Made by a program: the position numbers and the translations under genes. Under the pieces are notes generated by a model, which was not told the origin of the DNA, ran no database searches, and worked only from the letters and a program-made list of their open reading frames with translations. This document shows, piece by piece, positions 1-64,000 of a stretch of 64,000 nucleotides of DNA; positions within the stretch are counted from its first letter, which is position 1; the number at the start of each line of letters is the position of its first letter. Origin of the DNA: an uncultured Prevotellaceae bacterium (GTDB lineage: Bacteria; Bacteroidota; Bacteroidia; Bacteroidales; Bacteroidaceae); contig ONJJ01000034.1 in NCBI GenBank assembly GCA_900318115.1, positions 1 through 64,000 on the forward strand. Direction: 5' to 3'.

Positions 1-27
1 GACGGCGAATACGCCGTCCACACAACC
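1..27 (-). repeat. 27-bp hairpin element, copy 1 (in the DHH gene)
   Basis: Plus strand: GACGGCG, loop AATA, CGCCGTC, then CACACAACC. The 7-bp stem pairs perfectly. On the coding strand it reads head GGTTGTGTG, stem, TATT, stem. It is in frame and encodes GCVDGVFAV. The adjoining coding sequence upstream (about 30-150) is a Ser/Pro-rich, pyrimidine-rich tract. Confidence 0.8.
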
Positions 28-624
28 GAAGGATGATGAGGAACTGTCGGGGGAAGGGGATGAACTGGCGGGGGAGGAGGAATTGTCGGAGGGGAGGGGA
101 GGGAGGCTGGCGGGGGAGGGGGATAGTTCAAGGATGATGCGGAGGAGAACTTCGCAGGTAGAGGAGAGGTCGGGGTGCGAGATGGCAAGGTCTGCGATGC
201 CCGATTCGGGATTGAGGTGATGGTCAATCATGATGCAGCGGGTGCGCCCTTCGGGGGCACCGCCGATGGGGAGCAGCGGACGGACGACGTCGCCGAGGGT
301 CCACATACGGGAGAGCTCGCCGTGGTCACACATGATGATGAGGTCCGCGGCTTCTACGACGGGGCGGACGTCGGCTTCGTGTTTGTCGTAAATCAAGATG
401 TCTTCAGCACCTGGAACCCACTTGAGAAAATCCGGGAAAATATTAGGGGCAACGATGCGGATATCAGTTGCCGGATAGCTACGACGAAGCCAGGAAGCAA
501 GGGCTGTGGTGCTGCCGATGGCATCGCCGTCGGGACCTCGGTGGCAGGTGATGACGATGTGCTTGGCATCCTTCAGGAGCTGATGCCATAGGGCAATTTG
601 ATCAGAGGTGAGGAGCGTATTCAA
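1..624 (-). CDS. DHH-family phosphoesterase (NrnA-like), 3' part missing
   Basis: N-terminal 208 residues of a DHH phosphoesterase; the gene runs off the window. Members of the NrnA/RecJ-like group degrade short oligonucleotides or dephosphorylate pAp using metal-bound Asp/His residues. Visible motifs are HRGPDGDAIGS (motif I, about residues 27-37), MCDHGE and IDHHLNP (the DHH motif). The start is the TTG at 624. An in-frame stop (the stop codon of the upstream peptidase gene, 637-639) excludes an earlier start, and there is no ATG before motif I. It follows the peptidase gene by 12 bp, so it is probably co-transcribed. From about residue 167 the protein changes to a Ser/Pro-rich tract ending in a 27-bp hairpin element (1-27). 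Normal family members have nothing like this, so it is an insertion. Assignment to NrnA rather than another DHH subfamily is inferred. Confidence 0.8.
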   Translation of the reverse strand, partial: MNTLLTSDQIALWHQLLKDAKHIVITCHRGPDGDAIGSTTALASWLRRSYPATDIRIVAPNIFPDFLKWVPGAEDILIYDKHEADVRPVVEAADLIIMCDHGELSRMWTLGDVVRPLLPIGGAPEGRTRCIMIDHHLNPESGIADLAISHPDLSSTCEVLLRIILELSPSPASLPPLPSDNSSSPASSSPSPDSSSSSFGCVDGVFAV

Positions 625-636
625 TGTTCTGGCTTT

Positions 637-2991
637 TTATCTGGTTTTGACGTCGGCCCAGGCAGGCGGGTCAACGCCGAGAAGGTTCTTGACGAAGAAG
701 TCATAGCGCTTGTGCTCGCCATAGGATTCGCCCATGGTGTGGTGGGCGCCCGGGATGACGACGAGTTCGAAGGGCTTGTTGGCCTTGATGAGCGCGTTGG
801 CGACTTGCATGGTGCTGGCGGGATCGACATTGTCATCCAACTCGCCGACGACGAGCATCAGAGGACGCTCGAGGCGGTAGGCGTTGTCGACGTTGGAGCA
901 TTCCGAGTAAGTGGAGTCGATGGGGTAGGACATCCATTGTTCGTTCCACCATATTTTGTCCATACGATTGTCGTGGCAACCGCAAGCGCTGTAGGCGGCC
1001 TTGTAGAAGTCGCCGTGGAAGAGGACGGCGGCTGTGCTCTCCTGGCCACCGGCAGAGCAACCATAGATACCCACACGGTCGGCGTCCATATAAGGATACT
1101 TCTGGGCAGCAGCCTTAATCCAGGCAATGCGGTCGGGGAAGCCGGCATCCTTCAGGTTCTTGTAGCACACTTCCTCGAACTTCTTGCCGCGGTTGCTGGT
1201 GCCCATGGCATCGAGCTGGACAACGATAAATCCGAGTTCAGCCAGCGAGGTGGTGTTCCAGTTGTAAGGTTGGAAGGACTTGGGAGTATAACTGTCGCCC
1301 GGGCCGGAATAGATATATTCGATGACGGGGTATTTCTTCGTGGGGTCGAAGTTTGTAGGGCGCTGGATGATACCCCACATCGGGGTGACGCCATCGCGGC
1401 CTGGGGCCACGAAGATTTCGGGGGCAACCCAGCCTGCGGCCTTCAGGTCGGAGATGTCTGAGGTGGCGAGGGTCTGGGCGGCGAAAGACTTTCCGCTGAG
1501 GGAACGGACCACGGTGGTGGGAGGGGTGTCCTGGGTGGAGTAGGTGTCGATGAGAGCCGAGAAGTCTTCGTTGAAGCGGGCGTTGTGGTTGGCGGGCTCG
1601 GGGGTGAGATCAACGAGGCCTGTGCCATCGAGGTTGATGCGATAGTAATGAATGTGATAGGGGTCCTCGCCGGGGTTGCGGCCATTGGCGGTGAAGTAGA
1701 GGAGGCCGCGCTCCTCGTCCACGCGGAGGACGCGACGGACGCAGAAATCGCCGCTGGTGAGCTGGCGGGAGGGACACTCGGAGGACGAGGCGGCGAATAC
1801 GCCGCCCACCCAACCAGAGGTTCTGGAGGGGGAGGAAGCGCTGGATTTTGAGGCAGAGGAAGCGTTCAATTTCGAGGCAGAGGAGGTGCTGGATTTTGAG
1901 GCAGAGGAGGCGCGGGTGCGGCCTTTCTTGCCTTGGGCGGGGGAGGTGGTGTCGAAGAGATAGAGGTGGGGGAAGCCGTCGCGCTCCGAGAGCCAGAGGA
2001 TGAGGCTGTCGCCGTGGAGGTTCTGGCGGAAGTTGTTGGAGTAGCGGACATATTTCTCCTCGCGCTCCTCGATGAGGGTGCGGACGTTGCCTCCGACGGT
2101 CATCTCATAGACACGATAGAGGTGGTGGCCGCGCTGGTTGTATTCGAAGCGGATGGCGCGGCTGTCGGTGCACCATTCAGGGCGGGAGAGGTCATACTGG
2201 TTGGCGATGAGCTCCGGGGCGGGAGTGACGGCACGTCCGGTGGCTACCTCAAAGATGTAAGGAGTCTTCTGGGCGAGTTCGTCGCCGGGCTTGGAATATT
2301 CCTGCTTGTGGAGGATGGGCTGGAGCTGGTCGGCGGGGGAGGACTCGACGTAATAAACGTAGCGTTTCTCGATGGGACGGATGCGCTGGACAGCCACATA
2401 GCGGCTGTCGGGACTCCAGTAGATATAGCTGCTAAAGTAGTGGCTGATGGTGCCTTCGGTGCTGAGGGCGCGAGCCTCGGAGCCGTCGGGCCGGGCGACA
2501 TAGACGTTGTCGTTGCGGATGAAGGCTACGAGGGTGGAGTCGGGCGAGGGGATGGGGTCGGCATTGCGCTCGTCGTCGGTTTCCATCCAGTGCCGTTCCT
2601 GACGGCGCTTGCTGGGATTGGCGACAAAGCGGGCGCGCTGCTGATCGCCGCCGCGACGATTACGTCGCGCACCCAACCATCCCTGAGAATCTGAAGTGGC
2701 TTCGATGGGACGGGCGGAGGTGGTGTCGGCCAAGGTGATGGAGCCGTCGGCGTTGACTTGGCCGAAGTGCCAGAGGCTGTGACCGTTGTCGCTGACGCGG
2801 TACTGGAAGCGGCCGTCGGAGAGCCAACGGACATCATCGACGTGGTTCTTGACCAGGTTGTAGTTGAACGTGCGCTGGAGGGAGTAGGCACGGTTGTAGT
2901 CTTCGAGCGTGCCTTGGGCACTGAGATGGAGGGGAAAAAGGGATAGTTGCGATAGAATCGCAGCGGAAAGGACGGAACGGAGGGTGCTCAT
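637..2991 (-). CDS. DPP-IV-like prolyl dipeptidyl peptidase (S9 family)
   Basis: Secreted serine peptidase of 784 residues. It has a signal peptide ending near residue 25 (LSAQ), a DPPIV_N beta-propeller region, and a C-terminal alpha/beta-hydrolase domain. The catalytic serine is S646 in YGCSAGG. The aspartate is D719 in GELDDNVD, and the histidine is H750 or H751 in PGAHHTMG. Such enzymes release dipeptides after proline in the periplasm or on the surface. The protein is longer than usual because of two insertions. One is a hairpin element at residues 105-113, next to the family-typical NPSKRRQERHWM stretch. The other is a Ser/Ala/Lys-rich repeat tract plus a second hairpin element at about residues 355-408. 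Neither breaks the frame, and both lie in the propeller, away from the catalytic motifs. The gene follows a repeat-filled 159-bp gap. Confidence 0.9.
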   Translation of the reverse strand: MSTLRSVLSAAILSQLSLFPLHLSAQGTLEDYNRAYSLQRTFNYNLVKNHVDDVRWLSDGRFQYRVSDNGHSLWHFGQVNADGSITLADTTSARPIEATSDSQGWLGARRNRRGGDQQRARFVANPSKRRQERHWMETDDERNADPIPSPDSTLVAFIRNDNVYVARPDGSEARALSTEGTISHYFSSYIYWSPDSRYVAVQRIRPIEKRYVYYVESSPADQLQPILHKQEYSKPGDELAQKTPYIFEVATGRAVTPAPELIANQYDLSRPEWCTDSRAIRFEYNQRGHHLYRVYEMTVGGNVRTLIEEREEKYVRYSNNFRQNLHGDSLILWLSERDGFPHLYLFDTTSPAQGKKGRTRASSASKSSTSSASKLNASSASKSSASSPSRTSGWVGGVFAASSSECPSRQLTSGDFCVRRVLRVDEERGLLYFTANGRNPGEDPYHIHYYRINLDGTGLVDLTPEPANHNARFNEDFSALIDTYSTQDTPPTTVVRSLSGKSFAAQTLATSDISDLKAAGWVAPEIFVAPGRDGVTPMWGIIQRPTNFDPTKKYPVIEYIYSGPGDSYTPKSFQPYNWNTTSLAELGFIVVQLDAMGTSNRGKKFEEVCYKNLKDAGFPDRIAWIKAAAQKYPYMDADRVGIYGCSAGGQESTAAVLFHGDFYKAAYSACGCHDNRMDKIWWNEQWMSYPIDSTYSECSNVDNAYRLERPLMLVVGELDDNVDPASTMQVANALIKANKPFELVVIPGAHHTMGESYGEHKRYDFFVKNLLGVDPPAWADVKTR
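1789..1815 (-). repeat. 27-bp hairpin element, copy 2 (in the DPP-IV gene)
   Basis: Plus strand: GGCGGCG, AATA, CGCCGCC, then CACCCAACC. The 7-bp stem is perfect. It encodes GWVGGVFAA. The coding sequence just upstream of it (1841-1912) is a 24-bp tandem repeat, about three copies, encoding SASK-type repeats. Confidence 0.85.
1841..1912 (-). repeat. 24-bp coding tandem repeat, about three copies
   Basis: On the plus strand the unit is close to CTGGATTTTGAGGCAGAGG plus five bases, repeated three times with few changes. It encodes the Ser/Ala/Lys-rich insertion of the peptidase. The unit length is a multiple of three, so copy number can change without a frameshift. Confidence 0.8.
2652..2678 (-). 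repeat. 27-bp hairpin element, copy 3 (second in the DPP-IV gene)
   Basis: Plus strand: CGCGACG, ATTA, CGTCGCG, then CACCCAACC. The stem is perfect and the loop is ATTA (TAAT on the coding strand). It is read in another frame than copy 2, giving WLGARRNRR within residues 105-113. This is the only copy without a low-complexity tract beside it. Confidence 0.75.
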
Positions 2992-3040
2992 TTTTCGGAG
3001 GTGTGGAATTATTTATGGAGGAGGACGGAAGTTGCGGCGT

Positions 3041-3140
3041 TGCTGCCTTGGTTTGGCAGGTTAGGCACCGCAGCCTTGGTTTGGCAGGTTTTGTGCCGAG
3101 CCTTGTTTTGGCAGGTTAGGTGCCGCAGCCTTGGTTTAAT
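3041..3140. repeat. 28-bp tandem repeat, about 3.5 copies, intergenic
   Basis: Between the PD40 gene and the peptidase gene the plus strand repeats GCAGCCTTGGTTTGGCAGG plus TTAGGCACC with small changes and one 27-bp copy. Each unit contains the short inverted pair AGGC/GCCT. No gene or terminator is evident in this gap (2992-3150). Confidence 0.75.
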
Positions 3141-3150
3141 AGGCGAATCG

Positions 3151-4845
3151 CTACTGCCTAAGTTTGACTGGTATTGCATCTTGCTTGACGACCTTCGCAA
3201 ACTCTTGAGGAGTGGTGGTGACAGGGCCCGAGAGGAACTCGGGGATGTTGTAGCTGCGAAGGAACTGCCGGTGGTACAGGGGGTTGTCCTGCGGCAGTTC
3301 GAAGGGCTTGTTGAAGTGGCCCTTGCCGTCGAAGTGGGCGATGAAGGGGCGGGTGAAGTTGCCATCGACGCGCCTGCTGGAGAAGACGACCCAACACTGG
3401 TTGCTGGACCAGCAATGCCAACTCTCGACTTCGGGGGAGTTGATTTCTGAGATGGCATAGATGCTCTCGGGCATCGGGATGAGGCGCCCCTCGGCTTCGC
3501 GGATGCTGTCGGCACGGAGGGCGAGTTCCACATCCGAGACATTTTCCTGCTGGGCAGCGGTGTGGGAGTGTTGGATGACATGGCTGACGGCGGGTTCAGG
3601 CTCGGGCACCATCTTGGTGAGGTCCATCATGTAGAGGTCTGCATCGTTGTGCCAGATATGGAAGACTCCGAAGCGCCCCTGGGTGAACATCAGCCAGCGG
3701 CCGTCGGGCGAGATACGAGGCAGGGTGACGCTGCGGTTGCGGAGGGCGGCATCGTAGATGAGTTCCCGCGGGCCGAAGGTGCGTGTCTGCTCATCGAAGG
3801 GTATGCGATAGAGGTTGTACTGCATCTGGGTGTAGTACTTGATGAGCTCGAATTCGGGGTTCGCCTCACCGAGGTGGTCCCAGTGGCCGCTGACGTAGTA
3901 GATATATTGGCCGTCGGGGCTCCAGAAGGGGAAGCAGTCGAAGTCGGTGGTGTCTCGGGTGATAGGCAGCACCTCGTTGCGCTCGATGTCGTAGAAGATG
4001 AGGTTGGACTTGGTGTCCTGCACCTCAATCTTCTGGATGTCGCGTGTGTGGAAGCTCTGGCCCGTGTTGTTTGTGGAATAGACGATCCAGGGCTTGGTCG
4101 GGTGCCAGGTGGGATATACGCCGGCGGAGAGGGTGGAGTCCGTCTTGAGGTTCACCTTCTTGAAGTCGCCGTCGTAGGCGATGACGGTTCCTCCGAGGTA
4201 CTGACGCACGTGGAATTGGATGCGAGCGGGGTTGTACCACTGGGCGTGGTGGCAGTTGATGCACTGGCCGTTCTTCTCGTCGCTGTTGATCATGTTGCCG
4301 TAGATGAGGCTCTCGTCGAAGTTCTCGAGGCAGCGCTGGTTGAGTGTCAGGTCCTCATAGGTGACGTAGGAGGGCGAGATGAGGCGGTAGCTGATGTAAG
4401 GATCGATGCTGTCCTTGGAGACGGTGATGTCGAAAGGCTTCTGGCGATGCCAGGTGTCGCCCTGCTTCTGGAATACCTCAACAGCGATGCGGCAGTCTGC
4501 GGCGAGGGCTGCGCTCTTCATCTCGTTCCACTTCTTCAGTCCGGGACGGACGTCTTCGCCACCGATGTCCCACGTCTCGGCACCTGCTGTGAAGCGGGTG
4601 ACGAAGTCGGTGTAGGTGCTGTCGTGGTCGATGTGGAAGTGCAGCGGGGCGATGTTCAGGGGCACGGTGACTCCCACGTAGTCGGGGTAAATGGAAGGAA
4701 GGGTGCCTTTCTCGACAAACTCCGAGGGCACCTTGGCCGAACCGCCGAAGATAGCCTTGCCTGTGGCGGCACAGAGGACAATAAGAAAGATGACGAATGC
4801 CACTACGGCCCATAGGGACCAGCGGCGTTTCTTGTTGGTAGCCAT
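3151..4845 (-). CDS. Membrane-anchored PD40 propeller protein with one CXXCH motif
   Basis: 564 residues. A basic start is followed by one hydrophobic segment (about 9-30), which is either an uncleaved anchor or a signal peptide. The rest is extracytoplasmic. Several WD40-like (PD40) blades are visible: YPTWHPTKPWIVYSTN, CFPFWSPDGQYIYYVSG and PRISPDGRWLMFTQG. A single CINCHH motif near residue 195 would bind a c-type haem if matured. The PD40 blades recall TolB, but there is no TolB N-terminal domain and the gene is not near tol/pal, so I do not call it TolB. It lies 4 bp after the DUF6057 gene in an apparent operon with lacZ. Function unknown; a secreted binding or redox role is only a guess. 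Confidence 0.75.
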   Translation of the reverse strand: MATNKKRRWSLWAVVAFVIFLIVLCAATGKAIFGGSAKVPSEFVEKGTLPSIYPDYVGVTVPLNIAPLHFHIDHDSTYTDFVTRFTAGAETWDIGGEDVRPGLKKWNEMKSAALAADCRIAVEVFQKQGDTWHRQKPFDITVSKDSIDPYISYRLISPSYVTYEDLTLNQRCLENFDESLIYGNMINSDEKNGQCINCHHAQWYNPARIQFHVRQYLGGTVIAYDGDFKKVNLKTDSTLSAGVYPTWHPTKPWIVYSTNNTGQSFHTRDIQKIEVQDTKSNLIFYDIERNEVLPITRDTTDFDCFPFWSPDGQYIYYVSGHWDHLGEANPEFELIKYYTQMQYNLYRIPFDEQTRTFGPRELIYDAALRNRSVTLPRISPDGRWLMFTQGRFGVFHIWHNDADLYMMDLTKMVPEPEPAVSHVIQHSHTAAQQENVSDVELALRADSIREAEGRLIPMPESIYAISEINSPEVESWHCWSSNQCWVVFSSRRVDGNFTRPFIAHFDGKGHFNKPFELPQDNPLYHRQFLRSYNIPEFLSGPVTTTPQEFAKVVKQDAIPVKLRQ

Positions 4846-4849
4846 TGCT

Positions 4850-6874
4850 TTAGTTGGTCTTTTGGTTCCTAACCAGGAAATAGAAGTAATAGAAGGTGCT
4901 GCCGAACTGGGGATAGAAGGCGATGGCTTTCTGTTCCTCGCTCATCGGGCCGCATTGTTTGTTGAACTCCATGAACCGGTCGTAGGAGTTGCGCACCTCG
5001 GGGTCGAAAGGCATTCGGGAGATGTTGACTTTGTCCTCCAGATGACCGTAGAGATAAGCTGCTTCCTGATAGTGGCGCGGCATGTGGATATTGGGGTGCA
5101 TGGTTGCATACCGCATGAAGCGCGGCCAGAAGAGGTCGATATCCTTCATCTGCATGGCGCTGATGAGTGTCATTTCCTGGAAGAGTGGGTCGTCGCCATT
5201 GCCGTGGGCAAAGGTCTGCATGAGATACATCTCCACGAGTGTGTTGTCACCGTCGAGGCGGTTGGGGTAGCTCATGAGATGCATGATAGGCTCAAACTCC
5301 TTGAGGTCGCGTTCGCCCAAGAGCGGCTTTCCGGCCTTGACGGAAGCCTCGAGCTTGCGGAGGTCGAAGGCGTCGGGTGTCTGGATGAGTGCCTCGTAGT
5401 GCTCGGCCCATTGGCGGTGGAAGAGGGTCTTCTTCAGCAGGTCAAGGTACTTTCGTGCCACGATCCACTCGCGGTTGAGGAGGCTGTTGCGTGCCATGAG
5501 CTTGAAGGTCTCGACCTTCCATCCGAACTCCACGCCGTCTTCCATGCACCAGCGGTAGCAGAAGTTCTCCTTGCCGTAGTGGAAATAGACGAGTTTGCCG
5601 CCGATCTGTGCCATGTGTACCCGCCAGGGGGCGTTCTGCGGTGTGGCTCCTTCGGGGTAGAAGAACATCTCGTCGCCGGCACGTCCAAGGCGGAAGAGGG
5701 CGAGGTTCTTGAACATCACGATCTGGCGAGTGGGCTTGACGTCGCTGGCGCCGTCGCGGGCGATGGTGAGCACGCGTTCCCAATCAAGGTCTTCGATGGC
5801 ATGGTACATCGCCAGCTCCTTCTGGAAATTGGCATCGTGGTACCAGGATTTGCTGACTCCGACGATGCCCAGGAAAACGAGGACGAGGGCGATGGCGCTG
5901 CGGAACCAGAGCTTCAGCTTGCGGGCGAAGGCAAAACCCTCGCAAGCGCTCACCGCAACGAGGATGGCGAAGGCGAGGATGATGGCGTAGTAAGGCAGGC
6001 GGTACTCCGTGAAGATGTCCTGACTGAAACGCAGCGAGGGGAGTCCGGCCACATAGACGTAGGTGCGCAGCGTCATCTCGAAGAAGCGCTGGTAGTACAC
6101 CTGCGGAACGGCGGCAATGAGGAAGAGAGCGAAAACAGACTCTCCTACCGCCCTGCCTACAGCGGAGGACGTGGAGACAGTGGCTGTTTGCTGGCCTTTG
6201 TTCCCGGAAGTTGACTGTTCACTCCCTGACAGGGACGGCGAGGGGATTGTCCACATCATTCCCAACAATCCTGTGGCTCCCAGTGCCCAGGCACCGAACA
6301 GCGGATAGCCCACGATGCAGACGAGGGCCATCCAACCCAGGCGGCACCAGACTCGGAGCTTGGCGGGAAGGTGGTCGTCGAGCAGGCGCTGGACGACAAG
6401 GGTGAGGAGGGCAAAGAGGACGCCCACCGTGGGGACGAGCAGATGACCCTGCAGCTTCTGGTAATAGACCCAGTAGCCCGTTTGCACGAAGCAGGCCATC
6501 AGGGCCAGGGGGAGCAGCACCGTCAGCAATACCCACGGACCGCGCAGACGATAGACCCAGGTGGCGAGCAGGCAGATGAGGAGCCAGAGCGCACACAGGA
6601 TGGCGGTGCCCAGCCAGGGATAGTAGAAGAACTGGGTCAGGAAGGTTCCCAGCCACGAAGCTCCGCCGGCTGGGTATTGCATCAGGGTCTTCCAATACAG
6701 CCCTGTGGGCAGCCATAGGTTCAGCTCCTGAGCGCGCCAGAGCAGTTCATTTTCTTCGCTCACCAGCTTGAAGCCAAAGACGGCGAGGAGGGCAAGGATA
6801 GGAAGAAACCACCCCCACCTTCCTGCGGACAGGGAGGCGAGGGAGTATTTACCGGCAACTTGTTGCTTTTTCAT
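4850..6874 (-). CDS. DUF6057-type polytopic membrane protein
   Basis: 674 residues. The N-terminal 380 or so residues hold around ten hydrophobic segments (for example GWFLPILALLAVFGF, WVLLTVLLPLALMACF, AIALVLVFLGIVGV). The C-terminal half is soluble, rich in aromatic residues and helix-like (AMYHAIEDLDWERVLTIARD and following), resembling TPR-like repeats. I recognise the layout as the DUF6057 group of Bacteroidales; no activity is known. A Ser/Thr/Gly-rich stretch lies at about residues 212-235, between two membrane segments, in a variable loop. The gene starts 6 bp after lacZ and ends 4 bp before the PD40 gene, so the three are very likely one transcript. Confidence 0.7.
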   Translation of the reverse strand: MKKQQVAGKYSLASLSAGRWGWFLPILALLAVFGFKLVSEENELLWRAQELNLWLPTGLYWKTLMQYPAGGASWLGTFLTQFFYYPWLGTAILCALWLLICLLATWVYRLRGPWVLLTVLLPLALMACFVQTGYWVYYQKLQGHLLVPTVGVLFALLTLVVQRLLDDHLPAKLRVWCRLGWMALVCIVGYPLFGAWALGATGLLGMMWTIPSPSLSGSEQSTSGNKGQQTATVSTSSAVGRAVGESVFALFLIAAVPQVYYQRFFEMTLRTYVYVAGLPSLRFSQDIFTEYRLPYYAIILAFAILVAVSACEGFAFARKLKLWFRSAIALVLVFLGIVGVSKSWYHDANFQKELAMYHAIEDLDWERVLTIARDGASDVKPTRQIVMFKNLALFRLGRAGDEMFFYPEGATPQNAPWRVHMAQIGGKLVYFHYGKENFCYRWCMEDGVEFGWKVETFKLMARNSLLNREWIVARKYLDLLKKTLFHRQWAEHYEALIQTPDAFDLRKLEASVKAGKPLLGERDLKEFEPIMHLMSYPNRLDGDNTLVEMYLMQTFAHGNGDDPLFQEMTLISAMQMKDIDLFWPRFMRYATMHPNIHMPRHYQEAAYLYGHLEDKVNISRMPFDPEVRNSYDRFMEFNKQCGPMSEEQKAIAFYPQFGSTFYYFYFLVRNQKTN

Positions 6875-6880
6875 ACAAAG

Positions 6881-10093
<3,213 letters not shown>

Positions 10094-10115
10094 TTAGTTA
10101 GTGTCTTTTGTGGCG

Positions 10116-10147
10116 CAAAGATAGTGAAAAAATAGACACGCGCCCAA
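10116..10147 (-). promoter_or_regulatory. Bacteroidetes-type promoter of lacZ
   Basis: On the minus strand TTG (10145-10147) and TATCTTTG (10116-10123) are 21 bases apart, fitting the -33 TTG / -7 TAnnTTTG consensus. Transcription would start near 10109, about 30 bp before the ATG. Confidence 0.7.
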
Positions 10148-10268
10148 CTTTTTCACAGAAAAACGTAAGTTCGCACGCAGAAAAGCGTTGAGTGCTAAAA
10201 TAATTTTCTTTTTTTAACACAAAAAAGAGCGCACCTGTCACGAATCAAACCTCCAAAGATGCCCCGCC

Positions 10269-10422
10269 AGAACGTCTTGACGTATTGGTCAACACCTGCG
10301 GATGTTCTCGCAAACACGTACGGATGTTCTCGCAAACACCTGCGGATGTTCTCGCAAACACGTACGGATGTTTTCGCAAACACGTACGGACGTGTTGGCA
10401 ATTACGTGCGGACGTGTTTGGA
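10269..10422. repeat. 22-bp tandem repeat array A, seven units
   Basis: Six clear units starting at 10291, 10313, 10335, 10357, 10379 and 10401, spaced exactly 22 bp, plus one degenerate unit at 10269. The first units alternate between AACACCTGCGGATGTTCTCG and AACACGTACGGATGTTCTCG; the last two are more diverged. There are no spacers between units, so it is not CRISPR. Confidence 0.85.
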
Positions 10423-10448
10423 AGTCTCACCAGTGAGACAAAAAGATG

Positions 10449-10558
10449 CAGCGTGCAGGATGGAGGGCTTCAACGTGCAGGATGGAGGGTTCCAACGTGC
10501 TGGATGTAGCGTTTCAGCAGGCTGGATGGTGGCGAGCATCAAACTGAATGGAGGGCGA
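10449..10558. repeat. 22-bp tandem repeat array B, five units
   Basis: Units start at 10449, 10471, 10493, 10515 and 10537, each 22 bp. The first two are nearly identical (CARCGTGCAGGATGGAGGG); the last three drift. The sequence is unrelated to array A but the period is the same. Confidence 0.8.
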
Positions 10559-10633
10559 TTTGGTGACAGGTGCGCTCTTTTTGTGTTAAAAAATATTTTT
10601 TTTGCTATTAGATTTAGTATGAAATAAGTCTTT

Positions 10634-10826
10634 TTAAACGGCCTGAAAGGCCAATGAGCAGTCAGCCCAGGGCAGCGCCCTGGGTACGTATGCCCCCAAT
10701 AAACCCGCCCTGAAAGGGCAAAAGCATATCCCATACAAATGCTTTTGCCCTTTCAGGGCGGGTGTTTCCGCATCGTCATTACCCAGGGCGATGCCCTGGG
10801 CTGACTGCTTGCTGCCCCGTTGGGGC
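10634..10826. repeat. Long imperfect palindromic intergenic element
   Basis: The outer arms AGCAGTCAGCCCAGGG (10657 on) and CCCTGGGCTGACTGCT (to 10809) and the inner arms ACCCGCCCTGAAAGGGC (10703 on) and GCCCTTTCAGGGCGGGT (to 10763) are inverted copies around a short centre near 10733. Each arm also contains smaller palindromes such as CCCAGGGC/GCCCTGGG. GCCCC-GTT-GGGGC follows at 10814-10826. I recognise this as a widespread Bacteroidales intergenic repeat that is often mis-annotated as short proteins. Confidence 0.8.
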
Positions 10827-10858
10827 GCTTCGCTTCTGCTTGCTCGTTCTAAAAGAAG

Positions 10859-10891
10859 CACCCGCCAGGGCACGTCAGCCTTGGCGGGTGT
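10859..10891 (-). terminator. Hairpin terminator after the SusC/SusD operon
   Basis: CACCCGCCA at the left and TGGCGGGTG at the right form a 9-bp perfect stem with a 14-15-base loop, 24 bp beyond the stop codon of the last gene of the operon. On the minus strand it is followed by a short T-rich run (GCTTCTTTTAG). Confidence 0.6.
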
Positions 10892-10914
10892 ATCAGAAGT
10901 GATGGAATCGCGGG

Positions 10915-13209
10915 TTAGCGAGTGGGCAACTTGAAGAACCAGTTGCTCTCGTTCTGCAGGCGGCTGCGGAGTGCAGCGTCCATAGTGCCGGAGCGGGCTG
11001 CCACGCGCTTGGCCAGCTCGTCGGGATTGCCGCAGAAGCGGCTGTAGCAGACGAGGTCGAAGAAGCGGTTGCCTTCGAAGGCGGTTTCCAGTGCCAGCTC
11101 GTCGAGGATGAGGTGAGCGATGGCTTTCTGCACCTTCGGCAGGTTGGCTTCCTGATAGATTTCCTTCTTGGTCAGAGTGGACTCGCCGTCTTGGGCCAGC
11201 ATCTTGTTGATCTGGTCCACGTAGTTGAAGACGGTGGAGCGCTCGTTGGGCAAGATGCGGCCGCAGCCACGCGTGTGGATACCCGTGGTGAGAGCATCGC
11301 CATTGAGTTCATAGGTACTCAGAGAGGAGCCAATCTCACGGTCGGTGCCACCGACAGCGTAGGTATAGCTCGTACCGCTACCGCGGAGATAACCCTTGTC
11401 CGTCTGGAAGGTGAAGAAGGGGTAGCTCTGAGCCTCGCGGGTCTCGCGACGGCCGATGTGGTCGCAGACGAGGTCCTCGGGAACGTAGGACTCATCGGGC
11501 CATTCGTTGTAGGAAAGGGTGTCGCGGCCAAGGGTGATGCCGTTGTCGGTGAGGTAGGTCTGGTACTCGGTCTCGCGGGTAGCTTCGTCCTCGCTGAAGA
11601 CCACGCCCTCGTTGGTGGCGCGCTGGATGTAGGAATCCTTGAGCTCGTCGGCCGAAGCGAAGAAGGTGGAGTCACCATTCTCCACGCCGAAGTAGCGGAT
11701 CTCATCCGGCTGGTACCTGGTGGCGAGGGTGGGCACCCAAGCATCGTTGCCGCAGAGGCCACTCTTCAGGATAGCGAAGGCGTAGCCGGGGAAACCTGCA
11801 CCATTCAGGGCCTCGGCAAAGCGGAGCCAGATGCTGCCCTTGCGATAGATGATGGGGTAGGCCGTCGGGAACATGATGGAGTTCATTCTGGAAACCAGGG
11901 CTGAACCACCACCGAGTCCGATGGCAACGAGGCCGGAACCCATGTTCTGCTTCATGACGAAGTTCACGGTCTCGAAGTTGTCGGACTCCGGATCGGGACG
12001 TTCATTGGTCGTCATGTAATAGCGGGCATCGCCAGCTCCGTTGATGACCCTGCAGGTGCGTGTGTTGTCTTCGCCGATGTAGGCTTCGTAGTCCTGGGCA
12101 CGGTTGAGGTTCACGTAGGCCTTGGAGGCACCGAGTTCGTGTTTGAAGTTCTCGTAGAGGGTGACGGCCACGGTGGTGACAGTGTCCTCGGCGTTGGTGC
12201 GTACGGAGGTCTCGCTGTCGAAACCGAAGAGCTGCTGGATGCCACGCTGCACGCTGCCGAAGAGCTTACTCATGGAGCTGGGGATGACGGTGACGACTTC
12301 CTGGGTTGCGTCGACTTCAGTGGTGGTGTTGAACATACCGGGCCATCCGGAGGTGGTCGCCAGCTCGAAGTAGTCCGTGATTCTGTTGCGCTCCATCAGG
12401 CCAAACATCGAGTTGGTCTGGATGACGCCGCCCCATTCGGAGTTGAGGTAGCTGTAGTAGTGCTGGGCAGCCTTGCGATAGGAGTCCTTGTCGCCCTGCT
12501 TGCCGCGCAGGAGGTAGATGTCGCCCAGTACCAGGTGCTGCGGGTAGAGGCAGAGGGTGGAGTGGACGAGGCTGGAGTATTCGCCGTAGTTGGGATAATC
12601 CACGTTGGCTACTTCTTCCAGCTTCTGCACGATGGGGGAGTCTGCGAAGTCATCGATGGTGACGAAACGGCCTGCATTGTGCACGGCGTCGATATCTTTC
12701 GTGGAGAGCACGGGAGTCTCGATGAGCGGCACGCGCTGGTAGGCCAGCAGCAACTGCAGATAGACCCACGCACGGATACTGGCGACCTGGGCGTATTCCT
12801 TGATCATGACGCTGCGGTCGGTGCCCGTCCGGCGAAGGGTGTCGCACTGGGCCATGTAGGCGTTGCAGGAATTGATGATGTGGTAGAAGTCGCTGGCCTT
12901 GAGGTAGCGGCAGGCACCGTCGGCGGTGGCCACGTCGGAGGTCTGGAAATCCAGGATGGCGTGGATGGAGTCGCTGACGTATTCCGTTCCGCTGACCAGG
13001 TCGCCGCGGCATTCTCCGAGGACGACATAGCGCTCGGCTACGGACTGGAGGCTCTTGAGGATGCCCCAGTAGGAGTAGAGGGTGTCGGCGGCGACGGCAT
13101 CTATTTCATCGTTGCGGTCCATATCCGGCGTCAGCATGTCTTCGCAGGAGGAGAAGCTGATGCTGGTGACCAGTGCAAGAAGTACGATATAAATGATGTT
13201 CTTTTTCAT
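10915..13209 (-). CDS. SusD/RagB-like nutrient-binding lipoprotein (second pair)
   Basis: 764 residues. A lipoprotein signal with SFSSCEDM puts the lipidated cysteine near residue 22. The N-terminal helical part contains the SusD-typical CNAYMAQCDTLRRTG and IRAWVYLQLLLAYQRVPL. The C-terminal part has LDELALETAFEGNRFFDLVCYSRF, the usual SusD signature where the chain returns to the TPR-like core. It is longer than most SusD proteins (about 500-650), with extra sequence in the middle. It should sit on the outer surface and cap the partner SusC channel, whose gene ends 12 bp upstream. It is the last gene of the operon. Confidence 0.9.
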   Translation of the reverse strand: MKKNIIYIVLLALVTSISFSSCEDMLTPDMDRNDEIDAVAADTLYSYWGILKSLQSVAERYVVLGECRGDLVSGTEYVSDSIHAILDFQTSDVATADGACRYLKASDFYHIINSCNAYMAQCDTLRRTGTDRSVMIKEYAQVASIRAWVYLQLLLAYQRVPLIETPVLSTKDIDAVHNAGRFVTIDDFADSPIVQKLEEVANVDYPNYGEYSSLVHSTLCLYPQHLVLGDIYLLRGKQGDKDSYRKAAQHYYSYLNSEWGGVIQTNSMFGLMERNRITDYFELATTSGWPGMFNTTTEVDATQEVVTVIPSSMSKLFGSVQRGIQQLFGFDSETSVRTNAEDTVTTVAVTLYENFKHELGASKAYVNLNRAQDYEAYIGEDNTRTCRVINGAGDARYYMTTNERPDPESDNFETVNFVMKQNMGSGLVAIGLGGGSALVSRMNSIMFPTAYPIIYRKGSIWLRFAEALNGAGFPGYAFAILKSGLCGNDAWVPTLATRYQPDEIRYFGVENGDSTFFASADELKDSYIQRATNEGVVFSEDEATRETEYQTYLTDNGITLGRDTLSYNEWPDESYVPEDLVCDHIGRRETREAQSYPFFTFQTDKGYLRGSGTSYTYAVGGTDREIGSSLSTYELNGDALTTGIHTRGCGRILPNERSTVFNYVDQINKMLAQDGESTLTKKEIYQEANLPKVQKAIAHLILDELALETAFEGNRFFDLVCYSRFCGNPDELAKRVAARSGTMDAALRSRLQNESNWFFKLPTR

Positions 13210-13221
13210 ATTGACTACGTA

Positions 13222-16200
13222 TTAGAGGTTGATGGTTACACCAAGGTTGAAGTTACGTCCCAGCGAGAGCAGGCCCGTGTCGATGCCTTGGTAGAGGGCG
13301 CTGTTGCGGCAGGAGGTCTCGGGATCGATACCGTGGTATTTGGTGACGGTGAAGAGGTTGTTGGCCTCACCCCAGACACGCAGACCCATGAGCCAGTCGC
13401 TCTTGACGGGGAAGGTGTAGGTCAGGCGAACGTTCTTCAGCTTGAGGAAGCTGCCGTCTTCGATCCAGCGGTCGGACATGCGTTCGTTGTTGCGCCAGTC
13501 CTCGCTGTCCATGTAGCAGGCCTTGGGGATGTCGGTGCGCTGGCCTTCGTAGGTCCAGCGGTTCTGCATGGCCGTGGTCTGGTTGTAGGTGGTGTTGCCG
13601 CCTTCGAGGATGCTGCGCTGGTAGTTGTACACATCGTTGCCGAGGCTGTACTTGAAGTTCGCGTCGAGGCGCAGGTTCTTCCAGCTCAGGCCGGTGAAGA
13701 TGTTACCATAGATGTCGGGATTGGGATTGCCGATGACCACGCGGTCTGCATCGTCGATGACGCCGTCGTTGTTCTGGTCCACGAAGCGGACGTCACCAGC
13801 TTGGAAGTTGCGATAGGGATCGTCCTTGATGCCGGTGGGGTACTTCATGTAGGTGTTGCCGTTGCGGGCTACGTTGGTAGCTGTGCTGGCTTCGGCATCG
13901 TTGGCATAGACGCCCTTGGTCTCCCAACCGAAGAAGGAACCGGCGGCGTAGCCCACGGCGGTCAGGACGTTGTCCTTGCCGAAGATGCTGTTGGTGTAGC
14001 CGGCGATGGTGCGGGTGACGTTGCCATCGACGTCCTTCAAGGTGATGACGTTGGTGTCGGGCAGCTTGGTAATCTTATTGTTGTAGTGACCCACGGTGGC
14101 TCCTACTTCCCACTTCCAGTCCTTCTGGTTGATGAGGGCGGCGTTGGCGTGGATTTCGAAACCGCGGTTCTTCAGCTGACCGTCGTTGGTCCAGTACCTC
14201 TTAACACCAGCGACATAGTCGAGGTCCTTCATCGTGAGGAGGTTGTCGGTCTTGGCCCAGAAGAGGTCGATGCCGGCCGTTAGGCGGTTGTTGAGGAACG
14301 AGCCTTCGAGAGCGATGTTCCAGCGAGTGGTGGTTTCCCACTGGATGCCGGTGTTCTCGATGTTGTCCAGTACGAGGCCTACGGTGTTGCGGCTGTACTG
14401 CTGGCTGGCCCAGTAGGTGCGGGCTGCGTAGTAGTCGATGCCGTCGTTACCACTCTGGTCCACGCCGGCGGTCAGCTTCAGGTACTGCACGCCACGACCT
14501 GTCTTGAACCAAGGCTCGCTGCTGATGATCCAGCCGAGTTGCAGGCTGGGGAAGATACCCCAGCTGACACCGGCCAGCTTCAGGCCGCCCTTGGTGTCCT
14601 TGCCGAAGCGGCTGCTGGACTGGGCAGAGGCGGTGAACTGGGCGAAGTAGCGGTTCATGAAGTTGTAGTCGGCATTGATGTAGTAGGCCATGTCGATCCA
14701 GTTGTCCTTGGTACCTCCGTAGTTCACGTACTGCATGTTCTTGGAGATGTTGGGCAGCTTGTCGTTCTCATTGTTATAACCGCGCATGTACGTGTAGCTG
14801 TAGCTGTAGTTGTTGTAGCGCCAGCCGGCGAATGCGTTGATGGTGTGTGCTCCATAGGTGTTGCCCCATGCGATGCGGAGGTCGTTGTTGATGGTGGTCT
14901 CCTTCGTGAACTGGGTCTTCAGCACGGAAGTGATGGTGCCGAGGTCGGTCAGCTGGTAGGGGGTGGTACCTGCGATGGGGAGGAAGTACTTCTCGTTGTT
15001 GCGGTTCATGGTGTAGTTGAAGCGGTCGCTGATGGCCAGCTGCTTCGTCACCTGATACTTCGGCGAGAAGTTGATGTTGATCTGCGTCAGTTCGGCGTAG
15101 TTCTTATTCTTTCCCTTACCATTTTCGATTACCCAGTAGGGGTTGCGCAGGCTCTCGTTGATACCCAGCGCACGGGGGAACACGAAGGGGTTCTGCACCC
15201 AGCGACCGGCGAGGTTGGTGCTGGCGTACTTACCGGCGTAGTCATCGGAGAGTTCCAGGCGACGGGTGTTCTCGTCGTAGTAGTAGGCGTAGGGCGAGAT
15301 GAACGGAGCCTGCACCAGTCCGAGGACGTTGGTGGAGCCGATGTTCTGCATCTCGTAGTTCTCGCTCCATCCGTTGTCGAGCACGTCGTAGCTGGTCTGG
15401 TTGTAGGCGATGTCCAGTCCGGCGGTGACCTTCTCGAACATCTTGATGTCCGTGTTGAAGCGGAGGTTCAGGCGGCTGAAGTCATTCCCCTTGAGGGTGG
15501 ACTTGCCGTTGGTGTAGCCGAGGGAGAGGGCGTACATACCGATATCGTCACCACCTTCCACGCTGACTTTGTAGTTCTGCGTGAAGGCTGTGCGGTACAT
15601 GTCCTTCTGCCAGTCGGTGTTGTTGCCGCTATAGACGCGTGAGTAGAAGTTCTGGGGGTTGTCGCTGAGGAAGGCCATCTGGTCGAGGCCGCTGGTGCCG
15701 TTGTCACGCAGGTCCTGGATGGAGCTGGTGAGGTCGCCGAGGTAGCGGCGATAGGCATTCTCGCCCATCATCTTCAGCTTGTTGGGAGCGAGCTCCACGC
15801 CGCCGTAGATGCGGACGTTGATCTTCGTGGCCTGGCTGTGACCGCGCTTGGTGGTGATGATGACCACGCCGTTGGCGCCCTTGGCACCATAGAGTGCCGT
15901 GGCGTTCTTGAGCACCTGCACGCTCTCGATGTTCTCTGGATCGAGGCCCGAGAGGAGGTTGTTGTAGTAACCTTCGTGGAGGCTGGTGCGCTCGAGCTCC
16001 AGGTCAACGATGTTGCCGTCGATGATGAACAGCGGCTGGGCATTGGCGTTGATGGAGTTCACACCACGGATGGTGAAGTAGGAACCCTGGGCGGGCAGGG
16101 CGCTGCGGTTGATGGATCGGATGTCACCTTCGAGCAGGCGCTGCATGTCGGTCTCGACGCTCAGGGAACTGGTCTCGTCGAGGTGAACGGTGCGCTGCGA

Positions 16201-16650
16201 GGTGATGGAGGTGCCGTCGGTGTAGTAGCTCTGGAACTTGTTGGAGAGCATCTTGGCATCCTGGCCCGTGCTGCCTTTGATGGCGAGCTGCTGAACGTTG
16301 TAGTCCGGGGCGTCTATCACCAGTGCGTGGCAGAAGGTGGGCACGTCGAGTTTGTACGAGCCGTCTTCTTCCGTCAGCGTTGAATACTGAGGCAATTGCA
16401 GTGCCTGCACGCGCACGCCACCCATGGGTGCTCCGGTGGCAGCGTCGGTGATGACGCCGGCGACGGACTGGGTGGGGTATTGCTTCGCAGGCTTCTTGTG
16501 GACAATGCGGCGGGGAGCCTCCTCAACGTCGGCTTCTTCGACATCATCCTGTGCCATGGCCGGAGTGATGCTCCATCCTGCCAGCAGGCAGAGGCAGAGA
16601 CCAGTGCGGATGGCTTTCTCTAAGCTTGGATTGCAGAATATTATTCTCAT
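13222..16650 (-). CDS. SusC/RagA-like TonB-linked outer-membrane transporter (second pair)
   Basis: 1142 residues. Signal peptide to about residue 34 (TPAMAQ), then an acidic linker, a carboxypeptidase-regulatory-like domain (VAGVITDAATGAPMGGVRV), a TonB plug (FTIRGVNSINANAQPLFIIDG, then ESVQVLKNATALYGAKGANG) and a beta-barrel. The chain ends in an aromatic/hydrophobic strand (NLGVTINL). It imports oligosaccharides together with SusD, driven by TonB. It lacks the usual 'DVVVVG'-like TonB-box neighbourhood; the segment before the plug is diverged, unlike the first SusC here. It lies 28 bp after a fasciclin gene and 12 bp before its SusD. Confidence 0.92.
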   Translation of the reverse strand: MRIIFCNPSLEKAIRTGLCLCLLAGWSITPAMAQDDVEEADVEEAPRRIVHKKPAKQYPTQSVAGVITDAATGAPMGGVRVQALQLPQYSTLTEEDGSYKLDVPTFCHALVIDAPDYNVQQLAIKGSTGQDAKMLSNKFQSYYTDGTSITSQRTVHLDETSSLSVETDMQRLLEGDIRSINRSALPAQGSYFTIRGVNSINANAQPLFIIDGNIVDLELERTSLHEGYYNNLLSGLDPENIESVQVLKNATALYGAKGANGVVIITTKRGHSQATKINVRIYGGVELAPNKLKMMGENAYRRYLGDLTSSIQDLRDNGTSGLDQMAFLSDNPQNFYSRVYSGNNTDWQKDMYRTAFTQNYKVSVEGGDDIGMYALSLGYTNGKSTLKGNDFSRLNLRFNTDIKMFEKVTAGLDIAYNQTSYDVLDNGWSENYEMQNIGSTNVLGLVQAPFISPYAYYYDENTRRLELSDDYAGKYASTNLAGRWVQNPFVFPRALGINESLRNPYWVIENGKGKNKNYAELTQININFSPKYQVTKQLAISDRFNYTMNRNNEKYFLPIAGTTPYQLTDLGTITSVLKTQFTKETTINNDLRIAWGNTYGAHTINAFAGWRYNNYSYSYTYMRGYNNENDKLPNISKNMQYVNYGGTKDNWIDMAYYINADYNFMNRYFAQFTASAQSSSRFGKDTKGGLKLAGVSWGIFPSLQLGWIISSEPWFKTGRGVQYLKLTAGVDQSGNDGIDYYAARTYWASQQYSRNTVGLVLDNIENTGIQWETTTRWNIALEGSFLNNRLTAGIDLFWAKTDNLLTMKDLDYVAGVKRYWTNDGQLKNRGFEIHANAALINQKDWKWEVGATVGHYNNKITKLPDTNVITLKDVDGNVTRTIAGYTNSIFGKDNVLTAVGYAAGSFFGWETKGVYANDAEASTATNVARNGNTYMKYPTGIKDDPYRNFQAGDVRFVDQNNDGVIDDADRVVIGNPNPDIYGNIFTGLSWKNLRLDANFKYSLGNDVYNYQRSILEGGNTTYNQTTAMQNRWTYEGQRTDIPKACYMDSEDWRNNERMSDRWIEDGSFLKLKNVRLTYTFPVKSDWLMGLRVWGEANNLFTVTKYHGIDPETSCRNSALYQGIDTGLLSLGRNFNLGVTINL

Positions 16651-16678
16651 ATCTTCTATGTTTTAGAGGTCAGTGTAA

Positions 16679-18661
16679 TTATTCATCTACAGCCCTGAAG
16701 ATGATTCTGTCGATGCAGAAGTCGCTACTATAAGTATCCCTTTCCTTAGGACTTGGCGCCGCACATTTAAGCGTTAGCACTGGATAGGAACGGGTCAGGT
16801 TCTTGTAGGAGAAGTTGGACTCGTAGAGGATGTCCTCTCCCGTCTTGCTGTCGGCGAGCCAGATGGTGTCCACGCGTTCTCCGTCGTACTCGAAAGGCTT
16901 GTTGCGGAAGTCGGTCTCACTATCCGTGATCTTACCGTTCTTGTCGCCCTTCAGGTGCTTGATAGTGACGGTGAACTTGTGCTTGTACTTGGTTCCGGGA
17001 ATGATTTGGTCGGTACTCCAGAAGTAGAAGTCGGGCACCATGACGAATCCGATTCTGTACTTCACACCGCTCATGATGTCGTGATCCATGTCTTGGTCGC
17101 GGAGTTTGAACTGGACGATGGCATCACCTGTGCTGGAGAACTTGTAGAAGTAATCCTCGCTGACGGCACCCAGCAGGCTGTCGGTGACCAAGGCGCTGTT
17201 GGCATTGGGGAAGGAACGGTACTCAACTTCCGTGATATTCATCTCTGTCTGCTGGAAGATGGACAGACCGCTGACCTTGATCTCCACGTCCTTGGACTTG
17301 AAGGGCTTGAAGAAGTTCCAGTTGTTGACGGGGTAGAGCAGTCCGTTGGAAACGGCGATGGGGGTTGCATTGTCGGTCAGCAGGGCCTTGACATTGGCGG
17401 CGGAGTCCACCACCCACTTGGTGGCGGGGATGGTGTCGCGCATGTAGCTGACCTCCTTGGCGATGGTGAAGGTGTCCCTGCGGGTGTTGAACATCTTGAA
17501 CATCGAGGCGCGCTCGAACTCTTCTGCGGTCCAGTAGCCGGGGTGCTGGGGAGTTCTGGGTTGCTGGCGGATGTTGAAGAGGAGCATGGAGGTGATGTCC
17601 ATGTTCATGGCCAGACGGATGATGGAGTCGGGGTTCACAACAAACTCCTCAGTGGCGTCGGGATTGGTGTCCTGTTCGTACTTGTTGAAGTACTTGGGAG
17701 CGTAGTTGTAATACTTCTTATAGGTGTCAACGGCGTTTCTCCAGGCCTCGTCGGTGGGCAGTATCATGCCCCACACGCTGTCCTCCGCTTCGATGTTTCC
17801 GCTGAATCCCTTCAGGTCCATCAGCCATTCGACGCCTGTCGTGGATCCGGTGCGGAAGCTGTACAGGGTGTTGCTGCGGGTGTAGAAGCTGTCAACGTAA
17901 ACGGGGTTGCCGTTCTCGTCAGAACCGTTCTCCACGCTGAGGCCGGGAATGAAGTAGATGGTGTCATGGGAGATGAGCCATGTGCGCAGGGAGTCGAACT
18001 GCTCGGCATGCTGCTTGATGTACTGATAGATGTTGTAGTGGAAGGGCAGCTGCTGGTCGATGACGTGCAGGGTGCCGTTCACTGCGGGGATATTGTAGAA
18101 TCCCTGCATCAGCGGAATCAGCTGGCTGGCAGTGGCCGCGGAGAACTGCGTGCCGGAAATCAACTTGCGGTCGCGGCTGAAGTAGGCCTTCTTGCCGTTG
18201 ACCATCACCAGCTTCTCGTCGCCAGTACCGGTGGCGGTGTAGCGGTTCTTGGTGATGTGGTTGCCGACGATGCGCAGGTAAACATCGTAGGGATCCGTGG
18301 TGCACTTGCCCAGGAGCTCCTGGTACTCCTCATCGGAGATTGCGTTGTTCGTGGGAGCGAACACGGTCAGGATCTGTGTGCCGTTGAGGACGTCCTTGAA
18401 GGTGTAGGGCGTTCCGTCGGCCTTCGAGATCGGATGAGTCTCGTCCTTGAAGTAGGGCGTTTTCTCCACGAGCGTGGCGAACTTGCTCAGCTGAGGATTG
18501 GCCTGGATCTGCTCCCAGATGGTCTGGGTGGCATTGGCTCCCTCTTCGCCGGCGTTGTCGCGGACGTCGAAGTGGTCATCCGTGCAGGCGGGTATGGCTG
18601 CCACGACGGCGGCTACCATAAAGGCTGCCTGAATGAATCTGATTACTTTCTTTCTTGCCAT
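16679..18661 (-). CDS. Fasciclin-domain surface lipoprotein
   Basis: 660 residues. Lipoprotein signal with VAAIPACTDD. The fasciclin signature is seen in ILTVFAPTNNAISDEEYQELL and again in GMILPTDEAWRNAVD, pointing to at least two FAS1 units. C-terminal to these is a beta-rich region (from about residue 480) ending in CIDRIIFRAVDE. FAS1 domains mediate adhesion or ligand binding; in a SusC/SusD operon, such lipoproteins probably hold the position of SusE/SusF-like surface glycan-binding proteins. The gene lies 20 bp after another fasciclin gene and 28 bp before susC. Confidence 0.8.
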   Translation of the reverse strand: MARKKVIRFIQAAFMVAAVVAAIPACTDDHFDVRDNAGEEGANATQTIWEQIQANPQLSKFATLVEKTPYFKDETHPISKADGTPYTFKDVLNGTQILTVFAPTNNAISDEEYQELLGKCTTDPYDVYLRIVGNHITKNRYTATGTGDEKLVMVNGKKAYFSRDRKLISGTQFSAATASQLIPLMQGFYNIPAVNGTLHVIDQQLPFHYNIYQYIKQHAEQFDSLRTWLISHDTIYFIPGLSVENGSDENGNPVYVDSFYTRSNTLYSFRTGSTTGVEWLMDLKGFSGNIEAEDSVWGMILPTDEAWRNAVDTYKKYYNYAPKYFNKYEQDTNPDATEEFVVNPDSIIRLAMNMDITSMLLFNIRQQPRTPQHPGYWTAEEFERASMFKMFNTRRDTFTIAKEVSYMRDTIPATKWVVDSAANVKALLTDNATPIAVSNGLLYPVNNWNFFKPFKSKDVEIKVSGLSIFQQTEMNITEVEYRSFPNANSALVTDSLLGAVSEDYFYKFSSTGDAIVQFKLRDQDMDHDIMSGVKYRIGFVMVPDFYFWSTDQIIPGTKYKHKFTVTIKHLKGDKNGKITDSETDFRNKPFEYDGERVDTIWLADSKTGEDILYESNFSYKNLTRSYPVLTLKCAAPSPKERDTYSSDFCIDRIIFRAVDE

Positions 18662-18681
18662 ATTGTATGTATTTTAAGATT

Positions 18682-20910
18682 TTACCAAATGTCTTCGCCC
18701 TCAACAGGGTTGTCGTAAACTTCCTTGGCACACCACTCGAGGAAGTCCATGTAGAACTGCTTGGACGTGGACTCTTGCACGGACTTGAACTTGATGTAGT
18801 ACTGCTTGTCGGGATCCATGTCTTGGCTGACGATGATGCGGCGGATTTCACGCGACTGTGAGCGTGAGGAGTTGCTGACGCCATTGCTGCCGAGGTAGCT
18901 GAAGTTGGCCGGACCCTTCATGAAGCCGTTGTTACGCATGTGCTTGTCGATATCGTCGTTGGCACCCTGGTCGCCGGCGTCGGGCTCCCATCCCACAGGG
19001 GAGTTGGGGTTGCTGTCGCTGGCACCACCTTCGGTACCGTTGTACCAGATGGTACCGCCCATTCGGATGTCAAGAGGAATACCCATGGCAGGCAGGGCGT
19101 TGGGGTTGTCGCCGAAGTAAACCTGAGCCATACCACGGGCGCTTACCACCTGGATACCATAGCGGATCTCATAGTGTCCAGCCTTCGGCACGGGAGGCAG
19201 CTTCATCGTGAATTCGTACTGACCCACGATGTTCAGCTCCGTGCCCTGGTAGTTCAGCCAGTTGTGGTGCCAACCGGAGAGGTAGTAGAACTTCGAACCT
19301 TCCATGATGTCGATGTTATCGAAGTACTTGTGGTCCGTCGGGAAGAGGTAGTTGCGGTCGTAGGTGTAGTCACGCAGGTCGCGGATGTCATTGTTCATGA
19401 ATTCCGGGAACATGGCCGTGAAGTCGATGCGGATGCGCTCGCCCATGAGTTGGTTGCGGACGTTGTCCGTGCAGACCAGCACCTTGTTGATGGGGTGGAA
19501 GTAACCGTTGACGACGGCCACGGAGGCCGTGTCGCCACCAACGTAGTTCTCCACGCGGATACCTTCATTCTCATCGGCATACATGGAATGACCCTTGATT
19601 TCCTTGAACTGTCCGCTCTCGTGGTAGTTGTTCTCAAAGCCGTTGTCGGTGGAGAACTCGCCACGTCCGTTCAGCAGCTTGGGGAAGCGGTTGATGTACA
19701 CGCCGTTGCTCTCCTTGCTCTCATAGAGCTTGAGCAGACGACGGCGACCCATGGTGCAGAAGTATTCCATCACGGGGATGGTCAGCTGCGGGTTCTTCTG
19801 GGTGGCATCATAGCCCAGCTCGTTCCAGTGAACTACCAGACGCTCGTGGCTGAGCTTTTCAGGCAGGATGTGGTAGGTGATGAACTGGTTGATGATGTTG
19901 TTCTCATTGGTGTAGTTGTCGTCGGTGGTGGCATCGGGGTATGCGCCCTTGGCGATGAGGTACTGCTTGATGTCCTCGACGGTGATTTCTGCCACGGGCT
20001 TGCCAATCTCGCGCTCCCAGACGTCATCGGTCTCGGCGAAGATGGTGAATCCATACTTGCGGTGCTCGGGCAGTTCAATCTTGGTGTTTTTTTCGGTTCC
20101 GAATCGGTCTTCGGGATCCTTGACACCCACTTTGCCAGTCAGGTAAAGCTCTCGCCAGTGGAGGTCTTCCTGCTTGCTCAGGGTGTCTGCCAGTCCGGCA
20201 GCAAGGATGAGCTTGGCGGTGACGACGTACTTCATGTCGCCTTCCTTGATCCACTCCAGGAGCTTGTCGGCCAGGGTCTCGTTGCTGGGAGCGATGACGC
20301 CGACCATCTCATGAATGTAGCCGTTGATGGCTTCGATGTCGCGGTGTTGCATGTGGATGGGAGCCTCGCCGTTGATGTAGATGCTGTCTTGGTTGACAGA
20401 ACCACGGATGACGCGCAGCTTGCGCTCGTTCATGTTGGCGGTCTCGAACTCGCCGTTGTCCTCCACGGGGAAGTTACCGGTGTCGAAGGCGGTCACGCCC
20501 TTGGCATCACCACTGTTGATGATACTGTTATAGACGATGACCTTGCGGATGGAGTCGAGGTCGTTCTCGTTCTTGAATCCTGCCCAACTGGCCTCCGTGA
20601 TGAGTCCCTTGCGCTGCAGGGAGTCGAGGTAGAGCTGGATGGCTTCGTTGTTAGGCGCAAAGCAAGTGTAGGCGCCACGTGCGGACAGTAGCTGTGCCAC
20701 CGTGGAGGAAGACACTTCGCTGATGGGCACTTGATTCAGCAACTTCACGTACTCGGAGAACTGTTCGTTCTCCTGGAGATAGCTCAGAACCGTGTACTCC
20801 GTGAAGGTGTAACGATTGCTCTTGTCAATCTCCTCCGTGCAAGCTACGAGTGCGCTGGCGATGACCAGCAAGGCCAGCATGTGCTTCTTGAAATACAGTA
20901 GTTGTTTCAT
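18682..20910 (-). CDS. Fasciclin-domain surface lipoprotein (duplicate copy A)
   Basis: 742 residues from the ATG at 20910. The frame stays open further upstream, but that part overlaps the neighbouring gene, and only this start gives a lipoprotein signal (LLVIASALVACTEE). FAS1 unit: LLSARGAYTCFAPNNEAIQLYLDSLQRKG. It is clearly a paralogue of the gene just upstream: mature N-termini (CTEEIDxSNRYTFTE), the FAS1 unit, the KAGHYEIRYGI segment and the C-terminal KQYYIKFKSVQES stretch all match. A tandem duplication within the operon is the simplest explanation. A surface glycan-binding role is inferred from position. Confidence 0.85.
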   Translation of the reverse strand: MKQLLYFKKHMLALLVIASALVACTEEIDKSNRYTFTEYTVLSYLQENEQFSEYVKLLNQVPISEVSSSTVAQLLSARGAYTCFAPNNEAIQLYLDSLQRKGLITEASWAGFKNENDLDSIRKVIVYNSIINSGDAKGVTAFDTGNFPVEDNGEFETANMNERKLRVIRGSVNQDSIYINGEAPIHMQHRDIEAINGYIHEMVGVIAPSNETLADKLLEWIKEGDMKYVVTAKLILAAGLADTLSKQEDLHWRELYLTGKVGVKDPEDRFGTEKNTKIELPEHRKYGFTIFAETDDVWEREIGKPVAEITVEDIKQYLIAKGAYPDATTDDNYTNENNIINQFITYHILPEKLSHERLVVHWNELGYDATQKNPQLTIPVMEYFCTMGRRRLLKLYESKESNGVYINRFPKLLNGRGEFSTDNGFENNYHESGQFKEIKGHSMYADENEGIRVENYVGGDTASVAVVNGYFHPINKVLVCTDNVRNQLMGERIRIDFTAMFPEFMNNDIRDLRDYTYDRNYLFPTDHKYFDNIDIMEGSKFYYLSGWHHNWLNYQGTELNIVGQYEFTMKLPPVPKAGHYEIRYGIQVVSARGMAQVYFGDNPNALPAMGIPLDIRMGGTIWYNGTEGGASDSNPNSPVGWEPDAGDQGANDDIDKHMRNNGFMKGPANFSYLGSNGVSNSSRSQSREIRRIIVSQDMDPDKQYYIKFKSVQESTSKQFYMDFLEWCAKEVYDNPVEGEDIW

Positions 20911-20941
20911 ATTATCTTCTTTTTTATCATTCTGTAGGTTA

Positions 20942-23152
20942 TTACCAGATGTCTTCTGCCTCTTCAGGGTTGTCGAAGACTTCCTTGGCCACGTACTCGA
21001 TGTAGTCCATGAAGAATTCCTTGGTCTGGCTCTCGAGCACAGACTTGAACTTGATGTAGTAGTTCTGGTCGGGCTCCATGTCTTCGCTGACCATGATGCG
21101 TCGGGAAATCGTCTCGTAGTCGCGCACGGCATTAGCGCCGCCCCACGTCCACGACTTGGGCGCCTTCATGAATCCTTTGTTGCGGAGCTTCTTGTCAACT
21201 TCGTCGTTGATGGCCTGGTCGCTGACGTCTTCTTCCCAACCGATGTCCGAGTCTTCCGTGACGTTGCCTCCTGCATAGAGCCGGCGGTAGAGGCCGCTCT
21301 GACGGAGGTCCATGGGAATACCATAGGCTGGCATGTTGTTCTTGTTCTTGCCCCAGTAAACCTGAGCCATGCTGCGAACGTAGGAGCCGGTGGCTACGCC
21401 GAAGCGGAGCTCGTAGTGTCCGGCCTTGGGCACGGGCGGCAACTTCATCGTGAACTCATAGCGTCCGATGATGTTGAACTCGTCGCCCTCGTTGTTCGCC
21501 CAGCCGCACTGGAATCCAGGCAGGTAGTAGAACTGAGTGCCTTCCTGCATCTCCACGTCGGCCAGATACGGATAGTTCTGGGGAAATGCTCGGCAGTTGG
21601 TGGCGCCCTCCGTGTAGAATTGCTTGATACCGTGGAGGTCGTTGCTGAGCATCTCGGGGAACATCGTTGCCACGTCTATGCGTATGCGCTCGTTCATCAT
21701 TTGATTGCGCACGTTGTCCGTGCACGCGAGCAACTGGCGGATGGGGTAGATGATGCCGTTGAGGGCTACCTCGCTGCTGACGTTGACGTCTGAGGGGCTG
21801 AGGATTTCAGCGCCTACATTCTCCTGCGGGGTGAGTGCCACACCACGGATGGGCTTGAACTGCCCGCTCTCGTGGTAGTCATTCTGGTAGTTGCCGCCGA
21901 GCTGGGAGAACTGTCCGCGCCCGTTGCGCATGATGGGGAAACGGTTGAGATAGATGCCGTTGCTCTCCTTGCTCTCGAAGACCTTCAGCAGACGGGGCTT
22001 GCCCATCGTGGTGTAGTAGTCCATGATAGCGATGGAGGGCTGGGCGGTCTTGTCGCGGTAGTCGTAGCCCAGTTCCAGGAAGTGGCATACCAGCCTGTCG
22101 CGGCTGATGCGCATGGGCAGGATGTGGTACGTCACGAACTGGTTGAGGATGTTGTTGACGTTGGTGTAGTCATCATCCGTGGTGGTGCCAGCGTCGGTGA
22201 AAGCACCGGAGGCGATGAGGAAGTTCTTGACGTCGTCGAGGGTGATATCCTTGGCACTCTTGCCAAGCAGCGATTCCCAAAGTTCGTCGATTTCGGCGAA
22301 GATGGTGAATCCGTACTTGCGGTGGGCAGGCAGCGATCCTTTCTGTCCGAAGCTGGTGTGGTTCGGCAGATCCTGCACCTGCTTGGTGAGATAAAGGTGC
22401 TCCCATACCTCGTCGCGGTAGGCACTGAGCGTGTCGTTGAGTCCGCAGGCAAGGATGAGCTTGGACATCACGGTGAAGCCGTTGCCTTCTGTCTGAGCCC
22501 AGCGCTGGAAGAGGTCGATCATGCGGTCGTTGCTGGGTGCAATGACATCTTCCATCTCATGGATGCGTCCATTGATGACCTCGATGTCTCTGTTCTTCAT
22601 CGAGAGGGGCCATTCGCCGTTGATGTAGATGCTGTCGCTGTTCACCCTTCCATGCAAGACGCTGAGTTTGCGGTCGTTCATGTTGACGATGCCGAACTCC
22701 TCGTTGTCGCCTGGGAAGGTACCAATATCGTAGGACATCTGATCGCCTCCGTCGATGATGCTGTTATAGACAATCACCTGTACGATGGAGTCGCGCGTCT
22801 TCTCCGTGCGGAAGGCATCCCACGAAGCCTCGGGGATGATGCCTTTGCGCTGCAGGGAGTCGAGATAGAGCTGGATGGCATCGTTCGTGGGAGCGAATAC
22901 GGTGTAGTGGCCGCGTGCGGACAAGAGCTGTGCTACCGTTGACTCCGAGAGCTGACTGATGGGCATTTTCTTGAGCAGTTGGACGTATTCGCTGAATTGC
23001 GGATGATTCTCGAGGTAGGAGAGAGCCGTTTCCTCCGTGAAGGTGTAGCGGTTGCTCGTATCGATTTCCTCCGTACACGCAACGAGCCAAGTCCCTACCA
23101 GCCCCACGAGGAGCAGGCGGCAGATGTGCTTGATGGTGTTGTTCCTAAACAT
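20942..23152 (-). CDS. Fasciclin-domain surface lipoprotein (duplicate copy B)
   Basis: 736 residues. Lipoprotein signal with LVGTWLVACTEE. The FAS1 signature is LLSARGHYTVFAPTNDAIQL. A second FAS1-like block includes KYGFTIFAEIDELWESLL, and a C-terminal beta domain has KAGHYELRFGVATGSY. It is homologous over its whole length to the gene downstream (copy A), with similar length and order of blocks. It lies 43 bp after susD and 31 bp before copy A. It is probably a SusE/F-like binding lipoprotein; the ligand is unknown. Confidence 0.85.
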   Translation of the reverse strand: MFRNNTIKHICRLLLVGLVGTWLVACTEEIDTSNRYTFTEETALSYLENHPQFSEYVQLLKKMPISQLSESTVAQLLSARGHYTVFAPTNDAIQLYLDSLQRKGIIPEASWDAFRTEKTRDSIVQVIVYNSIIDGGDQMSYDIGTFPGDNEEFGIVNMNDRKLSVLHGRVNSDSIYINGEWPLSMKNRDIEVINGRIHEMEDVIAPSNDRMIDLFQRWAQTEGNGFTVMSKLILACGLNDTLSAYRDEVWEHLYLTKQVQDLPNHTSFGQKGSLPAHRKYGFTIFAEIDELWESLLGKSAKDITLDDVKNFLIASGAFTDAGTTTDDDYTNVNNILNQFVTYHILPMRISRDRLVCHFLELGYDYRDKTAQPSIAIMDYYTTMGKPRLLKVFESKESNGIYLNRFPIMRNGRGQFSQLGGNYQNDYHESGQFKPIRGVALTPQENVGAEILSPSDVNVSSEVALNGIIYPIRQLLACTDNVRNQMMNERIRIDVATMFPEMLSNDLHGIKQFYTEGATNCRAFPQNYPYLADVEMQEGTQFYYLPGFQCGWANNEGDEFNIIGRYEFTMKLPPVPKAGHYELRFGVATGSYVRSMAQVYWGKNKNNMPAYGIPMDLRQSGLYRRLYAGGNVTEDSDIGWEEDVSDQAINDEVDKKLRNKGFMKAPKSWTWGGANAVRDYETISRRIMVSEDMEPDQNYYIKFKSVLESQTKEFFMDYIEYVAKEVFDNPEEAEDIW

Positions 23153-23195
23153 ATTAGCAGTCTTAAAGAGTTGTTTCTTAGGCTGTCCTTAGGAG

Positions 23196-25121
23196 TTATT
23201 TCTCGCGGTTCCAGACAGGGTTCTGCTGGAGTTGGCCGTGGTTGGCCGAGAGCTCGCGATAGTAAATGGGGCAGTAGAGCCCATAGCGGTTCTTGATACG
23301 TGTCTTATAGACGGGAGCCATCTTGGAGTCGGCCTGTCCGAGGTAGTCCTCAATCATCTTGCGCACGCCCATGGTACCATCGAGGTACTGCGGCTCGCGC
23401 GGGTCGTAGAGAATGATGACATCGCGGTCCTTGGCACTGGACTTCTCGTAGACGGGGTTGCCGTTCTCGTCATAGACGGTGTTGCCTTCTTCGTCCACGC
23501 TGCCCTTGATCTTGTACATGGCATAGCGTTCGGCATAACGTACAAGGTCGTACCAGCGGCGTCCCTCGCCGAGGAACTCTATCTGACGCTCGTTCATGAG
23601 GGTCCTCATGTAGCTCTCGCGGTTACCGGTTCCAGTAAATGTGGCACCGGTGGATTTGTTGACATTGCTACGCTTGTGGATGGCGTCGATGACGTTCTTC
23701 GCTGCCACGAGGTTAGCGTCGGTCTTGGGGGCGCTGGGATCGGCCTTGGCAATCATGGCCTCGGCCATCATCAACATGACGTCCGGCTGGCGGTAGATAA
23801 TCCAGTTGTGGTAGTCGCTGGTCTGCTTGTAAACCCACACTTCCTGACCGGTCTTGCGGTAAACGAAGCTGCAGTCGTTCCATTTCAGGCAGGCACGCTG
23901 TCCGAGGTCGGTGGGAGCGGCAGATTCAGAGTTTCCACGTGTGCTGTAGAGGACGTTGCTGCTGTACCATGTACGGCAGTCGGTCTTGCTGTTGTCAACG
24001 GAACCATAGACGTTGCTGAGCACGGCGTCGTTCACGATGAAATTCGTTGCATCTTCCAGTCCGTAGAAATCGTAGATCCAGTTGCTCTTGAGGTCATCTT
24101 GGGTGTACTGGATGGCGAACATAATTTCCGTGCCAGAGGACTCATAGCTGCGGTGGAAGTTGTAGTCGTAACTGTCCACTTGTGGATGAACAGCTTCCTG
24201 ATTGTAGTCCTGACGCATCTGCTCGTTGGAGATTAGCAGGGCGTTGGAAAGGCCGCTGCCGAAGTCCTCACGCTTGATGCGAGTGCTACCGAAGGTGCTG
24301 GCGTTCATGTTATTGACTTCTGCGAGGTAGTCCAGGGACTTCTGACCTGCCCAGATGACGCTGTCGCAATCCTGATTGATGAGGGTCTTGTCGAAGTCAC
24401 GTCCTTCGCGCAGGGCACTGCGCCAGAGGTACATGTCTGCCAGCAGGGCATAGATGGCGGTGTTGGTCATCAGGCCACGGGTGTCGCGGCTGTTGTCGAA
24501 GCGGTTGCGGGACTGTCCGGCAATGGGGCGTACATCGTGGATGAGGGTGTCGAGCACGGCGAGCTGGTTCACGACGGGGAAGTCCATGACCTCTTCGTCG
24601 GAGTTGATGACTCGTGTGCTGTAGGGGATGTCCTTGAAGGAGCGGAGGAGGTAGAAGTAGTTGAGAGCGCGCAGGGCAGTGATCTCAGCTTTCATCTCGC
24701 GCCACTCGGTGGTGGTGAACTGGGGGTCCTTGGCCAGCACTTCTTCTCCGTGCTGCAGCACCTTGTTGCAGTAGTTAATAGTGGTATAGACAGCTCCCCA
24801 GTCGTAGAGTGACATGGTGCTGTCGAGCTGAGCAGCGCGGATGTTCTGATAGACCTCCCGGTTGCTCTGGCGTCCTGTCTGAGAGGCGATGTCGTAGTTG
24901 TCGCTGCGGATGTCGCCCCAGACAAGGAACTTGTCGATGTTGGCGGCCATCTGCTTGTAGGCGGCATAGCGCACGCCTTCGAGGTCGTTCTTGTCCTCCC
25001 AGAAGTCTTCTTCGACGATGCGGTCCTGGGGATAGAGGGTCAACCAGTCGGAGCAGGATGTGGCACCGAGGGCCATGAGGCCCATCAGTGCTATGTTGGA
25101 AATTAACTTAAATCGTTTCAT
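23196..25121 (-). CDS. SusD/RagB-like nutrient-binding lipoprotein (first pair)
   Basis: 641 residues, normal for SusD. Lipoprotein signal with LGATSCSDWL. The SusD N-terminal signature LYPQDRIVEEDFWEDKNDLEG, TPR-like helices (ALRALNYFYLLRSFKDIPY, the common 'FRAWxYFxLxxxFGDVPY' pattern) and LMNERQIEFLGEGRRWYDLVRY (the C-terminal signature) are all present. It partners the SusC whose gene ends 12 bp upstream; together they should form a surface uptake complex. The C-terminus NPVWNREK is the usual SusD end. Confidence 0.95.
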   Translation of the reverse strand: MKRFKLISNIALMGLMALGATSCSDWLTLYPQDRIVEEDFWEDKNDLEGVRYAAYKQMAANIDKFLVWGDIRSDNYDIASQTGRQSNREVYQNIRAAQLDSTMSLYDWGAVYTTINYCNKVLQHGEEVLAKDPQFTTTEWREMKAEITALRALNYFYLLRSFKDIPYSTRVINSDEEVMDFPVVNQLAVLDTLIHDVRPIAGQSRNRFDNSRDTRGLMTNTAIYALLADMYLWRSALREGRDFDKTLINQDCDSVIWAGQKSLDYLAEVNNMNASTFGSTRIKREDFGSGLSNALLISNEQMRQDYNQEAVHPQVDSYDYNFHRSYESSGTEIMFAIQYTQDDLKSNWIYDFYGLEDATNFIVNDAVLSNVYGSVDNSKTDCRTWYSSNVLYSTRGNSESAAPTDLGQRACLKWNDCSFVYRKTGQEVWVYKQTSDYHNWIIYRQPDVMLMMAEAMIAKADPSAPKTDANLVAAKNVIDAIHKRSNVNKSTGATFTGTGNRESYMRTLMNERQIEFLGEGRRWYDLVRYAERYAMYKIKGSVDEEGNTVYDENGNPVYEKSSAKDRDVIILYDPREPQYLDGTMGVRKMIEDYLGQADSKMAPVYKTRIKNRYGLYCPIYYRELSANHGQLQQNPVWNREK

Positions 25122-25133
25122 ATCGGCCTTGTT

Positions 25134-28100
25134 TTAGAATCCAAGATTAATACTTGCGGTGAAGGAACGCGTACGGGGGGGACGGTTGTTGTCGGAGCTG
25201 ACAGCGTAGCCGCGAGGGCTCACATCGGGGTCAACACCGGTGTAGGTGCTCCAGCACCAGAGGTTGTTGATGGATGCGTAGAGCTTGAGGTTGCGGATAC
25301 CGAACTTCTTCAGCTTCTTGGGGTCGAAGTCATAGCTCAGCTGCACGTACTGCAGACGGAGGTAGTCACCCTTCTCCACGTAGCGGTCGCTGGGGAGGGA
25401 GTTGTAGGTGCTGTAGCCGCCATCGTTGTTCATGGCTCGCGGTATGACGGTCTCGTCGCCGTTCTTGCGCCAGCGCCAGGTGGTAGCAAAGCTCTGGTTG
25501 GTGTTGCCTGTCATGCTCTCGAGGTCGCGGCGGGCAAGGTTCACGATGTCGTTGCCGATACGGAAGTTGAAGCCGGTGACGAGTTGGAAGCGCTCATACT
25601 TCAGGGTGAAGCCGAAACCACCATTGCACTTCGGGTTGGAGTTGCCGAGATAGACCATGTCGTAGCGGTCAATCTGACCGTCGTTGTTGATATCCTCATA
25701 GATGGCATCACCACCCTGGAACTGGTAGCGGTAGCCCTCGTTGTAGCAATAGTACATAGGCATCGGGTTACCCTGCTTGTCGGTCAGCATGTTGCCGGCA
25801 GCATCGTAGGCGATAGGACAGGAGGCTGCATCGCCGCGGCGCATGGCAGCAGCTGCGGTGTTGATGGGGTTGCCTGCTGCATCGAAGCCGGTACCGATGC
25901 CCCACTGAATGCCGCGATCCTGTGCCTGACGCCAGCTGATGCCGTTCTGGTCAACCTCAGCGTAGCCGTAGGAATTGATGGAGGCGGTGGTGAAGCCGTT
26001 GTGGTCGTAGTCGTACTTGTACACGCCCTTGAACTTCAGACCGTAGATGGAACCGAGTGCGTTGCCGATTTGCACGCGCTGGTGGTAGCTGAGGTTGTAT
26101 TTGCCATCAATGTAGCCGGGCTGGTTGTTCTCATTACCATTGAGGCCTTCGAGGATGAGGGCGTCCATCTCCTCGACTTCATTGAAGTTCTGGGCGACGT
26201 TGGCACGCACCTTCATTTGGAACTTGCCCACCTTGGCAAACCATCCGCTGTGGAAGTTCAGGTCCCAACCCTTGTTGCGCATGATACCTGCGTTGACCTT
26301 GTCGAGGGAGCTGAAACCGTTGGCGGAAGCGATGCGCATGCCGTTCATGATCAGGTCGGTGGTCTTGTGGTCATAGATGTCGAGTTCGAACTGGAGGAGG
26401 TCGTCGAACAATCCGAGGTTGAAGCCCCAGTTGATCTTGCGGGTCTTTTCCCACTGAATCTTGCGGAGCGAGAGGTTTTCGGGACGTACGACGGTGTGAC
26501 CGTTGTAGTAGCCGTTCTGGCTGTACTTGTTGTACTGGTTGTAGCCGCCACCGCCGGTGTTACCGGTGACACCCCAAGTGGGACGGAAGGCGAGCATGCT
26601 CAGCCAACTGCGCGACCAGTCCATGAACTTCTCGTCGATGATGTTCCAGCGCGCACCGATGAAGGGGAAGTAACCGAACTTGTTACCTGCACCAAAGGCG
26701 GTGGAGCCGTCGGCACGGAGGCTGGCGTCGATGTTGTACTTACTCTTGTAGGAGAGGTGAATCTGGCCGAAGAAACTGGTGTTGCGCCATTCGTTGTTCG
26801 AGGCACCGGCAGCGTCCAACAGTGCTACGACGGTGGGATCCGTGATGCCGTTAGGCACGTTCCAGAGGCCGGTGTTCTGGCGGCTGGAGGTACCGCTGTA
26901 GAGTTCCCAACGCAACAGGGCGCTGGCACTGAAGTCTTCGTTCTTGAACTTGGGATAGAACTGCAGGTCGTGGCGGGTGGTGAACTCAAGGCTCTTGTAC
27001 TCGCTGTTGCTCACGGCGTTGCGCTGGTTGTTACCCACATTGTTCAGAGGGTGGTCGCCGCCCCACTGCCACTCCATGGTGTGGAGCTCTGCAGGGATGT
27101 ATTCATCGTTGGAGGTGTTGTAGATGTTGAGCTGTACGTCGCCCTTATAGTTCAGCTGGGTGTGTTCGTCGTCCTTGCCGAGGAACTTGTACTCGATGTT
27201 GAACTGCGGGGTGAGGTTGTACTGGCGCTCCTTGTTCCAGGCCTGCATAGCGCGTGCCACGGGGTTACCGTTCATGAACAGTCCGCGCAACTGCCAGCTG
27301 GTGTGCTGTCCGTCGTTCACGATACCGCTGGCGCTGTTACCAGAAATGCTGGCAGCCATGGGCAGCATATTAAAGTAGTTATCGGTCGGGACATAGATGA
27401 TACGGCTGGGGTCGTTGGGGTCAGGCTCTGGGCGATACTGATAGATTGACATGTTCGGCATCGCGGTGTAGGCACGGCTGAGGATATCGTTGCCGTAGTT
27501 CTTGTGGTTGGTGGTGAAGGTCAAGTTGATGTTTGACTGGAACTTGATACGGTCACTGACCCAGTAGTCGAGGGCGGTGGCGGTGGTGAAGCGGTCGAGC
27601 TTCTGGCCGATGATGGTACCTGCTGACTTATCATAACCTGCGCTGACGCGGAAGGTTGCCTTGTCACCACCACCGGAGAGGGTGACGTACCATTTGTGTT
27701 CCTTACCGAACTGCGTCACAGCGTCCACCCAGTCGGTGTTCTTGTTGTAGTGGTTGTAAATGTAGGGCTTCTCCGTGTTGTAGTCCAGCTCGATGATGGG
27801 ACCGTAGGCGGAGAGACGCGGCTCGCGCTGCTGGGGGTTGTAGTAGGACTCCTTCAGCATCATCGTGTAGCCGTCGCCATCCAACATATTGTAGCCAGTG
27901 GGCTGCCAGGTACCGTTGAAGCGGTAGCTGAAGGTGACGTTGGTGGGACCACGGTGACCGCGGCGTAGCTTGATCTCGATGACACCGTTGGCACCGCGGC
28001 TACCCCACTTGGCGGTGGAGGCGTCCTTCAGTACCTCGATGCTCTCGATGTCCTCGGGGTTGACGTTCAGCAGGGTGGAGAACTGCTCCTCGTTATCCAT

Positions 28101-28730
28101 CTCCTCGAAGTTGATGGTTTGGGCGTCCTCCGGCAGCTCGAAGATGTGGTCGTTGACGACAATCAGCGGCTGGGCATTACCATTAATAGTAGAGGTACCG
28201 CGCAGGCGCATGGTGGTACCGGCGCCGAGGTTACCTGAGTTCTGCACGATGTCAAGACCTGCAATCTGACCTTGCAGGGCCTGGTCCACGGACTCGAAGG
28301 CCATACCTTCCATTTCGTCCATGCTGAAAGTCTGCGTGGCTCCCGCCAACTCTCGGACGGGGATGCTCAGACCTCCGGACTGCTGTTTCTTCTTTCCGAC
28401 CTTGACAACTTCCTTCATCTGCTTGGTATTGTCGGCGAGCGTGACTTTGAAGACATTGCGGCTGCCGATGACCTGTGACCAGGGCTTCATGCCGATGCAG
28501 GTGATGACCAAGGTGTTGTTGGCGTCCTTGATGTTCAGGGTGAAGTTACCGTTCATGTCCGTCACGGTGTGGCTGACGATACGGTTGTTCTTGTCGCGCT
28601 CTGCAACGTTAGCACCCGGGATCACGTCGATGTCGTCCGATACGGTACCCGAAATGCGTCGCTGTGCGCTTACATTGGTTGCCGTGAAGCATAGCACCCA
28701 CAGCATTATCAGTTTTAAAATCTTATTCAT
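25134..28730 (-). CDS. SusC/RagA-like TonB-linked outer-membrane transporter (first pair)
   Basis: 1198 residues from the ATG at 28730, chosen because it begins the signal peptide MNKILKLIMLWVLCF ending at VSAQ; the open frame upstream overlaps the preceding gene. Then comes a carboxypeptidase-regulatory-like domain (RISGTVSDDIDVIPGANV), a TonB plug (MRLRGTSTINGNAQPLIVVND; DIESIEVLKDASTAKWGSRGA) and a 22-strand-type barrel ending in FTASINLGF. It imports an oligosaccharide with its SusD partner. It is 14 bp after the large fasciclin gene. Confidence 0.95.
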   Translation of the reverse strand: MNKILKLIMLWVLCFTATNVSAQRRISGTVSDDIDVIPGANVAERDKNNRIVSHTVTDMNGNFTLNIKDANNTLVITCIGMKPWSQVIGSRNVFKVTLADNTKQMKEVVKVGKKKQQSGGLSIPVRELAGATQTFSMDEMEGMAFESVDQALQGQIAGLDIVQNSGNLGAGTTMRLRGTSTINGNAQPLIVVNDHIFELPEDAQTINFEEMDNEEQFSTLLNVNPEDIESIEVLKDASTAKWGSRGANGVIEIKLRRGHRGPTNVTFSYRFNGTWQPTGYNMLDGDGYTMMLKESYYNPQQREPRLSAYGPIIELDYNTEKPYIYNHYNKNTDWVDAVTQFGKEHKWYVTLSGGGDKATFRVSAGYDKSAGTIIGQKLDRFTTATALDYWVSDRIKFQSNINLTFTTNHKNYGNDILSRAYTAMPNMSIYQYRPEPDPNDPSRIIYVPTDNYFNMLPMAASISGNSASGIVNDGQHTSWQLRGLFMNGNPVARAMQAWNKERQYNLTPQFNIEYKFLGKDDEHTQLNYKGDVQLNIYNTSNDEYIPAELHTMEWQWGGDHPLNNVGNNQRNAVSNSEYKSLEFTTRHDLQFYPKFKNEDFSASALLRWELYSGTSSRQNTGLWNVPNGITDPTVVALLDAAGASNNEWRNTSFFGQIHLSYKSKYNIDASLRADGSTAFGAGNKFGYFPFIGARWNIIDEKFMDWSRSWLSMLAFRPTWGVTGNTGGGGYNQYNKYSQNGYYNGHTVVRPENLSLRKIQWEKTRKINWGFNLGLFDDLLQFELDIYDHKTTDLIMNGMRIASANGFSSLDKVNAGIMRNKGWDLNFHSGWFAKVGKFQMKVRANVAQNFNEVEEMDALILEGLNGNENNQPGYIDGKYNLSYHQRVQIGNALGSIYGLKFKGVYKYDYDHNGFTTASINSYGYAEVDQNGISWRQAQDRGIQWGIGTGFDAAGNPINTAAAAMRRGDAASCPIAYDAAGNMLTDKQGNPMPMYYCYNEGYRYQFQGGDAIYEDINNDGQIDRYDMVYLGNSNPKCNGGFGFTLKYERFQLVTGFNFRIGNDIVNLARRDLESMTGNTNQSFATTWRWRKNGDETVIPRAMNNDGGYSTYNSLPSDRYVEKGDYLRLQYVQLSYDFDPKKLKKFGIRNLKLYASINNLWCWSTYTGVDPDVSPRGYAVSSDNNRPPRTRSFTASINLGF

Positions 28731-28744
28731 AGTGTGTTGCTGTT

Positions 28745-31700
28745 TTATCGGACTACAATTTTCTGACGCGAAATCTCTTCTCCGCTTTCCGTGGTGTTGA
28801 CGTTGTATTTGGTCTCCACGACGGGGTGAGCCTTGAGATAAGCTTTGCACTGGCTCTCGCTGTTGAAGTCTGGATAGATGACCTGTCCGTCGCTGCCCTT
28901 GGGCAGGGTGGTGTGGTTGAGAACGCCGGGGATCTGGTGAATCACGGCAAAGCTGGAACCATCGATGGTGATGTTGTTCATCGTAGATTGATTTGTGGGC
29001 GACTGGGGTCTGTTGTTGCGGTAGCAGATGATGTCGCGGGCCATGATGTTGTTGTTGTCGGTGACGGTGAGCTCCGGTCCTCCGTAGTTGTCACGGACGA
29101 CGAGCTTGGTGTCGCCTCCTTGCTTGACACGCTTGCAGAGTACCTTGACGAACACACCGAGCTCGCGGTCGTAGCTGGAGGTCACATATTCAGCTTCAGG
29201 ACGTTCGCTCTTATCAACGAAGATACTGTTGTCGAGGAAGTGTCCGCGGATGAAGTTGTTCAGGAAGGTAATCTTGGCTTGCAGACGAAGGACGTCTTTC
29301 TGTGTGACGAACTTTTCTTCGAGCTTGCTCGAGGGAACGATGATGGTGTCGTTGTAGGTGGAGTCGCTGCCATCACTGGCCTTAGCCGTGGCAGTGGTGA
29401 CGTAGTAGTATTCGGGGTCGCCGTACTGGTCGGTCCTGGTGCTCACGATGTCCTGGTACTTGGGCAGTGAATAGTAGTCTGCCTTGATGGTTTCCCAGGT
29501 GGGGAGACCGTGGGCCTCGGCTTCCTCGATGGCCTCGTTGGTGGGCACGAGGATGGTGTAGCGGTAGTTGTTGAAGAACTGAACATTGTAATCCACACCG
29601 CCGCCGTTGCCAATCTTAGAACTGGCTCCCACGAAAGTGTAGTATTTCAGCAGTGCACGGGTGAGGTTGTCACCTCTGAGCTTGGAGTCCACAAGCTGGG
29701 AGATCTGCAGCATGGAGTCGCTGGGCTGGGTGAGTTCGAAGAACTTATTGTAGATGCCTTCGGCCTGGCCTTCGCGCTGCTCGGTCAGGATGCCGTAGAC
29801 GCTCTTGGAGGCAGGGATGATGGGACCGTCGTCCAGCAGGAAGGTAGTACCATTCTTCTTGTCGTAGTGCTCAGCTACGCGCAGCTCCAGGGTGCCGGGG
29901 TCGCCATCAACGATGCCGTAGCGCTCGTTTTCCAGCTGGTAGCCGCCCTGCACGCGGACGATGTTGTCGGGATTGGACGGGTCACGCGTAATCTTGATGG
30001 CAGAACCGTTCTTGGCGATGTAGTATTGGTCTTCGGTGCCAAAGATGGGGTTGGTGCCATCGTGCACGATGGTGTGGCTTTCCAGGATATCCTTCAGGCG
30101 GTTGACGACTTCCTCGTCGCCGATGGTCTCGGTGCGGCCATAGGTGTCTTCGCCGGCGTTTGTACCCAGACTGGGATCACGCTTGCCTGTAGCGGGATTG
30201 TACTTCCACAGGGTCTTGGTGAAAGGCAGTCCGGACTTGCCGCCGGTGTAGTCCAGCACGAGCACACGGGGCTTCTGGCTGGGGAAACTGACCGGGTCGT
30301 AGTAGTTCAGCATGGCCTTGTCGCTGGGGAGAAAGAAGGTGAACTGGGACTTCATAGCCTTCAGGTAGGCGAAGTAATTGATGTGCATGCGGTCCTGACT
30401 CTCTACGAAGCCGTTGTAGATAGCCCACTTCATGATCAGGTTCTTCTTGCTGATGTAGGCAGGGGCTGCCACGGATGCGAAGTCGGCAGGTGAGTACACC
30501 TTATTCATTATATATACAGCACCATTGTTGGCCAGCAGGCAGGTGTCGATTTCACCGCCGTCCTTGGTCAGGTGGTTGTCGTAGATGCCATTGACGTCAT
30601 CCTCGTAGAAGATGTCGTCGTGAGCATCGTCGCGCAGTTTGATCATCTTGCTGGGCACAGAACCCGTGAAAGTCGGGAACATGATAACGTTCACCAAAGC
30701 CTGCAAGGTTGAGAGGGGGATGTCGTCGATCTTCTTGTAGAGGTTTTCGAAGTCCTCGTCTTTCGCAGGAACTGTGGGCAACTTTGTCTCCTGGTCGGTG
30801 GCATAGGTCTCGATGAGGTCCCATCCTTCCTGTCCGGGTTGGAAGTACTTCCAGAGGGCGGCGTCGCTGGGAACGAACATGGCAGCCATGTCCGGACGCG
30901 GGTCGTTGGCGTCGTCGTAGAACTCGTTCCATCCCGGGTCGAACTTCAGAGCGACCTCACCATATCCGTCCTGGAACTTGTTGCCCTTGCTGTCCCAGAG
31001 CTGAGTGGTGTGGCCCGGGCCAATCTTGGCGAAGTAGTGCTTTGTGTAGATGGTTTTAATGGGATTGTCTTTGTGCAGGTCGTTGTAGGCCTGGGTGACA
31101 GCCATATTGGGGTAGGGGTAGGAGAAGCGTTCCAGGATGTGGCTGAAGATGCGTGTGTTGCCGTTGGTGCGGATGAGCTCAGCCATGTTGGGGCGCGGCA
31201 CCAGCACGCGTTCCATGATGTTGACGTATCCGTTCTCGGCCACGTTGTTCTTCGAGAGCACCAGGGCGTCGTAGATATGCACGTCATCGGTGTTACGTTC
31301 GCGTCCCATGAAAATCTTGAAGTCTTCGTCCTTCACGCTCTGGTTGGACATGTGCTCGGTGGTGAAATGGAGCATCATGTTGGCAGTGGAGTCGGTGACC
31401 ATGTACATACCCTCGTTGCTGCCCTTGGGGCCATAGGCAGCCCAGTAGTTAGGCTCGGGCACGTAGGCCTTCTGCCCAACCCACTTACCGTCGCTGTCAT
31501 AGATGTTCTCCACGGGGTATTCCTTGCCATAGTTGTATGCCATGGGCAGATCCTCGGGAGCCACATAAGTGATAGAGTCCGTCAGTTCCACGTCGGTGAA
31601 ACGACGCATATATTCGCCACGACGGGGGGAGTCTGTGCCTTGGCCGTCGCTGCTGGCCAAGTTCTCCATGACGATGGCGTTGTTCAGCATACTCGTGTGG

Positions 31701-32134
31701 ATGAGCAGCTTCTTCTGGGCCACCGAGAGGTTTTCGTAACTGGTGGCGTTGTGCCAAGGATTGGACGCGGGTAGCTTGGCATTGTTCTTGAAGAACTCTT
31801 CCCAGGCGTCGTCGCCGGCCACGAATACGGTCTTCGAACCCGTGCGGCTCAACACCTCTGACAGGGGACGCTGCAGATACTCACCCGTTTCTGGATCGGT
31901 GGGGTTCACGTCTTTGTCAGCGAGCAGCTTCAAATACGTGTTGAACGTGTGAGTCGTTCCATTGTCATCTGTCAGGCCTTGTTCCAGACTTTCGTAGATG
32001 CTGGCGTTCAACCATGACGGCTTTTCATTGTCGTATGGGAACTTGTCCTCGCATGCCCACGTAAGCCCGCAAACGGCCATCACACAAAACGCGCGCGTAG
32101 TGTGCTTGCCAAATGTGCTTAATAGGTTTTTCAT
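28745..32134 (-). CDS. Large fasciclin-domain surface lipoprotein, first gene of the PUL operon
   Basis: 1129 residues from the ATG at 32134; an ATG two codons upstream is an alternative. Lipoprotein signal with CGLTWACEDK. At least four FAS1-like repeats are suggested by SKTVFVAGDDAWEEFF, MAAMFVPSDAALWKYF, FTFFLPSDKAMLNYY and YTILVPTNEAIEEAE. It is about 1.5 times as long as the three other fasciclin lipoproteins of the operon. As the leader gene of a SusC/SusD operon it is likely surface-exposed; a role in binding glycan or host or food particles is inferred. Upstream lie a possible promoter and a 9-bp-arm palindrome. Confidence 0.8.
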   Translation of the reverse strand: MKNLLSTFGKHTTRAFCVMAVCGLTWACEDKFPYDNEKPSWLNASIYESLEQGLTDDNGTTHTFNTYLKLLADKDVNPTDPETGEYLQRPLSEVLSRTGSKTVFVAGDDAWEEFFKNNAKLPASNPWHNATSYENLSVAQKKLLIHTSMLNNAIVMENLASSDGQGTDSPRRGEYMRRFTDVELTDSITYVAPEDLPMAYNYGKEYPVENIYDSDGKWVGQKAYVPEPNYWAAYGPKGSNEGMYMVTDSTANMMLHFTTEHMSNQSVKDEDFKIFMGRERNTDDVHIYDALVLSKNNVAENGYVNIMERVLVPRPNMAELIRTNGNTRIFSHILERFSYPYPNMAVTQAYNDLHKDNPIKTIYTKHYFAKIGPGHTTQLWDSKGNKFQDGYGEVALKFDPGWNEFYDDANDPRPDMAAMFVPSDAALWKYFQPGQEGWDLIETYATDQETKLPTVPAKDEDFENLYKKIDDIPLSTLQALVNVIMFPTFTGSVPSKMIKLRDDAHDDIFYEDDVNGIYDNHLTKDGGEIDTCLLANNGAVYIMNKVYSPADFASVAAPAYISKKNLIMKWAIYNGFVESQDRMHINYFAYLKAMKSQFTFFLPSDKAMLNYYDPVSFPSQKPRVLVLDYTGGKSGLPFTKTLWKYNPATGKRDPSLGTNAGEDTYGRTETIGDEEVVNRLKDILESHTIVHDGTNPIFGTEDQYYIAKNGSAIKITRDPSNPDNIVRVQGGYQLENERYGIVDGDPGTLELRVAEHYDKKNGTTFLLDDGPIIPASKSVYGILTEQREGQAEGIYNKFFELTQPSDSMLQISQLVDSKLRGDNLTRALLKYYTFVGASSKIGNGGGVDYNVQFFNNYRYTILVPTNEAIEEAEAHGLPTWETIKADYYSLPKYQDIVSTRTDQYGDPEYYYVTTATAKASDGSDSTYNDTIIVPSSKLEEKFVTQKDVLRLQAKITFLNNFIRGHFLDNSIFVDKSERPEAEYVTSSYDRELGVFVKVLCKRVKQGGDTKLVVRDNYGGPELTVTDNNNIMARDIICYRNNRPQSPTNQSTMNNITIDGSSFAVIHQIPGVLNHTTLPKGSDGQVIYPDFNSESQCKAYLKAHPVVETKYNVNTTESGEEISRQKIVVR

Positions 32135-32240
32135 ACACATTGAATTTGAGATTATTAAATGATTTTTTGTTGTTTCGTAAATAGGGTAAAATTGGTCCCG
32201 AAAGAGACCTAAACATTGCATTTTTACTCAAAAGCGTGCT

Positions 32241-32248
32241 CAAAATTA
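32241..32248 (-). promoter_or_regulatory. Possible -7 box of the PUL operon
   Basis: TAATTTTG on the minus strand fits TAnnTTTG, about 107 bp before the first ATG. No TTG is found at the expected -33 distance, so the call is weak; an activator-dependent promoter would fit. Confidence 0.35.
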
Positions 32249-32293
32249 AGGCTTTTTTTAATTCGATGTTCTCGTGCATCCTCATTATTTCGT

Positions 32294-32317
32294 GTTTGTT
32301 AAGAATATTTAACAAAC
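32294..32317. promoter_or_regulatory. Operator-like palindrome upstream of the PUL operon
   Basis: GTTTGTTAA - GAATAT - TTAACAAAC: perfect 9-bp arms with a 6-base AT spacer. It lies about 46 bp upstream of the possible -7 box, where an activator such as a SusR- or HTCS-type regulator could bind. The DNA-binding protein is not in the window. Confidence 0.5.
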
Positions 32318-32357
32318 GGAATGTTTCAAACGTTAACGCTTCGGACGACAAAACAAT

Positions 32358-32390
32358 CGCTCCCACGGACACTTTCGGTCTGCGGGAGCG
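32358..32390 (-). terminator. Hairpin terminator after the GH128 gene
   Basis: On the minus strand CGCTCCC pairs with GGGAGCG, and the stem continues imperfectly to a GAAAG loop; ATTGTTTTGT follows. It lies 39 bp beyond the GH128 stop codon and separates this gene from the PUL operon. Confidence 0.6.
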
Positions 32391-32428
32391 AGAGGTTGTT
32401 GTCGAAAAAATCTCGGTGGAGGTGGTGG

Positions 32429-35269
32429 CTATCGGACAAAGACCTTGGTGGCAGCACGTCCGTTGGTGACGATGTAAATGCCACGCGGCAGGATAGTTCC
32501 GGCCTGTACCTGAGTTCCACTGGTGGTGTAGATGCGTGCGGAGGGATCGGAGGGGAGGATGCGTCCTTGGCGAACTTCTACAAGGAACTGTTGTTGAGGC
32601 AGTAGGGGGGCCACAATGCGAGTGGCAGTGGGATCGTGGTCTATGGCTATCCATCCGAGGTAGTCACCGCTTTTGGCAGCAGTGTTCTGTCCAGAGGGGA
32701 TGGTCGCAGTGCCATCCATCTGCCGACGCACACGGAATCCATAGGTCTCCGTGATTTCTTCGCCCTGCTCATCCTGAACGGAACGTATCAGGTCAGAATT
32801 TTTGCGGAAAACACTGGTGAAATCCAGATTGTGGGTCTGAGTGGCGGCAAGGATGTATGGAGAACGGAGATAGATGGTGTCACCGGCTTCGTCGGTAAAG
32901 GCGCAGGAGGTGAAGGAGGTACCTCCGATGGCCTCCTGACAACGTCCGGCGTGTATGCGCATTCCCGTGGTGCCGAGTTTAGCGGAACCAGGTGCCATGG
33001 CGATGTAGAAGGTGTACTGCTGACGAGGCTTTGACTTCATGTCAGATTGCTGCATAATCTTCATTTTGAATCCTTTGTTTGTAACCTCGAGGACTCGTGG
33101 TGCTGCAGGATGGGCAGACTCAGAACTGATGTTCTGCGGAATGACGATGGGGACAACTCCTTCCGCAAAAGGCTCCTTGAAAAGTACCTCTATGGTGTCG
33201 CCCTGACTCATGGCCGAACGGATGCCTGATTTGTTCGTATAGACGCAGGTGTCCACCAGCATACGCAGTCCGTCCCATTCGTAAGAACCGGGTTGAATGA
33301 CGAAGTAATCTGTTGTCTCGGTGTTCTTAAAATTCATTTCAGTTCCGAGAGTCCACGGCTCGAAATTGAAGGAGAAATTGTCTTTGGAAATGGTGTTGAC
33401 GTGGTTGAAGATACCGTTTGCCGAATTCTTGTTGGTGGCGATGCCTGTGATGACAATGGGGAAGTCCTCCTGGGTCGCAAAGTAGATGGAAGAGGGTTCC
33501 GTGTTGTTTGCTTCGATGTGTCCAGCCATGATGTTGCCATAGGTTGTCGCCACTCCGATGAACACGCTGGTCGTGTTGCTGTAGCGAGTCTTTCCGTCGG
33601 CATCATTGCAGAGGAGTCGGAACTCGTTGAGTCCAGGATAGGCAGTGCGGTCGAGGGTGGAGTTGGCTGTGCGTGAAAGCTGTTCGCTGTATGCGAGGGT
33701 GTCCACGCTCTGCCATGTGCCTCCTGCGGGGCGATGTTGCAGGACGGTGAGGTCGGTGAGGTCGTAGTTCTGGTTGGTCCATGTGAACTTGCAGGAACCG
33801 TTACGGGCATTGTAGGTTACGGCAAGGTCGCTGACCGTGCTGAAGGGTGGTGTCTTGGGCACGTAGTTGCCGTAACCCGTGTAGCCGGGACCATTGGTCT
33901 TCATGGTGGCGAAGTACTCTCCGGCGGGCGTTAGTTTTCCATCACGATAGAGCTTAGAGCAGTTGCGTTCTCCGTTCCAGTAGAAATAGCGCTCGCAGGC
34001 GTTGTTCTTGTTGAGGTTGTCGAGGATGCGGCTGACGACAGTTTTGTTCTTCTCCAGGTCGGCAGCTGTTGGGTTGTCGAGGCTGGAGGCTTCCTTGAAG
34101 ATTCCGCTGCCTCCGCTCCAGGAGGCGCCCCACACCCATTCTGTAATCCATACGGGGCGCTTGAATTTCTGCGCCCAGTTGTTGACGTTCGTGGTAAAGG
34201 CGCTTTCGTTCCAATATCCGTGGAGGTCGATGATGTCGCATCGCCATCCGCGATTGTCGATCTCGGTGAGGAAATCGGAGAGGAAGCCCGTGGCGTTCCA
34301 GTAGTCGCTGCCGTCCCAAGAGGAAGGTGTGCAGAGACGCAGGCCGGTACGCATGAGGTCTTGCCAGTTACCCAGAATTTGTTCCATGGTCCATGTCCCG
34401 TGGTCGGATTGGTTGCGTGGCTCGTTGTTGGTCTTAAGGTGGCAGGAATAGGTTGCCTGTCCGCATTCTTTAGGTGACGGCCAACTTTCGTCGATTCGGT
34501 GGGGTACGACTTCCACATCGGGCAACATACTTCTGCCGGGTCCCCAGGTGAAGGAGGTCTGAGCGTTGAGTTTGGCGAGGACGTTTTCATCGAGGAGGTC
34601 TGCAACGCCAACCTTGCTGGTGTTCTGCCAGCGGAAGACGCGGTAGGAGGAGATGCGCTGGTCCATAAGGGTGGGCAGACTGTTGATAATTAGGTCGGCT
34701 TTGTCGGCAATGAAACAGCGGCTGTAGCCGTAGCCTCCGCTGCGGAGGGAGAAGGTGACCATGTAACCACGCTTGAGAGTGAAGCTACGGATCATATTGT
34801 TCATCTTGGCAGCTGTGAGGGTGTTCATGTAACCACCTGTGTTCTCGAGCCCGAAGAGTTCGCAGGAGTTGCCTTGCAGGTTCTTCTCATCGTAAACGAC
34901 AAGGGGGTGGAAGGACGTGGCAGCGGTGCCTTCTTTGCCGTAGGGGAAGAGGATGGCTCCTCGGTCGTAGATGCGTACCTGGCAATTATTCTCGCTGGTG
35001 GCTTTGGCACCATTGATGGTGATGTGGCTTAGCTGCTTGAGAGCAAGGGAAGGCTTGAGGTTGTCGAAGATGATGACGGCGTGGTCGAGGTTGGTGATGT
35101 TGATGGAACCTCCAGTGGCAAAGGGCGTGGTTGAGGTGATGTGGAAGTCCACGTCGTCGGCAAGTGTGACGGCTTCCGCGACCTGTTCAACGGTGGTGGA
35201 TTTGTTGGCCGCCCATGTGCTGATGCTGGCTATGCAGGCAAGGATTATGGGTAGAAAGAGTCGTTTCAT
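32429..35269 (-). CDS. GH128-type endo-beta-1,3-glucanase with C-terminal sorting domain
   Basis: 946 residues. Signal peptide to about residue 20. An N-terminal beta-rich region (20-230) is followed by a Glyco_hydro_cc/GH128-like TIM barrel. The likely acid/base is E283 in KTNNEPRNQS and the nucleophile E377 in PVWITEWVWG; DIIDLHGYW lies between. Beyond the barrel come a fibronectin-like domain and an all-beta part. The last 70 or so residues (IYTTSGTQVQAG, LPRGIYIVTNG, KVFVR) look like a T9SS type A sorting domain, so the enzyme is probably secreted or surface-attached through the type IX system. GH128 enzymes cut beta-1,3-glucans, which suggests the PUL substrate. It lies 45 bp after GH43. 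Confidence 0.78.
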   Translation of the reverse strand: MKRLFLPIILACIASISTWAANKSTTVEQVAEAVTLADDVDFHITSTTPFATGGSINITNLDHAVIIFDNLKPSLALKQLSHITINGAKATSENNCQVRIYDRGAILFPYGKEGTAATSFHPLVVYDEKNLQGNSCELFGLENTGGYMNTLTAAKMNNMIRSFTLKRGYMVTFSLRSGGYGYSRCFIADKADLIINSLPTLMDQRISSYRVFRWQNTSKVGVADLLDENVLAKLNAQTSFTWGPGRSMLPDVEVVPHRIDESWPSPKECGQATYSCHLKTNNEPRNQSDHGTWTMEQILGNWQDLMRTGLRLCTPSSWDGSDYWNATGFLSDFLTEIDNRGWRCDIIDLHGYWNESAFTTNVNNWAQKFKRPVWITEWVWGASWSGGSGIFKEASSLDNPTAADLEKNKTVVSRILDNLNKNNACERYFYWNGERNCSKLYRDGKLTPAGEYFATMKTNGPGYTGYGNYVPKTPPFSTVSDLAVTYNARNGSCKFTWTNQNYDLTDLTVLQHRPAGGTWQSVDTLAYSEQLSRTANSTLDRTAYPGLNEFRLLCNDADGKTRYSNTTSVFIGVATTYGNIMAGHIEANNTEPSSIYFATQEDFPIVITGIATNKNSANGIFNHVNTISKDNFSFNFEPWTLGTEMNFKNTETTDYFVIQPGSYEWDGLRMLVDTCVYTNKSGIRSAMSQGDTIEVLFKEPFAEGVVPIVIPQNISSESAHPAAPRVLEVTNKGFKMKIMQQSDMKSKPRQQYTFYIAMAPGSAKLGTTGMRIHAGRCQEAIGGTSFTSCAFTDEAGDTIYLRSPYILAATQTHNLDFTSVFRKNSDLIRSVQDEQGEEITETYGFRVRRQMDGTATIPSGQNTAAKSGDYLGWIAIDHDPTATRIVAPLLPQQQFLVEVRQGRILPSDPSARIYTTSGTQVQAGTILPRGIYIVTNGRAATKVFVR

Positions 35270-35288
35270 TGGAGAAAAGGTTTTAAAT

Positions 35289-35314
35289 CGATATACCGTT
35301 AAGTCGTTATATCG
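35289..35314. other. Short palindrome between GH43 and GH128 genes
   Basis: CGATATA - 12 bases - TATATCG directly after the GH43 stop codon. It could be a weak mRNA hairpin or an operator; the AT-rich 7-bp arms make chance possible. Confidence 0.3.
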
Positions 35315-36298
35315 TTACTTTGTATTGGGGAACGCTTTTTGGATACGCTTGAGCTCCTTCGCCGTGATAGCGATGACGGTGCCATGACGCGGTGTGAAGT
35401 TGCCTTCGGTCTTAGTGTCCTGCACGCGGTGGAAGGTGCGTAGGTTGTCGGTGCTCTTGCAGAATTGATAGTGCCCGCTGGTGTAGCAGTCGTACATGAG
35501 CACCCAGTTGCCGTCATGGAGCCGGAAGACGCCTGAGCCCTCAACGGCTTTGTTTGTGTCCTGGCACCATCCAGGCTGCAGTTCCCAGGTGCGGCCGTCG
35601 TAGAAGTCGCGGGCGATGAACTGCTTGATGCCCTTCTCGCGCTGGCCTTCTGTCTTGAAGAAGATGTGATAAAGTCCCTCGTCATCCTGGACGATATCCG
35701 TGTCTATGCTGGCATTGCGCATATCGAAGAGCACTTTGGGTTCACCTTCCAGGTCGGTGAAGTTCTTGTTGGCGTAGGCCCAATAGACACGGTCGTAGGG
35801 GCAGGAGCCGTCGTCCGTGAGAATGGAGAAATAGACAATGTACTTCTTCGTGCGTGGGTCGTAGATGGTTTGCGGTGCCCAGACACGTGTGACGTGTTCA
35901 AACATAGTTCCGCGATAGCGTTCCGGGAAATGGATGGCACTATGCTTCCAGTGGACGAGGTCCTTGGAACGCATGAGCACCATGCCGCGGTTGCTGCTCC
36001 ATCCGAGGCTGGATTTCATGTCGGTGACAACCATGTAGAACCATCCGTCGTGTCCGCGGAGGATGTGTGGGTCACGTACGCAGCCGGTGCGTGCAATGTC
36101 AGCGGAGGCAATGATTGGTTCTCCGTTGTTCAGTGGTGTGTAGTTCCAACCGTCCTCAGAGATGGCGTAGCAGATCTGCTCTTTCTCAGGGGCGTTGCCG
36201 GTGAAGTACGTGAAGAGGTAGGCGCAGGTTTTTTGCGCACTGGTCATGTTGGCCGCAACAAGGGCGGCGAAAAGGGTAAATGACTTCCGAAATCTCAT
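35315..36298 (-). CDS. Secreted GH43-like glycoside hydrolase
   Basis: 327 residues from the ATG at 36298. This start begins the signal peptide (MRFRKSFTLFAALVAA, ending MTSAQ) and lies downstream of a TAnnTTTG box; an ATG 11 codons upstream would lie over that box. Five-bladed propeller motifs: VRDPHILRGHDGWFYMV gives the likely general base D76; NASIDTDIVQDDEG gives the pKa-modulating Asp (199 or 201); AVEGSGVFRLHDG gives the likely general acid E253. GH43 enzymes attack alpha-L-arabinofuranosides, beta-xylosides or related links; which one is not decidable here. It is the first gene of a two-gene unit with GH128. Confidence 0.82.
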   Translation of the reverse strand: MRFRKSFTLFAALVAANMTSAQKTCAYLFTYFTGNAPEKEQICYAISEDGWNYTPLNNGEPIIASADIARTGCVRDPHILRGHDGWFYMVVTDMKSSLGWSSNRGMVLMRSKDLVHWKHSAIHFPERYRGTMFEHVTRVWAPQTIYDPRTKKYIVYFSILTDDGSCPYDRVYWAYANKNFTDLEGEPKVLFDMRNASIDTDIVQDDEGLYHIFFKTEGQREKGIKQFIARDFYDGRTWELQPGWCQDTNKAVEGSGVFRLHDGNWVLMYDCYTSGHYQFCKSTDNLRTFHRVQDTKTEGNFTPRHGTVIAITAKELKRIQKAFPNTK

Positions 36299-36328
36299 TT
36301 TATTGATGTTTTTATGTGCATTTGCGGA

Positions 36329-36336
36329 CAAATGTA
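36329..36336 (-). promoter_or_regulatory. Promoter -7 box for GH43-GH128
   Basis: TACATTTG on the minus strand, 30 bp before the chosen ATG, fits TAnnTTTG. The -33 position is poor. Confidence 0.5.
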
Positions 36337-36447
36337 GCTAAAATTTCGGAAGCTCGGGTGCGTGCGCGTGGAATATTAAGGTTATTTAACAGCGTTTTTG
36401 GATAAATACATTGGCCGTAGATGGGAAATGCAATAGCTATGGGGGTA

Positions 36448-38330
36448 TTACTTCTTGCGTTTCTTGCGTCGGCGTAGTTTTGCGGCGATGTCCCAGTGGA
36501 TTTGTGCTTCTTCGTGGCGTCCTTCGCGATCGAGTGCATCGCCGAGCCTCTGCTGTGCTGCTTCGAAGTCCGGATAGAGTGCGATGGCTTTCTCGTAGTT
36601 GCGGAGCGCGGCAGCGTTGTTCTGGAAGTCGGTGATGCAGTCGTTGCCCATGAGGTAGTATTCTTCTGCGAACTGGCGTAGGGTTTTGCTGCGTTTCTTC
36701 AGCTGTTTGCGCAGTGCTTCGTTCTCAGCTTCCAAGGTGCTGATTGCCGTGAGCTTTCGCCGGATGAAACGTCGGGCAATGGGGGATTCGATGTCGTAGC
36801 GTGCGTGGATGGCCGTGAAGAAATGCTGCAGGAAATCGTCCCAGCGACGCTCGTCATAGGCGCGCACGGTCTCGGCGTACTCGATGTCGGCCTTGGCACC
36901 TTGCATGGCTCGGTCCAGTGCTTGAGGATTGTTGAAATGGGTTGCAAAGTTGACAATCTCGGGTCGCACGAAAACGTCAGAGCGGCTGACGGGACGTTTG
37001 AGGGTCATGCCCTCGAGGGAGGTGCAACGACTGAGTGCCACGTAGGCTTGACCGCCTGCGAAGGTGCCTGTGCCGAAGTCGATGGTGACACGCTGGAAGG
37101 TGAGGCCTTGGCTTTTATGTATCGTGATGGCCCAGGCGAGGCGGATGGGGAACTGGGTGAAAGTGCCGAGTTCCTCTTCCTCGATTTTCTTTTCGCGCTC
37201 GTTGTAGGTGTAGCGGATATTGGACCACATGGCTTCCTGAAGGCGATGATGGTGCCGAGGGTTCCGTTGACCCATTGCTTCTCTTGGTCGTTCTTGACGA
37301 AGATAATCTGGGCACCGAGTTTGATTTCGAGATCGAGGAGGGTGGGGAGGGAACTGGAGGGGAAGTCGCCACGGATGCGACCGTGGAGGGTGACGGAGGA
37401 ACCGTCGAGGCGAGCGAGCTCGTTGGAGTTGATGAAATCGACGTCGTCGCGGCGGGTGCAGAGGGTGATGCCGAGGTGAGTGGGGAGGGGGGAGTCGGCG
37501 CTAATAAGCGCCGCACCCGACCCTAAAGGTTGTAGGGAGGTGGTGAGGGAATCGAGGGAGGGGGAGGAGGAATGTGAGGTGGGGGGAGTGGTGCTGGGGA
37601 CGGGGGGAGGGGAGGTGATGGAACTTGAGGGGAGGGCGCGAGAGTTGAGGAGGGAGAGGTCGGCAGGGGAGAAATGGTTGGTGCGGATGCGGTCGAGAAC
37701 GGCGATGAACTGAGGATCCTGCTGGCGGTAAACCTTGGTGAGCTCGATGCTTACGAGCTCCATCTGGCGGAAGACATGAGCCGAGAAGAAATAAGGAGAG
37801 GGATAGAAGCGGGAGAGGATGTCGCGTTCGTCGGCTTTCACAACAGGCTCCAGCTGATAGACGTCGCCGATGAGCAGCAGTTGTTTGCCGCCGAAGGGCT
37901 GACGGAAATTGTGGGTGTAAGTGCGCAGGATGCGGTCGATGAAGTCGATGATGTCGGCACGTACCATTGAAATCTCATCGATGATGATGAGCTCCAGGCT
38001 TTGTAGGAGCTTGATGTGATCCTTGCTGTATTTCAGGAACTCACGTATGCGCCGACCTGCGTAGCGGGAGTCGTCAGGTGCCAGGGGGTGGAAGGGAAGT
38101 TTGAAGAAACTGTGTAGGGTGACGCCGCCGGCGTTGATGGCAGCGATGCCGGTGGGAGCGAGCACGACACATTTCTTTCGGGTATTCTCCTTGACATAGC
38201 GCAGGAAGGTGCTCTTGCCCGTGCCGGCTTTACCGGTGAGAAAGAGGGAATGGTGAGTGTGGCGGATGAGGTTCAGTGCCGCCTGGAACTCAGGAGTGCT
38301 GGTGTCAATGGAAGGGGTGGTGGCGCTCAT
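36448..38330 (-). pseudogene. Pif1-like superfamily 1 helicase with C-terminal TPR, one-base frameshift
   Basis: The N-terminal frame (from the ATG at 38330) has Walker A GKAGTGKST (33-41), LAPTGIAAINAGG, Walker B DEISMVRAD and GDVYQLEPV. It is sound to [10 protein letters not shown], near 37235. The helicase then continues in the -1 frame ([44 protein letters not shown]) down to 36448, ending in a TPR-like region and a Lys/Arg-rich tail. One base is missing near 37230-37240. This is a broken gene, or a sequencing error; I see no slippery heptamer. Residues 230-290 are a Ser/Pro/Thr-rich insertion holding hairpin copy 4. Pif1-type helicases unwind DNA 5'-3' and act on G-quadruplexes. It lies 22 bp after the PBP1A gene. 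Confidence 0.8.
37496..37522 (-). repeat. 27-bp hairpin element, copy 4 (in the helicase gene)
   Basis: Plus strand: CGGCGCT, AATA, AGCGCCG, then CACCCGACC. Perfect 7-bp stem. It is read in the same frame as copy 3, giving GSGAALISA. The coding sequence upstream of it (37531-37640) is the Ser/Pro-rich, pyrimidine-rich insertion. Confidence 0.78.
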
Positions 38331-38352
38331 TTGCGGAAAGGGACACAAGTTG

Positions 38353-40767
38353 TTAGAGGCTGTCGTTGTCGAGCTCTAATGGTGGTACTTCGTCATCCTC
38401 CGGAAGTGTTGGTTCTTCGAAATTATCTTCTTCGAGGGAGAAGCCCTCCAGCGCAAGGGAGTCGGTGGTGAGGGTGTCGGCTGGGAAAATGGTGGCCGCG
38501 CACTCATACTCTTGTGGTAACACGCTTGCGGGCGGGGCCGGGAATTTAGCGCAGTAGCGGGAGAAACGCGGGTCTTGCAGGGTGCGAGCGATGAACTTGC
38601 CGAAGATGGGTAGTGCTGTTCGACTGCCCTGACCGAGCTGTCCTGTGCGGAAATGAATGCTGCGGTACTCGCCGCCGACCCATCCGCCAGCCACCAACTT
38701 GGGCGTTACTCCCACGAACCAGGCGTCGGAGTGGTTGTTGGAGGTGCCTGTTTTTCCTCCGAACTCTGCTTTGTCCAAGACGGGGTGGATGTACTGCCAG
38801 AGCGCTGCCGTGGTGCCTCCCGGCTGTGTCAGACCTCCCCTCAGGAGCTGTTCCATGAAATAGGCAGTGCGCTCCGAGAGTGCGTGTTGCTTGTCGGGCT
38901 TGGCTTCGTAGAGGAGGTTGCCTTCCCGATCTTCAATGCGCAGAACAAGGAGCGGATCGTTGTAGTTGCCACGGTCAATGACGGTGCAGTAGCTGTTGAC
39001 GAGGTCCAGGAGGCATACATCGCTGGCACCCAGAGAGAGCGAGGGCACGGGTTCCAACTCGGAGTGGATGCCCATGCTGTGGGCGGTTTTGATGATGTCG
39101 CGTATGCCGACTTCGTAACCGAGCTTGACGGCGATGCTGTTGACGCTCTGAGCGAAAGCCAACTTCAATGTCATGTTCGCTCCAGAGAAGGTGCCGTTGG
39201 CATTGTGCGGAGCCCAGGTCTTGGGCTTTCCGTCGATGGTGTCGACGTATGCAGTCCAGGCGTCGAGACGTCGGTCGCAAGGGTTAAGGCCCTTGTTCAT
39301 CGCCTCGGCGTAAACAAAGAGCTTGAAGGTGCTGCCCGGCTGTCGCATGGCGGTGACCTTGTCGTATTTCCACGAGTCAAAATCGATGTCGCCTACCCAC
39401 GCCTTGACGTGGCGTGTGTCAGGTTCAATGGCTACGAAGCCGCAGTGGAGGATGCTGACCATATAGCGGATGGAGTCCATCGTGGAGATTTCACGATAGA
39501 TGGGACCGTCGTAGCTGAAGAGTTGCACTTGGTGGGGTTTGTTGAGGTAGTAGTCGATGCTGTCAGGCTGATCGGGATACCTTTTGCTAAGATACTTGTA
39601 GTAAGAAGTTTTCTTGGCGAGATCTTCAATGAAATTGGGAATCTCATGGTGGAATTGGTCCTGCCAGGGGTGCTGGCCGCGCCAGTGGTCGTCGAAACGT
39701 TGCTGGAGTACTCTCATCTGTTCTAATGCTGCCTGTTCGGCGTATTCTTGCAGGCGGGAGTCGAGGGTGGTGTAGATACGCAGCCCGTCGGCGTAGAGAT
39801 CCAGACGCTCGTTGTTGTTGACATTGATGAGTCCGCGATCGCAAAGGTTGTCAATGTATTCTTGCAGCTGTGTGCGGAAGTAGGGGGCCAGCCCGTCGTA
39901 GCTGCTTTCTTCGATGTGATCTACGCAACGAGTGGGAGTTGCTTGCAGGGAATCGAGCTGCTTGGCAGTGGCGGCACGGCCATCGAAGAGCAGTCCTCCG
40001 TGGTTGTAGAGGTTTTGGAGGACGACGTTGCGGCGGCGCTGCGAGGCTTCAGGATGAAGACGCGGGTTGTAGGTGCTGGTGGCCTTGAGTAGCCCTACGA
40101 GGGTGGCGGCCTGCAGGTAGTCCAGGCTGTCGGGCGTGGTGCCGAAGTAGGTCCGGGCTGCCGTCTTGATGCCAAAGCTGTTGCTGCCGAAGTCCACGGT
40201 GTTGAGGTACATCGTCAGAATGTCCTCCTTTGAGAAGGCAGCCTCAAGCTTGGTGGCGACAATCCATTCTTTGGCTTTCATGACAAGAATTTTCACGCCG
40301 GGTATCTTGCCCGTGAGACCCGTGGAATACTGTGTGCGAACGCGGAAAAGATTCTTTGCCAGCTGCTGGGTGATGGTGCTGGCTCCGCGTGGGTTGCCCT
40401 GTGCGATATCCTTGATGGCAGCGAACAGTCCGGCAATGTCCACCCCGTGGTGCTTGTAGAAGCGTTCGTCCTCTGTGGCGATGAGGGTTCGGATGACGAT
40501 GGGGTTGATCTCCTCGTACTTCACGGGAGTGCGGTTCTCGCTGAAGAAGCGTCCTAAGAGAACGCTGTCGCAGGAGTATATCTCACTGGCTTCGCTGCTG
40601 ACAGGGGCTTTGATCTGACTGAAGCTGGGGGAACGTCCGAAGAGCCATAGAAAATTAACATCGACGGCAACGAACAGCAGCACCACCAGGAGGAGGAGGG
40701 TGAGCAGCCATACGAGGATTTTCTTGTACCAAGGACCAGAATAGATGAGGTGTATGAGTTTCTTCAT
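38353..40767 (-). CDS. Penicillin-binding protein 1A (glycosyltransferase/transpeptidase)
   Basis: 804 residues, class A PBP. A cytoplasmic start and one membrane anchor (about 18-38) are followed by a GT51 domain with catalytic E99 in [12 protein letters not shown] and [13 protein letters not shown]. The transpeptidase domain has the nucleophile S479 in [12 protein letters not shown] as the SxN motif, and K672 in GGKTGTSNN. It polymerises lipid II and cross-links peptidoglycan in the periplasm. The acidic C-terminal tail ([19 protein letters not shown]) is poorly conserved in this family. The start overlaps the miaA stop by 4 bp (ATGA), so they are translationally coupled. Confidence 0.95.
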
Positions 40768-41792
40768 AAGTCAATCCAATGGATATCGGGGTCGCGGGAG
40801 AACCAGGTCATCTGTTTCTTCGCGTACACGCGCGTGTTCTTTTTTATTCGTTCTAGGGCAAAAGGTAGTTCCCATGTGCCGTCGAGGACTTGGAAAAGTT
40901 CTTTGTAGCCCACGGTGTTGAGGGCGTTTTCGTCCCGGAAAGGCAACATCCGACGTGCCTCTTCGAGGAAACCGTCGGCAAGCATCTGATCCACCCGGCT
41001 ATTGATGCGCTGGAAGAGGTCGGCACGCTGGCGGCGCAGTCCGATCTTCATGATGTGGAAGGGGCGTTGCTTGTGGGTGGCGGTGCGGAAGCTGGTGAAG
41101 GTGCGCCCTGTCTGGTAGCACACTTCCAGTGCGTGGAGGATGCGGCGGGTGTTGCGGAGGTCTGCCTGTGCGTAGTACTCAGGATCCAGCAAGCGCAGCT
41201 CGGCAAGCAGGGGGCGTAGTCCTTCGGCGTCGTAGCGTTGGTGCAGCTGCTGGCGCACTTCGGGATCTATGGTTGGAATGTCGTCTATACCCTTACAGAC
41301 AGCATCGATGTACATCATTGAACCGCCGCTGAGGAGGAGGACGTCATGGGTTCGGAATAGTTCTTCGCAGAGGCTGAGGACGTCAGACTCATAGCGGGCG
41401 GCGCTGTAGTAGTCGTTGATGGCGAGGGTGCCGACGAAGTAGTGTCGGACTCGAGTTTGCTGGGCTGCGGTGGGAGCGGCAGTGCCGATGGGCAGGTCTC
41501 GGTAGAGCTGCCGGCTGTCGGCATTGATGATGGGACAGCCGAGCGATTCTGCCAAGGAAAGGGCGAGCTCGGTCTTACCCACGGCAGTGGGGCCGAGGAG
41601 TACGAGCAACGTCTTCCCGGCGGGAAGGGCGCTGGACACCAGCGAGAGGAGGGGCGAGTCCTTGGCAGCCGTGGCAGTGCCGGAGTCTTCTTTGCTGGAA
41701 GATGACGGCGAGGTGCCTTCTTTGATGGCAGGCGGTGCGGAGCAATCTTCCATGATGGGCATGGGCTGCTGAATGAGGGAGCTATCCTTCAT
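40764..41792 (-). CDS. miaA: tRNA dimethylallyltransferase
   Basis: 342 residues from the ATG at 41792. It adds a dimethylallyl group to A37 of tRNAs reading UNN codons. P-loop [11 protein letters not shown], then [54 protein letters not shown] and the C-terminal [17 protein letters not shown] are all typical. About 50 residues before the P-loop are Ser/Thr/Lys/Glu-rich and not part of the family fold. A later start (the ATGs at codons 11 and 14) would shorten but not remove this. It overlaps the upstream gene by 11 bp and the PBP gene by 4 bp. Confidence 0.95.
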
Positions 41793-42330
41793 TGAAGTCA
41801 AATCCTTCGAGGTCCAGTTCCTCGATGTCGAAGAGTTCGTCGTCGGTGGGTTCGATGTCATCGTCGTCGTCGGCGAGTGCGGCGGCATTGAGCTGTGCCA
41901 GCAGTTCCTCGCGGCTGGGGCCTTTTGGGGCCTCTTCCTTGATGAGCTTCAGTGCCGGAGGTGTGCCGTGGCTGCGGCGGCAGATGGGTTCGTCGATGTG
42001 ACGGCTGAAGGCGATTCGGGACACTTCGAGCAGCAGTCCCCGGCCCTCGTCGGGGTCAAAGAGGTACTGCAGTCGTTGTCCTTGGTCTTCGAGGCAGTCG
42101 CCGAGTTCCACCTCGTCCATCGTGTCGTACTCGTAGCTCTTTTCGGGAATGGTCTTGCGGCGGCGCCAGCGCTCGTCGCAAATATAGAATATAGCAGGCT
42201 CCGATGCTCCCCAACCGCAGGCCTGACGGATGAGGTGGTGAAGATCCTCGAAGGTGGCGTCGGACTCGATGAGCAATTCGATGACGAAGTCCTCAACCTC
42301 CGGCGAAACAGCTGTTATAGTTAGTAGCAT
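41782..42330 (-). CDS. Plasmid pRiA4b ORF-3-like protein
   Basis: 182 residues. [23 protein letters not shown] and [16 protein letters not shown], with YLFDPDEG, match the pRiA4b ORF-3 family (also known from IS1096 passenger proteins). The C-terminal third is acidic and low in complexity ([24 protein letters not shown]). No catalytic activity is known. Despite the family name it sits here in a chromosomal lpx-miaA operon with no transposase nearby, overlapping miaA by 11 bp. Confidence 0.8.
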
Positions 42331-42398
42331 AATGGCAGATCCTTGTGTTGTAATTTAAGGCTTGGGGGGGTCTTGTGCGGGGTGTGCGCCAAGGCGCG

Positions 42399-43169
42399 TC
42401 AGTGTACGAATCCGCGCTGCTTGGTGTCCTCGATGAAGTCCAGGATGTACTGAATTTCGGGGGTGAGAGGCAGCTCGCGCTGGATGGTGGCGATGGCTTC
42501 GGCCTGGGAGAGTCCACCCTGGAAGATGATGCGATAGGCCTCGTGGATGGTGTTGATGACCTCACGCTCGAAGCCGCGACGGCGCAGCCCCACGATGTTC
42601 AGGCCGCAATAGGTTGCCGGCTCGCGGGCACAGATGGTGTAGGGCATGATGCTCTGGGAACTGCGTGTGCCGCCCCCGACCATTGTGTAGCCGCCGATGC
42701 GGCAGAATTGGTGGACGAGGACGCAGGCCGAGAGGATGGCGTGGTCGTCAATGGTGACTTCGCCGGCGAGCTTCGTGGTGTTGCCGATGATGACGTCGTT
42801 GCCGACGATGACATCGTGTGCGATGTGGCAGCCTTCCATCAGGAGGTTGCCGCTGCCGACCACGGTCTTGCCCTTGGCGGCCGTGCCGCGGTTGATGGTG
42901 ACGTTCTCACGGATTTTGTTGTTGTCGCCGATGATGGCGGTGGTGTCTTCGCCGCGGAACTTGAGATCCTGGGGTACGGCACCGATCACGGCGCCGGGGA
43001 AGAAGATGTTCCCGCTGCCGATGCGGGAGCCGTAGAGGACGGTGACGCTGTTCATCAGTGTGTTGTTGTCACCGATCTCTACGCCGCGGTCGATGTAGCA
43101 GAAGGGTCCGATTTCTACATTGTCGCCAATCTTGGCTTCGGGGTGGATGTATGCGAGGGGACTAATCAT
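42399..43169 (-). CDS. lpxA: Acyl-ACP--UDP-N-acetylglucosamine O-acyltransferase
   Basis: 256 residues, normal length. It catalyses the first step of lipid A synthesis, moving a 3-hydroxyacyl group to UDP-GlcNAc. A left-handed beta-helix of hexapeptide repeats (IHPEAKIGDNVEIGPFCYID onward), the catalytic histidine region MEGCHIAHDVIVGND, GLNIVGLRRRGF and the helical C-terminus are all seen. It follows lpxC-fabZ by 53 bp, with a TTTATGAATTTATGGG-like simple repeat in that gap. Confidence 0.97.
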   Translation of the reverse strand: MISPLAYIHPEAKIGDNVEIGPFCYIDRGVEIGDNNTLMNSVTVLYGSRIGSGNIFFPGAVIGAVPQDLKFRGEDTTAIIGDNNKIRENVTINRGTAAKGKTVVGSGNLLMEGCHIAHDVIVGNDVIIGNTTKLAGEVTIDDHAILSACVLVHQFCRIGGYTMVGGGTRSSQSIMPYTICAREPATYCGLNIVGLRRRGFEREVINTIHEAYRIIFQGGLSQAEAIATIQRELPLTPEIQYILDFIEDTKQRGFVH

Positions 43170-43222
43170 TTATGATTTTACGGGTTTACGGATTTATGAA
43201 TTTATGGGTTTTCCTTCGTCGT

Positions 43223-44600
43223 TTAACTCTCCGCCTGATTTTTGATCACCTGTGCTACAAGGTTTGCCTCGGCCACGACGTTCTCGCCGACAAAGACATA
43301 GCCATGCATCTGTGCGATATTGTGGCGGAAGGGGGCGGTGAAGGTGGCCTTGAAGAGAAGGGTGTCTCCGGGAACCACTTTCTGGGTGAACTTACAGTTG
43401 TCTATGCGGAGGAAGTAGGTGCTGTATTCCTCGGGATTCTCGAGGTTGCTGAGCACCAGGAGTCCGCCAGCCTGGGCCAGGGCTTCGATGAGCAACACTC
43501 CGGGCACCACGGGCTCGCCCGGAAAATGTCCCTGGAAGAAAGGCTCGTTGCCCGTGACATTCTTCATGGCCACGATGCTGTTGGCGTCCATCTCGATGGC
43601 TTTGTCCACGAAGAGCATCGGGTAGCGGTGCGGCAGCAGTTCCTTGATGCGGTTGATGTCCATCACGGGAGCCTTGTTCGGGTCGTAATAGGGAGCTTGT
43701 ACCTTGTGGGCACGGATTTCCTTGCGCATCAGGCGGGCGAACTTATTGTTCACGGTGTGGCCCGGACGGGTAGCGATGATGCGTCCTTTGATGGGTTTGC
43801 CGATGAGCGCCATGTCGCCGATGATGTCAAGGAGCTTGTGGCGCGCTGGCTCGTTCTCCCACATGAGGGGCTTGGTCTGCAAGTAACCCAGTTCGGCTGC
43901 GTCGTGGTGGGGCGCTCCGATGCGGTCGGCCAGCTGATCCAACTCTTCTTGGGACTTCTGATTCTCGTAGATGACGATGGCGTTGTCAAGGTCGCCGCCC
44001 TTGATGAGGTTGGCGGCCAGCATCATTTCCACTTCACGCACGAAACAGAAGGTGCGGGCCGGAGCAATCTCCTTTTCGAAGTTTGCCATGTCGTCCAGCG
44101 TGGCGAACTGGCTGCTGAGGACCTTGGACTGGAAGGCAAAACGACTCGTCGGGCAGGATGGTGATGACGCTGCCTGTCTGGTCGTCGCGCACTTCTATTT
44201 TCTTGTGGACGACATAGAAATCCTTGGGGGCATTTTGCTCCACGACGCCCACGCGTCGGATATTCTCTACGTATTTCTCGGCAGAACCGTCGAGGATGGG
44301 TACCTCCGGGCCATTGACCTGAATGAAGCAATTGTCCACGCCGAGGGCGTAGAGGGCAGCCAGTGCGTGCTCCACGGTGGCGCAGCGTGCTTCGCCCTGA
44401 GCAAGGACGGTGCCGCGAGTGGTTTCGATAACGTTCTCGGCGATGGCCTCGATGATGGGCTCGCCGGGGAGGTCTATGCGTTGGATTTTGTAGCCGTAGT
44501 TTTCGGGGGCGGGGTTGAACGTAACGACGAGGTTCAGTCCGGTGTGGAGTCCTTTGCCGTGAAGCGTGAAGCTGCCGCCTAATGTGTTTTGTTTCAACAT
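43223..44600 (-). pseudogene. lpxC/fabZ: Fused LpxC-FabZ, interrupted by a one-base frameshift
   Basis: Bacteroidales carry one protein with LpxC deacetylase then FabZ dehydratase. The first frame (from 44600) has ATVEHALAALYALGVDNC and is correct to VITILPDE near 44147. The correct continuation (RFAFQSKVLSSQFATLDD, then MANFEKEIAPARTFCF) is in the +1 frame. One extra T on the coding strand, within 44141-44147, explains this. The second frame has the zinc site (RHKLLDIIGD, RPGHTVNN) and FabZ motifs (HRYPMLFVD, HFPGEPVVPGVLLIEALAQ) to 43223. LpxC is normally essential, so a sequencing or assembly error is the likeliest cause; a true mutation or recoding is not excluded. All domains are otherwise intact. 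Confidence 0.88.
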
Positions 44601-44636
44601 TTCGTTGATGGAGTGTTTTTATGTGTGATTTGACAA

Positions 44637-45686
44637 TTATTCTGTTTGCTTTTCGCTCTTCAGGGCGTCCATGTCCTTTTGGAGCTCGCGGAGCTGGGTG
44701 GCCATCTCGGGCAGGTGCTTGAAGACGATGTAGGCTCGGGAGCACACTTTGGCGTCGAAGGCGGGATAGCCCATGATGGTCTGTCCGGGCTTGCGGATGC
44801 TCCCGGCGATGCCTGCCTGTGCTGCTGCAATGGTGCGGTCGGCCACGGTGAGGTGGCCTGCAATGCCCACCTGCCCGGTCATCGTACACCATTCGCCCAC
44901 CTTGGTGGAACCGGCCACGCCCACCTGGCCGCAGAGCACGGTGTTGGCTCCGATTTCGGTGTTATGACCGACTTGCACGAGGTTGTCGATTTTTACTCCG
45001 TGACGGATGATGGTCTGTCCCATCATGGCCCGGTCGATGCAGGAGTTGGCACCGATTTCCACGTCGTCCTCAATCACGGCGATGCCGATCTGAGGAATCT
45101 TGTTGTAGCCGTTGGCATCGGGAGTGAAGCCGAAGCCGTCGGCACCGATGACGGCACCTGCGTGGAGGACGCAGCGATTGCCCACGATGCAGCTGTGGTA
45201 GATGGTCACGTTGGGATAGAGGATGCAGTCTGCGCCCACTTTGGCTCCGGCGCCTATGGTCACGTGGGAAAATATCTGGGTGCCATCGCCCACTTCCACA
45301 CCGTCTTCGATGACGGCAAAGGGAGCGACATAGACGTCCTTGCCGAGCTTGGCCGTGGGTGCGATGGAGGCCAGCGGGTCGATGCCCGTGCGGCGGGGCT
45401 TGGTCATCTGCTCATAGACTTGCAGAAGCTTGCCGATGGCGGCACGTGGCTCGTCCACGCGAATCAGCGTGGGTTGCAGGGGCTGTGCGGGCTGGAAGGT
45501 CTTGGGGACGAGGACCACGGAAGAGCGGGTCTGATAGAGGTAGGGCTCGAACTTGGGGTCGTAGTAGAAGGAGATGGCTCCCTCCGTGCCTTCTTCGATC
45601 TTGGCGAAGGTGTGGACGCTGGCTTCCGGGTTCCCTTCTACGGTGCCTCCGAGAAGTTCTGCTATCTGTTGGGCTTTGAATTCCAT
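44637..45686 (-). CDS. lpxD: UDP-3-O-(3-hydroxyacyl)glucosamine N-acyltransferase
   Basis: 349 residues. It adds the second acyl chain in lipid A synthesis. The N-terminal LpxD domain (MEFKAQQIAELLGGTVEG, ISFYYDPKFEPYLY) is followed by hexapeptide beta-helix repeats, with ADGFGFTPDANGYNKIPQIG and QVGHNTEIGANTVLCGQVG (the catalytic His region). A C-terminal helix follows. It leads the group lpxD, lpxC-fabZ, lpxA, with a TAnnTTTG box 36-43 bp before its start. Confidence 0.97.
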   Translation of the reverse strand: MEFKAQQIAELLGGTVEGNPEASVHTFAKIEEGTEGAISFYYDPKFEPYLYQTRSSVVLVPKTFQPAQPLQPTLIRVDEPRAAIGKLLQVYEQMTKPRRTGIDPLASIAPTAKLGKDVYVAPFAVIEDGVEVGDGTQIFSHVTIGAGAKVGADCILYPNVTIYHSCIVGNRCVLHAGAVIGADGFGFTPDANGYNKIPQIGIAVIEDDVEIGANSCIDRAMMGQTIIRHGVKIDNLVQVGHNTEIGANTVLCGQVGVAGSTKVGEWCTMTGQVGIAGHLTVADRTIAAAQAGIAGSIRKPGQTIMGYPAFDAKVCSRAYIVFKHLPEMATQLRELQKDMDALKSEKQTE

Positions 45687-45720
45687 ATATGAATGCGGGT
45701 TGTTTGTTATTTTTGCGCGG

Positions 45721-45728
45721 CAAAGGTA
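45721..45728 (-). promoter_or_regulatory. Promoter -7 box of the lpxD operon
   Basis: TACCTTTG on the minus strand matches TAnnTTTG and lies 35 bp before the lpxD ATG. The -33 region (GGTTATC) is a poor TTG match. Confidence 0.6.
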
Positions 45729-45832
45729 GGGATTTTATCGGAGATAACCTAATAGAAGATGTTAAAATACGTTCCTCTCGCGCTAAGAGGGTCTCTTTGT
45801 ACGTGTTTTGGACAAAAGTTCTGATAAAAAGA

Positions 45833-47956
45833 CTACTTGTAGCGCGGTCTCAGCAAATAAATAGGTGACCCGTTGGAGACTGTTTTCCGCACGTGCTGTG
45901 CCCTGGCCTCGCCCGTCAACCAGCGTCCCAGGTAGTTGAAAGCTTTGTCGGAGTAACTGAACCCGGTGTGCCGACGGATGGCGTCGGCGATGTCCGAGAG
46001 TCTCATGCGAAGTGTCTTCTCATCACTCTCCGTCGCCAGTTCGAAGGTGTCCAAGAAACGCAGGACCTCCGTTCGGTTGTTGGAATAGCGACTGTTGTAG
46101 TCTTCCAGCTCTGCCATCAGCTCTGGCGGAAAATAGTGGCGCGGCTCGCCTGCCTCCAGTTCTGCCACGGCCTGGGCATAGACCTTGGAATAGGGGAGGG
46201 GCAGGGAGGTGTCTATGCGCTCGCCGTTGCGGATCTCCGCTACCAGAAAATGGCGCGAACTGCTGGAATCCGTCAGTACGTCGGTCGTGTCCGTCGTGGC
46301 GATGAACGAAGCAAAACGAGGCAGGCTTTGCACGACGCTGCTGTACGGACGCCGGCCTTTGATGCTCGTTTTTTGGATTAGGTTCCTGAGAATCTCTTGT
46401 TGAATATTTTCGCCAATCCGCTCAAACTCGTCAAGGTTGATGAGAAGCGAGCTTGCCAACAGCCGTTCGGCATCGTTCTTCGATGTGAAGTCCGTGAACT
46501 CCCTGTATCCTACATCGCGCAACTCGGGCGGTAGCAGGAGCTGTCCGAAGGTGCTCTTGCCGCATCCTTGTGGTCCTACGAGCAGCGGAACGATGTTGTT
46601 GCCTTGCAGCTGTTCCCAGCTTTCCCATTGAGCCACCATACCGAGGAACCACGTGTGAAAACATTTGCGCCACAGAAGATTGCTTGTCGGAACGCGGTCT
46701 GCTATCTGGCCGATGTAGTCCGTGTGCCCGTCCCAGCAGCCTTGGATTCTGCGGAGGTAGGCGCGGGCGGCGTTGTAGTCGCGCACTCGGGTGGAGCCGA
46801 GGAAGCGTTTCATGTCGCGGTCGCAGACTTTCAACCCGCTCTCATGGGCTTCCTGAATCATGGTGTTCATGACGCGCGAATCTAGGGCCTGGAAAGCAAA
46901 TGAGGCCGAATGGTTGCGCCGCCACTCCACACTGTTTGTCAGCTCATTGAACCGGAGGTCGTATCTTTGTTGTAAAAATTCCTGCAGTGAAAAGATGGTT
47001 TCTTGCATCCTGTGCGCTCGGTCTTTGCCTGCTTTGGGGGCGTTTTCGAGGTAAACGCTTTCCACAATCGCGCGTACTTCTTCTTGCTTCATCTTCTGGG
47101 TAAGCTGGTTCGTGGTGGCTTGTCTTACCGCTTCTTCCTGTGGGATGTTCAGTCGTAGGGACTCCAGCGCGACGGCTTCCAGCATTGCTTCTTGCGAAAC
47201 GTCTCCTCCTTTTGTCGCTTTGGCTTTGGCGACAGCCAGTGCGAAGCGCCTGCGGTAGAGGCTGCTGGCTTCGGATGAGGGCTGTGCGCTGCCGGGGCCG
47301 TACTCCATCGCGTCAGTGTCCGTGGCGCCTGTGGCGTCGCTGGCGCGTAGTACGTCGCGCCGGAGGATTCGGATGGGAGCAGCCGTGGTGTTGAGGAAGG
47401 GGGTGGCATCGTAGGTCCAGCGGAACGTGTTGTCGGGCTTTGCGTTCTTGGCCTGCAGGGGACGACCGATGACGCTGGCATAGGCTTGTGCACTCATGTC
47501 ATACAGTCTGCGATGGAAACGCTCGATGCCCTCGGGCTCCTTCGGGAGGGTGCCGTCGTCCAAGGTTCCGCTGACGAGGATCTTCACGCTCTGCCCGCTG
47601 GCACCCATGAAGGCGGCAAGGGTGGTGGGCCATCCGGCGACGCGCGCCTTCACGCGGTCAACGTCGCCAGCCTCCGTGAGGCCGCCGACTTCCAGAAGTA
47701 CCACGCCAGTGTAGGTCGTCTGTACTTCGCCGTTGCGACGTTTGCGCTGGAGCAGTCCGGGGCAGATCAGTGGCAGGCGTTGCATGTCCCGCCAATGTAG
47801 AGACGGTGGAAGCGTGGGCAGTTCTGCCCTCAGCGCCTCCACCGTTCTCCTTCTTCTTTCGTCGTGTTGGAATCGAGCACCAAGCTCTTCCAAATCCAAA
47901 ATGCTGGTCTTTTCTTTCTTACTCCTTATCGTCTTACTGTATATTGTGCATAGCAT
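45833..47956 (-). CDS. VapE/primase-C-like P-loop protein of the BT4734/DUF3874 type
   Basis: 707 residues from the ATG at 47956. I chose this start because a good promoter lies at 47996-48027; the longer open frame begins upstream of the predicted transcription start. The N-terminal part (VVLLEVGGL, SGQSVKILVSG, AYASVIGRPLQAKNAKPDNTF) resembles the BT4734 primase-like domain. The C-terminal part is a VirE/VapE-type ATPase: Walker A GPQGCGKSTFG, then LASSLLINLDEFER and FIATTDTTDVLTDSSSSRHF. The last third (LRMRLSDIADAIRRHTGF, AFNYLGRWL) fits DUF3874. Relatives occur in integrated elements, but no integrase or phage gene is nearby. A role in element replication is inferred only. Confidence 0.8.
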   Translation of the reverse strand: MLCTIYSKTIRSKKEKTSILDLEELGARFQHDERRRRTVEALRAELPTLPPSLHWRDMQRLPLICPGLLQRKRRNGEVQTTYTGVVLLEVGGLTEAGDVDRVKARVAGWPTTLAAFMGASGQSVKILVSGTLDDGTLPKEPEGIERFHRRLYDMSAQAYASVIGRPLQAKNAKPDNTFRWTYDATPFLNTTAAPIRILRRDVLRASDATGATDTDAMEYGPGSAQPSSEASSLYRRRFALAVAKAKATKGGDVSQEAMLEAVALESLRLNIPQEEAVRQATTNQLTQKMKQEEVRAIVESVYLENAPKAGKDRAHRMQETIFSLQEFLQQRYDLRFNELTNSVEWRRNHSASFAFQALDSRVMNTMIQEAHESGLKVCDRDMKRFLGSTRVRDYNAARAYLRRIQGCWDGHTDYIGQIADRVPTSNLLWRKCFHTWFLGMVAQWESWEQLQGNNIVPLLVGPQGCGKSTFGQLLLPPELRDVGYREFTDFTSKNDAERLLASSLLINLDEFERIGENIQQEILRNLIQKTSIKGRRPYSSVVQSLPRFASFIATTDTTDVLTDSSSSRHFLVAEIRNGERIDTSLPLPYSKVYAQAVAELEAGEPRHYFPPELMAELEDYNSRYSNNRTEVLRFLDTFELATESDEKTLRMRLSDIADAIRRHTGFSYSDKAFNYLGRWLTGEARAQHVRKTVSNGSPIYLLRPRYK

Positions 47957-47995
47957 ATTCGGTAAGTTTATGCTCTTTCTTCTCGTTTCTGTGCG

Positions 47996-48027
47996 CAAAG
48001 GTAGAGTTTTTTTTTGATACGTGCAAA
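47996..48027 (-). promoter_or_regulatory. Promoter of the VapE-like gene
   Basis: Minus strand TTTG (48024-48027), 20 bases, TACCTTTG (47996-48003): a good -33/-7 pair. The predicted start of transcription is near 47989. Confidence 0.72.
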
Positions 48028-48115
48028 TATTTTGCAAGAAAAATGTAATTTTTATGGTGAAATTACTGCATTTTATGTTTTATGTATCAGAATACATCTA
48101 CTTTATCTATAAATC

Positions 48116-48167
48116 ATCTACCAATTATATTCGCTGAATTACAAATAATTACATTAAATTGGTAGAT
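48116..48167. promoter_or_regulatory. 11-bp inverted repeat upstream of the VapE-like gene
   Basis: ATCTACCAATT (48116-48126) and AATTGGTAGAT (48157-48167) pair perfectly around 30 AT-rich bases. It could be an operator, attachment or replication site. A third, partial ATCTAC lies at about 48096. Confidence 0.45.
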
Positions 48168-48360
48168 AAGTGACCTTATTTTCCTCTTCCTTTTATTTTT
48201 TTTGCTTATTTTAGGTATTTAATGTTTCCTTCCTGTGATACATAGGTTGTTGTCAGCTGTTCTTTATCTGGTATGCATCCTGCTCTTCCCTTCGGGCTAC
48301 TTTATCTCATGCTGTGTCTTACGCTGCTGTAAGTCATTTTGCGCTCTACGAACGACGCAT

Positions 48361-48400
48361 AAAAAAACGACCGCACATATCTTTCGATACATGCGATCGT
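48361..48400 (-). terminator. Strong intrinsic terminator of the sigma-factor cluster
   Basis: On the minus strand a 15-bp stem (ACGATCGCATGTATC / GATATGTGCGGTCGT, three G-U pairs) with a GAAA tetraloop is followed by seven T residues. Confidence 0.9.
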
Positions 48401-48423
48401 ATTTATTGTGTCTAAGATAAAAT

Positions 48424-48872
48424 TCAGTTCATGCCATGTTGCTGGAGGACTTTCGCCATCTGCTGCTGGACTTCATGGGCTCGCTCTCCGGCAACATTTC
48501 TTCAAAAAAGGTACGCGCGTAGAGCTTGCTGGTGTTGCCGATGTCGCCGCGCTTGGCGTCGGCGATGATGAACTGGTCGGGGTACTGCTCGCGGATGTAC
48601 TTCACCGTCTGCTAGAAGGCGATCCATTCCTTCACGCCGTGTGCCTCGTAGAAGGCCAGATTGGGCTTGTAGGCGATGCAGTAGGGTACCGTTGCGTCGA
48701 TAATCGCTTTGTTAAATTCAAAGATGGGGTCGAAACCCTCTTCCTTCGCTGCACGCTCAATGAGGTGCTGCGGCACTTTCTTCAGGTCAGTGTCCAGTCC
48801 CACGCACAGGAAGGTCTGCTTACACAGGATATTCTCGTAAAGTTGTTCACGTGTCACGTTTTCAAGCATCAA
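48424..48872 (-). pseudogene. Decayed second copy of pyrF
   Basis: The first 86 codons ([15 protein letters not shown] to HGVKEWIAF) are nearly identical to the intact pyrF at 51301-52143. A TAG then stands where the intact gene has a Glu codon (FEQTVK). The remaining sequence continues in frame through [19 protein letters not shown] to TFFEEM, then loses about 130 codons. It resumes, in another frame, at the C-terminal end ([17 protein letters not shown]). The truncated form lacks most of the barrel and cannot be an active orotidine-5'-phosphate decarboxylase. It sits directly downstream of the outer-membrane protein gene and is followed by the strong terminator. Confidence 0.93.
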
Positions 48873-48873
48873 A

Positions 48874-49617
48874 TTAGAAAGCCACTTTCAAGCCTACTGT
48901 CATTGTGCTGAACTTCGGCCCATAACTGGTTCGAAGGACGTTGAAGGGGTTGTATTTGTAGTAGATGCCGACGTGGTGAATGATGACTTCAGCCCCCACT
49001 CCAACAGAGAAGCGGCTCTGGTGAACGTTCCCAGATGTGATCTTCTTCTTTTCGCCATCCTCGTAATAACGCGTCTTGAGCGAGCCCCAGGGTGTGAAGT
49101 AGAGCTCAGGACCTACGGCGAAATACACCTTCTTGTTTAAGTAGTGGTAGTATTTGAGAGGTAAAGAAAGGCTGAACGTATGGATGCGGCTGAACTTGGG
49201 CTCTGTTCCTTCAGGATAGTCCTGCATGGAGATGATGCCGCGTTCGTCTTTGGAGAACATCTTGAAGCCAGTCACGCGATAGTTTCTCCAGTCGAGTCCC
49301 ATTCCGATACGCATGAAGTCTTTCTTGCCGACACGAACCTCGCAGCTGATGACGTCGCCCCATTCTATTTCATAGGACTGCCCCATGTCGATGCTGACGC
49401 CTTCAGCTTGGTTGATACCACCGATGAAGCCGAAGGAGAAACTGCTGCTCAACGAGAACGTCACCTCTGTGGATGAGCCAGACTTGTTGACTTTGACGCC
49501 AGGCAGCTCGAAGTTCCAGCCGCCCGGGTTCTCGTCATCATCGAAGTCGATGGTTGCTGCAGTTACACTTGTTAAGCTTAATGTTGCCATCAAGATGGCT
49601 GATAAAACCTTTTTCAT
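48874..49617 (-). CDS. Outer-membrane beta-barrel protein of the sigma cassette
   Basis: 247 residues from the ATG at 49617; four codons upstream is another ATG. Signal peptide [15 protein letters not shown] to about residue 20. The rest alternates hydrophobic and polar residues in strand-like runs ([30 protein letters not shown]) and ends in VGLKVAF, a C-terminal aromatic as in outer-membrane barrels. It closes the four-gene sigma cluster, 24 bp after the preceding gene (12 bp from the earlier ATG). The function is unknown. Confidence 0.75.
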
Positions 49618-49641
49618 TGTCTTATACATTATTATATTGTT

Positions 49642-50100
49642 TTACTTCTTCTTGAACGTCTTCCTGAGGTCTGCAAGGCTGGCTTTGCCTTCCAAATAGA
49701 CGAGGGTGATGCTGTTGCCGTCCATTACCTGTCGGCATTGATAGCAGATGTATCGGTGCAGACCTTTCTTCGTGTCGGCAATCAGAACGATGGCGTAATA
49801 GAGGTGTCCGTCGCGATATTCAAGTTCAAGATTGTCGTTGTCGTCAGAGAGACGTCCTTTCATATCTTCCTTGAAAAGCGCTTCCACCTTGTCGCGAGCC
49901 GAGTTGCCAGTAGTGAACTTGACTGTATGGAGCACCTTCAGTTTGAATGGTTCGAGGCTCTCTCCCTTGACGAGACTTTCGTGCAAGGCCAGTTCGTTAA
50001 TAATGTTTCCCTCGAAGACCTCGTTAATGCGGAGACCCTTCTGTGCCGAGAGGGGTAGGGTGGCAGTGATGAGCGCAATTGTTATGATTAGATGTTTCAT
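49642..50100 (-). CDS. Small secreted protein of the sigma cassette, unknown function
   Basis: 152 residues with a signal peptide (LIITIALITATLPLSAQ). Predicted alpha/beta, without a family I can name with confidence; I vaguely associate it with a DUF found in Bacteroides sigma-factor clusters. Features include a CYQC pair near residue 123 and a Lys-rich C-terminus. The start overlaps the preceding gene's stop by 4 bp (ATGA), so the two are translationally coupled. Confidence 0.7.
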   Translation of the reverse strand: MKHLIITIALITATLPLSAQKGLRINEVFEGNIINELALHESLVKGESLEPFKLKVLHTVKFTTGNSARDKVEALFKEDMKGRLSDDNDNLELEYRDGHLYYAIVLIADTKKGLHRYICYQCRQVMDGNSITLVYLEGKASLADLRKTFKKK

Positions 50101-50552
50101 TGTTCGTTGAATAATTCGCTAAGTTGTTCTTCTTGGTTCCCGTTACTGAATATCTCTTGCAAGGCATTCTCTCCCATTTGCATGGCTACTTGTCTGTCGT
50201 TTAGCTTCTTGCCTTCGACGTATGCGATTGCCATGTTTTCTTCTTCCTGCTGAGGTGGTGCCAGCAGAATGACGGCAAGGGCGGCAATGCAGGCAGCAGC
50301 TATGAAAGGCCAAAGTGGAAGACGACGCTGTGTTTTCAGTACTTGTTCTTCAGAGAACTTGTCCAATGCTTCTGTGCTTGGTGTAGGTGTCTTCTCCTCT
50401 ATGATGGCAAACATCTGAGCATAGGGAATCAAGTCGACAGGCAGATTGTGCTCACTATCAAAGTATTCCTTGAGCTGTTTCATCTCTGTCTGCGTGCTTT
50501 CTCCCTCCATATAGCGGTGAAGCAGTTTGCGTATGTTTGTCTCCTTGTACAT
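50097..50552 (-). CDS. Putative single-pass anti-sigma factor
   Basis: 151 residues from the ATG at 50552, which overlaps the sigma factor stop (TAATG). The N-terminal 80 residues are cytoplasmic-like and helical (LLHRYMEGESTQTEMKQLKEYF), followed by one membrane segment (LWPFIAAACIAALAVILLA, about 90-108) and an outer tail of about 40 residues. This topology and position next to an ECF sigma gene are those of anti-sigma factors, but no ASD or FecR motif is seen, so the role is inferred. Confidence 0.7.
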   Translation of the reverse strand: MYKETNIRKLLHRYMEGESTQTEMKQLKEYFDSEHNLPVDLIPYAQMFAIIEEKTPTPSTEALDKFSEEQVLKTQRRLPLWPFIAAACIAALAVILLAPPQQEEENMAIAYVEGKKLNDRQVAMQMGENALQEIFSNGNQEEQLSELFNEQ

Positions 50553-51049
50553 TATTGATTTCGCTTTATAAGTTTTTCCAAGAGGTTCTTTCTTGCCTTG
50601 CAGAGCGCGGTTCGAACGGTTACTTCGCTGATGCCAAGCACCTCTGCTATCTCGTTGTTCTTGAGTCCGTCCTGCTGGCTCATCCTTAGAATCTGCATCT
50701 GTGCAGTAGGAAGTCCTGCGATGTTGTCCTCGAGCCACTCGGCATTCTCCTTTTCTTCGAGCATCCACTGTGAGTCGTGCGTGCTGATGAGACGTATCTC
50801 GTCGTTCAACTCCACTGGAACAATTCTCCTTTTGCGAAGCTTGGAGACGCAGAGATTCTTGCAGATTGCGTAGCTCAGCGCTTGAACAGAGCGGACTTTG
50901 TCTAGCTGATCTCTGATGGTCCAAAGTCTGAGCAGCGTGTCCTGCACATTGTCTTCTGCCTCGCTCTCTTCCCTAAGAAAGCGACGACTGAGGGACAGGA
51001 TGTCGCCCCTCAGCTGACGTGCTAATGTACTGAACTCTTCTTTCTCCAT
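50552..51049 (-). CDS. RNA polymerase ECF-type sigma factor
   Basis: 165 residues. Region 2 (SRRFLREESEAEDNVQDTLLRLW, ALSYAICKNLCVSKLRKRR) and region 4 with its helix-turn-helix (LKNNEIAEVLGISEVTVRTALCKARKNL) are clear. There is no region 3, as in ECF factors. It should direct transcription of its own cluster and perhaps others in response to a signal passed by the anti-sigma gene product. First gene of the four-gene cassette between the intact and decayed pyrF genes. Confidence 0.93.
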   Translation of the reverse strand: MEKEEFSTLARQLRGDILSLSRRFLREESEAEDNVQDTLLRLWTIRDQLDKVRSVQALSYAICKNLCVSKLRKRRIVPVELNDEIRLISTHDSQWMLEEKENAEWLEDNIAGLPTAQMQILRMSQQDGLKNNEIAEVLGISEVTVRTALCKARKNLLEKLIKRNQ

Positions 51050-51138
51050 TATATCGTTGCTCTATTATGAAGACGCAGAAAGAGGAGTAATGTTCCCGCT
51101 AGTGATGAAAAAAATAAGAAAGATACAAAAAAAGTGGG

Positions 51139-51162
51139 CGAAGGCAGATGTGAAAGCCTTCG
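51139..51162 (-). terminator. Intrinsic terminator of pyrF
   Basis: On the minus strand CGAAGGC - 10 bases - GCCTTCG, then CCCACTTTTTTT. It lies 139 bp after the pyrF stop, before the sigma-factor gene. Confidence 0.8.
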
Positions 51163-51300
51163 TCCGCTTGTTGTTGTGTGCAGATCGTTATCTTCCAATG
51201 TCAAAGCTTGCGAATCAACCACCATTTCAAGCCATATGAATGGGCACGACTGTCGAGTTGTTGACTCTGCTTTCCTTGCGGAGATAGTCCATTGCGATCA

Positions 51301-52143
51301 TCATGCGTGCTGCTGAAGTATGGCGGCCATTTGCTGCTGCACCTCGCGAGCCTTATCACCTGCCACTTCGGAGAAACGTTCGGTCGAGTCGGCGTAGATG
51401 ATCGCACGGGAACTGTTGACGATGAGGCCGCAGTGGTCGTTCCATCCGTAGTGACATACCTCTTCCAACGAGCCGCCCTGGGCGCCGATACCGGGAACCA
51501 GCAGGAAGTGGTCGGGGGCGAGGCGACGGATGTCTGCGAAGGAGCTGCCTTGTGTGGCACCGACGACGTACATCATCTGTCCTGCGTCTGCCCATTGCTG
51601 GCTGCGTGTCAGAACCTTTTCGAACAGGCGCTCGCCTTTGGCATCCTGAGTGAACTGGAAGTCTTGGCTTCCCTTGTTGCTCGTCAGCGCCAGCAGGATC
51701 ACCCACTTGCCTTCGTAGCCGAGGAAAGGAGTGACGCTGTCTTCGCCCATGTAGGGGGCTACGGTCACGGCGTCCACGTCCATCTCTTCAAAGAAGGTAC
51801 GCGCGTAGAGCTTGCTTGTGTTTCCGATGTCGCCGCGTTTGGCGTCGGCGATGATGAACTGGTCGGGGTACTGCTCGCGGATGTACTTCACTGTCTGCTC
51901 GAAGGCAATCCATCCCTTCACACCGTGTGCCTCGTAGAAAGCGAGGTTGGGCTTGTAGGCGATGCAGTAGGGTGCCGTGGCATCGATGATGGCCTTGTTG
52001 AACTCGAAGATGGGGTCGAAGCCCTCCTCCTTGGCGGCTCGTTCGACCAAGAACTGCGGCACCTTCTTCAGGTCGGTGTCCAGTCCCACACACAGGAAGC
52101 TTCTCTTCCGGCGGATGTTCTCAAATAGCTGTTCGCGTGTCAT
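51301..52143 (-). CDS. pyrF: Orotidine-5'-phosphate decarboxylase (intact copy)
   Basis: 280 residues, full length for the longer (type 2) form. It makes UMP from OMP. Motifs: [14 protein letters not shown] at the start; the catalytic [15 protein letters not shown], with the Asp-x-Lys-x-x-Asp pattern; [13 protein letters not shown]; and the C-terminal [13 protein letters not shown] phosphate site. Of its 280 codons, the first 86 are repeated almost exactly in the decayed copy about 3.3 kb downstream. In Bacteroides pyrF normally follows prfA; here a DUF4153 gene, repeats and a nuclease-fold gene separate them. Confidence 0.97.
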
Positions 52144-52149
52144 ATAATA

Positions 52150-52324
52150 ATCTTAAAAAATGTTTTTAAAGATTGATGAATAGATTTATGTCGATAGACG
52201 TCTTACTCTCATCCGATTTGAAAGTTTGTATTAGTCGTCAATCAGCACTTCAATCTTCGTTAATCTCATGTCGTATGTTTGAATCATTTGTTTCTGTATG
52301 ATAGTATTATTGGAGTGGCATCAT
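52150..52324 (-). repeat. GxxExxY-associated repeat, unit 1
   Basis: A 175-bp copy of a repeat also present at 52743-52950 and 52951-53106. It shares GATTGATGAATAGATTTATG, GACGTCTTACTCTCA and CGTCAATCAGCACTTCAATC. Its right end contains the last codons of the nuclease-fold gene, which lies between this copy and unit 2. Confidence 0.8.
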
Positions 52325-52738
52325 GTTCTTATCTACACGGAAGCAGAGATTATTGTCGTCTAAGACATAACGCTCGCCATATAGATTGTCGTAGTCCCCA
52401 AAGTTGATGAGTAGGCCGATTGGTTTTTGGGTCAGGCGCATGTAGTTGAAGAGTTGTGCGCGATGTTCTGCGCAAAGTTCCACGACACCTTTTGTTTCGA
52501 CGATAATATCATTTTCAACGAGCATATCCATCTTGTAGAACTGCTTTAACGCTTCTCCCTTATAGTAGATGTGAACCTCTTTCTCCCGTTCGCAAAGTAT
52601 TCCGCGGCTGTTGAGTTCCAGTGCTAACGCCTCCTGATAGACCGTTTCACGTAGGCCGAATCCCAGCTCGTTATAGACGTCCATGGCTGCACCAATGACC
52701 TCGTAAACGCAGTCTTTATATTTTGTAAAGTCTCTCAT
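52307..52738 (-). CDS. GxxExxY-family protein (PD-(D/E)XK nuclease fold)
   Basis: 143 residues. The name-giving motif is G28-L-R-E31-T-V-Y34 in GFGLRETVYQEAL. D71 in KMDMLVE and E81-x-K83 in IIVETKGV match the PD-(D/E)XK active site. The rest (AQLFNYMRLTQKPIGLLINFG) is typical. The family is widespread in Bacteroidota, often in many copies per genome; no biological role is established. The gene lies between direct repeats of about 200 bp whose ends match its own flanks. It is more AT-rich than neighbouring genes, suggesting transfer. Confidence 0.85.
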   Translation of the reverse strand: MRDFTKYKDCVYEVIGAAMDVYNELGFGLRETVYQEALALELNSRGILCEREKEVHIYYKGEALKQFYKMDMLVENDIIVETKGVVELCAEHRAQLFNYMRLTQKPIGLLINFGDYDNLYGERYVLDDNNLCFRVDKNMMPLQ

Positions 52739-52742
52739 GATC

Positions 52743-52950
52743 TAATGTCCGATGAATAGTCTTAAAAACTTATTTTCGATAGATTGATGATTATATTGAT
52801 GTCGATTGACGTCTTACTCTCAGCTGCAGTGAGAGTCTGTATAAGCCGTCAATCTCCGTCAATCAGCACTTCAATCTTCATTAATCTCATGTTATATGTT
52901 TTAATCTTTTTGTTTCTGTATGATGATATTATTGGAGTTGCATCATTATG
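52743..52950 (-). repeat. GxxExxY-associated repeat, unit 2
   Basis: 208 bp directly upstream of the nuclease-fold gene. Its first bases (TAATGTCCGATGAATAGTC) match those of unit 3. Its last bases (TATTATTGGAGTTGCATCAT) match the 3' end of the gene. Inside are GATTGACG and CGTCAATC in inverted order, able to pair. Confidence 0.85.
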
Positions 52951-53106
52951 TAATGTCCGATGAATAGTCTTAAAAATTTATTTTCGATGGATTGATGAAT
53001 AGATTTATGTCGATTGACGTCTTACTCTCAGTTGCTGTGAACGTTTGTATTAGTCGTCAATCTCCGTCAATCAGCACTTCAATCTTCATTAATATGATTT
53101 TATGAA
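52951..53106 (-). repeat. GxxExxY-associated repeat, unit 3
   Basis: About 156 bp abutting unit 2 with no gene between. It ends in CTTCAATCTTCATTAAT. Beyond it (53107-53192) is AT-rich sequence without further repeats or a gene. With unit 2 this makes the 454-bp gene-free gap up to 53192. Confidence 0.85.
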
Positions 53107-53192
53107 TATTTTAAAGATCACTCTCATAACTCTAATATTTTACGTTGTCTCAGTTCATTGTTATGTCGTTTTTGGATGATTATTCCGTTTGA

Positions 53193-54917
53193 TTAATCCT
53201 TTGTCTTTTTCAGCAGATATCCTTCGATGCTCAGGTTGGGTGTGACGGCGCTGTCATCATCCTTGCTGGTGGCGTTAAGGTAGAAATACTGAAGGTAGAA
53301 AAGGTTGCTGGAGGATTTGGTGGGCAGGGGGACGAGGTCGTCCATCTGTTTATTCAGCGCTTTCAGCTTTCGGAGACAGACGAGGATGGTGTCGGAGACC
53401 TCGTCACTCTTGACCGGTACCTCCATGGTATCTTGGCGCAGTTCGATGGGAAAGTCCCTGCATTTCACGTTGCCGTACAGCTCCGAGTAACCTTCGGGAA
53501 TGTGGAGGTGAGTGAGTTGACCGGAGTCGGCATAGTAGGTGACCATTGTATCGACCGCCACGACCTCATCGACCTCTACATGAATGAACTCCCTAAAGAA
53601 GATGGAGCCTTCCTTTTGCGTCACCAATGGTCCTATTGTCTTGGAACTGAACGTGTTTTCGAGGTATATGAGCTTGGAACTGATGCGGCTCTGCTCTTCT
53701 TGCGGGAGCTTCTGCATCAGGGACGCGTAGTGGGTGGCGTCCAGCGGAAGGTCTGCTCCCGCTTGCGTGAGCGCGCGTTCCACTTCATTCATGAGTGCGT
53801 GGCGCGTGAGGCTCGTGTAGTTCAGCGGTAGCGCTGACGTCAGCAGGAAGAGTACTGCGAAGGAGATGGGAATCCAATGGATGCGGCGGGCACGAGTGAG
53901 GAAGAGGCCGAGGCAGACGAGGTAGAACCAAACGTTCATCGTAGCGAGGTAGAGGCGAGCGATGGTGATGCCGTAGTCCGAGAAACGACGGACGATGCCC
54001 ACCGTCATCAGCAGCAGGAGTGGCGTCAGGACCAGCGGCAGCCAGCGTGCTACGCTGTGGTCGGAGGGTCGGTTGTCGGCATGACGGGTGGGGTAGAGAC
54101 CGAACTCGATGGCGATGAGCCCCACCATCGAGGCGATGACGAGCCAAGACACCTGACCGTTGGGTAGCTCCCAACGGATGAGGATCTGAAGGGCATAGAT
54201 GTAGAGCACCACGATGTACAGCGCTTCCAGCGGCAGGAAGAGATAGCGGAACACGCCCGCGAGGAAACCGGAGCGCAGCGGTTGGGCGTCGTGTTTCTCC
54301 TCGCCGCCAGGGATGCGTCCCAAGAAAAGCAATGCAGGCAAGTAGCCAGCGACGAGCACGCCTGTAATGCTATACCATTTCCAACCCAGATTGATGTTGA
54401 ACAACCAGTTCAATGATGTCAGCAGTAAATTTAGTCCGCCCCAGAGAATCAGCCCGATAGCAGCGCAGATGACTCCGCTTGCGATGACGCGCAGCGCGAA
54501 GTTCCACGATGGTATGTCGTTGCGCTCGCGGCAGAACGACAGGAAGAAGACCGTCAGCGTCAGCGCCAGGATGGCAGAGGCGTGCATGAGGAATGTCTCG
54601 TAGCCGTGACCACCTTCGCCGAAGTTGATGTGGTAGAGGTAGAAGCTGTCTGCCAGGAGGACGAGATAGGCCACGAAGTGAATAGCCAACTCTTTGTTCG
54701 TCACCGCCCGTTCCTCGCTCCAGAGAGCCAAGGACAGCGAAAGTACGAAACCCACGGAAAGGAAGTAGAAGATGCTTCCTATGAGCTGGTCTGCCTTCGG
54801 CTCGGCCAAGATTATGCAGATAGCATATACTGCCAGGGCGGTGGCGAAGGCAGCCGGGGTGGGGAAGCGCTGAATGCAGGAGCGTGCTGAACGGGAAATG
54901 ATACCTACTAAGTCCAT
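53193..54917 (-). CDS. DUF4153 polytopic membrane protein
   Basis: 574 residues. About eleven hydrophobic segments in the first 350 residues (FATALAVYAICIILA, LLFLGRIPG, LVLTPLLLLMTVGIV and others), then a soluble C-terminal domain of about 220 residues (YLYDxxx-like segments such as YASLMQKLPQEEQSR, LRKLKALNKQMDDL). The overall layout fits the DUF4153 family; no function is established. It lies 63 bp after prfA, separated by a CACTTTCCACTTTCCACTTT-type simple repeat. Its position between prfA and pyrF is unlike the usual Bacteroides order. Confidence 0.8.
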   Translation of the reverse strand: MDLVGIISRSARSCIQRFPTPAAFATALAVYAICIILAEPKADQLIGSIFYFLSVGFVLSLSLALWSEERAVTNKELAIHFVAYLVLLADSFYLYHINFGEGGHGYETFLMHASAILALTLTVFFLSFCRERNDIPSWNFALRVIASGVICAAIGLILWGGLNLLLTSLNWLFNINLGWKWYSITGVLVAGYLPALLFLGRIPGGEEKHDAQPLRSGFLAGVFRYLFLPLEALYIVVLYIYALQILIRWELPNGQVSWLVIASMVGLIAIEFGLYPTRHADNRPSDHSVARWLPLVLTPLLLLMTVGIVRRFSDYGITIARLYLATMNVWFYLVCLGLFLTRARRIHWIPISFAVLFLLTSALPLNYTSLTRHALMNEVERALTQAGADLPLDATHYASLMQKLPQEEQSRISSKLIYLENTFSSKTIGPLVTQKEGSIFFREFIHVEVDEVVAVDTMVTYYADSGQLTHLHIPEGYSELYGNVKCRDFPIELRQDTMEVPVKSDEVSDTILVCLRKLKALNKQMDDLVPLPTKSSSNLFYLQYFYLNATSKDDDSAVTPNLSIEGYLLKKTKD

Positions 54918-54980
54918 GTGTCAGACGTTAAATGTGCATATGAAATGTTTATTTTTCACTTTCCACTTTCCACTTTTCAC

Positions 54981-56096
54981 TTACAGCGCGCTTTCCTTCA
55001 GCCGTTCGGCGTTCTCGGCCACGATGAGGCGGTCGATGCACTCCTGGATGTCGCCGTCCATGAAGGCGGCCAGGTTGTAGATGGTGTAGCCGATGCGGTG
55101 GTCGGTGATGCGTCCTTGCGGGTAGTTGTACGTCCGGATCTTGGCGGAACGGTCGCCGGTGGAGACCATCGTCTTGCGGCGTGCGGCGATGTCGTCGATG
55201 TATTTCTGGTGCTCCTTGTCATATATAAAGGTACGCAGGCGCGCGAGCGCGCGTTCCTTATTCTTTGGTTGGTCGCGTGTCTCGGTACACTCGATGAGTA
55301 TTTCCTCCGTCTCGCCCGTGTTGGGGTTAGTCCACATGTATCGGGCCCGCACTCCGGATTCCACCTTGTTCACGTTCTGTCCACCGGCGCCTTGGCTGCG
55401 GAAGGTGTCCCACTTGATGGCGCCCTCGTTAATCTCCACATCGAACTCCTCAGCCTCGGGCAGTACGGCCACGGTGGCGGCGCTGGTGTGCACGCGTCCT
55501 TGCGTCTCCGTGACCGGCACGCGCTGCACGCGGTGTACGCCGCTCTCGTATTTCAGCGTGCCATAGACCTTCTCGCCGGTGACGGAGAAGATGATTTCCT
55601 TGTATCCTCCGGCCGCGCCTTCGGTGAAGCTGGAGATGGCAATCTTCCAGCCCTTCGTCTCGCAGTACTTGGAGTACATGCGGAAGAGGTCTCCGGCGAA
55701 GAGGGCCGCTTCGTCGCCGCCCGTGCCGCCGCGGATCTCCATGATGACGTTCTTGTCGTCCTCGGGGTCGGCAGGTATGAGCAGCAATTTGATCTCTTCT
55801 TCGAGCTGGGGCAGTCGGTCCTGGGCTGTTGTCAGTTCCTCGCGTGCCATCTCGCGCATCTCTGCGTCGTCCTCGCTGGCGAGCATCTCCTTGGCCTCGT
55901 CGATGGTGTTGAGCGCCTGCACGTACTCCGCGCGCTTGCGCACGATGGCGCCCAGGTCCTTGTATTCTTTGGTCAGCTTGACGTAGCGGCGCTGGTCAGC
56001 GATGACGTCGGGGTCTGTGATGAGCGTTCCCACTTCTTCGTAGCGGCTGACGAGCCCTTCGAGGCGGTCGAGCAGTTCGTTGTTTTCTGTTGCCAT
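54981..56096 (-). CDS. prfA: Peptide chain release factor 1
   Basis: 371 residues from the ATG at 56096; the open frame extends upstream through the tRNA gene, so it is not the start. It ends translation at UAA and UAG. The GGQ motif that triggers peptide release is at 238-240 (GAGGQNVNK). The PVT tripeptide at 194-196 (RVPVTETQGRVHTSAATVAV) is of the RF1 type, which distinguishes it from RF2 (SPF). It is transcribed after a tRNA gene with its own terminator. Confidence 0.97.
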   Translation of the reverse strand: MATENNELLDRLEGLVSRYEEVGTLITDPDVIADQRRYVKLTKEYKDLGAIVRKRAEYVQALNTIDEAKEMLASEDDAEMREMAREELTTAQDRLPQLEEEIKLLLIPADPEDDKNVIMEIRGGTGGDEAALFAGDLFRMYSKYCETKGWKIAISSFTEGAAGGYKEIIFSVTGEKVYGTLKYESGVHRVQRVPVTETQGRVHTSAATVAVLPEAEEFDVEINEGAIKWDTFRSQGAGGQNVNKVESGVRARYMWTNPNTGETEEILIECTETRDQPKNKERALARLRTFIYDKEHQKYIDDIAARRKTMVSTGDRSAKIRTYNYPQGRITDHRIGYTIYNLAAFMDGDIQECIDRLIVAENAERLKESAL

Positions 56097-56175
56097 GAAA
56101 TAGGTTTGGTGTAATACGTATCGTTGTTGAGGCGTCCGGCGTCTCGTTGAGCCGGGCGCGGAGTTGAAAAAGAAA

Positions 56176-56207
56176 GAGGCGGACTTCCTTGTTTGGAAGC
56201 CCGCCTC
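56176..56207 (-). terminator. Intrinsic terminator of the tRNA gene
   Basis: Minus strand GAGGCGGGCTTCC - AAACAA - GGAAGTCCGCCTC, one mismatch-like G-U pair, followed by TTTCTTTTT. It begins 13 bp after the tRNA 3' end and ends 80 bp before prfA. Confidence 0.9.
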
Positions 56208-56216
56208 GCATGTGGG

Positions 56217-56294
56217 TGGTAGGAACGATCGGGCTCGAACCGATGACCTCTTCAATGTGACTGAAGCGCTCTGAACCAACTGAGCTACGCTCCT
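56217..56294 (-). tRNA. tRNA-Val (CAC)
   Basis: Minus strand, 75 nt plus encoded CCA. Acceptor stem AGGAGCG/CGTTCCT (one G-U), D arm GCTCAGTTGGTTCAGAGC, anticodon arm CTTCA-GTCACAT-TGAAG, T arm ending GGTTCGAGCC. With U33 before it, the anticodon is CAC (Val). Reading GTC (Asp) would put A at position 33 and break the stem. Own promoter and terminator. Confidence 0.85.
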
Positions 56295-56313
56295 ATCCTT
56301 GGGTTTGCGGGCG

Positions 56314-56344
56314 CAAAGTTACAACATTCTGTTGAATCCACCAA
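56314..56344 (-). promoter_or_regulatory. Promoter of the tRNA gene
   Basis: Minus strand TTG (56342-56344), 20 bases, TAACTTTG (56314-56321): a textbook Bacteroidetes -33/-7 pair, 19 bp before the mature tRNA 5' end. Confidence 0.82.
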
Positions 56345-56427
56345 CGTTTTTTTCATCTTTTCGCCGAATCAGCCGTTGTTTTTTGTCTTTTTTTGCCTCT
56401 TCGGACGAAAAGACGCACTTTGGATCG

Positions 56428-56637
56428 CTATTCTTCACCTAAGATGCGGTGCTGCCAATGGTATTTGAGGGTGATGAGACTGTAGCAAATATCCACCCAA
56501 CCGAGGATGGCGAGAAAGCTGAAGATTTTGCGGCCGATGCTGGTGTCTGCCCAATTGTCGATGAGGCCATAGACCACGGCAACCAGGCAGCATAAACCAA
56601 CGATGGCACAACAGATTTGGAAGACAGACTTTCTCAT
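56428..56637 (-). CDS. Small two-helix membrane protein
   Basis: 69 residues with two hydrophobic segments (about 8-26 and 37-55) and a short charged C-terminus (HWQHRILGEE). It starts 21 bp after purM, so probably co-transcribed. I do not recognise the family. Its GGTTGGGTG stretch (56499) is not followed by a hairpin and is not an element copy. Confidence 0.7.
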   Translation of the reverse strand: MRKSVFQICCAIVGLCCLVAVVYGLIDNWADTSIGRKIFSFLAILGWVDICYSLITLKYHWQHRILGEE

Positions 56638-56658
56638 GGCTGTAGCTGCCTCTTTTTC

Positions 56659-57834
56659 TTAGTAGTTGAACTCGCCGAACTCGCTGCGGATGGTGAGGCT
56701 GCGCGGTCCTTCTTCGATGTGGCCCACGACCTGAGCGTCGATGTTGAAGCTCTTGCTGATGTCGATGACCTGCTGGGCATCCTCGGGACTGACATAGACC
56801 TCCAGGCGGTGGCCGCAGTTGAAGACCTTGTACATCTCGCTCCAGTCAGCACCGCTCTCCTCGGCGATGATGCGGAAGAGGGGCGGCACGGGGAACATGT
56901 TGTCCTTGACGACGCGGCAGTTCTCACCCACGAAGTGCAGCACCTTTGTCTGGGCGCCGCCCGTGCAGTGTACCATGCCGTGGATGCGGGGGCGCAGCTG
57001 ATCGAGCAGCACCTTGACGACGGGAGCGTAGGTGCGGGTGGGGGAGAGGACGAGGCGGCCGACGGTGAGAGGGGTGTCGGCGGGGAAACCGCCGACCGCA
57101 CTATCAAGGCGGTAATGGCCGCTGTACACCAGTTCCTCGGGTACGGCGTGGTCGTAGGTCTCGGGATATTTCTCAGCGAGGTACTTGCTGAAGACATCGT
57201 GGCGGGCGGAGGTGAGTCCGTTACTGCCCATGCCACCGTTGTATTCCTTCTCGTAGGTGGCCTGACCGTAGCTGGCCAGCCCCACGATGACGTCGCCCGG
57301 GCGGATGTTCGCGTTGTCGATGACGTCGGCGCGCTTCATGCGGCAGGTGACGGTGGAATCGACGATGATGGTGCGGACGAGGTCGCCCACGTCGGCCGTC
57401 TCGCCGCCGGTGGCATAGATGCCGATGCCCATCTCGCGCAGCTCGCTGAGGAGTTCGTCGGTGCCGTTGATGATGGCGCTGATGACCTCGCCGGGAACGA
57501 GCATCTTGTTGCGTCCGATGGTGGAGCTGACGAGGATGTTATCCACGGCACCCACGCAGAGCAGGTCGTCGGTGTTCATGATAAGGGCATCCTGTGCGAT
57601 ACCTTTCCATACGCTGAGGTCGCCTGTCTCGCGCCAATAGGCGTAAGCGAGGCTCGACTTGGTGCCGGCGCCGTCGGCGTGCATGATGTTGCAGTACTCG
57701 GGGTCGCCGCCGAGGATGTCGGGGATGATCTTGCAGAAAGCCTGCGGGAAGATGCCTTTGTCGATGTTCTTGATGGCGGCGTGGACGTCCTCCTTGGCGG
57801 CAGAGACGCCCCGTGCCATGTAGCGGTTATTCAT
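56659..57834 (-). CDS. purM: Phosphoribosylformylglycinamidine cyclo-ligase (AIR synthetase)
   Basis: 391 residues, the longer Bacteroidales form. It closes the imidazole ring in purine synthesis (FGAM to AIR, with ATP). HADGAGTKSSLAY, QDALIMNTDDLLCVGA, VPGEVISAIINGTDELL and ATGGETADVGD (glycine-rich phosphate loop), and HCTGGAQTKVLHFV are typical. Adjacent to a lipoprotein gene (22 bp) upstream. Confidence 0.96.
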   Translation of the reverse strand: MNNRYMARGVSAAKEDVHAAIKNIDKGIFPQAFCKIIPDILGGDPEYCNIMHADGAGTKSSLAYAYWRETGDLSVWKGIAQDALIMNTDDLLCVGAVDNILVSSTIGRNKMLVPGEVISAIINGTDELLSELREMGIGIYATGGETADVGDLVRTIIVDSTVTCRMKRADVIDNANIRPGDVIVGLASYGQATYEKEYNGGMGSNGLTSARHDVFSKYLAEKYPETYDHAVPEELVYSGHYRLDSAVGGFPADTPLTVGRLVLSPTRTYAPVVKVLLDQLRPRIHGMVHCTGGAQTKVLHFVGENCRVVKDNMFPVPPLFRIIAEESGADWSEMYKVFNCGHRLEVYVSPEDAQQVIDISKSFNIDAQVVGHIEEGPRSLTIRSEFGEFNY

Positions 57835-57856
57835 TATTCGCTGTTTTTAAGATGAT

Positions 57857-58768
57857 TTAGAACCATTTTGTGAAGCCCCATTCTTTGATGGTGCTCCAAT
57901 CAGGATTGCTGGTGCGTCTCAGGGTGAAAGGCTCGAAGACATTCTCCTTGATGAACAGGTTACCCTTCATCTCGTTGTCCGTGAACTCAACGTCAAAGAA
58001 GTAGTAGTCTGTCTCGTAGGGATCCTTGCTGTCGGCGCGATAGATTCTCAAGATCTTGTCTTCACTCCACCGGTTCCACGACCGGATGCTGTCAGCGAGC
58101 AGGGTGCCCCAGGGTGTCTCGCCCTCATAGACTTCTTTGATGAACGCTTTGTCCATTCCAATCATGGCTGTGTTGTAAACCGGATCGACGTCGAAGGTGA
58201 TGACGATCTGCGAGGGCTCATAGGACTGTCCCTGATATTCACGCTTGATGTTGATTTTGCCTTCGTAGGTGACGCGGTGCCATGTGGGCAGGAGTTCGTT
58301 GTAGCCCCAATACATGACGTCTTTCACATCAGGCTCGGCGCCGCGTGTGAAACTGAAGGTCGTCTCGGAGTTGAAGAGGTGTCCGCTGAAGGAGTTCCCC
58401 TTCAGTTCGTATTCGATGGTGCTGAAGGTGTCGCCGTTCTCGCTGTACTTCACCTGGATTCCCACTTCGCCGCTCTTTCTGGTCCAAGTCTCCCATTTTA
58501 AGTGGAAATAAGCCACCGGAAGCTCTGCGTTGTCATAGTATTCCACGGCCACACCTTCTCCGACGGTGAGTCCCTTGCGTTCGGGGTAAAGGCAGAGAAT
58601 CGTTTTTGTGGTTTTGAGGGTCTCTCCTTTGTAGGTTCTTGGAAATAGCGCTGCAGAAGTTTCCCATGTTCCGGCTATATTCAGTGCCACTTCTTCTTCC
58701 TTCTCACATGAGGTAAAGGTGCACAGAGCCGCCAGGGCTGCAATGGCGCACAAAAGAATCTTTTTCAC
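57857..58768 (-). CDS. Lipoprotein of unknown function
   Basis: 303 residues. Lipoprotein signal CTFTSCEKEE, lipidated Cys at about 20. The rest is beta-rich with no motif I can name. Two regions look alike in pattern (GTWETSAALFPRTYKGETL and HRVTYEGKINIKREY), perhaps two lipocalin-like units. It lies between lemA (26 bp) and purM (22 bp). Confidence 0.7.
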   Translation of the reverse strand: MKKILLCAIAALAALCTFTSCEKEEEVALNIAGTWETSAALFPRTYKGETLKTTKTILCLYPERKGLTVGEGVAVEYYDNAELPVAYFHLKWETWTRKSGEVGIQVKYSENGDTFSTIEYELKGNSFSGHLFNSETTFSFTRGAEPDVKDVMYWGYNELLPTWHRVTYEGKINIKREYQGQSYEPSQIVITFDVDPVYNTAMIGMDKAFIKEVYEGETPWGTLLADSIRSWNRWSEDKILRIYRADSKDPYETDYYFFDVEFTDNEMKGNLFIKENVFEPFTLRRTSNPDWSTIKEWGFTKWF

Positions 58769-58794
58769 TGGATGATCGTTGTTTGGGTGAAATA

Positions 58795-59382
58795 TCAGAA
58801 CTGAACCTCGGGTGCTTTCTCGGCACCAGCTTCGGCCTTGAAATTGCCCTTGGTGCTGAATCCAAACATGTTAGCAAAGAGGTTTGCGGGGAAGCTGCGG
58901 ACAGAGACGTTGTATTTCTGTGCGGCTTCGTTGAAGAGACGGCGCGACTCGGCAATGCGGTTCTCCGTGCCTTCGAGCTGAGCCTGCAGCTCGCTGAACT
59001 GTTGGTTGGCTTTCAGGTCGGGGTAGTTCTCCGTGATGGCGAGCAGACGGCCTAATGCCTGGCTCACTTCGCCCTGTGCGGCCTGGTATTCTGCCAGCTT
59101 CTCGGGAGTGAGGTTCGTGGGATCTACGGTGACCTGCGTGGCCTTCGTGCGAGCCTCGACAACGGCTTGCAGGGTCTCGCTCTCATGGGCGGCATAGCCC
59201 TTGACGGTGTTCACGAGGTTGGGGATGAGGTCGGCACGACGCTGGTACTGAGCCTCTACGTCAGCCCATGCGCGGGATACGTTTTCGTCCTGAGAGACGA
59301 GGCCGTTGTAGGTGTTGCATCCGTAGAAGCCACAGAGGACCACGACGGCAGCGATGATGAGATAGATGGATGATTTTTTCAT
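58795..59382 (-). CDS. lemA: LemA family protein
   Basis: 195 residues. One N-terminal membrane anchor (IYLIIAAVVVLCGFYG) then a helical bundle. LVSQDENVSRAWADVEAQYQRRADLIPNLVNTVKGYA is the LemA hallmark, followed by ENYPDLKANQQFSELQAQLEGTENRI and a YNVSVRSFPANLFANMFGF end. It is usually paired with a TPM-domain gene, as here. The biochemical role is not settled. Confidence 0.95.
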   Translation of the reverse strand: MKKSSIYLIIAAVVVLCGFYGCNTYNGLVSQDENVSRAWADVEAQYQRRADLIPNLVNTVKGYAAHESETLQAVVEARTKATQVTVDPTNLTPEKLAEYQAAQGEVSQALGRLLAITENYPDLKANQQFSELQAQLEGTENRIAESRRLFNEAAQKYNVSVRSFPANLFANMFGFSTKGNFKAEAGAEKAPEVQF

Positions 59383-59399
59383 TGTAGTATGTTTTTAGG

Positions 59400-59505
59400 G
59401 GTTTGGATTTTAGTGGGGTGTGATGGGGGATGATGGGGTTAATGGGGGGATGGGGTTATTGGGTCTAATGGGGTTAATGGGCTTGATGGTGGATTTTTTG
59501 GGGGC
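59400..59505 (+). repeat. G-run-rich simple repeat between the TPM and lemA genes
   Basis: The plus strand (template strand for the genes) repeats GATGGGGTTAATGGGG-like words. Eight runs of three to six G are separated by 2-6 bases, a strong G-quadruplex pattern. The mRNA would carry the C-rich complement. Confidence 0.75.
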
Positions 59506-60432
59506 TCAGAACCGACCTCCGGCTCCTCCTCCTCCGAAGCTGCCTCCTCCGAAGCTGCCTCCGAAGGAGCCGCCGCCTCCTCGGCCGAAGAAACTGCCGC
59601 CGAGAGCACCGCCGGCTGCTGCGCTGCCGCTGCCGCTGTTGAGGTCTTCGTCCCAGTGCAGCTCCTTCACGAAGAAGCAATGGGAGCATTTGTAGGTGTC
59701 GTGGTGGCTGCGGAGGCCGAGGCGACGGTTGGTGGTGGTGTAGCCCGAGACCTTTTTCATCTTATGCTGCTTGCAGCTGGGGCAGTAGGATTTCTTGTAG
59801 TTGTCGTACCAGACGCCGAAGCCGATGAGGCCGAGGCCGAGGAGCATGCAGAGGATGAAGGCGATGAGTGCGGCTGTGTCGTCCTCGTTGTCGAAGTCGG
59901 CCAAGCCCACGAGGGAGTCGTCGCCATCGACGTACTTGGTGATGGCACGGACGGTGGCCAGCATCGCCTCATCCCAGTCGCCTTCGCGCAGGGCGGGCAG
60001 CATCTGGTTGTTTTCTATGCGCTTGCAGATGGCATCGGGCAGGGTGCCTTCGAGTCCGCGGCCTGTGAGGATGTAGTACACGCGGTCGCCGGTGGAAAGG
60101 AGGATGATGAGTCCGCTGTTTTGGTCCTTGCGTCCGATGCCGTACTTCCTTCCGAGCTCCATGCAGAAGTCATACGCCTCGCCTCCCTGGATGCGCTCGA
60201 CCACCGCCAGGACGGTCTGTACGCCGTGGGCGGTTTCCATCTGTCCTAACCAGAGGTTGAGCGAGTCCACAGTCTCCTGCGAGAGGATGCCGTCGGGGTT
60301 GGAGACGTACTGTGTCTTATCCTGGAGGTAGGGGATGGGCAGGTTGTCGGGGGTGTAGGTGGCAGCGAGGAGGGGTGTTACCGCGCAGAGCTGCGCGGCA
60401 CACAGGAGGAAAAGGATGCAGAGTTTCTTCAT
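59506..60432 (-). CDS. TPM-domain membrane protein
   Basis: 308 residues. Signal peptide to about residue 24 (PLLAA). The TPM domain (VSNPDGILSQETVDSLNLWLG, LGRKYGIGRKDQNSGLIILLSTGDRVYYILTGRGLEG) spans about 40-180. A membrane segment (ALIAFILCMLLGLGLIGFGVWY) is followed by a cysteine-paired element (CPSCKQHKM, YKCSHC), possibly zinc-binding. The C-terminus is glycine/serine-rich (FGGSFGGGSFGGG), common in TPM proteins. Usual partner of lemA; the function is uncertain (phosphatase activity has been reported for the domain). Confidence 0.85.
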   Translation of the reverse strand: MKKLCILFLLCAAQLCAVTPLLAATYTPDNLPIPYLQDKTQYVSNPDGILSQETVDSLNLWLGQMETAHGVQTVLAVVERIQGGEAYDFCMELGRKYGIGRKDQNSGLIILLSTGDRVYYILTGRGLEGTLPDAICKRIENNQMLPALREGDWDEAMLATVRAITKYVDGDDSLVGLADFDNEDDTAALIAFILCMLLGLGLIGFGVWYDNYKKSYCPSCKQHKMKKVSGYTTTNRRLGLRSHHDTYKCSHCFFVKELHWDEDLNSGSGSAAAGGALGGSFFGRGGGGSFGGSFGGGSFGGGGAGGRF

Positions 60433-60504
60433 AGGCGTTTCTTTTGTCCTTGTATTTTCCTTTTATGCTAAACCTGGTCGTGGTGTGACCGTAGTTCACA
60501 TTAT

Positions 60505-61485
60505 TTAATCTTTTCCATTCCAGAATTCCCAGCTGGCGACGGCCTGGCGGTGCAGCATCTCGAGGCCGCTCTTGACGGTGGCGCCGAAGCGGCGGCCTTG
60601 CTGCATGAAGAGGGTGACTTCGGGGTTGTAAACGAGGTCGAAGAGCAGATGGCGCGGCGAGAGGGCAGCGTAGGGGAGGGGAGGGGAGGCGTCCACCTTG
60701 GGATACATGCCGAGAGGGGTGCAGTTGACGATGACGGTGTAGTCGGCAAGCAGGGAGGGGGTGACGTCAGAGTAGGTGAGGGGAGGGAGACTCGGCGAAT
60801 ACGCCGAGCACCCAACCGAAGTATCTTGGGGGGCAGAGGGCCGGCCGAGGGGGGAAGCTTCGGGGGAGGAGGGTTGCCCGAGGGGGGAAGATTGGGCAGA
60901 GGGCAGGCCGAGGGGGGAAGCTTCGGAGGAGGAGAGCAGGCCGAGGGGGAAAGTTTGGGAGGAGGTTTCGGGGGAGGAAGATTGGGGGGAGGGAGATTGG
61001 GGGGAGGAGGGTTGGTTGGGGGTGCGGGTGCGGCTGACGTAGCGCCATTCGATGCCGAGTTTTTCGAGGCCGTGGCAGATGGCTTTCGAGGCGCCGCCGG
61101 TGCCGAGGACGAGGGCTCGCGTGTGGTGCGGCTTCAGGAGGGGACGGATGCTGTCCATGAAGCCGATGATGTCGGAGTTGAATCCCTTCAGATGGGGTCG
61201 CCCGCCTTGGCGTGTGATGCGGATGACATTGACGGCGCCTATGGCGCGCGCTTCGTCCGAGAGTTCGTCGAGCAGTGGAATGACTGCCTGCTTGTGGGGC
61301 AAGGTGACGTTGAGGCCCCGCAAACCCGGATGCTCTGCTATCACTTGCTGCAGGAGGTCGGCCGATGGCAGTTCGAAGTTGAGGTAGGTGGCATCGATTC
61401 CCTCGCGCGCGAATTTTTCTAAGAAGAACGCGCGCGAGAAAGAGTGCCCGAGTGGGTAGCCCAAAAGACCGTATTCACAGGTCAT
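60505..61485 (-). CDS. aroE: Shikimate dehydrogenase with an internal low-complexity insertion
   Basis: 326 residues, about 75 more than usual. The extra residues (about 154-232) are Ser/Pro/Leu-rich with a roughly 10-residue repeat (SPLGLPSAQS, SPLGQPSSPEA, SPLGRPSAPQ) and the hairpin element encoding GCSAYSP. The rest is normal: GHSFSRAFFLEKF, NVTLPHKQAVIPLLDE (with catalytic Lys), GFNSDIIGFMDS, nucleotide loop LGTGGASKAICHGL, VSRTR and, after the insertion, VNCTPLGMYP. The insertion lies in the NADP-binding domain just after the VSRT strand, at the loop that contacts the 2'-phosphate, which often varies in length. It should still be active, but is untested. It follows menG. Confidence 0.93.
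   Translation of the reverse strand: MTCEYGLLGYPLGHSFSRAFFLEKFAREGIDATYLNFELPSADLLQQVIAEHPGLRGLNVTLPHKQAVIPLLDELSDEARAIGAVNVIRITRQGGRPHLKGFNSDIIGFMDSIRPLLKPHHTRALVLGTGGASKAICHGLEKLGIEWRYVSRTRTPNQPSSPQSPSPQSSSPETSSQTFPLGLLSSSEASPLGLPSAQSSPLGQPSSPEASPLGRPSAPQDTSVGCSAYSPSLPPLTYSDVTPSLLADYTVIVNCTPLGMYPKVDASPPLPYAALSPRHLLFDLVYNPEVTLFMQQGRRFGATVKSGLEMLHRQAVASWEFWNGKD
60791..60817 (-). repeat. 27-bp hairpin element, copy 5 (in aroE)
   Basis: Plus strand: CTCGGCG, AATA, CGCCGAG, then CACCCAACC. Perfect stem. It is read in the third frame (SVGCSAYSPS). A purine-rich tract with direct repeats lies immediately upstream in the coding sense (60818-61020). Confidence 0.85.
60818..61020 (-). repeat. Purine-rich tandem repeat tract inside aroE
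   Basis: The plus strand is almost wholly G and A, with repeats of GGCCGAGGGGGGAAGCTTCGG and GAGGGTTGCCCGAGGGGGGA-like words. It encodes the Ser/Pro-rich repeats of the AroE insertion. No stop codon occurs in the coding frame. Confidence 0.8.
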
Positions 61486-61632
61486 AATTCACAATTCATA
61501 ATTCACAATTCATAATTCATAATTCGCAGGTCACACGTCACAGGTCACAATTCACAATTCATAATTCATAATTCACAGGTCACACGTCACAGGTCACAAT
61601 TCATAATTCAAAATTCATAATTGGGCTGCCTG
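61486..61632. repeat. Simple-sequence repeat between menG and aroE
   Basis: Repeats of CATAATTCACAATT and of CAGGTCACACGTCACAGGTC on the plus strand, the latter block duplicated (about 61527 and 61575). No gene or clear terminator. Confidence 0.8.
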
Positions 61633-62370
61633 CTATTTCGTTGCGAGATACATGGTGCTGAGTCCGAAGGTGAACCGCTGGAATTGCACATCCCTGAATC
61701 CGCAATGCAGCATGAGCGGCTTCAGCTCCTCAGCCTGCGGGAAGGCTGCCATGGTCTGCGGCAGGTAGGTGTAGGCGCTGTCGTCATGACTGATGTGCCG
61801 CCCGATGAAGGGCATCACGGTGTGGGAGTAGATGTGGAAGAGTTGCTTCATGGGGAAGTGCGGCGGCGTGGTGAGTTCCACCAGCATCAGATGTCCTCCG
61901 GGCACGAGCACGCGGCACATCTCCTTGAGGCCTGCCTCGAGGTCGTCGAAGTTGCGGGCTCCGTAGGCCACGGTGACGGCGTCGAAGGTGCCGTCGCTGA
62001 AGGAGAGGTTGGTGGAGTCGTCCTTCGAGAAGAAGATGACGTTGTCCAGTCCTGCCTCTTTCACTTTCTTGCGTCCCACTTCCATCATCCCCTCGCTGAT
62101 ATCTACTCCGATGATGCGGTCGGGGTCCAGGCGTTGCGCCGCCAGGATGGCGAAGTCGCCCGTACCCGTGGCGATGTCGAGTATCGTCTGTGGGGCAAAG
62201 GGCTTCAGCGCGTCGATGGCTTTGCGTCGCCATCGCCGGTCTATGCCGAGCGAGAGCGAATGGTTGAGGCGGTCGTAGGTGGGGGCGATGCGGTTGAACA
62301 TCGTCTCCACCTGCTCGCGCTTCGGGCCTGCGGCCTTGGAGTATGGGGTGATGGGTTCTTGGTAGTACAT
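61633..62370 (-). CDS. menG/ubiE: Demethylmenaquinone methyltransferase
   Basis: 245 residues, class I SAM methyltransferase. It does the last step of menaquinone synthesis. [21 protein letters not shown], the SAM loop [19 protein letters not shown]-like [25 protein letters not shown] and the C-terminal MMLHCGF-like block are standard for UbiE/MenG. Menaquinone is the expected quinone in Bacteroidales. It follows purC by 17 bp. Confidence 0.95.
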
Positions 62371-62387
62371 GAGAGGGGAGCTGGCGG

Positions 62388-63341
62388 TTATTTGCTGTGC
62401 TCGGCGAGCCAGGCCTTGACGTTGCGCTCGATGCGTGCTGCCACGTCGGCTTCGGAGGCTGCTCTTTCGAACTTCTCGCCCACGATGTGCTCGTAGAGCT
62501 CGATGTAGCGGTCGCTGATGCTGTCAACGAAGGCGTCGGTCAGCTCGGGCATGACGTCGCCGGGACGGTTCATGAAGTTGTGGTCGATGAGCCATTGGCG
62601 CACGAACTCCTTGGAGAGCTGGCGCTGGGGCTCGCCCTTGGCGAACTTCTCCTCATAGCCTTCGGCGTAGAAGTAGCGGCTGCTGTCGGGGGTGTGGATC
62701 TCGTCGATGAGGATGACCTTGCCGTCGCGCTTGCCGAACTCATACTTCGTGTCCACGAGGATGAGGCCCTTCTTGGCAGCAATCTCCGTGCCGCGCTGGA
62801 AGAGGGCGCGCGTGTAGCGTTCCATGACTTCGTAGTCCTCGGCGCTGACGATTCCCTGTGCGATGATTTCCTCCTTGGAGATGTTCTCGTCGTGGCCCTC
62901 GTCGGCCTTGGTGGTCGGGGTGATGATCGGTTCGGGGAAACGCTCGTTCTCGCGCATGCCATCCGGCAGCTTCACGCCGCAGAGCTCGCGGCAGCCGTTC
63001 TTGTACTCGCGCCAGGCGGACCCTGTCAGGTAGCCGCGGATAATCATCTCCACGCGGAAGCCCTCAGCCTTCAGACCCACGGTGACCATAGGGTCGGGAG
63101 TGGCGAGTTTCCAGTTGGGGACGATGTCGGCGGTGGCGTCGAGGAAGGCGGCCGCGATCTGGTTCAGCACCTGACCCTTGAAAGGAATGCCCTTCGGCAG
63201 CACGACGTCGAAGGCAGAGATGCGGTCGGTGGCGACCATCACCATCAGGTCGTCGTTGATGTCATACACGTCGCGTACCTTTCCATGGTACACACTCTTT
63301 TGTCCATCGAAGTGGAACTCAGTCTTTGTTAAAGCTTTCAT
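62388..63341 (-). CDS. purC: Phosphoribosylaminoimidazolesuccinocarboxamide synthase (SAICAR synthetase)
   Basis: 317 residues. It joins aspartate to CAIR in purine synthesis with [82 protein letters not shown] and [11 protein letters not shown] are typical. It lies 26 bp after phoH. Confidence 0.97.
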
Positions 63342-63367
63342 TGTTATCTGGTTTGTAGGATTATATT

Positions 63368-64000
63368 TTAGGTCTCATGGGTTTCATGGGTCTCATGGGT
63401 CTCATGGGTTTCATGGGTTTCATGGGGTTTGTGGGCCTCATAGGCCTCGTAGGCATTGACAATCTTCGTGACCAACTTGTGGCGGACGATGTCTTTCTGT
63501 CCCAGCTGGATGACCGCGATGTCGTCTATGCCCCCGAGGATGTTCAGTGCCTCGATGAGTCCGCTCTTCTGGGAGCGCGGCAGGTCGATCTGCGTCATGT
63601 CGCCCGTGACGATCATCTTCGTGTTCATGCCCATGCGGGTGAGGAACATCTTGATCTGGGCGGGCGTGGTGTTCTGCGCCTCGTCCAGGATGACCACGGC
63701 ATCGTTCAGGGTGCGGCCGCGCATGAAAGCGAGCGGGGCAATCTGGATGATGTTCTGCTCCATCATCTCATTCAGCTTCTGTCGCGGTATCATATCCTCC
63801 AGCGCATCGTACAGCGGTTGGAGGTAGGGGTCGATCTTGTCCTTCATGTCGCCGGGCAGGAAGCCCAGTTTCTCTCCAGCCTCCACGGCGGGACGGCTGA
63901 GGATGATGCGTCGCACCTCCTTGTTCTTCATGGCGCGCACGGCCAGTGCGATGCTCGTGTAGGTCTTGCCGCTGCCCGCCGGTCCGATGGCAAACAGCAT
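63368..64000 (-). CDS. phoH: PhoH-family ATPase, 5' part missing
   Basis: The C-terminal 210 residues; the start lies beyond the window. Walker [33 protein letters not shown], Walker [23 protein letters not shown]. PhoH proteins are ATPases linked to RNA metabolism, with the C-terminal part resembling SF1 helicase cores. The last residues are an unusual His-Glu-Thr triplet repeat (about six copies) encoded by 9-bp tandem repeats. Confidence 0.9.
63370..63430 (-). repeat. 9-bp coding tandem repeat at the end of phoH
   Basis: On the plus strand CATGGGTCT and CATGGGTTT alternate six to seven times in a row. They encode the repeated His-Glu-Thr triplet at the PhoH C-terminus. The period of nine keeps the frame when copies change. 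Confidence 0.85.

Follow-up and report, generated by a model that had tools for sequence, protein, structure and literature searches.

In a gut-type bacterium, the stretch of DNA analysed here (64,000 nucleotides, positions 1-64000 of contig C51, hereafter the window) carries five 27-nt hairpins inside genes, and we propose that they are REP elements, non-autonomous sequences recognised and dispersed by a single-strand transposase of the HuH/Y1 kind (RAYT) encoded in the same genome, a reading to which we give a probability of about 0.85. While REPs are extragenic by name, the members of this hairpin family lie mostly within genes and in frame, and a probable transposase for them has been identified. 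The sequence-only reading had described the five as a family of in-frame hairpin elements, and this interpretation is borne out by the data below.

Table 1. Hairpins and host genes in the window (window positions)
Feature	Positions	Strand	Head	Stem	Loop	Remarks
REP-type hairpin	1..27	-	GGTTGTGTG	GACGGCG	TATT	In frame of DHH-family gene, extreme contig end
REP-type hairpin	1789..1815	-	GGTTGGGTG	GGCGGCG	TATT	Within DPP-IV (aa 392)
REP-type hairpin	2652..2678	-	GGTTGGGTG	CGCGACG	TAAT	Within DPP-IV (aa 104)
REP-type hairpin	37496..37522	-	GGTCGGGTG	CGGCGCT	TATT	Within PIF1-type helicase; common to genome G043
REP-type hairpin	60791..60817	-	GGTTGGGTG	CTCGGCG	TATT	Within AroE (aa 222)
DHH-family gene	1..624	-				Truncated by contig end
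Dipeptidyl peptidase IV (DPP-IV)	637..2991	-				Two elements and a low-complexity insert
PIF1-type helicase	37005..38348	-				C-terminal part runs on in another frame
Shikimate dehydrogenase (AroE)	60505..61485	-				Long low-complexity insert, element at its end

All five 27-mers were found where they had been reported, each with a perfect 7-bp stem and a 4-base loop, and all lie in the coding sequence of the four host genes of Table 1. The first copy stops exactly at the end of the contig, and its far side is therefore invisible. The 9-base head, described as conserved throughout, is exact in three of the five and altered in the first and fourth copies of Table 1. Folded as single-stranded DNA, the five have z-scores of -3.4 to -6.3, with equally good folding in 0 of 200 shuffles for every one of them, and under identical criteria 100 dinucleotide shuffles of the window gave a total of three hairpins, against five in the window itself. 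The five hairpins are real and far commoner than chance; a chance frequency had been named as grounds for abandoning the family. As claimed, they occupy three reading phases, with a stop codon in none. The two arms change together throughout the window, as had been stated, but rare single-arm changes occur elsewhere, in AroE and DPP-IV copies of a sister species.

When patterns were allowed as many as two mismatches, there were 70 matches versus 32 for a reversed control, indicating that weak matches are largely noise, and we therefore used a covariance model for the proposed search of the genome and its relatives. The seed comprised 22 copies, with 99.3% of cells paired, double changes in six of the seven pairs and a covariation score of 0.871 (0.246 for shuffles). 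At E <= 3e-4 the model recovers 41 copies in the 3.33 Mb of the genome, one of which, C68:8276, was rejected as a chance look-alike, being native sequence of the Tex S1 domain, which aligns through it; a sister-species candidate (L128:1502) was likewise set aside, being a hairpin formed by chance where the sequence resembles a signal peptide. Elements were detected in 12 of 101 genomes of the same genus. The family takes the form of a 27-nt unit with a conserved head, a varying but paired stem and many genomic copies, of which 26 of 40 in this genome are clearly intragenic, seven lie near the starts of frames and seven outside. The intragenic copies, at least 26, sit in variable loops, with AroE, DPP-IV, IlvD, MiaB and FtsZ among the hosts, and 29 same-sense copies of this genome outside the RAYT have a Pfam match in frame (that of C19:2175 under its cut-off).

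The RAYT-type transposase whose presence the sequence-only reading had suggested looking for was found in the genome itself. This gene, on contig C42, carries hairpins at positions 2157(+), 2705(-) and 2937(+) of locus L096, one just upstream of the start and the other two as an inverted pair inside its own reading frame. Given such a hairpin-carrying gene, the family fits the REP/RAYT system, and the earlier opinion that it resembled this system without matching it has to be given up. Of the 12 closest RAYT loci that were retained from named genomes, 10 also have the internal inverted pair (L211-L219 and L222, with the + copy of L219 counted at only E = 0.015); because these loci are related, the shared pair does not represent ten independent events. 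L220 retains the + copy only and L221 a weak fragment, while L216 has three near-identical tandem copies. In a REPIN the mobile unit is a closely spaced inverted REP pair; inverted pairs are seen here in RAYT genes, and the other copies of this genome are mostly single or on the same strand. Hairpins stand either side of the gene in inverted orientation at L223-L226. In a sister RAYT lineage, hairpins with the same apex and another head flank the gene in inverted orientation.

By its HuH and Tyr motifs and its similarity to RAYT models, the protein is a predicted RAYT. Among 31 aligned RAYTs, hand-chosen from 80 loci, H107, H109, Y223, N227 and P228 are invariant, and all 31 match NCBIfam REP_Tyr_transpos (NF047646), L217 (from MAG RUG11694) below the curated cut-off (41.6 versus 80 bits). 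Pfam Y1_Tnp matches 19 of the 31 at E <= 1, with no match for L217 or L096, and a PDB profile search returned zero matches up to E = 10. RAYTs of the C42 type (at least 59% identity) occur in six genomes, all of which are among the 12 of 101 that bear elements (Fisher p 7e-7, uncorrected for kinship).

The C42 type is absent from the other six element-bearing genomes, including G018 (41 copies), G055 (12) and G010 (10). In G010 the genes that neighbour the RAYT stand directly side by side and no RAYT separates them, an arrangement compatible with RAYT loss without proving it. An improbable alternative is that the REPs are mobilised by another RAYT paralogue, such as the C40 type (L033). Relatives of the latter occur in G018 (60% identity) and G055 (42-53%), both rich in elements and devoid of a C42-type RAYT, and some 640 bp separate one element from the C40 gene, which for that reason had been our first-choice partner until it was demoted in favour of the C42 RAYT with its own hairpins. 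However, the nearby element sits upstream of tsaE, the RAYT loci examined in G018 and G055 (L103, L105) contain no element, G094 has a C40-type RAYT and zero elements, and G010 has its ten elements with only distant RAYTs.

The host proteins are unrelated, and occupancy of the sites is patchy among relatives. The AroE site is common to G043 only among 30 aligned loci (two of the 30 aroE loci have the insert), the DPP-IV site at 1789..1815 is common to G043 and G067 and that at 2652..2678 to G043 only (24 aligned loci), and in uvrA, which hosts the element in a sister species, one of 28 readable loci has an insert. Most aligned orthologues therefore lack the insert, and the gapless alignment of the element in aroE and DPP-IV of relatives, which would have spoken against insertion, is not observed. 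Exact insertion boundaries and target duplications were sought in aroE, DPP-IV and uvrA and were not found because the loops are too variable; among these loci there was no clean empty-site pair with exact boundaries, and no transposition event was seen.

These loops also bear on a second, quite unlikely explanation, that the hairpins multiply within genes by tandem duplication or slippage of low-complexity tracts instead of by insertion of a unit, with quasi-palindrome template switching matching the arms. Template switching would likewise keep hairpin arms matched, and many copies do sit in low-complexity loops that expand without the element too; the copies in FtsZ, two or three of them, are local duplicates, the tandem copies of L216 are near identical, and the similarity of some copies extends into their flanks (C25 and C34:59420). 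Slippage has no means of moving a sequence from one gene to another, though, and identical 27-mers recur, one at six places and another at five, with the same 27-mer in unrelated genes and intergenic sites; the same design is also found in and beside RAYT genes.

The single orientation relative to transcription that had been reported holds in the window, whereas genome-wide 30 copies are same-sense and three opposite (33 copies in reading frames). Copies in the FtsZ linker are reversed, as is one RAYT copy, and the automatic orientation score is imperfect, since it scored a G043 FtsZ copy as same-sense that is antisense by translation. A hand check of typical copies agreed with the earlier remark that no stop codon in the reverse orientation explains the bias. 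The 60 nt preceding the head average 73.6% pyrimidine versus a background of 50.9%, and pyrimidine tracts occur 93 times on the coding strand versus 21 times on the template strand. The orientation of the element tends to follow the pyrimidine-rich strand, and strand composition partly accounts for the common orientation. It is not the whole cause, because in G018, a second species, the flanks preceding the head are just 62% pyrimidine and yet a same-sense score was obtained for 13 of the 14 copies that lie in frames (19 of 41 copies examined). Contig skew did not separate replication-strand targeting from composition. That the hairpin is retained for a role in RNA, for example in mRNA stability or translation, is very unlikely: most copies are same-sense, and when G000 is compared with G043 the element has diverged less than its flanks (16 of 324 versus 1694 of 8449 positions, or 13 of 297 for the element without the misaligned pair L126/L060, a count biased towards recognisable copies), but the hosts are unrelated, the sites patchy among relatives, the FtsZ copies and one RAYT copy antisense, and the window hairpins without an Rfam match in a search of the 64-kb window.

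We envisage dispersal by the RAYT as follows. The transposase would bind the hairpin as single-stranded DNA, and the G-rich head beside the stem could serve as a guide that prefers C/T-rich single-stranded sites, so that copies would tend to enter the pyrimidine-rich strand, usually the coding strand in this genome. Because the insert is 27 nt long and mostly free of stops in all phases, nine residues would be added with the frame intact, and selection may keep such insertions in flexible loops. We found no benefit of the element to its host, and in the likeliest view a vertically inherited RAYT carries it along as a slow passenger that is tolerated. Tentatively, and with the odds somewhat against it, one may go further and suppose that a REP family has moved from intergenic to intragenic life, with a mostly stop-free 27-nt hairpin whose G-rich head directs the RAYT to variable protein loops, and there to the strand rich in pyrimidines, nine residues per in-frame insertion, and a RAYT frame that stores its own substrate. 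Such a family would slowly create variation in the loops of housekeeping proteins. Two questions become testable: how a RAYT chooses its target, with the head as a guide, and whether mobile DNA in a bacterium can be tuned so that it does no harm within genes.

In-frame REPs within genes and within RAYT genes have already been published (PMC6006769, PMC3733652), and the present family is a further form of this known kind; the open-access papers searched yielded no description of this family. As with REP/RAYT (TnpA_REP) systems, REPtrons and REPINs, we observe a short hairpin within the 20-40 bp of a REP palindrome, a conserved 5' head on one side, many dispersed copies, and a Y1/HuH RAYT gene carrying hairpins or flanked by them in inverted orientation, as in a REPtron. 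Unlike REPs, which are mainly extragenic, the copies are mostly intragenic, the RAYT is extended by a long stretch at its C-terminus, and the foot is GGTG within GGTTGGGTG, compared with GT[AG]G in PMC6006769, or GT[AG]G or CGTC when PMC3733652 is included. The closest description in the former is TnpA_REP subclass 2.4 (RAYT group 4), where REPs lie in frame within the RAYT gene, between the HuH and Tyr motifs, as they do here, and Bacteroidetes are among the hosts. However, that subclass is described there with motifs NH[IFV]H, WQ and YIxNNP (here DHFH, WE in PLWEKG, and YVRDNP), with long hairpins (here a short one of 7 bp) and reportedly no C-terminal extension. In O. terrae, among others, REPs within genes are likewise translated in frame and have uvrA as a host, but in PMC3733652 their tags are GTAG or CGTC and the REPs mostly intergenic. 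That paper also names the Rickettsia palindromic elements. These, too, are palindromes in frame in many unrelated genes; by description they have another tag, and they are not known to be linked to a RAYT. Annotators should be warned that nine-residue inserts of the kind reported here probably represent mobile DNA and should not be taken for functional motifs. A simple gene caller placed copies 1-27 and 37496-37522 outside genes, as the frame of the former is cut by the contig end and the helicase frame of the latter overlaps another, and Pfam places both in frame.

All five 27-base elements that the sequence-only reading had described were confirmed, on the minus strand of the window, and each folds as proposed there, with a 7-bp stem and a 4-base loop; the 9-base head, held to be conserved, is exact in three copies and inexact in the other two. 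Such hairpins are more frequent than chance, with five in the window versus three in total across 100 dinucleotide-preserving shuffles under identical criteria. One element lies in the open frame of a DHH-family protein that is truncated where the contig ends, two in that of DPP-IV, and one each in those of a PIF1-type helicase and AroE. Across the whole genome (G000), a covariance model built from 22 copies gave 44 matches at E <= 1, with 41 at 3 × 10-4 or better; the figure of 41 is a lower bound, because the model scored 150 of the 1750 first-look candidates, and the E-values are rough. An exact-pattern search returned 23 matches and its reversed control none, and allowing up to two mismatches gave 70 versus 32. 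Pairing holds in 99.3% of the cells of the seed alignment, both sides change at six of the seven pairs, and the signal is lost when the partner is slid. One of the 41 matches was dropped as native Tex coding sequence, which leaves 40 copies.

Thirty-three of the 40 lie within reading frames, 31 by codon score (Tex look-alike removed) and two in FtsZ, recognised via Pfam and translation; seven of these begin near the frame start, where they may belong to a leader, and the other 26 are clearly internal. Hosts bracketed on both sides by domains or orthologue alignment include phosphoglycerate mutase, IlvD, a TonB-dependent receptor, a RmlD-type reductase, MiaB, an AMP-binding enzyme, DPP-IV, AroE, FtsZ and the REP-associated tyrosine transposase (RAYT) itself. 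The C-terminal linker of FtsZ (L030, contig C38) holds two clear copies plus a degenerate one, local duplicates that are antisense to ftsZ.

Coordinates of loci and side features
Feature	Sequence	Position	Remark
DPP-IV loop insert	window	~1816-1920	Ser/Pro/Ala-rich, low complexity
PIF1-type helicase	window	36448-37275 and 37005-38348	C-terminal part in a different frame from the element-bearing part; frameshift or assembly error near 37240
AroE loop insert	window	~60820-61030	Ser/Pro/Ala-rich, low complexity, about 85 residues
C42 RAYT	L096	2155-3558	
Open frame	L096	4001-5173	peptide resembling the SPLREG type of the uvrA loop
RAYT-like ORF	L032	955-1719	
Tex look-alike	C68	8276	rejected match

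Among 30 aligned aroE loci, the element occurs only in the window's genome and in its close relative G043, a sister species (DPP-IV 90% identical); elsewhere the loop is short or carries other low-complexity inserts that lack the element. Across 24 DPP-IV loci, the site at amino acid 104 is common to G000 and G043, the site at amino acid 392 is also present in G067, and the enzymes of G010 and G055 carry copies at other positions. In uvrA, the element is found in G043 only, among the 28 readable loci of 30. These comparisons of orthologues show that low-complexity loops occur without the element. Twelve of the 17 G043 regions compared matched G000 loci in the set, and five, uvrA among them, had no match. 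At the twelve common sites, 16 of 324 element positions differ between the two genomes (13 of 297 minus one misaligned pair) versus 1694 of 8449 in the flanks, a count biased to copies that are still recognisable. Ser/Pro/Ala-rich loop inserts are seen in housekeeping proteins of this genus with the hairpin present or absent, and the same hypervariable loop of uvrA (L300-L318) holds a second palindrome-like in-frame peptide type (SPLREG, LPLPREGG, SPSHEGRG, SPLKGGEGGG).

A common orientation relative to transcription had been claimed for the elements, and this is true of the majority, since 23 of the 26 internal copies are same-sense, but not of the two in FtsZ and one in the RAYT, which are opposite. 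By phase, the 30 same-sense copies divide into 6 (phase 0), 16 (phase 1) and 8 (phase 2). On the head strand, the mean pyrimidine content of the 60 bases preceding the head is 73.6% (41 copies, including the Tex look-alike) versus a background of 50.9%, sd 7.7%, on the window's minus strand; C directly precedes the head at 27 of 39 distinct sites, and A directly follows the stem at 22 of 38. In the window plus 20 regions picked around copies, we counted 93 pyrimidine tracts on the coding strand, 21 on the template strand and 83 outside called genes, and the coding strand of the FtsZ linker, where the element is reversed, is purine-rich. Pyrimidine flanks, coding-strand tracts and reversed FtsZ copies all fit targeting by strand composition. 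The 18 copies scanned in G043 give a similar picture (79% pyrimidine ahead of the 16 in-frame copies), in a set that includes an FtsZ copy misassigned as same-sense and one chance hairpin. Flanks and orientation in G018 speak against such targeting: among the 19 of 41 copies scanned there, pyrimidine makes up just 62% of the bases preceding the head of same-sense copies, and all but one of the 14 in-frame copies (13) score same-sense. PMC8266576 shows that the tetranucleotide before a REP stem can select the cut site, and that a GTAG to GTGG change in one REPtron shifted cutting to CC; by analogy, a G-rich head choosing C/T sites would extend this published mode of cut-site choice.

The RAYT that the sequence-only reading had suggested looking for is present in the same genome, on contig C42; one element copy immediately precedes the probable start of the gene, which itself contains an inverted pair with heads facing. 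A contig scan with six C42-type RAYTs confirmed at least 425 relatives, of which 80 were kept. The 12 closest loci among the matches listed (L211-L222) belong to Prevotella, Prevotellaceae, Bacteroidaceae or Bacteroidales MAGs, five labelled rumen or abomasum, and five of the 12 are evidently the RAYT loci of G043, G067, G075, G076 and G098; ten have the internal inverted pair (the plus copy of L219 is weak), one has a plus copy only and one a weak fragment. The 31 aligned RAYTs show no variation at the HuH and Tyr residues, and NCBIfam REP_Tyr_transpos recognises every one of them; Pfam Y1_Tnp matches 19 at E <= 1, a threshold at which the L217 protein has no match. The same two genes, which we take to be one lipoprotein-like and the other pepP-like, flank the RAYT in L211, L212, L215, L217, L218 and L221, and they adjoin with no RAYT between them in G010 and G094. 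The RAYTs have a common C-terminal extension (GAVLISPFIS...), roughly the last 150 residues in L096, for which a sequence search found no solved relative.

Elements occur in 12 of 101 same-genus genomes, and a C42-type RAYT (at least 59% identity) in six, every one of them among the 12 (p = 7 × 10-7, kinship not corrected). In the remaining six genomes with elements no C42-type RAYT was found; three of these have one or two weak copies, and G018, G055 and G010 have 41, 12 and 10, respectively. Elements in genomes without this RAYT are the main gap in the case for it as partner. The incomplete assemblies of G018 and G055 also gave no match to the RAYT's upstream neighbour gene, and both contain relatives of the paralogous C40 RAYT. 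RAYT paralogues are common, the C40 RAYT being matched in 64 of the 101 genomes at E <= 10-5, in some many times.

In-frame REPs between HuH and Tyr are described for subclass 2.4 tnpA_REP genes in PMC6006769, and the C42 RAYT likewise has its internal pair. PMC3733652 describes REPs within genes of O. terrae, R. conorii and others, with uvrA among the hosts, as it is for our element in G043, and RAYTs are vertically inherited single-copy genes according to PMC8049555. New, as far as the literature searched shows, are the element family, its head and its mainly intragenic distribution, its RAYT lineage, in which the C-terminal extension is long, and the strand tendency, to which FtsZ is an exception.

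In a sister RAYT lineage (L223-L226), inverted hairpins flank the gene with heads outward; their apex is like that of the element, with a TATT loop (TGTT in L225), and their head is different. When the L223 and L224 genomes were searched with a 20-base pattern of this hairpin, blind to copies with other stems, the only exact matches were those at the RAYT flanks, and one more match had three mismatches. In a plausible history, a hairpin pair would first have flanked the RAYT, a pair with a new head would then have come to lie inside the gene, and amplification would have followed. Another RAYT-like ORF, in L032, adjoins a different repeat lying upstream, translated GVCPYGGYAP, and the two may represent a second REP family and the RAYT that belongs to it.
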